Below are positions 1-34,409 of a stretch of DNA of 34,409 nt, piece after piece. The notes beneath the pieces were generated by a model that saw nothing but the letters and a program-made list of their open reading frames with translations, was not told the DNA's origin and ran no database searches. A program made the position numbers and the translations under genes. The stretch is taken from assembly GCF_027322205.1 (NCBI RefSeq), contig NZ_DAHVHY010000018.1, forward strand, positions 1-34,409, written 5' to 3'. Source of the stretch: Acidithiobacillus sp. (GTDB lineage Bacteria > Pseudomonadota > Gammaproteobacteria > Acidithiobacillales > Acidithiobacillaceae). Every line of letters begins with the position of its first letter. Position 1 is the first letter of the stretch.

Positions 1-333
1 CGCGGCGTGGCGGCCATGCAGGTGGCGCCGGAGGATATTCTGATATACTTGGGACCCGCCATCGGGCCTGAGCATTTCGAGGTCGGGCCGGAGCTGCGGG
101 CGGCTTTCCTGGCGGAGGATGCCGGGGCGGCAGAAGCCTTCCGCCCCGGACGTGGGGACCGTTGGCTCGCGAATATTTATGCGCTGGCACGGCGGCGCTT
201 GCAGCGCGCCGGCGTGCAGGCCATTTTTGGCAGTAATCTGTGTACGGTGGCTGACCCTGCGCGCTACTTTTCCTATCGGCGCGACGGTGTTACCGGGCGT
301 ATGGCTTCTCTGATCTGGAAGGAGGACGTTTAG
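1..333 (+). CDS. pgeF: PgeF/YfiH/LACC1-family protein, C-terminal part (5' end outside window)
   Basis: The reading frame is open from the first base and ends at TAG 331-333, so only about the last 110 residues are present. The tail carries the family's C-terminal signature: GSNLCTVADPARYFSYRRDG followed directly by VTGRMASLIW, with the conserved Cys before Thr and the SYRRDG/GRMA block. Earlier residues (LGPAIGPEHFEVG) also match the family. Members are multicopper-oxidase-like folds described either as peptidoglycan editing factors or as zinc-dependent purine nucleoside enzymes that can phosphorolyse adenosine and methylthioadenosine. The stop lies one base before mtnD, so the two are probably co-transcribed. 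That context favours the methylthioadenosine role, which is an inference. The zinc-binding histidines lie upstream of the window and cannot be checked. Confidence 0.88.
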   Translation, partial: RGVAAMQVAPEDILIYLGPAIGPEHFEVGPELRAAFLAEDAGAAEAFRPGRGDRWLANIYALARRRLQRAGVQAIFGSNLCTVADPARYFSYRRDGVTGRMASLIWKEDV

Positions 334-334
334 C

Positions 335-883
335 ATGGCGACTTTGCAATATGCAGAATCGGCGCAGCGGGTCACGGACGCTGCGCAGATTGCCGCCACC
401 CTGGCGCCCCTGGGCGTCACTTTGCAGGCGATTCCGCTGACCGGGGCGGGCACAGCGGCGCTGCTGGCCCAGCCACAACTGGCTGCGGAGGCACAGGTGG
501 CGTTGCTGGCGGCCCTGGATGACGTCTTTCAGCGCTTGCAGCGGGAGCGGGGTTATCAGGAGCGTGATCTGGTCGTACTGTATCCCGGACATCCGCAGTT
601 GCCGGAGCTAGATGCCCGTTTCCGCCGGATACATACCCATGAGGATGAAGAGGTTCGCTATATCGTGGACGGAGAAGGTGTTTTTGGCTTCGTTCTGGAA
701 GACGGCGCGCAGGTCGAATTGACCGTGCATGCGGGGGATTATATCCACATCCCGGCGGACGTGGAACACTGGTTCCGCCTGAACGATGCGCAGCGGATCA
801 AAGCGGTGCGCTACTTCAGTGCGCGCGGTGGCTGGACACCGCATTATACGGATCGCGCCCTTCAGCATTTTCCCAGCCCATGA
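335..883 (+). CDS. mtnD: Acireductone dioxygenase
   Basis: This 182-residue cupin oxidises acireductone with O2, giving 2-keto-4-methylthiobutyrate plus formate with Fe, or an off-pathway product with Ni. It is the last oxidative step of the methionine salvage cycle in the cytoplasm. The metal-binding signature HTHEDEEVRYIVDGEG lies at residues 100-115. H100, H102, E106 and H145 (DVEHWFRL) match the known three-His/one-Glu ligand set. Length is typical of bacterial ARD (about 180 residues). The ATG lies one base after the upstream stop, and the gene ends in an ATGA overlap with mtnW, so translation is probably coupled. Gene order then continues mtnW-mtnX-mtnB. Confidence 0.95.
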   Translation: MATLQYAESAQRVTDAAQIAATLAPLGVTLQAIPLTGAGTAALLAQPQLAAEAQVALLAALDDVFQRLQRERGYQERDLVVLYPGHPQLPELDARFRRIHTHEDEEVRYIVDGEGVFGFVLEDGAQVELTVHAGDYIHIPADVEHWFRLNDAQRIKAVRYFSARGGWTPHYTDRALQHFPSP

Positions 884-2052
884 CGGCTTTCATTGAAGTC
901 GATTACCAGTTTCCCGCCGGGATAGACGCCCGGCGGCAGGCGCAGGCCATTGCCATCGGCCAGACTGCAGGGAGCTGGGATGCGCGCTTTCAGCACCGGG
1001 AGGCGCAGTTGCGCGGCCATCTGGGGGAGGTAATCGCCATTGCCGAACTGGCGGCTGGGCGGTATCAGGCCACGGTGCGCTTCCCCGCCGCCAATGTGGA
1101 TGGTCGGCTCGGCAGCCTGCTCACGATGATTTTCGGCAAATACTCGCTGGCGGGTCCCGCCAAGGTGACGGCGATCCGTCTGCCGGAGCGCTTCGGACAG
1201 GCGCCGCGCTTCGGGCTGGATGGCATCCGCGAACGACTGGGGGTGCAGGAACGGCCCTTGGTCATGGCCATCTTCAAGCCGGCGTTGGGGCTGACGGCGG
1301 CGGACCATGCCGCGATTCTGGCGGAGGTTGCCGTTGCCGGGCTGGATGTTATCAAGGATGACGAAATCCTCCCGGACCTGCCGATGGCGGCGACCCTGGC
1401 GCGCTGGGAGGCCTGTGCGCCGGTGATCGAGGCGCGGCGTGATCAGACGGGTCGTGATTTGCTCTATGCGGTGAACCTCTCGGGGAATGCCCAGCAGGTG
1501 CAGACGCTGGCGCTGCAACTGGTGGCCGCCGGCGCTAATGCGCTGCTCCTGAATGTGCTGGCGTATGGTTTTCCGGTACTGGAGGCACTGGCCGCCGATC
1601 CCGACATCGATGTGCCGATCTTCACCCATCCCGCCCTGGCGGGTGCCTGGTGTGGCGCGCCGGATTACGGTTTTGCCTATGGGGCCTTGCTGGGTACGTT
1701 GATGGCCTATGGTGGCGCGGATGCGGTGCTCTATCCGGCCTATTATGGCAGCCTGCCCTTCGCCGCGGCGGACGAATGGGCCATCGTCGCCGCGCTGCGG
1801 GCGCGGGGCGTGGCGCCGGTGCCTTCGGCGGGCGTGCATCCCGGCATGGTGGGGCGCATCCTCGATGACTATGGAACCGAGGTCATCCTCAATGCGGGGA
1901 CCGGGATTATGGATCATCCCCAAGGCCCCGCGAGCGGGGTGCTGGCTTTTCACGAAGCCATCGAGCGCTGGCAGCATGCGGCGCCGCGCGCTCTGGAAGA
2001 TTTGCCCGCCGGACCCCTGCGGGCGGCGGTGGAAAAATGGGGGCAGGGCTGA
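880..2052 (+). CDS. mtnW: 2,3-diketo-5-methylthiopentyl-1-phosphate enolase (RuBisCO-like protein)
   Basis: This is a 390-residue form IV RuBisCO-like protein. It tautomerises 2,3-diketo-5-methylthiopentyl-1-phosphate to the enol form, which is the substrate of MtnX. Visible large-subunit landmarks are the KPALGLT loop (K134), the metal-site block GLDVIKDDEILPD with the lysine expected to be carbamylated at K159 followed by D160/D161/E162, and the C-terminal barrel segment SAGVHPGMVGRIL. The KDDE form of the metal motif and the flanking mtnD, mtnX and mtnB point to the enolase role rather than CO2 fixation. Most proteobacteria use the fused enolase-phosphatase MtnC, so the Bacillus-type MtnW/MtnX pair is notable. 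Start and stop overlap the neighbours by four and one bases. A long antisense frame inside it (862-1977) is a shadow. Confidence 0.9.
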   Translation: MTAFIEVDYQFPAGIDARRQAQAIAIGQTAGSWDARFQHREAQLRGHLGEVIAIAELAAGRYQATVRFPAANVDGRLGSLLTMIFGKYSLAGPAKVTAIRLPERFGQAPRFGLDGIRERLGVQERPLVMAIFKPALGLTAADHAAILAEVAVAGLDVIKDDEILPDLPMAATLARWEACAPVIEARRDQTGRDLLYAVNLSGNAQQVQTLALQLVAAGANALLLNVLAYGFPVLEALAADPDIDVPIFTHPALAGAWCGAPDYGFAYGALLGTLMAYGGADAVLYPAYYGSLPFAAADEWAIVAALRARGVAPVPSAGVHPGMVGRILDDYGTEVILNAGTGIMDHPQGPASGVLAFHEAIERWQHAAPRALEDLPAGPLRAAVEKWGQG

Positions 2053-2705
2053 TGCAAAGAGCCATTTTTTGTGACTTCGACGGCACCATCACCGAGGCCG
2101 AAGTCTTCGTGGCCCTTATGCGCCATTTTGCGCCGGAGGCCGCCGCCCGGGTGCTGCCGGAAATCTACGCGCAGCGTCTGACCCTGCGCGCTGGCCTGCC
2201 CCAGGTGCTCGGCACCATCCCCTCGCGGCGCTGGCCGGATCTGGAGGATTTTGTACGGGATACGGCGTTGCGTCCGGGGCTGGTCGGGTTGCTGGCCCAG
2301 GCCAAAAAGGCCGATATCCCCTTTATTGTCGTCACCGGCGGCTTCACGCGCATGGCCGAGATCGTCCTCGCCCCTTATCGTCAGGAAATTTACGCCATCC
2401 ATGGTCTTGAGGCGGATATCACCGGCGAATACCTGCGGGTGTTCTCGCCCTGGCAGGATGACCATGAACTGGTGGCCAAGGCCGCCGTGATCGCGCACTA
2501 TCAACCCGAGGATGCCGTCTGCATTGGGGACTCCATCACCGATTTGCGGGTGGCCCGGCAGTGTCCCTTGGTCTGTGCACGGGACCGTCTTGCGGAATAT
2601 CTGCGGGAGGAGGGGAGGGCCTTCCTGCCCTTCGATGATTTCCGGGATGTGAGCGCCGCCCTTGCGCAACGCGGCTGGTGGCGGGAACCTGCCCATGCAC
2701 CATGA
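2052..2705 (+). CDS. mtnX: 2-hydroxy-3-keto-5-methylthiopentenyl-1-phosphate phosphatase
   Basis: This HAD-superfamily phosphatase removes phosphate from the MtnW product to give acireductone for MtnD. Motif I is FCDFDGTITEAEV near the N-terminus, with nucleophile Asp and acid Asp as DxD. Motif II is VVTGGFTRM and motif III/IV is CIGDSITDLRVAR with the paired metal-binding aspartates. About 217 residues is normal for MtnX. The start was placed at ATG 2052, which shares bases with the mtnW stop (TGATG) and puts DFDGT at residue 8. An in-frame ATG at 2037 would add five residues and cannot be excluded. The 3' end overlaps mtnB by 11 bases. In isolation it could be read as a phosphoserine-phosphatase-like HAD protein; context makes MtnX the best call. 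Confidence 0.88.
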   Translation: MQRAIFCDFDGTITEAEVFVALMRHFAPEAAARVLPEIYAQRLTLRAGLPQVLGTIPSRRWPDLEDFVRDTALRPGLVGLLAQAKKADIPFIVVTGGFTRMAEIVLAPYRQEIYAIHGLEADITGEYLRVFSPWQDDHELVAKAAVIAHYQPEDAVCIGDSITDLRVARQCPLVCARDRLAEYLREEGRAFLPFDDFRDVSAALAQRGWWREPAHAP

Positions 2706-3315
2706 TCCTCGCCCCCATCTCGCGGCGGCGGCCCGCGATTTTTATGCGCGCGGCTGGATGCTGGGCACCGCGGGCAACCTGTCGGCACGCCGCGATACGG
2801 ACACTTTCTGGATTACCGCCAGCGGCCGCCCCAAGGATCAGTTGGGCGCCGGGGATTTTGTCCTGGTGAATCTGCGGGGTCAGGTTGTGCAGGCCCCGTC
2901 GGGACGTAAACCCTCTGCCGAGGCCGCCATCCATGAGGTGGTCTACCGGCATGTGCCTGACGCCCGGGTCATTTTCCACGTCCACTCCATCGAGGCCAAT
3001 CTCTGCGGGCACTTTGCGCAGCAGGGCCGGTTGCGCCTGCCAACTCTGGAAATGCTCAAAGGCCTGGGCGTGCCCGATGCCGAGCCGCGGGTGGACCTAC
3101 CGGTCTTCGCCAATCATGTGAACGTCGCCCAGATTGCCGAAGATATGGACAGGGCCTTTGCCCAGGCGCTGCCTCGCATTCCCGGTGCGCTGATTCATCA
3201 GCACGGGGTGACGGCCTGGGGCCCGGATTTCCTGGCGGCCAGGCATCATCTCGAATTGCTGGAATACTGTTTTCGTTATCTCGTACAGGCGAAAGCCCTC
3301 GCCATAGGAGTCTAG
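2695..3315 (+). CDS. mtnB: Methylthioribulose-1-phosphate dehydratase
   Basis: This class II aldolase-fold zinc enzyme of 206 residues dehydrates 5-methylthioribulose-1-phosphate to the diketo compound used by MtnW. Visible family features are GTAGNLSAR (24-32), TASGRPK (41-47), the catalytic Glu in KPSAEAAIHE (E76), the zinc pair HVHS (H95, H97) and a third zinc His in IHQHGVTAWG (H170). The start is the ATG within the last bases of mtnX. A TTG 33 bases upstream would add residues with no family similarity, so it was not used. With mtnD, mtnW and mtnX this completes four consecutive salvage steps. MtnA and an aminotransferase for the final step are not in the window. Confidence 0.92.
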   Translation: MHHDPRPHLAAAARDFYARGWMLGTAGNLSARRDTDTFWITASGRPKDQLGAGDFVLVNLRGQVVQAPSGRKPSAEAAIHEVVYRHVPDARVIFHVHSIEANLCGHFAQQGRLRLPTLEMLKGLGVPDAEPRVDLPVFANHVNVAQIAEDMDRAFAQALPRIPGALIHQHGVTAWGPDFLAARHHLELLEYCFRYLVQAKALAIGV

Positions 3316-3316
3316 G

Positions 3317-3838
3317 ATGAGTCAAGCCCTTCTCACTGTCATCGGCGAAGATCGCCCCGGTATCGTCGCCGCCGTCACCCAAGCCCTGTTCACCGCAGAC
3401 TGCTCCATCGGTGACGCCTCAATGATGCGTCTCGGTGGTTACTTCACCATTATGCAGGTCATCGATTATCCGCGTGATCTGGGTTCCGTGGAAATGGCGC
3501 TGGACCCGGCCATCAAACGCCTCAATCTGCGGGTGCATCTGGACCCTATCTCCAGCGTGGCGCTGACCGCAGACCTGCCGAATACCCGGGTCACCGTCTA
3601 CGGAGCTGATCATCCGGGCATTGTCGCGGGTGTTACCGGGGTCTTGGCGGCCATCGGTTTCAATGTGATTGATCTGGAAAGCGAGAGCTCCGGCAGTGCC
3701 GAGCGGCCACTCTATGTGATGGTCATTCAGGGCTATGCGCCAGAGGGTGTGGAGAGTGTCCGTAAGGCCGTGGTGCCGTTGCGGGAGAGGGAAGGGGTGG
3801 AAATCGGTGTACATCCCATCGAGACGGCGGTGTTCTGA
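3317..3838 (+). CDS. Two-ACT-domain regulatory protein, GcvR-like
   Basis: The 173-residue cytoplasmic protein consists of two ACT domains. The first begins LLTVIGEDRPGIVAAVTQAL (about 5-75), with the conserved G-E-D-R-P-G-I turn. The second begins VTVYGADHPGIVAGVTGVL (about 92-170). This layout is that of the glycine-cleavage repressor GcvR family, which acts through protein-protein contact with an activator rather than by binding DNA. No DNA-binding motif is visible. It follows mtnB by one base after a good AGGAG and overlaps def by one base (TGATG). No gcv genes are in the window, so the GcvR function is only a family label. A general amino-acid-sensing role is equally possible. Confidence 0.75.
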   Translation: MSQALLTVIGEDRPGIVAAVTQALFTADCSIGDASMMRLGGYFTIMQVIDYPRDLGSVEMALDPAIKRLNLRVHLDPISSVALTADLPNTRVTVYGADHPGIVAGVTGVLAAIGFNVIDLESESSGSAERPLYVMVIQGYAPEGVESVRKAVVPLREREGVEIGVHPIETAVF

Positions 3839-4341
3839 TGGCGGTGCTTTCCATTCTGACTTATCCGGACCCCAGGCTGCAGCGCAAAGCCGCGCCGGTC
3901 AGTGTATTTGACGACGATCTGCACCATTTTGTCGATGATCTGACGGAGACGATGTATGCCGGCCCGGGGGGTGTGGGTATTGCGGCGCCACAGGTGGACC
4001 GCCCGCAGCGCATCGTGATCGTTGATGTGCGTCCCAAACTGGGGGAGGACTGCCACGGGCTCATGGTGTTGATCAATCCCGAGCTGGCGGCCTGGGAGGG
4101 CATGGCTGTGGGTCGGGAAGGCTGCATGTCGGTGCCGGACTTTACCGGCAATGTCATCCGCGCCGAACGCATACGAGTGCAGGCGCAGGATGCCTCGGGA
4201 CGAGCGCGGAGTTATGAGTGCGAAGGCTTCGAGGCCCGCGCCGTCCAGCATGAAATGGATCACCTCGACGGTCTTCTTTTTCTGGACCGGTTGGTCTCGC
4301 GGAAGATTGATCTGTTCCGGCGGAAAAATTACAAGAAATAG
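3838..4341 (+). CDS. def: Peptide deformylase
   Basis: This metalloenzyme of 167 residues removes the formyl group from the N-terminal methionine of nascent proteins. All three signature motifs are present: motif I GVGIAAPQ (45-52), motif II EGCMS (94-98, metal ligand C96), and motif III QHEMDHLDG (137-145, metal ligands H138 and H142 with catalytic E139). Motif II has Met where Leu is common, a tolerated variation. The C-terminus is basic (RRKNYKK). It is translationally coupled to the ACT protein and appears to be the last gene of the first operon, since a 475-base gap with a terminator follows. No fmt gene is adjacent, so this may be one of two deformylases, which is an inference. Confidence 0.95.
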   Translation: MAVLSILTYPDPRLQRKAAPVSVFDDDLHHFVDDLTETMYAGPGGVGIAAPQVDRPQRIVIVDVRPKLGEDCHGLMVLINPELAAWEGMAVGREGCMSVPDFTGNVIRAERIRVQAQDASGRARSYECEGFEARAVQHEMDHLDGLLFLDRLVSRKIDLFRRKNYKK

Positions 4342-4439
4342 GCTGGAGTCGCTGACGGGACCACAGACACCCGCGAAACGCAATTTAGCCCGCCCAGACT
4401 GGCAAATATAGGCCCCAAGAGCCCCATCTCTCTTTTCAG

Positions 4440-4467
4440 TTTTCCGACCATGGCCATGGTCGGAAAA
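4440..4467. repeat. Perfect 28-bp palindrome
   Basis: Bases 4440-4467 equal their own reverse complement over all 28 positions. The arms begin TTTTCCGACC and the centre is ATGGCCAT. In RNA it would form a long hairpin with a four-base loop. There is no uridine tract after it on either strand, so it is not a textbook terminator. It could be an operator for a dimeric regulator, an mRNA-stabilising hairpin for the def operon, or a small repeat element. Confidence 0.85.
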
Positions 4468-4513
4468 TTCCTTCCAATGTCTTCGCTTTTTCTGCGGAGC
4501 GATCGGTATTTCC

Positions 4514-4552
4514 CGCAACGTGCCTCCGAACGCTTCGGACCGTTGCGTTTTT
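4514..4552 (+). terminator. Rho-independent terminator after the def operon
   Basis: An outer stem CGCAACG (4514-4520) pairs with CGTTGCG (4541-4547). Inside it TCCGAA (4525-4530) and TTCGGA (4534-4539) form a second stem around a three-base CGC loop. Five T residues (4548-4552) follow directly. It lies about 170 bases after the def stop and upstream of the exbB promoter, so it insulates the two operons. Confidence 0.82.
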
Positions 4553-4643
4553 AGAACCCATACCACACAAAAAAAGAACTTTATCGAATCTAAGGTTATG
4601 CGCATCATGGGGTGGAAGAAGCTTTCGGACTGATTTGATTGAC

Positions 4644-4660
4644 CGCACTATTTTGGTGCA
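4644..4660 (+). promoter_or_regulatory. NtrC-type binding site upstream of exbB
   Basis: The sequence is CGCACTATTTTGGTGCA. It has the GCAC-N7-GTGC core of NtrC boxes and resembles the enterobacterial glnA enhancer sites. It is centred near 4652, about 129 bases before the start predicted from the sigma-54 promoter. A second box starting TGCACCA at 4674-4690 is good only in its left half, but its centre is 30 bases away, the usual spacing for paired NtrC dimers. Confidence 0.72.
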
Positions 4661-4673
4661 AAGTTGCATTGCC

Positions 4674-4690
4674 TGCACCAAAGAAGGGAC
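4674..4690 (+). promoter_or_regulatory. Partial second NtrC-type box
   Basis: The left half TGCACCA matches the NtrC half-site exactly, but the right half (AAGGGAC) is poor. Its centre is 30 bases from the strong box at 4644-4660, which is why it is listed. The TTTGGTGCA of the strong box and the TGCACCAAA here also form a 9-base inverted repeat (4652-4660 and 4674-4682). Confidence 0.4.
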
Positions 4691-4754
4691 TGTCGGCTTG
4701 TTAGGTTTTTGTAACTGTATGATTTTAATAATAGGTGCTGCCAACAAGTACCAA

Positions 4755-4770
4755 TGGCATGCTTTCTGCT
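4755..4770 (+). promoter_or_regulatory. Sigma-54 promoter for the exbB-hpxW operon
   Basis: The sequence TGGCATGCTTTCTGCT has the -24 GG and -12 GC at exact sigma-54 spacing and matches the TGGCAYR-N4-TTGCW consensus at nearly all fixed positions. Transcription would start near 4781, giving a leader of about 37 bases before exbB. No competing sigma-70 promoter was seen closer to the gene. Confidence 0.75.
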
Positions 4771-4817
4771 CAGTCTATGCTTGGTAATTTTGTTAATCAC
4801 CTTGTGCTGGAGTTTAT

Positions 4818-5522
4818 ATGATCTCGTTCGGTTATCTTGTGCATCTTGCCAATTATTCGGATGGCGTTCTTTACCTGTTGATGATTCTTTTCGTGGTTGA
4901 GCTCGCTGTGATTTTCGATCGGGGTTGGTATCTGCGTAACGCCATCAGCAAAGGTAAGAAGATCCTTTGGGGAATATCCGCTCGCGGCAAGTTGCTGCGC
5001 CCTGATCTGGAAGATCTGGTGGTTTTGTCCAAGGGGCTCCCCGAAGAGTCTCTGCTGGGCGTGGCGCTCCGGCATTTCAATTTGATTCATCATTACGGTA
5101 GCGCTCGTGGCGAAGCCTTCGCGAACCGTTTAGATGAAGCTATTTTCCTGACGACGCCCAGGCTGGATAAGCGCCTTTGGATTTTGGACACCATCGTCAC
5201 TCTGGCGCCCCTGCTGGGCCTGTTCGGAACTATTCTGGGTATGTTCCACGCCTTCTCCATCCTCGCGGTGCCTGGTCATAATCCCAATTCTGTTACTGGC
5301 GGTGTTGCGGATGCGCTGATTGCCACCGCGTCTGGACTCTTTATTGCCATGATCGGCTTACTGAGTTTTAACGCATTCAACAACGCTATCGAGAAAACCA
5401 TTTTCCAGCTCGAGTCGTTGAAAGTGGTACTTATGAACCGTTTGGATGGGGCGCCCGTGGTGTTAGAGGAGACGGCAGTCAATGTTCCATCGTCAGCCAC
5501 GGCGTCCAAAGTGACCGCATGA
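4818..5522 (+). CDS. exbB: ExbB/TolQ/MotA-family proton channel protein
   Basis: This 234-residue inner-membrane protein has three hydrophobic segments: about 15-33, 122-147 and 165-187. The second contains the conserved LAPLLGLFGTILGM block and the third the DALIATASGLFIAMIGLLSFN block that line the ExbB pore. It would use the proton-motive force, with ExbD, to energise TonB. The start has a GGAG five bases upstream. Placement directly downstream of a sigma-54/NtrC control region, and upstream of nucleobase transport and degradation genes, suggests this copy is dedicated to nitrogen-compound uptake rather than iron. TolQ is excluded by the downstream exbD-tonB pair rather than tolR-tolA. Confidence 0.88.
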   Translation: MISFGYLVHLANYSDGVLYLLMILFVVELAVIFDRGWYLRNAISKGKKILWGISARGKLLRPDLEDLVVLSKGLPEESLLGVALRHFNLIHHYGSARGEAFANRLDEAIFLTTPRLDKRLWILDTIVTLAPLLGLFGTILGMFHAFSILAVPGHNPNSVTGGVADALIATASGLFIAMIGLLSFNAFNNAIEKTIFQLESLKVVLMNRLDGAPVVLEETAVNVPSSATASKVTA

Positions 5523-5541
5523 TGTTTTGGAATGTTTTTTC

Positions 5542-5558
5542 ACTTTGCCAGGCAAAGT
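5542..5558 (+). repeat. Inverted repeat between exbB and exbD
   Basis: Eight-base arms ACTTTGCC and GGCAAAGT surround a single central A. They end directly at the exbD ribosome-binding site (AAGGAG at 5559-5564). In mRNA the inner bases would open to give a short hairpin beside the Shine-Dalgarno. It may tune ExbB:ExbD stoichiometry, which is an inference. Confidence 0.55.
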
Positions 5559-5571
5559 AAGGAGTAAAGTA

Positions 5572-5970
5572 ATGTTGCCCCAACGCCGACCCCGCAAAAA
5601 AGGGCGTGTCGAAATTATTCCGATGATTGACGTTATGCTGTTCCTGCTAATTTTTTTCATCATGATGACTTTGCAGATGATTACGGATAAGGGATTAAAG
5701 CTGGACTTGCCCACTTCCAGCGAAACCAAAGTGCTGCCGCATCCGCATTTTGTGCTCAATATCGTGAAAGATGGCGGTGTTGTGGTGAAGGGCAAAAAAA
5801 TGAGTCTGGATCAACTGCAGAGTTTCCTCGCGGGCGATGGCGATGCTAAACACACACAGGTGACGATCGCGGCCGATAAAATGGTTCCTTTCAAGGATTT
5901 TGTGCAGGTGATGGATGCTTGTCAAAAAGCGGGTGTAACCAGCATTGGTATTGCGGCGAAGCCCGCATGA
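5572..5970 (+). CDS. exbD: ExbD/TolR-family biopolymer transport protein
   Basis: The 132-residue protein has a short basic cytoplasmic N-terminus (RRPRKKGRVEIIP), one membrane segment (about 18-38) and a periplasmic domain. The membrane-embedded proton-carrying aspartate is visible in IPMIDVMLFLLIFFIMMT (D20). The ATG at 5572 has an AAGGAG ribosome-binding site. An upstream in-frame TTG-type start would add unrelated residues and was not used. It completes the ExbB-ExbD motor and is separated from exbB by a small inverted repeat. The gap of 90 bases to tonB shows no gene. Confidence 0.9.
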   Translation: MLPQRRPRKKGRVEIIPMIDVMLFLLIFFIMMTLQMITDKGLKLDLPTSSETKVLPHPHFVLNIVKDGGVVVKGKKMSLDQLQSFLAGDGDAKHTQVTIAADKMVPFKDFVQVMDACQKAGVTSIGIAAKPA

Positions 5971-6060
5971 GTATTCGTGTCTGTGCTCTGGGCGACGTGA
6001 GCGGATACCAGACGTACAGTTGGCGAGTGAGACAGTATTCGAGAATGGGAATAGATTTAT

Positions 6061-6807
6061 ATGATTACCACGATGCCTAGGATTGCGAATAATGCACTCA
6101 TGCCGGAGCCGAAGGAACGCCATTTCAAGTATGCCGTGGGCGGTGCCGTGGCGGTTGAGGTTCTGCTCGTGCTCGGCTTGATCTGGTATGGACACAGCAC
6201 GCCTCCGGTAAAGGCCGTTAAGCCCAAGGAACACGTCATTGCGGTACAAATGGTGACTTTGCCGCAACCACCGCCGAAGGTGGTACCCAAGCCTTTACCG
6301 AAACCGATTCCTCCCAAACCGGTGGTGCATCATGTGACGCCGCCACCGCCCCGTCCGCACCCGAAGGTGGTGATTCCGCCGAAACCGGCGCCAACGCCAC
6401 CAGCGCCGCCGGTAAAGACGGTTACCCCACCGAAGCCAGTGCCAATGCCGACCCCTAAGCCGGTGGTGACTCCGCCGCCTGCGCCACCGCCGATGTCGGC
6501 TCAGCAGACGGCGTCATTGATGGGGCGTTATGTTGGTATGGTACGGCCGATAATTCAGCAGAGCCTGCGTGTTCCCGCTGAGTTGCGGGCGATGGGGCTG
6601 AGTGGCAAAGCGACTGTGGAGTTTGAAATTTCTCCCTCGGGTCAATTGCTTTGGGCGAAAATCATCAAGCCGAGTCCTTTAGGCGCGGTAAATCGTGCGG
6701 CACTTGCCGCGATTAAAAAGGGTGGCTTCCCACCATTTTTGAAAAAGATGCCTAAACAGAATACGGTTTTTCAAATTGATGTCAAAGTAGGCGCCGGATC
6801 AAATTAG
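6061..6807 (+). CDS. tonB: TonB energy transducer
   Basis: The 248-residue protein has a cytoplasmic N-terminus, one signal-anchor segment (about 24-43), a long proline/lysine/valine-rich spacer (about 65-146, with repeated PKP and PPP runs) and a C-terminal TonB domain (about 150-248). The last includes MGLSGKATVEFEISPSGQLL and AALAAIKKGGFPPF, which are typical of the fold. It would carry energy from ExbBD across the periplasm to an outer-membrane receptor, and the TonB-dependent receptor at 23467-25806 is the obvious partner. The spacer is long enough to span the periplasm. The gene sits upstream of a nucleobase permease with only a 60-base gap, consistent with one transcript. Confidence 0.92.
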   Translation: MITTMPRIANNALMPEPKERHFKYAVGGAVAVEVLLVLGLIWYGHSTPPVKAVKPKEHVIAVQMVTLPQPPPKVVPKPLPKPIPPKPVVHHVTPPPPRPHPKVVIPPKPAPTPPAPPVKTVTPPKPVPMPTPKPVVTPPPAPPPMSAQQTASLMGRYVGMVRPIIQQSLRVPAELRAMGLSGKATVEFEISPSGQLLWAKIIKPSPLGAVNRAALAAIKKGGFPPFLKKMPKQNTVFQIDVKVGAGSN

Positions 6808-6867
6808 TGCTGTTACGAGTCAGTAGTGCTTTGATCCAATGGGTTGTAACACTGAGGGAGAAAGGTG

Positions 6868-8271
6868 ATGAGTGACAGGCATTCAATAAGCGCCACGACA
6901 GCAGCGGAGCGTACCAGCTCGGCGCCTCATGTCGCTCTGATCTGGCTCGCCGCGACCATGACCGCTTCCAGCCTGCCGGTCGGGGTCCTCATCGCCCAGT
7001 TGTTTCCCTTGGCGCCGTTTCTGTGGGTTGTGCTGCTGGCGTCCACACTATTTGCCGCCGTGGGCATCCTCAGTATCCCGGGATTCGTGTATGGGATCCC
7101 GACCATGGCGGTTTCCGCACGCGTTTTTGGAAAGCCGGTCAATAAGCTGATTTCTCTAAGTAACTGGTTGTCTCAGTTGGGTTGGCAGGCCGTGGTGTTG
7201 GTACTTGTGGTGTATATCCTCCGCAGTGTTTTTGACAGCTATGGATTGGTACCTGCGAATAGCAGTATTTATTATGCCTTGGTACTGGCTATTCTGGGCA
7301 ATTTTGTAGTGCCCATTATCGGATATAAGGCCATCGTGACGGCGCAGACGGTGGGGGCGCTATTTCTCGCCCTGTTTGCGATAGCCATACTGGTATATCT
7401 GCATGGTGGACAGGCGCTTCCGATGCTGTCTGCCGTAGGCCACTTTGACGGAATTCAAACCCTGGGTGGAATTTCATTGGCGCTCATGGGCGGCGCGTTC
7501 TCATGGACGATGTTTGCTTCGGATTATTCGCGGTATGTGCGGCGTGACACGAGCCTGACTAAAATGGCGCTATGGCCCAGCCTCGGCGGATTTGCGGGTG
7601 GTAGCCTCATCCTCGCATTAGCCATCACGCTGTATGTGCATGGCGGTATCCAGGTAGGACCTGCTGGACTCACCATCATGGCGACTGGACTGGGTACTTC
7701 GGCACTGTATTTAGGTTTTTGCACGTTTGCGATATTAGGTTTGTTGGCATCTAATTTTTTGAACTCCTACAGTTCTGCTTTCAGCCTGGCGGTGGTGGTA
7801 GGCAAGGATCTGGATCGCAAGAAGGTTACGGTTCTGGATGCGCTGCTGGCAACACTGGTCGGTATCTACATGCTTTTTGTGGCACCATCATTCTGGGATT
7901 CTTTTCAGACTTTTTTGGATTTGCTGATTATCGTCGCGGCGCCGTGGACCGGTGTGATGATCATGTATGTTTTGTGGGATGTGCTCCCGGAAGCGCGCGG
8001 CGGATTGAGCAGGCTGCCACATGGGCGTGCTAATGTCTGGGTGCTCGCTATAGGGGTCGCGGTTACCGTGTTGTTCTCGAATAATCCGCTTTGGGAGGGG
8101 TATGGAGCGCATTTGTTGCATGGTATAGACATATCGCCATTGGCGGGTGTGGCTACGACAATCGTTGTTTCGGCATCGTACCGGATTTTGTTTGGTCACA
8201 ATGCCGCCACTGATGAGCAAGGACGGATGAAAGCTTTATCCAAAGCGGCTGTTAGTAAGGTTCCAGATTAA
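6868..8271 (+). CDS. NCS1-family cytosine/purine permease
   Basis: This is a 467-residue inner-membrane transporter with about 12 hydrophobic segments. It shows NCS1 features such as the N-terminal helix LIWLAATMTASSLPVGVL, the SWTMFASDYSRYVRR block in the middle (the DYSRY motif of CodB/PurP-type permeases) and the SNFLNSYSSAFSLAV stretch. Members take up cytosine, purines or related bases by cation symport. Its position before guanine and adenine deaminase genes suggests purine bases, which is an inference. The start was placed at ATG 6868; the adjacent GTG at 6865 would add one residue. It belongs to a different NCS1 branch from the Mhp1-like transporter at 33287. Confidence 0.85.
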   Translation: MSDRHSISATTAAERTSSAPHVALIWLAATMTASSLPVGVLIAQLFPLAPFLWVVLLASTLFAAVGILSIPGFVYGIPTMAVSARVFGKPVNKLISLSNWLSQLGWQAVVLVLVVYILRSVFDSYGLVPANSSIYYALVLAILGNFVVPIIGYKAIVTAQTVGALFLALFAIAILVYLHGGQALPMLSAVGHFDGIQTLGGISLALMGGAFSWTMFASDYSRYVRRDTSLTKMALWPSLGGFAGGSLILALAITLYVHGGIQVGPAGLTIMATGLGTSALYLGFCTFAILGLLASNFLNSYSSAFSLAVVVGKDLDRKKVTVLDALLATLVGIYMLFVAPSFWDSFQTFLDLLIIVAAPWTGVMIMYVLWDVLPEARGGLSRLPHGRANVWVLAIGVAVTVLFSNNPLWEGYGAHLLHGIDISPLAGVATTIVVSASYRILFGHNAATDEQGRMKALSKAAVSKVPD

Positions 8272-8291
8272 AGCGTCAGTGGATATCGATC

Positions 8292-9518
8292 GTGAAAAAA
8301 ATATTTAGGGCGCCGATGCTCAATCCGATAGATGCGCATACCTGGGAGTTTTATCAGGATGGCGCACTATGTGTCGATCAGGGCATCATTGTGGGCGTGG
8401 GTAATTTCAGCACGGTTATTGAGCAGGCGGGGTCTGATCCGGAAGTCGAAAATTTGGACGGTGTGATCGTTCCGGGCTTCGTGGATGTGCATTTACATTG
8501 GGTGCAGCACCGGGTCAGGGGACGTTTTTCTGGCGAACTCCTGACTTGGCTGCAAGAACATATCTGGCCGGAAGAGGCGCGCTACGTGGATACCGATTTG
8601 GCCCAGGCTGCGGCGGTTCAATGCTATGCCGATTTGTTGCGCGCGGGGACCGTGATGGGCATGAGCTATTCCAGCACTCATGCCGCGGCGACTCAGATAG
8701 CTTTGGCATCAATGCGCGGTGATTGGGTGGTTGGTAATGTGCTCATGGCGGTTCACGCGCCCCACACCTTGACCGATTACAGCCTGCACAATCCTGACGC
8801 GCTGCGTGCATTCATGGGCCAGACGGATAAGGCGCATTATGCCCTGACCCCCCGTTTTGCGCCTAACCTGACCGCAGAGTCGCTGGCGGCATTGGGACAG
8901 ATTGCTGCCGAGAGTCGGTGTTTGATTCAGACGCATCTCGCGGAATCGGTCGCGGAGCTGCAATGGGTTAAAGAGCTGTTTCCCGACGCGGCGCACTATA
9001 CCGAGGTGTATGACCGCGCGGGTCTGCTGACGCCCCGGACGATATTGGGCCACTGTATTGAAATGCGTGACGAGGAATGGTGCTGCCTTCGGGAGCGCGG
9101 CTCCTGGGTCGCGCATTGCCCTACGAGTAATGAGGCGCTGGGCAACCGACGCATGCCCTTAGAGCAAGTCCGTGCTTACGATATTCCCTTTGCGTTGGCG
9201 AGTGATATAGGCGGTGGTCCCAGCCATAGCATGCTGCATGTCATGCAGCGATTTCTGGGAACACATCGGGAAGCGGACGTTGCTGTTGCGCCTCAGGAGG
9301 CCTTGTATCGTTCTACCAAGGCGGGTGCCGAATGTATGGGTAGAGGTGCCGTCGGTGGTGATTTGACGGTGGGAAAACGGGCTGATTTTGTGCTTTTGCC
9401 GCAGAAGCCCGCAGCGTCTTCTGTGGAAGCCTGGTTTGAGGAATGTTTAAGCGGTAAGCCGGCTGATCTGGAACAGCGTCCGCTGGGAACCTGGCTCAGT
9501 GGTGAGCGGGCGGCCTAA
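8292..9518 (+). CDS. guaD: Guanine deaminase
   Basis: This 408-residue amidohydrolase-superfamily enzyme converts guanine to xanthine and ammonia. The zinc site is readable: PGFVDVHLHWVQ (H67, H69), QTHLAES (H215 and the catalytic E218), LGHCIEM (H254) and ASDIGGG (D305). The substrate-site block LTPRFAPNLT is characteristic of guanine deaminases rather than atrazine or cytosine deaminases. The start is a GTG with only a weak ribosome-binding site, but homology extends to it. It follows the NCS1 permease by 20 bases and feeds xanthine to the dehydrogenase encoded downstream. A closely related 8-oxoguanine or other purine specificity cannot be excluded. Confidence 0.88.
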   Translation: MKKIFRAPMLNPIDAHTWEFYQDGALCVDQGIIVGVGNFSTVIEQAGSDPEVENLDGVIVPGFVDVHLHWVQHRVRGRFSGELLTWLQEHIWPEEARYVDTDLAQAAAVQCYADLLRAGTVMGMSYSSTHAAATQIALASMRGDWVVGNVLMAVHAPHTLTDYSLHNPDALRAFMGQTDKAHYALTPRFAPNLTAESLAALGQIAAESRCLIQTHLAESVAELQWVKELFPDAAHYTEVYDRAGLLTPRTILGHCIEMRDEEWCCLRERGSWVAHCPTSNEALGNRRMPLEQVRAYDIPFALASDIGGGPSHSMLHVMQRFLGTHREADVAVAPQEALYRSTKAGAECMGRGAVGGDLTVGKRADFVLLPQKPAASSVEAWFEECLSGKPADLEQRPLGTWLSGERAA

Positions 9519-9566
9519 GCGATGTACATGCATAGTCTTATAAAGACATACGGAGCAACACCTTTT

Positions 9567-10610
9567 ATGGAAAGTATGACAAAGATTAAAAGGGGGCTGG
9601 CTGACTTTGTGGAGGGTCTTCCCAAGGTAGAGCTGCATTTGCATATTGAGGGCACTTTGGAGCCCGAATTACTTATCGCGCTGGCCCGGCGTAACGGCGT
9701 GGATATTCCCTATAAGACGATAGCGGCGGCACGGACGGCATATCAATTTGAGGATCTGCAAAGTTTTCTGAAGGTCTATTATCTGGGGGCGTCCGTATTG
9801 CGGGAAGAGCAAGACTTTTATGAGCTGACTCTAGCCTATATGGCCCGCTGTAAAGCCCAGCAGATTCGGCATACGGAACTGTTTTTTGATCCACAGACGC
9901 ATCTTGCCAATGGCGTGCCATTGGCGGCGGTGATGGGTGGCATCAACGCCGCCTTGCGCGACGCCGAGCGCGACTGGCATATATCCAGCGCGCTGATTCT
10001 TTGCTTTGAGCGGGATCGCGATCCGGAACCCTCGGTGGTGCTCTTGGAGCGTGCTTGTGCTTTGGGGGGCATTGCCGGCATTGGTCTCGACTCCGCTGAG
10101 TTGGGCAATCCGCCAGAAAAGTTTCAGGAGGTGTTTAAGGTGGCCAAGTCCATGGGCCTGCATCGGGTTGCCCATGCCGGGGAGGAGGGGCCACCCGCCT
10201 ATATCTGGCAAGCGCTGGATGTGCTGGATGTCGAGCGCATAGATCATGGGGTGCGCTGCCTGGAGGATCCGGCACTGGTGCGGCGTCTGGTGGATGACCG
10301 AATCCCTCTCACGGTCTGCCCATTCTCCAATGTCGCGCTCAAAGTGTTTAGCCAGTTATCTGAACATAATCTGGGCCGCTTGTTGAAAGCAGGGTTGTCG
10401 GCGACGATTAATTCGGATGACCCGGCGTACTTCGGTGGATACCTGAGCGAAAATATCATCGAGACGCTTTCCAGTCTGGATTTAACAGCGCAAGACGCCT
10501 TACTTCTTGAACGTAACGCCGTTGAAGCGGCTTTTTGTACGGACCAACGAAAGCAGTCCCTGCTCAGGGATCTGGATCAGTACGGCGCATCACATCAGAA
10601 CCTATTATGA
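9567..10610 (+). CDS. Adenine deaminase (adenosine deaminase-like fold)
   Basis: The enzyme belongs to the ADA superfamily. From the ATG at 9567 the zinc and catalytic residues are KVELHLHIEGTLEP (H24, H26), VAHAGEEGPP (H203, catalytic E206), RIDHGVRC (H227) and NSDDPAYFGGY (D284). The block GLDSAELGNPPEKF is that of the adenine deaminase subfamily (Aah1-like), where true adenosine deaminases have a GxDLAGDE-type block. The likely reaction is therefore adenine to hypoxanthine plus ammonia. Start choice: ATG 9567 has GGAG at 9551. An in-frame ATG at 9522, just after the guaD stop, lacks a clear ribosome-binding site. The next gene is overlapped or directly abutted. Confidence 0.85.
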   Translation: MESMTKIKRGLADFVEGLPKVELHLHIEGTLEPELLIALARRNGVDIPYKTIAAARTAYQFEDLQSFLKVYYLGASVLREEQDFYELTLAYMARCKAQQIRHTELFFDPQTHLANGVPLAAVMGGINAALRDAERDWHISSALILCFERDRDPEPSVVLLERACALGGIAGIGLDSAELGNPPEKFQEVFKVAKSMGLHRVAHAGEEGPPAYIWQALDVLDVERIDHGVRCLEDPALVRRLVDDRIPLTVCPFSNVALKVFSQLSEHNLGRLLKAGLSATINSDDPAYFGGYLSENIIETLSSLDLTAQDALLLERNAVEAAFCTDQRKQSLLRDLDQYGASHQNLL

Positions 10611-10633
10611 AAAACTCACCAGGGAGAGTGTTC

Positions 10634-11635
10634 GTGGAGAAAAATACGCTTTGGAAGCATATGATGTTATGTGGTGCAGTCGGCTGTTCATTGATGGCGC
10701 CACTGGCCGACGCACAGATTATACCGGCGGCGGCAAAAATGAGCCCGAAAGTGATCGTGTTGACGGCATTCCCGCCCGAGTGGCAAGCATGGACGGTGCA
10801 AAAATCTTTTCATCATAAGATCTTGCATGTACCAGGTCTCATCAAGCCTCTGATCTGCGACAGCAAAGGTGTCTGTGTTACGGAAACCGGTGAAGGGGAA
10901 ATCAATGCCGCAGTCACCGTCACCAGTCTGGTGAAAGACGCGGCTCTGGATGTCAAGAAAACCATTTTTATCCGCAGTGGCATCGCCGGTGGTGTGGACG
11001 TAAAAGATTCTGCACTGGGCAGTGTGTATATCAATAACTGGGTGATCTCCTGGGCTTTTGGACATCATTACCTGAGTGATCAGAAGCAGTTGGCGTGGTC
11101 GCCTCCGGGGTGTGCAGACTACGCCGCTCCCGGCCATTGTGGTGAATACACCCATAATCTATATGAGAACTTGGCTTATAAAGTCAATCCGGCACTCTTG
11201 ACCATGGCGGTGGAGGCTTCAGCCAACGTACAATTGGAAAACTCATCCGAAGCCAAAAAGTTGGATAAAATCTTCGCTATCTCCGTGGCACCGAAAGTGA
11301 TGGTAGGTGCTACTGTTACTGGAAATGATTTTTGGATCGGTAAAGAGAATCAGGCTATTGCCGAGCAAATTGTGCATCTATATAGCCATGGAGAGGCAAA
11401 ATATACCAATACCGCCATGGAAGATCTCGGAGACATCACCGCGCTCTCTCGTTTTGGCCTGGCAGATCATTATTTGTCCATACGCGGGATCTCTGACGTG
11501 GATGTTCCGCCCCCTGGTAAGACGGAAGCGGAAATCTGGAGAACCGGCGATTTGTATGCTGGCGCTCTCGCCGAGCGTAATGCGGTCATTGTCACCAGGG
11601 CCATTATCGCCCGCCTGTTAAAGGATTCTGTGTGA
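10634..11635 (+). CDS. Secreted purine nucleoside permease (NUP)-family protein
   Basis: The N-terminus reads as a Sec signal peptide: MEKNTLWKH, then hydrophobic MMLCGAVGCSLMAPL, then ADA before QIIP. The mature domain has NUP-family features: VLTAFPPEW, TGEGEINAAVTVTSL, a TIFIRSGIAGGVD glycine-rich turn, TGNDFW and YTNTAMED. The family is related to nucleoside phosphorylase folds, although named after a fungal nucleoside permease. A periplasmic protein that binds or cleaves purine nucleosides would supply free bases to the NCS1 permease, which is an inference. GTG 10634 was chosen because AGGGAG lies seven bases upstream. An ATG at 10607 overlaps the previous stop but has no ribosome-binding site and would add nine residues before the signal peptide. 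Confidence 0.78.
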   Translation: MEKNTLWKHMMLCGAVGCSLMAPLADAQIIPAAAKMSPKVIVLTAFPPEWQAWTVQKSFHHKILHVPGLIKPLICDSKGVCVTETGEGEINAAVTVTSLVKDAALDVKKTIFIRSGIAGGVDVKDSALGSVYINNWVISWAFGHHYLSDQKQLAWSPPGCADYAAPGHCGEYTHNLYENLAYKVNPALLTMAVEASANVQLENSSEAKKLDKIFAISVAPKVMVGATVTGNDFWIGKENQAIAEQIVHLYSHGEAKYTNTAMEDLGDITALSRFGLADHYLSIRGISDVDVPPPGKTEAEIWRTGDLYAGALAERNAVIVTRAIIARLLKDSV

Positions 11636-11696
11636 GCGTGGATGTCATTAAAGCGTCCGTTGTGAGTGTTCTGGCTCGGGAACAAGGAGTAGCACC

Positions 11697-13952
11697 GTGT
11701 CTTTGACGATCATTAACCAGCGACGTGACCAGCAAGTGGTTGGTCCAGCCCGCGTCGATGGCTTTGCCAAAATAAGTGGGGCGGCGCTTTACGTGGATGA
11801 CTTGCCCGCTGTCGATGCGCTTCATGGGACTACCGTACGCACTGCGGGAGCCGGTGGGACTCTACAGGAAATCGTTTTTGATCCTGCTATAAACTGGTCT
11901 GAGTTTGTGGTGGTGACTGCACAAGATATACCGGGTATTAACGCGATCAAGCTCCTTGAAAATGATCAGCCGGTGTTGGTAGAGCGCACATTCCGGCACG
12001 CTGGAGAGGCCGTGGTATTACTGGCCCATGCAGACCCGGAAAAACTCAGAATAGCGCTGAAAGGTATTTCTCTGGTGGAATTACCCAACCCATCTCCGAT
12101 TTTTGATATAGATGACGCGTTGCAAGCGCGGCAGGAGATTATACCCGGCAATATTTATGCAGATTATCTTCTGGAGCGTGGTGATGTGGCGGCGGGGGAG
12201 TATCTTGCCGATGTCGTGATCGACGAGCGTTTTCTCACCCCGTCCCAGGAGCAACTCTATATTGAACCGCAAGGTATGTTGGCACATTTGCAGGAAGACG
12301 GCAGTATTTTGATGGAAGGTTCCTTGCAGTGTCCCTACTATGTGCTGGATGCATTGGTTCAGTGTCTGGGGATGGATAAGGATCATCTGCGGGTAGTGCA
12401 AAGCACCACCGGTGGGGCCTTTGGCGGCAAGGAAGATTATCCTTCGGTGATTGCCTGCCATGCGGCTTTGCTGGCGCTCAAAGCGGGTGGTCGACCGGTA
12501 AAGCTCATTTATGAGCGTGGCGAGGATTTGCGGGTAACGCCGAAGCGTCATCCTTCCCGTACCCTGATTCGTTTGGGAGCCAACAAAGCTGGAGAATTGC
12601 AGTTTATCGATATGGATTTCGCTATTGATGGCGGTGCTTATCGTACTCTGAGTCCGGTAGTGCTCTCCCGGGGCGTCATTCATGCGCCAGGACCCTATAA
12701 GTGCCCCCACATCAGGATCAAGGGGCGCGCCGTCGCTACCAATCATCCCCCCTTCGGCGCCTTTCGTGGATTTGGTGCGCCGCAGAGCATTCTTGCCATG
12801 GAAGTAGCCATGGATCGGTTGGCGAAAAAGCTGGGTATGGACCCTGTGGAGTTGCGCAAAAAGAATTTGCTGTGCACCGGCGATTTGAGTCCCACGGGCG
12901 ATGTGGTTGGCAAAGACTGTTTTGCTCATGCCGTGCTCGATGCCGCATTGGAACACACGCACTATCAGCAGCGACGGGAGGAATATAATGCCTGGAATGC
13001 CGCTGGACACCCGACCCGCAGAGGTATCGGTTTGGCGACTTTTGCGCATGGTGCCGGATTTACCGGTAATGGTGAATTGCATCTGGCTTCCCGGGTTTCT
13101 CTGCAAGCACTGGCCAATGGGCACGTCGAAATTCTCTGTTCCAACACCGAAATGGGGCAGGGCGCGGCGACTACGCTGGTCCAGATCGCGGCCGCTGCGC
13201 TGGGTCTGCCCATGGACAGCGTGCATCTGGCGCAGACGGACACCTCCAGGGTGCCAAATTCCGGACCGACGGTGGCCTCCCGTACCTGTATGGTGGTCGG
13301 GGGGCTCATTCAGAAGGCGGCGGGACAGCTATTGCAACGTTTGCGGGAAACGATGGATTTGGCGGAATCCTATGATGCGCAAAGCTTTGCTGCAGCGTGT
13401 GCAGGGCTTTACGCCGCCGGGGATGCGCTGGTGACTGCACACTACTACCCGCCAGCAGACATGCTCTGGGATGAGCAGACTTTTTTTGGGCGGGCCTACG
13501 CCAGTTATGCTTGGGCCGCTTATGTTGCCGAAGTAGAAGTGGATATGATAACGCTGGAGACGCACGTGATCGATTTTACTGCCGTTCAGGAAATCGGCAA
13601 GGCGGTGCATCCGGTGATTGTGCAAGGCCAGATTGAGGGCGGGGTCGCGCAGGGTATTGGTTATGCCCTCTATGAGGACGTGCTCTGGAATGAGCGCGGG
13701 GTCATGGCCAATGACCGTTTGACCAATTACATCATCCCCACTAGCGCGGATTTAGGATTTATTCATGTGGTGCTGCTGGAAGGCGGGTTGGGAGCAGGTC
13801 CCAAAGGGGCGAAGGGTGTCGGTGAATTGCCCATGGATGGTCCGGCGCCCGCTATCGTCAATGCGATTCAGCAGGCCTTGAATATCGATATTCGCCAGAT
13901 TCCGGTCAGGCCCGAAATGCTGCTAGAGCTGACGGTGAGCGGAGGGAATTGA
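11697..13952 (+). CDS. xdhB: Xanthine dehydrogenase, molybdenum-binding subunit
   Basis: This 751-residue large subunit hydroxylates purines (hypoxanthine to xanthine to urate). Molybdopterin and active-site landmarks are QEQLYIEPQGMLA (about 184-196), GGAFGGKEDYPS with E246, AFRGFGAPQ with R357, EMGQGA, and GAKGVGELPMDGPAPAIVNA with the catalytic base E710. E246 and R357 correspond to the Glu/Arg pair that orients purines in characterised xanthine dehydrogenases, so a purine substrate is better supported than uracil. It starts at GTG with AAGGAG upstream. The small FeS and FAD subunits follow immediately, giving the order Mo-FeS-FAD, with XdhC later in the operon for cofactor insertion. Confidence 0.9.
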   Translation: MSLTIINQRRDQQVVGPARVDGFAKISGAALYVDDLPAVDALHGTTVRTAGAGGTLQEIVFDPAINWSEFVVVTAQDIPGINAIKLLENDQPVLVERTFRHAGEAVVLLAHADPEKLRIALKGISLVELPNPSPIFDIDDALQARQEIIPGNIYADYLLERGDVAAGEYLADVVIDERFLTPSQEQLYIEPQGMLAHLQEDGSILMEGSLQCPYYVLDALVQCLGMDKDHLRVVQSTTGGAFGGKEDYPSVIACHAALLALKAGGRPVKLIYERGEDLRVTPKRHPSRTLIRLGANKAGELQFIDMDFAIDGGAYRTLSPVVLSRGVIHAPGPYKCPHIRIKGRAVATNHPPFGAFRGFGAPQSILAMEVAMDRLAKKLGMDPVELRKKNLLCTGDLSPTGDVVGKDCFAHAVLDAALEHTHYQQRREEYNAWNAAGHPTRRGIGLATFAHGAGFTGNGELHLASRVSLQALANGHVEILCSNTEMGQGAATTLVQIAAAALGLPMDSVHLAQTDTSRVPNSGPTVASRTCMVVGGLIQKAAGQLLQRLRETMDLAESYDAQSFAAACAGLYAAGDALVTAHYYPPADMLWDEQTFFGRAYASYAWAAYVAEVEVDMITLETHVIDFTAVQEIGKAVHPVIVQGQIEGGVAQGIGYALYEDVLWNERGVMANDRLTNYIIPTSADLGFIHVVLLEGGLGAGPKGAKGVGELPMDGPAPAIVNAIQQALNIDIRQIPVRPEMLLELTVSGGN

Positions 13953-13954
13953 TC

Positions 13955-14413
13955 ATGCCGACGACGATGCGCATCAACGGTAAGGCTTTTCAGAGCAGCT
14001 CAGCGCCGAACGCCCGTTTACTGGATGTATTGCGTAATGAATGTGACCTCAAGGGGACCAAAGAAGGCTGCGGCGAAGGAGAGTGTGGCGCCTGCGCGGT
14101 ACTGGTGAATGGCAAGCTGGTGAATAGCTGCCTGATTCCTCTCGGGCAGATGGAGCAGGCGGAGATTACCACGGTGGAGGGCCTTCCCGAAGATAGTGCC
14201 CTGGCACGGGCCTTTGTTCAGTGCGGCGCTACCCAGTGCGGGATTTGTACGCCGGGTATGATGCTCGCGGCGACCGCCCTGTTGGCGGAGCATGCGAACC
14301 CGACCCTGGAGGAGATTCGCTGGGGCCTGAGCGGCAATCTCTGTCGCTGTACCGGGTATGGGCGCATTTATGCGGCCATCGCCCAGGCTGCCGGAGGGTC
14401 TGCTGATGTCTGA
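13955..14413 (+). CDS. xdhA: Xanthine dehydrogenase, [2Fe-2S] subunit
   Basis: The 152-residue electron-transfer subunit has a plant-ferredoxin-type cluster (C39, C44, C47, C59 in GCGEGECGACAVLVNG and SCLIPLGQ). A second helical-domain cluster is formed by C95, C98, C130 and C132 (CGICTPGM and LCRCTGYG). It passes electrons from the Mo centre to the FAD subunit. The ATG at 13955 has GGAGG nine bases upstream. An in-frame TTG at 13949 overlapping the previous stop would add only two residues. The gene overlaps the FAD subunit gene by eight bases, a sign of coupled translation and fixed stoichiometry. Confidence 0.93.
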   Translation: MPTTMRINGKAFQSSSAPNARLLDVLRNECDLKGTKEGCGEGECGACAVLVNGKLVNSCLIPLGQMEQAEITTVEGLPEDSALARAFVQCGATQCGICTPGMMLAATALLAEHANPTLEEIRWGLSGNLCRCTGYGRIYAAIAQAAGGSADV

Positions 14414-15272
14414 GTGGACAAGGCCCCGGCATTTGCCGGAAGCCCTGGAGCTATTGGCGGCAGCCCCCGGCCAATATCGGGTGATTTCGGGCGGGACCGA
14501 TCTTATGGTGGAGAGTCATCTCGCCCCGGAGCGGCACCCGGAGTTCTGGCTGGATATCAGCGGACTGCGGGAGTTGCAGGGGCTGCAGATTACGGAAGAG
14601 GGTATCCGGATTGGCGCTGCTACTTCCCTGGAGGTGATTCGCCGACATGCGGAAGTGGTCACCCACTGGCCGATGCTGGCAGCTTCGGCGGCGGTGACCG
14701 GGGCGCCGCCCATTCAAAACCGCGCCACGCTGGGTGGCAATGTCTGCAATGCCTCCCCTGCGGCAGACAACGCGCCGGTATTGCTGGCTTATGGCGCACG
14801 TCTGGAGATCGCCCATCATCACGGCTCGCGCTGGTTGCCTTATATGGATTTCCATCAGGGGTATCGTAAGACGGCCTTGCAAGCTGGAGAGTTGCTCAGT
14901 GCTCTCTGGATTCCTTACCCCCCCAAACACAGTCGTGGCTATTTTCGGAAAGTCGGAACACGGGCAGCGCAAGCTATTGCCAAGGTGAGTATCGCGGCTC
15001 TCATCGAAGAAGATAGTGGTGGAATGATTCAGGGCGCGCGTTTCGGCATGGCGAGTGTGGCGGCGACTCCCTGTACCTTGCCATCCGTGAGCCAATATCT
15101 GCTGGGACGTGCGTTGCGTGATATTGCCGACGCGCAAGTGCGTCAGAGGGTAGGGCAGGATATTGCACCCATTCAGGATATCCGCTCAACGACGGCATAT
15201 CGTTTGGAGATAGCTTCCCGGCTGGTGCTGGAGGCCATACATGGACGCAGTGAATCGAAAAAGGAGGATTAG
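14406..15272 (+). CDS. Xanthine dehydrogenase, FAD-binding subunit
   Basis: The 288-residue protein has the FAD-binding signatures ISGGTDLMVE (about 27-36) and IQNRATLGGNVCNASPAADNAP (split here at 103-115 and 116-124), which bind the pyrophosphate of FAD in CO/xanthine dehydrogenase medium subunits. A C-terminal CODH-type domain follows. The start is ATG 14406 with GGAGGG upstream, inside the end of the FeS-subunit gene. It would accept electrons from the FeS clusters and reduce NAD+ or another acceptor. It is followed after three bases by the AllA-like gene, so it belongs to the same transcript. Confidence 0.9.
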   Translation: MSEWTRPRHLPEALELLAAAPGQYRVISGGTDLMVESHLAPERHPEFWLDISGLRELQGLQITEEGIRIGAATSLEVIRRHAEVVTHWPMLAASAAVTGAPPIQNRATLGGNVCNASPAADNAPVLLAYGARLEIAHHHGSRWLPYMDFHQGYRKTALQAGELLSALWIPYPPKHSRGYFRKVGTRAAQAIAKVSIAALIEEDSGGMIQGARFGMASVAATPCTLPSVSQYLLGRALRDIADAQVRQRVGQDIAPIQDIRSTTAYRLEIASRLVLEAIHGRSESKKED

Positions 15273-15275
15273 AAT

Positions 15276-15860
15276 ATGGGTGCCTATGCAAATCAAACAG
15301 AAACGGTTTATGTAGATGTCCCATTGCTGGACGCTACGCCGGAGAACCTCGCGGAATACGGGGTGATGATTGGCGAGGCGGTACACCGGCCCGGACTTTC
15401 AATTCCCTTTTATAAGGGGAGTGTGGAAGAGGGGCAAAATCTCGATTTTGAATATACCGGTCGCGCGGTGGTCCGCACGGCGCGGATATCGCACCGCAAC
15501 CCCGAGATTACCTGGCTGGAACGGCACCTCAATATGACGCAGATTTTTGTCGGGCTGGGCAGTATTCCCTTCGCCATGGTGCTGGGCAAACCCAATCAGG
15601 GCAGCGGGGAAAATGTCCCCCGTCTGGAAGACGTCCGCGCTTTTCGCATTCCAGCGGGGCAGGGGGTGATGATTCATGCGGGTACCTGGCACGATTTCCC
15701 AATGTCCATTGGCGATCCGGTGACGGTCATGACCATGAATTCTGACGAGGTGGTCACTGCTTTGGCGAACGCTCAGGCAGCAGATGAGATGGACGACGGG
15801 GACGTGTACAAGATCGACATCCAACGTCGTACCGGGCGGGTGCTCCGGGTTCCCTTTTAA
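15276..15860 (+). CDS. Ureidoglycolate lyase (AllA)-family protein
   Basis: The 194-residue cupin-like protein carries AllA-family blocks: TPENLAEYGVMIGEAV near the N-terminus, WLERHLNMTQIFVGLG, LEDVRAFRIPAGQGVMIHAGTWH and IGDPVTVMTM. Ureidoglycolate lyase splits ureidoglycolate to glyoxylate and urea at the end of allantoin breakdown. The protein is about 30 residues longer than the E. coli enzyme. It follows the dehydrogenase genes with a strong AGGAGG and precedes the ring-opening amidohydrolase. Because no allantoin pathway is encoded here, its true substrate may be another ureido acid made by the neighbouring enzymes. That is an inference, and only the family assignment is secure. Confidence 0.78.
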   Translation: MGAYANQTETVYVDVPLLDATPENLAEYGVMIGEAVHRPGLSIPFYKGSVEEGQNLDFEYTGRAVVRTARISHRNPEITWLERHLNMTQIFVGLGSIPFAMVLGKPNQGSGENVPRLEDVRAFRIPAGQGVMIHAGTWHDFPMSIGDPVTVMTMNSDEVVTALANAQAADEMDDGDVYKIDIQRRTGRVLRVPF

Positions 15861-15878
15861 TCGCAGAAGGCGAAGACC

Positions 15879-16973
15879 ATGCGTACCTCCGTCTACCGGT
15901 TTTTTACGACAGACCCTGCCGACGTTTCCGGACTGGCCCGGGCGATTGCCGAGGGGACGATAGATCCCCGGAGCATCGTCGCGATTATAGGCAAAACCGA
16001 GGGTAATGGCGGCATGAACGACTTTACCCGGGCTTTGGCGATGATGGCTGTGAGCCAGGTGCTGGCAACGCATTTGGATTGCAGCCCAGAGTTGGTGGAA
16101 GAACGTGTGGTGTTGTCCTTTTCGGGCGGTAGTGAAGGGGTTGCGGCGCCGCATATTCTGGTGTTTGCGGTATCAGGCCGGGCAGCCGAGCAAGCGTATC
16201 CGATAAAACGTCTGGCGCTTGCATCTGCCCATACCCGCCCTTTCAGCGCGCAGGAAGTGGGGCGGATGGCGATGGTGCGGGAGACCGCCCGCGCGGTCAC
16301 CTGGCTCATGCATACCTTGCAGGTCGAGCCTGAGGATGTGCATCTGGTGCAGATCAAAGGGGCGATACCGGCGCTGGACTCCACTACGACCGAAAACGTC
16401 CGTGCCGAGCACCTGCGCTGTGACATGGCCTGGTCACGCGGCGCTTCTGCCCTGGGGGTGGCCCTCGCCCTGGGTGAGGTGGCGGAATCCGAACTGTCGG
16501 ATGACGCCATCAACCGGGACTGGTCCTTGTACTCCAGTCGGGCCAGCGTTTCCGCCAAGCCCTTGTTGCAGCGCTCCGAAATGGTGCTGTTCGCCAATTC
16601 GTGCTGGTGGGACGGTGATCTGGTCATCGCCCACGGGGTGATGCAGGACATCATCGATGTGCCGGCGATCCATGCCGTGCTGAATCAGTTGGGACTGCAG
16701 CCCGTCAACGGGCAGTTGGCGACTGCCGATGCGGAGAAGGTGCTGGCGGTCTTCGCCAAATCCGATGCCGACCCGCGAGGCCATATCCGCCATCGTCGTC
16801 ATACCATGTGGACGGACGCGGATATCTCCGATATGCGCTATTCCCGCTGTGTGGTCTCCGCCTTGTTGGCTGGGGTCACTGGAGAAACCGGCGTTTATGT
16901 TTCGACGCGCGCGGAGCATCAGGGTCCCCAGGGGGGCGGGCCGGTGGCCGTGATCGGGTATGCGTCGTCATGA
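15879..16973 (+). CDS. Ring-opening amidohydrolase, barbiturase / cyanuric acid hydrolase family
   Basis: The 364-residue protein has the three-repeat toblerone architecture of AtzD/TrzD/barbiturase. Repeat A shows IIGKTEGNGGMNDFTRAL (K39, R51) and SFSGGSEGVAAPH (S82). Repeat B shows HLVQIKG (K160), SRGASALGVALALGE and YSSRASVSAK (S225). Repeat C shows FAKSDAD (K294), HIRHRRHTMWTDADI and VSTRAEHQGPQGGGPVAVIG. Known members hydrolyse cyanuric acid or barbiturate. Two substitutions stand out: STRAEHQGP where SGGAEHQGP is usual, and KSD where the metal-binding KAE is usual. The substrate may therefore differ. It lies between an AllA-like gene and xdhC in a purine operon and overlaps xdhC by ATGA. 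The family call is firm; the substrate is unknown. Confidence 0.82.
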   Translation: MRTSVYRFFTTDPADVSGLARAIAEGTIDPRSIVAIIGKTEGNGGMNDFTRALAMMAVSQVLATHLDCSPELVEERVVLSFSGGSEGVAAPHILVFAVSGRAAEQAYPIKRLALASAHTRPFSAQEVGRMAMVRETARAVTWLMHTLQVEPEDVHLVQIKGAIPALDSTTTENVRAEHLRCDMAWSRGASALGVALALGEVAESELSDDAINRDWSLYSSRASVSAKPLLQRSEMVLFANSCWWDGDLVIAHGVMQDIIDVPAIHAVLNQLGLQPVNGQLATADAEKVLAVFAKSDADPRGHIRHRRHTMWTDADISDMRYSRCVVSALLAGVTGETGVYVSTRAEHQGPQGGGPVAVIGYASS

Positions 16974-17911
16974 ACGTGCCCGCCAGTCATCAACGCCTTT
17001 TGCGCGTCGTCCGGGAGGCGGTTGTGATCCAGGTGCGAGGCTCTGCGCCCACGGCGGTAGGGGCCAGTATGTACTTGCTGGAAGATGGCTCCCTGCGCGG
17101 TACCGTGGGTGGTGGTCACATGGAATATCAAATTTGCCAGGCGTTGCGAATGCCTCGTTCTGACGTGTTCCCGGCCTTGCTGAGTTTTACCCTGGGCACG
17201 GAGGGTGATCAGTGCTGCGGTGGGCAGGTGGAAATCACCGTGCTGGACGTGCCTTTGTTTTTTTCCGAGTTGTACCAAGCGGGTGCGTCCCGTGTTTATC
17301 AGCGGGACGCCGCGGGTAATTTGCAATTGATGGCCGGGATGACCCGTCTGGGACGGTCAATGGGGGCGGCTGAGTCTTTGGCGGCGCTCTCGCGGGCTGA
17401 CTTACCCGGTATGGATGCCGAGGGGCTGTACTTCGCGCTCCCTGCTCCCCACCGTCAGCCCCTGTGGATTTTTGGTGCAGGGCATGTGGGGCGGGCGGTT
17501 GCCAGGATGGCGCACGAATTGGATTTTGCTTTATCGGTATTTGATGAGCGGGTCGAATGGGCTGATCCTGCGGCCTTCCCGCCAGAGGTTGCCGTGGTAG
17601 ACCAATGGTCCTGGGTGGATCTGCAGGCTCCTGCAACCGATGCCGTGGTGCTGATCATGACCTACAGTCATGCCATGGATTATGCGTTACTGGAGCATTT
17701 TATCGGGAAACCCCTGGCTTATCTCGGGGTGATTGCCAGTCGGTCCAAGGCGGCGCGTTTCAGTCATGCCTTGTCGCGGGCTGGCTATGCCATGCCGCAG
17801 CATCTGCATATGCCCATGGGGCTGCCCGGATTGGGTAAAAAACCCGCGGAGATCGCGATCAGCGTGCTGGCGGAACTATTGCGATTACGGCAGCAAAAAA
17901 CCGATTTTTAA
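16970..17911 (+). CDS. xdhC: Xanthine dehydrogenase accessory protein XdhC
   Basis: This 313-residue chaperone binds molybdenum cofactor, promotes its sulfuration and delivers it to the large subunit of xanthine dehydrogenase. The N-terminal XdhC/CoxI domain shows GSAPTAVGASMYLLEDG, GTVGGGHMEYQI and QCCGGQVEITVLD. The C-terminal Rossmann domain shows WIFGAGHVGRAVA and the end block MPMGLPGLGKKPAEIAISVLAE. The start shares an ATGA with the preceding gene. Its placement after the ring-opening hydrolase, rather than next to xdhAB, suggests that the intervening genes were inserted into a dehydrogenase operon or co-evolved with it. Confidence 0.92.
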   Translation: MNVPASHQRLLRVVREAVVIQVRGSAPTAVGASMYLLEDGSLRGTVGGGHMEYQICQALRMPRSDVFPALLSFTLGTEGDQCCGGQVEITVLDVPLFFSELYQAGASRVYQRDAAGNLQLMAGMTRLGRSMGAAESLAALSRADLPGMDAEGLYFALPAPHRQPLWIFGAGHVGRAVARMAHELDFALSVFDERVEWADPAAFPPEVAVVDQWSWVDLQAPATDAVVLIMTYSHAMDYALLEHFIGKPLAYLGVIASRSKAARFSHALSRAGYAMPQHLHMPMGLPGLGKKPAEIAISVLAELLRLRQQKTDF

Positions 17912-17927
17912 CAGAAGGAAAAGCCGG

Positions 17928-18128
17928 ATGAATCCGCCGAAAACCGATGCTGAGATGTCTGTGGAACATTACATGAATTATCTCTTCGATGCGTTAGGGC
18001 TCGAAGTGCGCGAAGAATGGCGTGCCGACGTGAAGAATTATTTCCTGCTGAGTGCGCGGATGGCCAAGGTGTTGGAAGCACATCCGCTGGACATGACGGA
18101 AGATTTGGCTCCGGTATTCCGCCCATGA
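17928..18128 (+). CDS. hpxX: Small AtzG/HpxX-like subunit of the amidase
   Basis: This 66-residue protein starts at an ATG with AGAAGG upstream. It resembles the DUF4089/AtzG-like family: SVEHYMNYLFDALGLEV followed by a helical YFLLSARMAKVLEAHPL segment. AtzG-type proteins form a tight complex with the amidase AtzE, and HpxX is the equivalent beside HpxY. Its stop overlaps the start of the amidase gene by four bases (ATGA), which fits stoichiometric assembly. It has no catalytic residues of its own. Confidence 0.8.
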   Translation: MNPPKTDAEMSVEHYMNYLFDALGLEVREEWRADVKNYFLLSARMAKVLEAHPLDMTEDLAPVFRP

Positions 18129-19522
18129 GTACAGTGAACGATGCCTTTCTGCACGCGGCGGAAATTGCGCAGCGGGTCCGTCGCGGCGAGTGGCGTGCCG
18201 CCGATGTGTTGCAAGATACCTTCTGCCATATTCATGCCCGCAACGGCGAGATCAACGCCTTCACCGACATCACGGAAGCGCGTGCTTTGCGGGAAGCGGA
18301 GGCGGTGGACCAGAAGGTGGCGCAGGGCAAAGACCCCGGGCTTTTGGCAGGCGTACCTTTTGCGGTCAAAAATCTCTTTGATCTGCAGGGCGAGATTACC
18401 CTCGCCGGGTCAAAAATCAATCAGCAAGATGCCCCCGCCGCCACCGACGCGACTGCCGTGCGGCGCATGACCGAGGCTGGCGCCATTATGCTGGGCGCCC
18501 TCAACATGGGCGAGTATGCCTACGATTTTACAGGTGAAAACATTCATTATGGGCCGTCCCGTAATCCCCATGACCTGTCGCGAATGACCGGAGGGTCCAG
18601 TGGCGGTAGTGGCGCGGCCGTGGCCGGAGGCATGGTGCCCATTGCTCTGGGTTCTGACACCAATGGCTCTATTCGGGTGCCCTCTTCTCTCTGCGGTATT
18701 TTTGGGCTGAAGCCGACCTACGGACGCTTGTCCCGAGCCGGAGCCTTTCCTTTCTGTCCCAGTCTCGATCATATCGGCCCACTGGCACGCAGTGTGGTGG
18801 ATCTCGCACTGGCCTATGACGCGATGCAAGGGACGGATGCAGCGGACCCTGTTTGCGCGGACAGGCCGAATGAGCTGGTCAGTGGCCTGCTGGCAGAAGG
18901 GATTGGTGGCCTGAACATCGCGGTGGCGGGCGGCTATTTTGCGCAACAGGCAACGCCTGCCGCAGAACAGGCCTTGGCAAGGGTTGCCGCTGCACTGCAG
19001 GTAACCGAGCAGATCGAAATTCCCGGCACCGCTCAGGCGCGCGCCGCCGCCTATCTCATCACCAATGCCGAAAGCAGTAATCTGCATCTGGACCGTCTGC
19101 GTCATCATGCCGCCGACTATGACCCGGACGTGCGGGATCGCATGCTGGCCGGTACTTTGCTGCCGGCTTCCTGGAGTATTCAAGCCCAGCGTTTCCGGCA
19201 TTGGTACCGGGCGGAAGTGCTCAAGGTTTTTGCGCGTTACGACCTGTTGCTGGCACCTGCCACGCCCATGTCGGCGCCTGCCATCGGCCAGCGTACTATG
19301 GAGCTGGACGGTGAGCAGATGTTAGTCCGGCCCCATCTGGGTTTATACACCCAGCCCCTCTCCTTCATTGGCCTCCCGGTGGTGGTGGTGCCGGTGGCCA
19401 GTGCGGGGGCGATGCCTATTGGTGTTCAGATTGTTGCGGCACCCTGGCAGGAAGCAAAGGCGCTTAAGGTCGCCAGACAACTGGAGTTGTACGGATTCAC
19501 CTGTCCAATCCCCACACCCTAA
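18125..19522 (+). CDS. hpxY: AtzE/HpxY-family amidohydrolase (amidase signature)
   Basis: The 465-residue amidase-signature enzyme has the Ser-cisSer-Lys triad readable as K82 (VPFAVKNLF), S158 in [15 protein letters not shown] and S182 in [16 protein letters not shown]. Relatives hydrolyse ureido or carboxy-urea acids: AtzE acts on 1-carboxybiuret, and HpxY is tied to oxalurate breakdown in Klebsiella purine catabolism. A ureidomalonase role, following a barbiturase, is also chemically close. The combination with the small HpxX/AtzG protein before it and HpxZ/AtzH after it is diagnostic of this subfamily. In this operon the substrate is presumably a ureido acid released by the ring opener or produced from urate, which is an inference. 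Confidence 0.85.
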
Positions 19523-19535
19523 GAGGAAAAATCCC

Positions 19536-19922
19536 ATGAGTCACGCCGAAATCAATGCGCCAGAAGTCTTACAAGAAGTGCAGGCCGCTTTTTTCCGTTA
19601 TGAAAAAGCATTGGTTGAAAACGACGTTCAGGTATTGGACGAGCTATTTTGGGACAGTGCGTATACCTTGCGCTACGGAGTCTCTGAAAATCTTTATGGG
19701 TACAAGGAGATATCCGAGTTTCGCGCATCGCGTCCGGCACCGGCCCTCAACCGGGAACTGGTCAACACGATGATTACTACTTATGGCCAGGATTTTGCGA
19801 CAGCCAATACGGAGTTTCGACGTGATCATGTACATGGGCGGCAAAGTCAGACCTGGCTACGCACCCCGCAGGGATGGCGGATTGTGGCGGCGCATGTGAG
19901 TCTGCTGCCGAAGGCGACTTAG
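19536..19922 (+). CDS. hpxZ: HpxZ/AtzH-like protein (DUF3225, NTF2/SnoaL-like fold)
   Basis: The 128-residue protein carries the family pattern: [40 protein letters not shown], the RxxRPAP loop ([15 protein letters not shown]) and [20 protein letters not shown] near the end. HpxZ is linked to oxalurate catabolism; the homologue AtzH hydrolyses 1,3-dicarboxyurea in cyanuric acid mineralisation. The ATG has AGAGG upstream, 13 bases after the amidase stop. Together with HpxX and HpxY it forms the standard three-gene module. Without a biochemical anchor the exact reaction is open. Confidence 0.82.
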
Positions 19923-19929
19923 CTGCACT

Positions 19930-20538
19930 GTGGCTGCGGCCATCATTCTGGCGGGCGGCCAGTCCCGGCGCTCCGGACGACGGCACAAAGCGTGCTTGCA
20001 TCTCAGCGGAGAGCGCCGGAGTTGGATCGACCGGCAGGTGGATATCTTGCGGCAGGCGGGGTTCGCCCCAGTGCTGGTGGTGACGGGGCACCGGCCACGA
20101 CGGGTTTTGGACTGCCTGCATCGTCGTGTGGGAAGGCGCCATAATTTTCAGGCAGGACGTGGGCCTTTCTCGACGCTCCAGGTGGGACTGCATCATCCAT
20201 CGGATCATGGGCTGGTCGTACCGGTAGATACGATTTTGCCGCCCGTGCCATGGCTCAGGCGGCTGCGGCGCATCGCACATGCTCGGAATATTGCGGCAGT
20301 AAGTCCGATAGATCGCTGGGGTAGCGGCGGACATCCGCTGATGGTGTCGCAGTGTTGGTCACAGTCACTCTGCGCAGTACCTGTGGATGCAGCCGATGCA
20401 AGGTTAGATCGGCAACTGGGTTATTTGTCGGCGGCAGAGCATATTCGCTTGCCGTGGAATCATTTTTTACGTTATTCCCGGCTGAACACCCGCCGGGAAT
20501 GGTGTTCAGCGCGTCACAAACTGAGGTCCATTCTGTGA
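19930..20538 (+). CDS. MobA/MocA-like molybdenum cofactor nucleotidyltransferase
   Basis: The 202-residue protein starts at GTG and shows the nucleotide-binding loop AAIILAGGQSRRSGRRHKACL of the MobA-like NTP transferases (given as AIILAGGQSRRSG plus HKACL), followed by VPVDTILPP and GSGGHPLMVS. These match the MocA branch, which attaches CMP to molybdopterin for xanthine dehydrogenase-type enzymes. The loop has Ser-Gly where RMG is usual, a mild deviation, and the protein is Arg-rich. It sits in the operon with xdhC, so supplying MCD cofactor to this dehydrogenase is the natural inference. Its stop overlaps the hpxW start (GTGA). Confidence 0.75.
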   Translation: MAAAIILAGGQSRRSGRRHKACLHLSGERRSWIDRQVDILRQAGFAPVLVVTGHRPRRVLDCLHRRVGRRHNFQAGRGPFSTLQVGLHHPSDHGLVVPVDTILPPVPWLRRLRRIAHARNIAAVSPIDRWGSGGHPLMVSQCWSQSLCAVPVDAADARLDRQLGYLSAAEHIRLPWNHFLRYSRLNTRREWCSARHKLRSIL

Positions 20539-22154
20539 AACCCGTTCAAATCTCCTTGTCGGCCAGTTCGGAGGGCGGTGCCGTCAGTGCGCCCCACGCC
20601 CTGGCCGCCGAGGCTGGAGCCATTATTTTGCGCAGTGGTGGTAATGCCATAGAAGCGGGTATTGCGGTGGCCTCGACCCTCTCCGTGGTTTATCCCCATA
20701 TGAATGGGTTGGGCGGTGATGCGTTCTGGCTGATTTCGGATGGTGGTGCATACAACGTGCGCGGGCTGGCTGCTGCTGGTCCGGCAGGGCGGCACTATTC
20801 GGCGGCGCTGTTTCGTGACCGGGGACTGCGCGAGATACCGTTCCGGGGTGGCTTGTCTGCCGTGACGGTGCCGGGCGCGGTGGCTGGCTGGGGGGCCGCA
20901 TTTGGGTTCTCCAGAGACCAGTGGCAGGGCCACAAATCCTGGTCGGGTTTGCTGGAGAGCGCCTATTGCCATGCCGCTACGGGATTTCCGATCAGTCCTA
21001 ATCAGAGCCATACCCTGGCTCGGTTCGGCGATACGCTCTGTCATCAGCCGGGCTTTGCGGCACAGTATACGCCGACGGGAAAGCACTTGCTGCCGGGGCA
21101 GTTATGGACTCAGCGGGCGCTGGCGCAAACTCTCGGGATTATTGCCGAAAACGGTGCCGAGGCTTTTTATCGCGGCCGGCTTGCCTGGCAAATGGCGAAA
21201 GGTCTTAAAGCTGCTGGCAGCTTACTGACGGAAGCCGATCTGCACAGCTTCAGGCCCCGCTGGGTGGAACCCTTACGCACCACCTTTGGTGCTGGGGAAG
21301 CCATCAATATGCCACCACCCACCCAAGGCGTAGCTTCACTCATGATTCTTGCTCTGCTCCATCGTGTTGGATTGCATAGTGCGGATCACCTGGGTGCGGA
21401 ACTCATTCATAACACGGTAGAAATCACCAAACTGGCCTTCAAGTACAGGGACCGGCTGGTGGCTGATCCTGACTTCGGCGATCTGGATATTGCGTCGTTA
21501 CTGACCCCGGATTTTCTGGATCACTGCGCCAAAGGGATACAGCGCCATAGTGCAATGAGGCCGTCACCGATTGGGCTGGCCAAAGGCGATACGGTCTGGT
21601 TTGGAGTGGTGGATGGTCAGGGGCGGATGGTGAGTGTGATTCAGAGCCTCTACCATGAGTTTGGCACCGGTGTGGTGGTGGGTAATACTGGGGTACTGTG
21701 GAACAATCGCGGCTGTGCTTTTTCTCTGGAGCCGGGGCATATCAATGTGCTGGAGCCCGGAAAACGCCCTTTTCATACCCTGAATCCCGCGTTTTATGCC
21801 GAGGAGGGGCGGGTGCAACTCGCCTATGGCAGTATGGGCGGGGACGGTCAGCCGCAAACCCAGGCGGCGCTGTTGATGCGCGCCAAGCACTATGGGCTTT
21901 CCCTCGCCGAGTCCGTATCCAGCCCGCGCTGGCTGTATGGGCGGACCTGGGGAGAGGCCTCGGCGGGTTTGCGTCTGGAGCAGCGCTATTCCCGGACCAT
22001 TTTTGAGGATTTGCAGCGCTGGGGGCATCAAGTGTCATGGGTTCCGGGTTACAGTGATTTTATGGGTCATGCTGGGATGGTAGCGCGTGATCCCGAAGGC
22101 GGATTTGCGGGCGCTGCGGATCCGCGTAGTGATGGTGGGGTCGCTGTACCCTGA
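20535..22154 (+). CDS. hpxW: Gamma-glutamyltransferase-family hydrolase, HpxW-like
   Basis: The 539-residue Ntn-hydrolase precursor resembles gamma-glutamyltransferases: AVSAPHALAAEAGAIILRSGGNA, NGLGGDAFWLI, AVTVPGAVAGWG and RPFHTLNPAF. The self-cleaving nucleophile is Thr353 in KGDTVWFGVVDGQG. No signal peptide is visible, unlike periplasmic GGT, so it is cytoplasmic. HpxW of Klebsiella is an oxamate amidohydrolase acting after oxalurate cleavage, and the presence of hpxXYZ just upstream supports that branch. The start is a GTG sharing bases with the previous stop, with GAGG eight bases before. In-frame codons further upstream overlap the MocA-like gene and lack homology. It is the last gene of the long operon. 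Confidence 0.85.
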   Translation: MKPVQISLSASSEGGAVSAPHALAAEAGAIILRSGGNAIEAGIAVASTLSVVYPHMNGLGGDAFWLISDGGAYNVRGLAAAGPAGRHYSAALFRDRGLREIPFRGGLSAVTVPGAVAGWGAAFGFSRDQWQGHKSWSGLLESAYCHAATGFPISPNQSHTLARFGDTLCHQPGFAAQYTPTGKHLLPGQLWTQRALAQTLGIIAENGAEAFYRGRLAWQMAKGLKAAGSLLTEADLHSFRPRWVEPLRTTFGAGEAINMPPPTQGVASLMILALLHRVGLHSADHLGAELIHNTVEITKLAFKYRDRLVADPDFGDLDIASLLTPDFLDHCAKGIQRHSAMRPSPIGLAKGDTVWFGVVDGQGRMVSVIQSLYHEFGTGVVVGNTGVLWNNRGCAFSLEPGHINVLEPGKRPFHTLNPAFYAEEGRVQLAYGSMGGDGQPQTQAALLMRAKHYGLSLAESVSSPRWLYGRTWGEASAGLRLEQRYSRTIFEDLQRWGHQVSWVPGYSDFMGHAGMVARDPEGGFAGAADPRSDGGVAVP

Positions 22155-22175
22155 GCGCGTCGGTGGCGCGCTTTA
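22154..22175 (+). terminator. Weak possible terminator after hpxW
   Basis: AGCGCG (22154-22159) and CGCGCT (22167-22172) form a six-base stem with a seven-base loop, followed only by TTA. The hairpin is GC-rich but the T tract is minimal, so termination may be partial. The rest of the gap to lysR (22176-22240) shows nothing recognisable. Confidence 0.3.
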
Positions 22176-22240
22176 CCCATCAAATTCACGGCGATCTGGA
22201 CGTGCTGGTGACCGCGACGAGCAGCGAGGGCAGAAAAAAT

Positions 22241-23191
22241 TCAATAATCCGGACTCGACACACCTCCGCGATCATTCTCACTTTCGGTAGACAGGCTGAT
22301 ATTGTTCAACTCCTCCGCAATGTAATTGGAAAATCGGGCAGCGGAGACTGAAATGCCGCGGTTTTTCAGCTGGGCACAGACCAAGGGTACCGGGCGTATA
22401 TCTATCGCCGAGATCGGCCGATAGATAATGTTTTCATTTATGCGGTCTTTGGGGGTGCCTGTTGATATCACAAAACCGACATTTTGTGTGCTGTAAAGAA
22501 GGCCGCGCATTACCTCGTAAGAGTTGGTTTCTGCCGCAATCCGGGTTTCCGCGCGGCGGCTGTGCAACACGGACTCCAACATTTCGCGGGAGGTCAGCCC
22601 GGGCGCTGGCAATACCAATGGGTACTGGATGCAGTCACTCAAGCGTACGGTGCTCTGTCTGGCGAGCGGGTGCGCAATATCCATAGCCGCCATCAAAGGT
22701 TGCTCGGAAATCGCCAGGTCGATTACGTCCGGATGTTTGGGGGGCGCAACGATAACCACCAGGTCTGCCTCAAAGGCCAACAGTGCGCGAACAGCATCGC
22801 TGTGTTTCGCCACAGTTACCGAAAATGAAACGCCCGGATACTGTTCCCTAAATGTCTTAATAATTCGGGGAATGAAGTCCGTGGCCAGTGCCGGACTGAC
22901 GGCCAGCGCAACATGTCCCCGGCGTAAACCATTGAGGCTGTCTATTTCCGAGCGTAAACGCTGCATATCAGAAAGATGGCGACGCACGTAACCCAAAAAA
23001 ACTTCTCCCGCTGCAGAGAGGCGCATTCCCCGTGGATGTCGTTCGAAAATGCCGGTACCCAATTCTTCTTCCAAGTCCTGAACGCGGCGGTCCAGTGCCG
23101 ATGCTGTAATGTGCAGCTTTTCAGCCGCACGACGTACCGATCCTTCTTTGACAATGGTATCGATGTAGGTAAAGAGGCGCAGATGTTTCAT
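22241..23191 (-). CDS. LysR-family transcriptional regulator
   Basis: The 316-residue protein has an N-terminal winged HTH (about 1-60: MKHLRLFTYIDTIVKEGSVR, then AAEKLHITASALDRRVQDLEE). A substrate-binding domain follows, starting near residue 90 (GHVALAVSPALATDFIPRII). The HTH has DRRVQDLE where SRQIxxLE is usual. The ATG at 23191 was preferred because LysR proteins start three to five residues before the LRxF motif; an ATG 36 bases upstream (23227) would add 12 residues. It is transcribed divergently from the TonB-dependent receptor and convergently with hpxW. A dyad at 23257-23277 overlaps its own -10, so autoregulation and control of the receptor are likely. The effector, perhaps a purine or pyrimidine catabolite, is unknown. 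Confidence 0.88.
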   Translation of the reverse strand: MKHLRLFTYIDTIVKEGSVRRAAEKLHITASALDRRVQDLEEELGTGIFERHPRGMRLSAAGEVFLGYVRRHLSDMQRLRSEIDSLNGLRRGHVALAVSPALATDFIPRIIKTFREQYPGVSFSVTVAKHSDAVRALLAFEADLVVIVAPPKHPDVIDLAISEQPLMAAMDIAHPLARQSTVRLSDCIQYPLVLPAPGLTSREMLESVLHSRRAETRIAAETNSYEVMRGLLYSTQNVGFVISTGTPKDRINENIIYRPISAIDIRPVPLVCAQLKNRGISVSAARFSNYIAEELNNISLSTESENDRGGVSSPDY

Positions 23192-23239
23192 GGCAAAGCC
23201 CTGAGCGTTGCGTTTTATGTGACGCATTGGCAAAAAAAT

Positions 23240-23256
23240 AGCACTTTAATCGTGCG
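23240..23256. promoter_or_regulatory. Possible NtrC-type core upstream of lysR
   Basis: AGCACTTTAATCGTGCG contains the GCAC-N7-GTGC symmetric core of NtrC boxes, but the inner CA and TG positions do not fit. It lies about 50 bases upstream of lysR and over 180 bases from the receptor transcription start. It could also be a LysR half-site element. Confidence 0.3.
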
Positions 23257-23277
23257 TTGTAAATGGCCATTATACAA
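23257..23277. promoter_or_regulatory. LysR-type dyad operator overlapping the lysR -10
   Basis: TTGTA (23257-23261) and TACAA (23273-23277) flank eleven bases that include ATGGCCAT. On the minus strand 23274-23269 reads TATAAT, a perfect -10 hexamer pointing at lysR. The overlap of dyad and -10 fits the usual negative autoregulation of LysR regulators. Confidence 0.5.
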
Positions 23278-23325
23278 CAACAGAGGCAGGCAATGTTCTG
23301 TCAGCAAGCTGGGATCGGCGCTGGT

Positions 23326-23342
23326 TGCTCCATTTTGGGGCG
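23326..23342 (+). promoter_or_regulatory. NtrC-type box 1 upstream of the receptor gene
   Basis: TGCTCCATTTTGGGGCG matches the TGCACCA-N3-TGGTGCA consensus in 6 of 7 left and 5 of 7 right positions. Its centre lies about 106 bases before the predicted sigma-54 start and 30 bases from the next box. Confidence 0.5.
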
Positions 23343-23355
23343 AATAATGCCTCCC

Positions 23356-23372
23356 TGCACCATGATGGAGCG
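23356..23372 (+). promoter_or_regulatory. NtrC-type box 2 upstream of the receptor gene
   Basis: TGCACCATGATGGAGCG matches the NtrC consensus in 7 of 7 left and 5 of 7 right positions. It is centred about 76 bases before the predicted start, 30 bases (three helical turns) from box 1. Confidence 0.6.
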
Positions 23373-23413
23373 ACAAAAGGCGCGGTCTCGCTGTTTGGGC
23401 AAACAAGCAGGTA

Positions 23414-23429
23414 TGGCACGTATGCTGCT
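23414..23429 (+). promoter_or_regulatory. Sigma-54 promoter of the TonB-dependent receptor
   Basis: TGGCACGTATGCTGCT fits the -24 element TGGCACG completely and places GC of the -12 element at the exact spacing. Transcription would start near 23440, leaving a leader of about 27 bases with CAGGAG before the ATG at 23467. Confidence 0.78.
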
Positions 23430-23466
23430 TGTTATTGATGTGTTGGTATAACTACAGGAGCCGATA

Positions 23467-25806
23467 ATGAACAAAGCCAATAAACGCCTTTTGAGACAAA
23501 GCCTGTTGTTAATGGCGACAGGATTTCTGGGTAGCTCGCTGCAGCCGGTGGACGCGGCTACGCCTACCACGGCGACCCCGCATCCGGCAAAGAAAGTCTA
23601 CAAGATTAAGTCGGTTTCTAAGAATTTGCTGAGAATCGTCGAGAAAGCGGCGCTTACCCAGGTCAAACCCGTCTATGGTGCTGAAACCGCACTCATCCCC
23701 CAAAAGTTTCTGGAGGGTCAGGAGTCTACGCAAAATGCCTCTACCATTCTGAGTTTTGTACCTGGGGTCAATGCTACCAGCACCAATCCCATCGGGGTTA
23801 AGACGCACATTTCGGTGCGTGGCTTCTCCCAAACGCAGGTGGGCTATACCTTTGATAACTTGCCCATTGCTGATCTGTTCAACGGTGGCTTGTCCGGCGG
23901 AAATAATAATTATGCAGACTTGACGAATCTCATCCCGGTCACCCTGGGTGAGACCTCAGGTGTCCGGGTGACTTACGGTACACCGGCTCCGGATATCAAC
24001 GCCATCGGGGCTATCGGCGGAAATATTGATTATCTTCCGAAGATTCCGTCGGCAAAACGTTACGAGTCGGTATTTGCTGGTTTTGGTTCTTTTAACACGC
24101 GCAGCTATGGTGCTGAGGTCAACACTGGCGTAAGTCCTGGCTATGGTAATCTCCTGCTGAGATTCTCTTCGCGGCAGACCGCAGGCTACCTGGACCACAG
24201 TCCTGATCGCGAGTACTCCTACTATGCGGCCTATGATTTGCCGCAAATTTCGCCGACCTCAAAATGGTCAGTCATATTTTTGCTGAATAAAAACCAAGGT
24301 GCCACCGCCGCGCGAATGCCGACCGCGCTGTTGCAGCAGTATGGACCTTATTATCAGTGGCCACTGTCTTTCACCTACGCGAATAGCACGGCGGAACACA
24401 TGATGGCTATTGTGCAGAATAAAACGCTTATATCTTCTCACGCTGTTTTTGGTGTCAAGGGATTTTATGCCTACACCAACTCCAATCGTTTGGAATATGT
24501 GAATCCCAGTGCCAATTCGCCTTACAACAGTTTTGTCACTTTTTATCTGAACCCGGCACAAACCGTCTGCCAGTATTCGGGGAATGATTTTGCCGGTAAC
24601 AATTCTGCGGCATGTCAGGCGCAAACTATTAACGGGGATAATTATCACAGTTATAGCTATACCACAAATACTTTCGGGTTTAATCCTTCTGTCGAGTGGC
24701 TCAGTCATTATGTGGACTTGAAAGCTGGAGGGCTGGGCGCGGTCTCTCTGTATCATTCTCGGGACTATGTTTACGGAAGCCCGAATGTCCCCGAAGTGGC
24801 CGGTTACAATAACCTCTGGAATGAGCACGCATGGCGTCTGTACGGTAAGCTCTATGCGCAAGCCAAAATCAAGCTGACGCGCTCTTTGGCGATTACCCCT
24901 GGTCTGAAATATGAGACGGTAAGCACGCATATCAATGATGTACCGGGGTACTACTACACCGTAGGTGCCAGCAGTGGCCGCTCTTACAGTGAGGTGAGTC
25001 CATACGCCGGCATCCAGTATAAGCCGATAAAAGCGGTAACGCTGTATGCCAACTATGCGGTCGGGTACAAGTATCCGAACATCACTGCATTTTATGCGGC
25101 TGATAGTAATGCCACCTCGACATCGCCATCGACGCCGGTGACGATAAAACCGGAGCAAGTCAACACGTACCAGTTTGGGGCGGCTTACAAACATGATGGC
25201 CTTGATGCGAGCATTTCTTTCTATCGCTCAGACTTCGCACATACGTTCAGTTCCTACTATGATACAACAACAGGGCTGACTTATGAGTACAATATCGGTT
25301 CTTCATCGTATCAGGGCATTAACATTGCCACTGCTTACGCGCTAGATAATTATATATCGCTTTATGGGAACTACTCGCTTCAGGCGGCGCATTACACCTC
25401 AAACTCGTCAAGCGCCTATGGAGTTGCCACCAGCATTGGAGAGCCGCGGGCCAATACCCCGACTTACCTTGCGGGTATGGGGATAGAAGGGCATTACATG
25501 GGTACGCGCGCCCGGTTGTACGGCAATCTGGTCGGCCCGCAATATATTGAGGCCAGTACGGGTGCACCAACTTCCATCAGTATGCCCGCCTATGCGACCA
25601 TGAACTTCAATCTTGCGCATACCTTTCGGATACATCAGTACGGATTCAAAAATGTGACGCTCAGCCTGAGTGGAGTGAATCTCCTGAACTCCGAAGCCTC
25701 GGTGCTGGAAAAGCAGTTCCCTTATATCAATCAGCCCGGCAACTATTTAGAAGCGGAGCCGATGATGCCGCGCTCCTTCTTCGGAACCGTAAAAATGGTT
25801 TTTTAG
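23467..25806 (+). CDS. TonB-dependent outer-membrane receptor
   Basis: The 779-residue protein has a Sec signal peptide (about 1-30, ending PVDAA) and a plug domain (about 65-200) with ILSFVPGVNATSTNP, ISVRGFSQTQVGYTFDNLP and IGAIGGNIDY. A long Tyr/Ser/Asn-rich 22-strand barrel follows, ending with the aromatic FFGTVKMVF. A clear TonB box is not obvious: the region after the signal peptide reads KKVYKIKSVS. It would import a large or scarce nutrient using the TonB-ExbBD encoded at 4818-6807. Its sigma-54 promoter with NtrC-type boxes and its position among nucleobase degradation genes suggest nucleosides, nucleobases or derived compounds rather than siderophores. This is an inference; the substrate cannot be read from sequence. 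Base composition is visibly lower in G+C than the flanking genes. Confidence 0.9.
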   Translation: MNKANKRLLRQSLLLMATGFLGSSLQPVDAATPTTATPHPAKKVYKIKSVSKNLLRIVEKAALTQVKPVYGAETALIPQKFLEGQESTQNASTILSFVPGVNATSTNPIGVKTHISVRGFSQTQVGYTFDNLPIADLFNGGLSGGNNNYADLTNLIPVTLGETSGVRVTYGTPAPDINAIGAIGGNIDYLPKIPSAKRYESVFAGFGSFNTRSYGAEVNTGVSPGYGNLLLRFSSRQTAGYLDHSPDREYSYYAAYDLPQISPTSKWSVIFLLNKNQGATAARMPTALLQQYGPYYQWPLSFTYANSTAEHMMAIVQNKTLISSHAVFGVKGFYAYTNSNRLEYVNPSANSPYNSFVTFYLNPAQTVCQYSGNDFAGNNSAACQAQTINGDNYHSYSYTTNTFGFNPSVEWLSHYVDLKAGGLGAVSLYHSRDYVYGSPNVPEVAGYNNLWNEHAWRLYGKLYAQAKIKLTRSLAITPGLKYETVSTHINDVPGYYYTVGASSGRSYSEVSPYAGIQYKPIKAVTLYANYAVGYKYPNITAFYAADSNATSTSPSTPVTIKPEQVNTYQFGAAYKHDGLDASISFYRSDFAHTFSSYYDTTTGLTYEYNIGSSSYQGINIATAYALDNYISLYGNYSLQAAHYTSNSSSAYGVATSIGEPRANTPTYLAGMGIEGHYMGTRARLYGNLVGPQYIEASTGAPTSISMPAYATMNFNLAHTFRIHQYGFKNVTLSLSGVNLLNSEASVLEKQFPYINQPGNYLEAEPMMPRSFFGTVKMVF

Positions 25807-25810
25807 GGTA

Positions 25811-25863
25811 AAAACTCAGCGTGATGCCGCAGGTTGGTTGTCGGAGCATCACTCAAGTTTTTT
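25811..25863. terminator. Bidirectional terminator between receptor and XRE genes
   Basis: GTGATGCCG (25821-25829) pairs with CGG-A-GCATCAC (25842-25852), with one bulged A and a 12-base loop. On the + strand TTTTTT follows at 25858-25863. On the - strand the hairpin is followed by TTTTT (complement of AAAAA near 25810-25814). Convergent genes on both sides fit a shared terminator. Confidence 0.62.
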
Positions 25864-25884
25864 ACGCGCTGGGATTGACGGTGG

Positions 25885-26442
25885 TCAGAAGCTGGGGGGT
25901 GAGTTGGCGCTGACTATTTCACAGATTTCATGCCCCGCATTGACGAAGCGATGCGGGAGCTGACTATCGAAGTAGTATCCATCACCGGGAGAAAGGCTTT
26001 GCACCTTGTCACCAATGGTCAGTTGAATCGTGCCCCGGACGATGATGCCACCCTCTTCACCGTTATGGCGCAGCATGGCTTCACCGGTATCGGCGCCCGG
26101 CTCATAATATTCGTGCATGATCTGCATGGCCCGGCCTTTGGATCGGCGCCCTAAAAGTTTCATGATGATTTTGGGATCCATGGCGATATCGGGCAGTTCG
26201 TCGGCACGGAAAAAAACTTCATCGGAAGGTACCAAGTCCAAGGTAAAGAACTCGGCAATGGACATGGGAATGCCATCAAGAATTTTTTTAAGCGAGCTGA
26301 TAGAAGGGCTGACCCGATTTTGTTCAATCAGGGATATGGCACCGTTAGTAACGCCGGCGCGCCGGGATAACTCGCGCTGGGTCAGGCCGTAAATTTTGCG
26401 CACCAACAGAAGACGGTGGCCAATGTCATCGCTATTGCTCAT
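25885..26442 (-). CDS. XRE-cupin transcriptional regulator
   Basis: From the ATG at 26442 the protein has 185 residues. It has an N-terminal XRE helix-turn-helix (about 5-60: LLLVRKIYGLTQRELSRRAG, VTNGAISLIEQNRVSPSISS) and a C-terminal cupin domain (about 105-180: MLRHNGEEGGIIVRG, LSPGDGYYFDSQLPHRFVN). The PuuR-like combination usually senses small metabolites, often amines or amino acids. An ATG at 26475 would add MWKPYPFGFLP, but a TATAAT lies directly over that codon, so the downstream start is preferred. The perfect tandem repeat just upstream (26477-26528) is the likely operator. The aminotransferase gene behind it on the same strand may be the regulated target. Neither start has a good ribosome-binding site. 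Confidence 0.85.
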   Translation of the reverse strand: MSNSDDIGHRLLLVRKIYGLTQRELSRRAGVTNGAISLIEQNRVSPSISSLKKILDGIPMSIAEFFTLDLVPSDEVFFRADELPDIAMDPKIIMKLLGRRSKGRAMQIMHEYYEPGADTGEAMLRHNGEEGGIIVRGTIQLTIGDKVQSLSPGDGYYFDSQLPHRFVNAGHEICEIVSANSPPSF

Positions 26443-26476
26443 GGGTAAGAATCCAAATGGATAGGGTTTCCACATT

Positions 26477-26528
26477 ATAGATAATCCGAGAAATGATGCA
26501 AAATAGATAATCCGAGAAATGATGCAAA
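26477..26528. repeat. Two perfect tandem 26-bp repeats, probable operator
   Basis: Bases 26477-26502 and 26503-26528 are identical 26-mers beginning ATAGATAATCCGAG and ending GATGCAAA. The pair sits immediately upstream of the XRE-cupin gene. On the minus strand each unit offers a TTGCAT and an AT-rich TATCTAT, so promoter and operator probably overlap. Two adjacent copies suit cooperative binding of two dimers. Confidence 0.8.
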
Positions 26529-26558
26529 AAAGGCGGTGAGTTCCGGGGTGTGTTGTCC

Positions 26559-27884
26559 TTAGCGTAAATTGCCGATGACGTTGCGGAGTATGTCGGCGAT
26601 TTCGTCGATTGCGTCCCTTTGAATAATCAGGGGAGGAGATAAGGCAATGGTGTCACCTGTCGTGCGAATCAGCAGACCCTTGTCGAAAGCGCTTTGCAAG
26701 GCGGCCATGCCACGTGCGCCAAAGGCATCGGGAAGGCTTTCCAGATCGATGGCGGCCATCATGCCGATGTTGCGGATATCGATAACTTTGGGTAATTCAT
26801 GCAGGCTGTGAATGGCTTTTTCAAAGTAGGGTGCCAGTTCTGCGCCGCGGGTCAGAAGCCCCTCTTGTTCGTAAATGTCCAGGGCGGCCAGAGCCGCCGC
26901 ACAGGCCAGGGGGTGACCCGAATACGTATAGCCGTGAAAGAGTTCGATGCCACGATCGCTGCCCTGCATAAAGGCCTGATAAATGGCGTCACTGACGAAG
27001 ACGGCCCCCATGGGAACGGCGGCATTGGTCAGCCCCTTGGCGGTGGTCAGGAGATCGGGAGTGACGCTGAAATAATCCGTGGCGAAAGGGGTCCCCAAAC
27101 GGCCGAAGCCAGTAATGACTTCGTCAAAAATCAGCAAGAGACCATGTGTATCACAGGCTTCACGCAGTTGCCGCAGATAATCCCGGTGAGGAACGATGAC
27201 TCCAGCAGACCCCGCAACCGGTTCAACAATGACGGCCGCGATGCGCTCGGCACCATGGCGCCGGACAATTTCGTCCAGAGCAAGGGCGGGGTCTTCTCCC
27301 CACTCTGGCAGCCCCTGGTCGAAGCGATTGCGGCTTTGATCCAGGGTGTGGGGTAAAAAATCCGCTTCCAGCAGCGGTCCGAACGCTTCCTTGTTGCGCG
27401 GTAGGCCACCGACACTGAGCCCGCCGAAACCGACACCGTGATAAGCCTTCTCGCGGCCAATAAAGAGCGTGCGCTCCGGTTCGCCCCGGTTGAAGTGGTA
27501 GGCGCGCGCGATTTTTAAGGCCGTATCCGCAGATTCGGATCCGGAGTTGGTGAAAAAAACATGATTCAGGGCAGAGGGCATCCACTGGATCAGGCGCTTC
27601 GCCAGAGTGAAGACCAGGGGATGGCCTATCTGAAAAGTGGGCGCGAAATCCATTTCCGCGGCTTGTTGGGCAATGGCCGCGCTGATTTCCGGGCGACAGT
27701 GTCCGGCATTGACACACCAGAGGCCGGCGGTGCCGTCCAAAATGGGACGTTCATCTGGTGTCCAGTAATACATGCCTCGCGCCCGGCTCAGGAGCCGGGG
27801 TTGTTGGAGAAAAGCACGATTTGCCGTGAAAGGCAGCCAGCAGGCGGGGTTAGCAAGTGGTGCGGTTTTAGTCAGTTCGTCCAT
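26559..27884 (-). CDS. Class III aminotransferase, beta-alanine:pyruvate type
   Basis: The 441-residue PLP enzyme matches omega-amino acid:pyruvate transaminases: GMYYWTPDERPILDGTAGLW, CVNAGHCRPEI, FAPTFQIGHPL, FTNSGSESADTALK (115-118 GSES), LIFDEVITGFGRLG (D254) and TTAKGLTNAAVPMGA (PLP lysine K283). It would convert beta-alanine, or 3-aminoisobutyrate, released by the neighbouring ureidopropionase to malonate (or methylmalonate) semialdehyde. It is transcribed divergently from the pyrimidine operon, from its own sigma-54-like promoter. No semialdehyde dehydrogenase is in the window. The ATG at 27884 has a weak ribosome-binding site. Confidence 0.87.
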   Translation of the reverse strand: MDELTKTAPLANPACWLPFTANRAFLQQPRLLSRARGMYYWTPDERPILDGTAGLWCVNAGHCRPEISAAIAQQAAEMDFAPTFQIGHPLVFTLAKRLIQWMPSALNHVFFTNSGSESADTALKIARAYHFNRGEPERTLFIGREKAYHGVGFGGLSVGGLPRNKEAFGPLLEADFLPHTLDQSRNRFDQGLPEWGEDPALALDEIVRRHGAERIAAVIVEPVAGSAGVIVPHRDYLRQLREACDTHGLLLIFDEVITGFGRLGTPFATDYFSVTPDLLTTAKGLTNAAVPMGAVFVSDAIYQAFMQGSDRGIELFHGYTYSGHPLACAAALAALDIYEQEGLLTRGAELAPYFEKAIHSLHELPKVIDIRNIGMMAAIDLESLPDAFGARGMAALQSAFDKGLLIRTTGDTIALSPPLIIQRDAIDEIADILRNVIGNLR

Positions 27885-27930
27885 GGTCTATCCAAGTGAG
27901 GTGGAGCGGCTTAGGGTGTTGACGATATTA

Positions 27931-27946
27931 GGCAAAATTCATGCCT
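27931..27946 (-). promoter_or_regulatory. Sigma-54 promoter of the aminotransferase gene
   Basis: Read on the minus strand the sequence is AGGCATGAATTTTGCC: GG and GC at sigma-54 spacing, TTGC complete, with only the first T of TGGCA replaced by A. Transcription would start near 27920, 36 bases before the ATG. Confidence 0.65.
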
Positions 27947-28019
27947 TAATAGAGGACGACGCAAGTATCTATTGCAGTACTGCACATTGGGCGACCATAC
28001 ATTGTTGATTATAATATTC

Positions 28020-28036
28020 CGCACCATGTTGGTGCA
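28020..28036. promoter_or_regulatory. NtrC-type box, near-perfect
   Basis: CGCACCATGTTGGTGCA matches TGCACCA-N3-TGGTGCA at all but the first position. It is the best NtrC box in the window and lies between the two divergent sigma-54 promoters, about 109 bases from the minus start and 218 from the plus start. Confidence 0.78.
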
Positions 28037-28050
28037 ACAAGGGGTGCGGC

Positions 28051-28067
28051 TGCTTTTTGTTGGTGCA
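28051..28067. promoter_or_regulatory. Second NtrC-type box
   Basis: TGCTTTTTGTTGGTGCA has a perfect right half (TGGTGCA) and a weak left half (TGC only). Its centre is 31 bases from the strong box at 28020-28036, the pairing distance also seen at the other two control regions. Confidence 0.5.
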
Positions 28068-28218
28068 TTACGGCACTTGGTTGATGAATAAAATGTTCAC
28101 GTTATGCCTATGGGCTGTTTGCCAGGTGAGTATCTGCCAAGGTATTAATGTAATATTAACCATTGAAAACAGTGCAATATACATGTTTTATTGATTGCCT
28201 CTGTAGCTTTGCCAACCT

Positions 28219-28234
28219 TGGCATACGCATTGCA
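28219..28234 (+). promoter_or_regulatory. Sigma-54 promoter of the pyrimidine degradation operon
   Basis: TGGCATACGCATTGCA is a complete match to TGGCAYR-N4-TTGCW. Transcription would begin near 28246, giving a leader of about 59 bases before the ureidopropionase ATG at 28305. Confidence 0.82.
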
Positions 28235-28304
28235 TGATTATTTTAGAAAGCTATTGGCCGTTATTTACACCAGGAATCATCTTAGCCTCTCAGGAAGGTC
28301 AGCC

Positions 28305-29174
28305 ATGAGCCAAATTGTTCGTACCGCCCTCATTCAAGCCGCGCAAACGGCGGAGGCCGAATCACTGTCACCGGCACAAATCAAGGAAGAAATGATCGCC
28401 CGCCACCTGCAACACATCGCGGCGGCGGCGGCGCAGGGGGCACAAATATTATGTATGCAGGAACTGTTTTATGGACCGTATTTTTGCCCAAGTCAGGATA
28501 CTCGCTGGTATGGTTTGACCGAGGAAGTCCCCAATGGCCCGACGATCCGTCTGATGCAGGAGCTTGCCCAGAAGCATCAGATGGTGATCGTCGTGCCGGT
28601 GTATGAGCGGGAAATGGCCGGAGTTTATTACAACACGGCGGCGGTGATCGATGCCGATGGCAGTTATCTCGGCAAGTACCGCAAGACCCACATTCCCCAG
28701 GTGCAGGGTTTCTGGGAGAAGTTTTTTTTCCGGCCCGGCAATCTCGGATATCCGGTTTTTCAGACGGTTTACGCGAAAATCGGTGTGTATATCTGTTATG
28801 ACCGTCATTTCCCGGAGGGTGCCCGGGCTTTGGGCCTGAACGGGGCGGAAATCGTGCTGAATCCTTCGGCGACGGTGGCCGGTTTGTCCGAGTATCTCTG
28901 GACGCTGGAGCAACCGGCGCATGCCGCCGCCAATGGGTATTTTGTCGGCGCGATCAATCGCATCGGTACCGAAGCGCCGTGGAACATCGGCGAGTTTTAC
29001 GGGCAGAGCTATTTTGCCAATCCGCGTGGACAGATTATCGCCAAGGCGAGCCGCGATCAGGAAGAGGTGCTGGTCAGTGACCTGGATCTCGGGCAGATCG
29101 CGGAAGTGCGTGACCTCTGGCAGTTTTATCGGGATCGGCGGCCGGATATGTACGGCGATCTCTGTCGGCCATAG
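28305..29174 (+). CDS. Beta-ureidopropionase (N-carbamoyl-beta-alanine amidohydrolase)
   Basis: This 289-residue nitrilase-superfamily enzyme has the catalytic triad readable as E53 (CMQELFYGPYF), K127 (GKYRKTHIPQ) and C164 (VYICYDRHFPEGAR). It hydrolyses N-carbamoyl-beta-alanine to beta-alanine, CO2 and ammonia, the last step of reductive uracil breakdown. N-carbamoylputrescine amidase is the closest alternative, but the operon with preTA and dihydropyrimidinase decides for the pyrimidine role. The start was set at ATG 28305 with AGGAAGG upstream. Upstream in-frame codons lie within the sigma-54 control region and were excluded. It is the first gene of the operon. Confidence 0.9.
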   Translation: MSQIVRTALIQAAQTAEAESLSPAQIKEEMIARHLQHIAAAAAQGAQILCMQELFYGPYFCPSQDTRWYGLTEEVPNGPTIRLMQELAQKHQMVIVVPVYEREMAGVYYNTAAVIDADGSYLGKYRKTHIPQVQGFWEKFFFRPGNLGYPVFQTVYAKIGVYICYDRHFPEGARALGLNGAEIVLNPSATVAGLSEYLWTLEQPAHAAANGYFVGAINRIGTEAPWNIGEFYGQSYFANPRGQIIAKASRDQEEVLVSDLDLGQIAEVRDLWQFYRDRRPDMYGDLCRP

Positions 29175-29186
29175 GCAGAGGAAGCG

Positions 29187-30515
29187 ATGTCGTTATCTAC
29201 CGTAATACTCAGCCCGGAGTTGCTGGAAGCGCGCTTCCGTCCGCTGGAGGAGGTGCTTCCGGCGAGTGAAGCGCCAATGGAGGCGGAGCGTTGTTACTAC
29301 TGCCATGACGCCCCTTGCGTAACCGCTTGCCCGACGGATATCGACATTCCCGGCTTTATCCGGGCGATCGCCGTGGGGCAGCCCGCCCGGGCGGCAGAAC
29401 GTATCCTGCAGGCCAATCCGCTGGGAGGGTCCTGCGCGCGGGTCTGCCCCGTGGAATCCCTCTGCGAACAGTCCTGTGTGCGCCAGGGCGAGGAGGGGGG
29501 GCCGGTGCGTATTGGGCGCTTGCAGCGTCTGTCTATGGCGCAGGCGTCGCCTGACCTCTTTCCCGCGGCCACAGCAGAGGTGCGAGCGCAAAAAATCGCG
29601 GTAGTGGGCGCGGGTCCGGCCGGGCTTGCCGGTGCCTATTTGCTTGCTCGCGAGGGCTTTGCGGTGGATCTCTTCGAGGCACAAGCGCGGGCTGGCGGAC
29701 TCAATGAAAGTGGCATTGCCGCCTACAAGATGCTGGATGACGCGGCGCAGCACGAAGTCGCCCATCTGTTGACCGGGGATCGCATTCAGTTGCGCTGCGG
29801 TATGGCTTTGGGCCGGGATATCGCCCTCGCGCAATTGCGCAGCGACTATGACGCCGTTTTTCTGGCCCTCGGATTGCAGGGGCAGCATCGCCTTCAGATT
29901 CCTGGTGAAGATCTTGCCGGAGTGCTCCCCGCGGTGCCTTTTATCGCCCGGATGCGCCGGGGTGAACCTGTGCCGGTCGGACAAAAGGTGGCGGTGATCG
30001 GCGGGGGCATGACCGCCATGGATATCGCTGTGCAAATTCGCTTGTTGGGGGCCGAGGAGGTGCATCTGTGCTATCGCCGTGGTCCCGAGGCGATGGGCGC
30101 CAGCGCCAGGGAGCAGCAACTGGCCCGGGATCAGGGGGTCCTCATTCATCATTTCCGGCGCCCATTGCGGATTGAAGGAGAAGGTGGTGACTGTGTGGCG
30201 ATCTGGTTGCAGCCCACTGTATTGCAGGATGAGCGCTGCGTTGATCAGGGACAACCCCTGCGCTGGGCGGTAGATCAGGTATTTACGGCGATTGGCCAGC
30301 GTTTCAACCCGGAAGTCTGGGGTGAGGATGGCGCGTCCCTGCAGCTGGATGCGCACGGAAAAATTGCCGTAGATGCGGATTTTCGCACCAGTCTGCCGGG
30401 TGTTTGGGCGGCCGGTGATTGCGTGGGGCGCAGTGACGATCTGACCGTACATGCTGTTGCCGATGCTAAGCGGGCGGTGCTATCGATGCTTGGAGATTTG
30501 CGCCATGAAACCTGA
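29187..30515 (+). CDS. preT: Dihydropyrimidine dehydrogenase, NAD(P)H/FAD subunit PreT
   Basis: The 442-residue protein has an N-terminal domain for two [4Fe-4S] clusters (C36, C39, C44, C48 in CYYCHDAPCVTACP, and C83, C87, C93, C97 in GGSCARVCPVESLCEQSC). An FAD Rossmann motif (VVGAGPAGLAGAYLLAREGF, about 139-158), an NAD-binding motif (VAVIGGGMTAMD) and a closing WAAGDCVGRSDDLTVHAVAD follow. It passes electrons between NADH and PreA. This layout is the glutamate-synthase small-subunit type found in bacterial NAD-dependent dihydropyrimidine dehydrogenase. It overlaps preA by 11 bases, matching the two-subunit complex. Alone it could be read as a glutamate synthase beta subunit; preA next to it settles the call. 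Confidence 0.92.
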   Translation: MSLSTVILSPELLEARFRPLEEVLPASEAPMEAERCYYCHDAPCVTACPTDIDIPGFIRAIAVGQPARAAERILQANPLGGSCARVCPVESLCEQSCVRQGEEGGPVRIGRLQRLSMAQASPDLFPAATAEVRAQKIAVVGAGPAGLAGAYLLAREGFAVDLFEAQARAGGLNESGIAAYKMLDDAAQHEVAHLLTGDRIQLRCGMALGRDIALAQLRSDYDAVFLALGLQGQHRLQIPGEDLAGVLPAVPFIARMRRGEPVPVGQKVAVIGGGMTAMDIAVQIRLLGAEEVHLCYRRGPEAMGASAREQQLARDQGVLIHHFRRPLRIEGEGGDCVAIWLQPTVLQDERCVDQGQPLRWAVDQVFTAIGQRFNPEVWGEDGASLQLDAHGKIAVDADFRTSLPGVWAAGDCVGRSDDLTVHAVADAKRAVLSMLGDLRHET

Positions 30516-31827
30516 TTTAAGCACCGAGTTTGTCGGTATCCGTTCACCCAACCCCTTCTGGCTGGCCTCGGCGCCGCCGACCGACCGCGCGGTGAATGTG
30601 CAGCGCGCCTTCAAAGCGGGTTGGGGCGGTGTCGTCTGGAAGACGCTGGGCATCGATCCGCCGGTGGTGAACGTAAACGGCCCCCGCTATGGCTTCTGGC
30701 AGGGCGACAATCGCCGGGTGCAGGGTTTCAGCAATATCGAGCTGATCAGTGACCGCTCCATCCTGAGCAATCTGCGCGAGATTGCGGAAATCAAGGCGCA
30801 GTGGCCCGATCGGGCGGTGGTGGTGTCGGTGATGTTCCCTCTGGAGGAGTCGGTATGGGCGGAATGGCTGCCGCGTGTCGAGGCCACGGGCGCCGACGGG
30901 ATTGAGCTCAATCTGGGTTGTCCCCATGGGATGTCGGAGCGTGGTATGGGCTCCGCCATGGGGCAGGCGCCCGAACTGGTCGAAATGGTAACGCGCCTGG
31001 CCAAGGCGCACACGGGGCTACCGGTGATCGTCAAACTAACGCCCAACGTGACCGATATCACCTGGGGTGCGGTGGCGGCACAGACGGGTGGCGCCGATGC
31101 GGTATCGCTGATCAACACCATCAACTCCATCGTCAGTGTCGATCTGGAGCGGATGGCCCCCATGCCGACCGTGGATGGCAAGGGGACCCATGGCGGCTAC
31201 TGCGGACCGGCGGTCAAACCCATCGCCCTGAATATGGTGGCGGAAATTGCCCGGCATCCCACCCTCGCTGGTCTTCCCATCTCGGGCATAGGGGGCGTCG
31301 GTACCTGGCGCGACACGGCAGAATTCATGGCGTTGGGTGCAAGCAATGTTCAGGTTTGTACGGCAGCGATGCTCTATGGGTTTCGCATTATCGAGGACCT
31401 GGTGGGCGGCCTGCAGACCTGGATGACCGAGCAGGGTCATACCCGCCTGGAAGATTTTATCGGGCGGGCGGTCCCCAATGTCAGCGACTGGAGCCAGCTT
31501 AATCTCAATTTTGTCACGAAAGCTCAAATTGACGTCGATCGCTGCATTGGTTGTGGTCGCTGTTATATCGCCTGTGAGGATACTTCCCATCAGGCTATTG
31601 GTCGCGTCGCGGATAGCGGGCGTTACCAGGTGCGTGCCGAAGACTGTGTCGGCTGTAATCTTTGTGTTGCGGTCTGCCCGGTCAGTGATTGCATCAGCAT
31701 GGCAGCCATGGCAAGTGGTGTCGATCCGCGCACGGGTGTGCCCATCACCGCACAGCCCATGAACTGGACACAACATCCCAACAATCCGATGGCACCGCGC
31801 CCGAGTGGCGAAGGCCAGGGAGACTAG
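30505..31827 (+). CDS. preA: Dihydropyrimidine dehydrogenase, catalytic subunit PreA
   Basis: The 440-residue subunit has an FMN-binding dihydroorotate-dehydrogenase-like barrel (about 1-320) with GWGGVVWKTLG, ELNLGCPHGMSERGMG, KLTPNVTDI and ISGIGGVGTWRDTAEFM. A C-terminal two-cluster ferredoxin domain follows (C347, C350, C353, C357 and C381, C384, C387, C391). It reduces uracil and thymine to the 5,6-dihydro forms, using electrons from PreT. At the position of the catalytic Cys of animal enzymes (ACGQ) this protein has AMGQ, so the proton donor may differ. The start at ATG 30505 has GGAG nine bases upstream; an in-frame upstream codon lies deep in preT and was rejected. Confidence 0.92.
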   Translation: MKPDLSTEFVGIRSPNPFWLASAPPTDRAVNVQRAFKAGWGGVVWKTLGIDPPVVNVNGPRYGFWQGDNRRVQGFSNIELISDRSILSNLREIAEIKAQWPDRAVVVSVMFPLEESVWAEWLPRVEATGADGIELNLGCPHGMSERGMGSAMGQAPELVEMVTRLAKAHTGLPVIVKLTPNVTDITWGAVAAQTGGADAVSLINTINSIVSVDLERMAPMPTVDGKGTHGGYCGPAVKPIALNMVAEIARHPTLAGLPISGIGGVGTWRDTAEFMALGASNVQVCTAAMLYGFRIIEDLVGGLQTWMTEQGHTRLEDFIGRAVPNVSDWSQLNLNFVTKAQIDVDRCIGCGRCYIACEDTSHQAIGRVADSGRYQVRAEDCVGCNLCVAVCPVSDCISMAAMASGVDPRTGVPITAQPMNWTQHPNNPMAPRPSGEGQGD

Positions 31828-33285
<1,458 letters not shown>

Positions 33286-33286
33286 A

Positions 33287-34409
33287 ATGACCGCGCCGCG
33301 CGATACCCGGCAGACCTCCTGGTCGGCGATTGTCGTCCCGGAGGGGGCGACGCTGGCCAGCCTGAAGGCGGAGGTGGCGGGTTCTCCTCTCTACAATCCA
33401 GACTTTGCCCCCTTGGGTGCCGCGGAACGGACCTGGAACACCTGGAACATCACGGCGCTCTGGATCAGCATGTCCGCCGTCCTCACCACCTACACTCTGG
33501 CGTCCGGATTGATGATGGCGGGGATGACCTGGTGGCAGGCGTTGCTCACCGTAACGCTTGGCAACCTGCTGGTGCTGATTCCCATGCTGCTCAATGCCTA
33601 TGTGGGTGCGCGCTATGGCATTCCTTTCCCGGTTTTTGTCCGCGCATCGTTCGGGACCGTGGGCGCCAAGGTGGCGGCCATGGCGCGCGGTCTGGTGGGT
33701 TGCGGCTGGTTCGGTATTCAGACCTGGCTGGGTGGACTGGCGCTATCGGCACTGATGACCCATTTCTGGAGCCCGTGGGCGCAGATCCGTGGTCATCAGT
33801 TTATCGCCTTTGGCCTGTTCTGGACGTTGCAAATGGCCATTGTCCTGCGGGGAATGCGCGCGATCAAGTGCTTTGAAACCATGGCCGCGCCAATGCTGAT
33901 CGTACTGCTTTTGCTGCTCTTCCTCTGGGCGCTGATCGCCGGACAGGGTTTTACGGCGGTGTTAGGTAACTCGGATCTACTGGCAAAACCCTCTACGCAC
34001 ACCTTTTGGGAAATATTCTGGCCCGGTCTCGCCGCGAATATGGGCTATTGGGCAACCCTGAGTCTGAATATCCCGGATTTCACCCGCTTCGCCCGCTCGC
34101 AGAGGGCGCAGATGCTGGGGCAGTCCATCGGTTTGCCGCTGGGGATGGTGGGCACCAGCTTCATCGGCATTTTTGTGACGGCCGCGGCCATGGGTATTTT
34201 TCATAAAACCCTGTGGAATCCCATCACGCTGATTCCGGCCATCAGCCAGAACGGCTGGATTCTGGTGATCGCCATGGGGGCCATTCTACTGGCGCAAACC
34301 AGCATCAACATGGGTGCCAACGTGGTCTCCCCCTCCAATGATTTTTCCAATCTGGCACCCCAGGTGATCAGCTTTCGGGCGGGCGGCATCATCACCGGGG
34401 TGATGGGGA
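33287..34409 (+). CDS. NCS1-family transporter, Mhp1-like (3' end outside window)
   Basis: The frame is open to the window end, giving 374 residues. The N-terminus has LYNPDFAPLGAAERTWNTWN followed by ITALWISMS, the entry signature of hydantoin/uracil/allantoin NCS1 carriers. Then come GCGWFGIQTWLGG (equivalents of the substrate-stacking Trp and hydrogen-bonding Gln of Mhp1), LSLNIPDFTRFARS and TSINMGANVVSPSNDFSNL (the substrate-site Asn). At least nine membrane helices are visible. As the last gene seen in a uracil-degradation operon, it most likely imports uracil, thymine or a hydantoin-like compound. It is clearly a different subfamily from the NCS1 protein at 6868. Confidence 0.9.
   Translation, partial: MTAPRDTRQTSWSAIVVPEGATLASLKAEVAGSPLYNPDFAPLGAAERTWNTWNITALWISMSAVLTTYTLASGLMMAGMTWWQALLTVTLGNLLVLIPMLLNAYVGARYGIPFPVFVRASFGTVGAKVAAMARGLVGCGWFGIQTWLGGLALSALMTHFWSPWAQIRGHQFIAFGLFWTLQMAIVLRGMRAIKCFETMAAPMLIVLLLLLFLWALIAGQGFTAVLGNSDLLAKPSTHTFWEIFWPGLAANMGYWATLSLNIPDFTRFARSQRAQMLGQSIGLPLGMVGTSFIGIFVTAAAMGIFHKTLWNPITLIPAISQNGWILVIAMGAILLAQTSINMGANVVSPSNDFSNLAPQVISFRAGGIITGVMG

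What the first reader, a model, noticed from the sequence alone, without database searches (positions are those of the whole stretch)
4644..28234. Shared sigma-54/NtrC promoter architecture at three separate loci
Three control regions (before exbB, before the TonB-dependent receptor, and between the aminotransferase and ureidopropionase genes) each combine a -24/-12 sigma-54 promoter with two NtrC-type boxes whose centres are 30-31 bases apart. That makes four sigma-54 promoters in about 34 kb. This is direct sequence evidence that purine breakdown, pyrimidine breakdown and TonB-dependent uptake form one nitrogen-limitation regulon. The known part is the NtrC consensus TGCACCA-N3-TGGTGCA and the TGGCAYR-N4-TTGCW promoter. 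The inference is that NtrC is the activator.
Basis: partly seen in the sequence, partly recalled or inferred. Interest (0 to 1): 0.85.

Follow-up and report, generated by a model that had tools for sequence, protein, structure and literature searches.

The report
Nitrogen-starvation switches for nucleobase uptake
In an acid-loving mineral-leaching bacterium, the DNA switches that normally answer to nitrogen starvation sit in front of genes for importing and breaking down DNA and RNA building blocks, so some outer-membrane gates labelled as iron importers may really be nitrogen importers.

Summary
The window is Acidithiobacillus. Three control regions carry sigma-54 -24/-12 elements 50-191 bp downstream of NtrC-type palindromes; the third serves two divergent promoters, making four. 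A matrix built from 11 sites outside the window finds box plus promoter in 11/11 exbB, 9/10 receptor, 7/7 pyd and 7/7 apt upstream regions (window included), against 6/2000 random stretches. The genome has one clear NtrC, whose presumed recognition helix equals E. coli's, unlike ten other activators, and RpoN. Similar boxes precede ntrB, amtB, P-II and glnA genes. Corrections: the second exbB box is a half-site; the aptA promoter is off consensus; purine genes join only by read-through of a 17-kb operon; nothing is direct evidence of binding. Beyond the finding, a second receptor group has the signature in 7/8; one receptor behind nucleoside genes has it here, but 12/13 other receptors, including that one's 82%-identical relative, do not. 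By gene order two systems match A. ferrooxidans tdrK and tdrF/FecA1, published as Fe(III) receptors. I read them as nitrogen-starvation uptake systems for nucleobases and probably peptides; substrates are untested.

The parts
4644..4660 (.). NtrC-type palindrome 1 upstream of exbB (CGCACTATTTTGGTGCA)
   Evidence: score 22.2 with a matrix built from sites outside the window; a box at this place in 11 of 11 exbB upstream regions, the window included
4674..4690 (.). NtrC half-site, centre 30 bp from box 1 (only the TGCACCA half fits)
   Evidence: Score 6.2; TGCAC or CGCAC half at 30 bp in 11 of 11
4755..4770 (+). sigma-54 -24/-12 promoter of the exbB operon
   Evidence: TGGCATGCTTTCTGCT, strict match; at most one mismatch in 9 of 11 genomes, two in L057 and L060
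4818..22154 (+). presumed single operon: exbB, exbD, tonB, NCS1 permease, guanine deaminase, adenosine deaminase, NUP family, XDH-type subunits, ureidoglycolate-lyase-like, AtzD, XdhC, AtzG-like, AtzE, AtzH-like, MocA-like, gamma-glutamyltranspeptidase
   Evidence: gene order conserved in relatives; read-through inferred
23326..23342 (.). NtrC-type box 1 upstream of the TonB-dependent receptor
   Evidence: (score 11.1)
23356..23372 (.). NtrC-type box 2, 30 bp from box 1
   Evidence: (score 15.5)
23414..23429 (+). sigma-54 promoter of the TonB-dependent receptor
   Evidence: TGGCACGTATGCTGCT, strict; box plus promoter in 9 of 10 upstream regions, and in G003 and G007 with a two-mismatch promoter
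23467..25806 (+). TonB-dependent receptor (TBDR1)
   Evidence: Pfam Plug and TonB_dep_Rec_b-barrel; present in exactly the 11 of 17 genus genomes that have this exbB
27931..27946 (-). sigma-54 promoter of aptA (near-consensus, AGGCATGAATTTTGCC, two mismatches)
   Evidence: found in 7 of 7, with one mismatch in the 5 other than the window and L084
26559..27884 (-). omega-aminotransferase AptA (class III), followed by the PuuR-like regulator 25885-26475
28020..28036 (.). NtrC-type palindrome shared by the divergent aptA and pyd promoters
   Evidence: CGCACCATGTTGGTGCA, score 20.0
28051..28067 (.). second, weaker NtrC-type site, 31 bp away
   Evidence: Score 10.4; 31-bp spacing in 6 of 7
28219..28234 (+). 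sigma-54 promoter of the pyrimidine-breakdown operon
   Evidence: TGGCATACGCATTGCA, zero mismatches; 7 of 7 without mismatch
28305..33285 (+). reductive pyrimidine-breakdown operon: carbon-nitrogen hydrolase (ureidopropionase-like), PydB-like, PydA-like, dihydropyrimidinase
   Evidence: start codon

Best explanation
These are NtrC-activated sigma-54 promoters of a nitrogen-scavenging regulon in Acidithiobacillus. Under nitrogen limitation NtrB phosphorylates NtrC. NtrC~P binds the paired sites 50-190 bp upstream, oligomerises across about three helical turns (30-31 bp), loops to sigma-54 RNA polymerase and drives open-complex formation. One promoter drives the exbB-exbD-tonB-permease-purine-breakdown operon; one drives the TonB-dependent receptor; one enhancer pair between aptA and pyd drives both divergent promoters of pyrimidine breakdown. 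Together they would supply the TonB gate, its energy, the inner-membrane permease and the enzymes that release ammonia from nucleobases. Shown: motifs, conservation, similar boxes at classical nitrogen genes, presence of NtrC and RpoN, module co-occurrence. Inferred: NtrC binding, sigma-54 dependence, operon read-through, nitrogen response, the receptor's substrate. The NtrC mechanism itself is established knowledge from E. coli (recalled).
For: Box and sigma-54 elements are linked genome-wide (8 of 22 vs 0.2 expected). The matrix made from 11 sites outside the window finds box plus promoter in 11/11 exbB, 9/10 TBDR1, 7/7 pyd and 7/7 apt regions vs 6/2000 random, and scores the two palindromes before E. 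coli glnA 19.2 and 17.0 at 32-bp spacing. Similar boxes with sigma-54-like elements precede ntrB, a PrkA gene, an Amt-DUF444-SpoVR group, an operon with P-II and a second Amt, and an MFS gene near nitrite-reductase-type genes; glnA has boxes. NtrC 775 bits, above cut-off; GWGRNTLTRKL identical to E. coli NtrC and not found in the ten other activators compared. TBDR1 and this exbB occur in exactly the same 11 of 17 genomes.
Against: No binding, 5'-end or expression data. The second exbB site is a half-site. exbB promoters of L057 (G007) and L060, and TBDR1 promoters of G003 and G007, have two mismatches; L052 has no TBDR1 combination. The elements before ntrB and the first amtB have one mismatch, the latter in the GG, and glnA has no strict element. 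G011 has AtzD without TBDR1 or this exbB, and G013 (85% complete) lacks AtzD. Several other nitrogen promoters here use 19-22 bp spacing. The matrix sites were themselves chosen for likeness to the NtrC consensus near sigma-54-like elements. The genomes are related, so counts are not independent.
Confidence: 0.86

Rival explanations
1. The sigma-54 promoters are real but another enhancer-binding protein (for example an NtrX-like regulator) binds the boxes and answers to another signal.
For: The genome encodes ten other proteins matching the sigma-54 activation part of the NtrC model; Acidithiobacillia are reported to carry NtrX (PMC12194929, passages).
Against: Of the eleven activators compared only the NtrC orthologue has the E. 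coli NtrC helix (a further HTH-only match on C62 was not compared). The palindromes before E. coli glnA score highly with the local matrix. Similar boxes precede ntrB, P-II and amtB genes.
Confidence: 0.07
2. The receptor and exbB-tonB genes serve iron (siderophore or citrate) uptake as published, and nitrogen control only reflects the metal demand of nitrogen metabolism (iron and molybdenum for xanthine dehydrogenase or nitrogenase).
For: Published annotation of Acidithiobacillus receptors as Fe(III) transporters (PMC2621215 passages; PMC2631029 passages and sections 7-8). Best solved-structure match is a weak hit to a heme receptor (E 3.2e-05). XDH is a molybdenum and iron-sulphur enzyme.
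Against: No Fur-like site above background upstream of six TBDR1 genes (10-12 of 19 matches; random stretches give 9-13; simple count against a recalled consensus). The operons hold nucleobase permeases and deaminases.
Confidence: 0.27
3. Chance similarity: sigma-54-like and palindromic words in a compositionally suitable genome.
For: The loose sigma-54 pattern is not enriched in the window, and 7 of 21 scanned boxes have no sigma-54-like element nearby.
Against: Linkage of the two elements, conservation at fixed positions in up to 11 genomes and absence before 12 of 13 other receptors.
Confidence: 0.02

Closest known systems
E. coli glnAp2 (NtrC/sigma-54)
   Same: Two palindromic NtrC sites about three helical turns apart (32 bp in E. 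coli, 30-31 here), upstream of a -24/-12 element; the same presumed recognition helix in NtrC
   Different: Here three sets in one 34-kb stretch, before TonB-energisation, outer-membrane-receptor and nucleobase-breakdown genes; one pair lies between two divergent promoters
NtrC regulons reconstructed in Proteobacteria (PMC5343134, passages) and in Acidithiobacillia (PMC12194929, passages)
   Same: Predictions by the same kind of motif scan; core of glutamine synthetase, ammonium transport, P-II and ntrBC in the first
   Different: The passages seen name no TonB or ExbB gene under NtrC; the main text of PMC12194929 has no occurrence of TonB, ExbB or purine. Figures and supplements were not seen
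Bradyrhizobium sp. DOA9 RpoN study (PMC13207237, passages)
   Same: Lists a predicted RpoN site before a nickel/cobalt TonB-dependent receptor gene and lower tonB expression in an rpoN mutant, so a sigma-54 link to TonB genes is in print
   Different: Read there as siderophore or metal uptake; no NtrC boxes or nucleobase genes in the passages seen
A. ferrooxidans tdrK with exbB/exbD/tonB (AFE0763, AFE0768-0770) and tdrF with tonB/exbBD (AFE2998, AFE3002-3004) (PMC2621215); FecA1 cluster (PMC2631029)
   Different: Published as Fe(III)-siderophore or dicitrate uptake; here they carry NtrC boxes and sigma-54 elements, the latter with two mismatches at tdrK and its exbB
Pseudomonas atzDEF cyanuric-acid operon (recalled, no call)
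   Same: AtzD/AtzE-type amidohydrolases under nitrogen control with a LysR regulator
   Different: Here within a purine operon behind exbB-tonB, with AtzG- and AtzH-like genes

Membership tests
NtrC/sigma-54 promoter | -24/-12 element with conserved GG and GC | tested here: met
   Three strict matches; the fourth keeps GG and GC but has 2 mismatches
NtrC/sigma-54 promoter | NtrC palindrome some 50-200 bp upstream of the promoter | tested here: met
   Best box 103, 50, 191 and 82 bp upstream of the exbB, TBDR1, pyd and apt elements
NtrC/sigma-54 promoter | two full NtrC sites in register | tested here: inconclusive
   Met at TBDR1 (15.5 and 11.1); at exbB the second is a half-site (6.2) and at pyd a weak site (10.4)
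NtrC/sigma-54 promoter | genome encodes NtrC and RpoN | tested here: met
NtrC/sigma-54 promoter | NtrC DNA-binding helix conserved | tested here: met
   GWGRNTLTRKL identical to E. coli; 62% overall identity
NtrC regulon | binding by phosphorylated NtrC and induction by nitrogen limitation | not testable with these tools
   Needs footprinting, ChIP or RNA work
Fur/siderophore receptor system | Fur box upstream | tested here: not met
   Best match 10-12 of 19 in six TBDR1 regions, within the random range 9-13; recalled consensus, simple count; predicted Fur boxes in the figures and supplements of PMC2631029 were not seen
Fur/siderophore receptor system | transport of ferric chelates | not testable with these tools
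   No substrate assay

The most novel reading that the evidence does not exclude
Acidithiobacillus has TonB-energised outer-membrane uptake systems that carry no iron: TBDR1 (and in this genome a receptor behind a nucleoside operon) imports nucleobases or nucleosides, the TBDR2/FecA1 group probably peptides or arginine derivatives, each switched on by NtrC/sigma-54 in nitrogen starvation. Nucleobases would be a substrate class for TonB-dependent receptors that I did not meet in print, and this would explain part of the puzzling excess of 'siderophore' receptors in bacteria that live in iron-rich acid.
Probability: 0.42. Interest if true: 0.78.

Novelty: new member of a known kind. Interest (0 to 1): 0.55.

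Why it matters
NtrC control of nitrogen genes is textbook. NtrC control of dedicated TonB/ExbB/ExbD machinery and its receptor was not met in the listings of searches; most listed papers were not opened. Nearest seen: a predicted RpoN site before a metal TonB receptor in Bradyrhizobium (PMC13207237, passages) and more abundant TonB receptors in nitrogen-limited P. putida, explained there by iron and vitamin B12 (PMC6537436, passages). The finding gives a testable alternative to the iron reading of receptors such as tdrK and tdrF/FecA1 in a model bioleaching genus, whose number of iron-uptake systems is called surprisingly large in print (PMC2621215, passages). It also suggests how acidophiles could recycle nucleobases from dead cells when nitrogen is short.

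Tried and rejected
The loose sigma-54 pattern (up to 2 mismatches) proved useless alone: 24 found, 22 expected. Sigma-70-like and terminator-like scans of 4300-23500 gave 16 vs 12.5 and 20 vs 20.0 (found vs shuffles), so they neither support nor exclude internal promoters. PDB sequence search says little about the substrate: two weak hits for TBDR1, none for TBDR2. Distant TBDR1 relatives (31-34% identity) were found in 7 of 368 other genomes drawn from the class; around the 8 loci a tblastn with window and C133 proteins found GGT-like genes at two, exbB/exbD at three and a PNP-type gene at one, but no purine cluster. The one with the PNP-type gene (G663) lies beside an NtrC/sigma-54-marked P-II gene and an ammonium transporter: a lead only. 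A draw of 398 genomes across the phylum gave only the window's own genome. The idea that a third receptor group as a whole carries the signature was dropped: C133's receptor has it, its 82%-identical relative L119 does not. Rows dropped: L114 and L128 (upstream cut) and L117 (same contig as L131) from the receptor comparison; L044 (upstream cut) from TBDR1; five identical copies and five loci without a pyd hit from the pyd alignment.
Full report
What is there. The window is contig C60 of a 2.28-Mb draft genome; its TonB-dependent receptor has 77-97% identical relatives in named Acidithiobacillus records and in bins named only Proteobacteria (10 loci). On the + strand, 4818-22154 reads exbB, exbD, tonB, an NCS1-type permease, guanine deaminase, adenosine deaminase, a NUP-family protein, three xanthine-dehydrogenase-type subunits, a ureidoglycolate-lyase-like protein, an AtzD-family hydrolase, XdhC, AtzG-like, AtzE, AtzH-like, a MocA-like protein and gamma-glutamyltranspeptidase. 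Then follow a LysR gene (-), the receptor TBDR1 (+), a PuuR-like regulator and AptA-type aminotransferase (-), and the reductive pyrimidine operon (+).

The observation. With a matrix built from 11 sites outside this window (7 from contig C150, 2 from C33, 2 from C109), the boxes at 4644, 28020 and 23356 score 22.2, 20.0 and 15.5 and rank first to third in the window; 26056 (15.3) and 807 (13.7), which I do not use, come next. The partners score 11.1 (23326), 10.4 (28051) and 6.2 (4674), so the exbB partner is a half-site. The fourth promoter, for aptA on the - strand, is off consensus at two positions. The sigma-54 pattern at two mismatches is no more frequent than in shuffles; strictly it occurs 92 times in the genome against 13 for the reversed control.

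Linkage. Of 22 genome boxes with at most one mismatch, 8 lie 30-250 bp upstream of a strict sigma-54 element, 0.2 expected (binomial 1e-11; two of the 8 share one promoter). Without this contig it is 5 of 19. With elements of one mismatch allowed, 14 of the 21 boxes scanned have one and 7 have none; the box on C98 was not scanned.

Regulator. One protein passes the NtrC cut-off (775 bits, C150) and RpoN is present. The NtrC is 62% identical to E. coli NtrC and the presumed recognition helix GWGRNTLTRKL is identical; the ten other proteins that match the activation domain differ there. A further HTH-only match on C62 was not compared. Boxes with sigma-54-like elements precede ntrB (one mismatch; start codon uncertain), a circularly permuted ATP-grasp gene, a PrkA gene, an Amt-DUF444-SpoVR group (one mismatch, in the GG), an operon with P-II and a second Amt (one mismatch), and an MFS gene in a cluster with NMT1-like and nitrite-reductase-type genes. 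glnA has boxes about 170 bp upstream but no strict element. The two palindromes before E. coli glnA score 19.2 and 17.0 with the local matrix, 32 bp apart, a positive control.

Conservation. All counts include the window. exbB: 11 of 11 have the first box, a partner or half-site at exactly 30 bp and an element 102-104 bp from the box centre; 9 of the 11 elements have at most one mismatch, L057 (G007) and L060 two. TBDR1: 9 of 10 regions with enough upstream DNA; partner at 29-30 bp in 8 of those 9, not in L051; L052 has none. In some genomes both arms of a box have changed (CGCCCCATTATGGGGCG in L045). G003 and G007 have strong TBDR1 boxes (23.3, 20.8) but two-mismatch elements. apt/pyd: both promoters in 7 of 7, partner at 31 bp in 6 of 7. 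Random 303-bp stretches of fetched G000 loci reach the same score in 6 of 2000. The genomes are related, so the counts overstate independence.

One module. TBDR1 and this exbB (86% identity or more) occur in exactly the same 11 of 17 genus genomes. AtzD occurs in 10 of these 11 (absent from G013, 85% complete) and in G011, which lacks both. Gene order from exbB through atzD is kept in L143, L146 and L147, and from exbD, at the edge of the stretch, in L145. The largest listed gap between neighbouring operon genes is about 105 bp and holds the AtzG-like gene, but read-through is inferred.

Beyond the finding. A second receptor (TBDR2), on C120, lies opposite its own exbB with shared boxes and two divergent sigma-54 elements. 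Its group has the signature in 7 of 8 (6 of 8 at score 10 or more), TBDR1 in 6 of 6, other receptors in 1 of 13; random 480-bp stretches reach it in under 1%. In G007 the TBDR2 operon holds MarC, malate-dehydrogenase-like, ACT, TonB, ExbB, ExbD and GNAT genes, the set described as FecA1. In G002 and G009 the receptor lies opposite a peptide-type binding-protein gene, with AstB on its own strand. A third receptor, on C133 and cut by the contig end, follows PNP-type, phosphomutase, DeoC, cytidine deaminase and NCS1-type genes; it has a box, a half-site 31 bp away and a one-mismatch element. Its 82%-identical relative in G007 (L119) lacks the signature, so this third case rests on one genome.

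Mechanism. I read these as NtrC-activated sigma-54 promoters of a nitrogen-scavenging regulon reaching from the outer membrane to ammonia release. Binding, sigma-54 dependence, read-through and substrates are inferred. The 30-31 bp spacing is not universal here: several other nitrogen promoters use 19-22 bp.

Known work. Valdes et al. 2008 (PMC2621215, passages) list eleven tdr receptors in A. ferrooxidans for siderophore-chelated Fe(III), including tdrK (AFE0763) and tdrF (AFE2998), with exbB/exbD/tonB at AFE0768-0770 and tonB/exbB/exbD at AFE3002-3004. Osorio et al. 2008 (PMC2631029, passages and sections 7 and 8) describe FecA1 with MarC, malate dehydrogenase, ACT, TonB/ExbBD and GNAT as Fe(III)-dicitrate uptake. 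The NtrC-regulon paper on Acidithiobacillia (PMC12194929, passages) has no TonB, ExbB or purine in its main text; figures and supplements were not seen. Leyn et al. 2016 (PMC5343134, passages) name no TonB gene among NtrC targets in the passages seen. PMC2607301 and PMC10274813 have no TonB in the main text. PMC13207237 and PMC6537436 (passages) do link TonB genes to RpoN or nitrogen limitation, with a metal or vitamin reading. PMC3646685, PMC7992965 and PMC9870897 (passages) show no nucleobase-carrying TonB receptor. Other papers were seen only as listings, and only open papers are held.

Noticed in passing
window 4568-4591: A conserved element, CAAAAAAAGAACTTTATCGAATC-like, lies about 55-75 bp upstream of the exbB boxes in 10 of 11 genomes. 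It is neither an NtrC nor a sigma-54 motif; perhaps another regulator's site or the end of the upstream unit.
   Followed up: no
window 15879-19922: AtzD-family hydrolase (above the NCBIfam cyanuric-acid amidohydrolase cut-off), AtzG-like, AtzE and AtzH-like genes sit together inside the purine operon with xanthine-dehydrogenase-type genes. The ring substrate (cyanurate, barbiturate or other) is unclear.
   Followed up: partly
window 33266-34409: A second NCS1-family permease runs off the window end behind the pyrimidine operon.
   Followed up: partly
L134 (own contig C120) and L135-L139: A second NtrC/sigma-54-marked receptor group; in G007 its operon has the gene set published as FecA1 ferric-dicitrate uptake, and in G002 and G009 it lies opposite a peptide-type binding-protein gene with AstB nearby.
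   Followed up: partly
L133 (own contig C133) and L119: A third receptor follows a nucleoside-salvage operon and has an NtrC box, a half-site 31 bp away and a near-consensus sigma-54 element; its 82%-identical relative L119 in G007 has none of this upstream.
   Followed up: partly
L180 (G663, another family): A distant TBDR1 relative beside a PNP-type gene next to P-II and ammonium-transporter-like genes, with NtrC boxes and sigma-54 elements before the P-II gene and before an unidentified secreted-looking protein.
   Followed up: partly
L023-L024 (own contig C150): A nitrogen island: ntrBC, two ammonium transporters, P-II, PrkA, DUF444 and SpoVR genes, with NtrC box pairs about 20-22 bp apart rather than 30-31 at two promoters.
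   Followed up: partly
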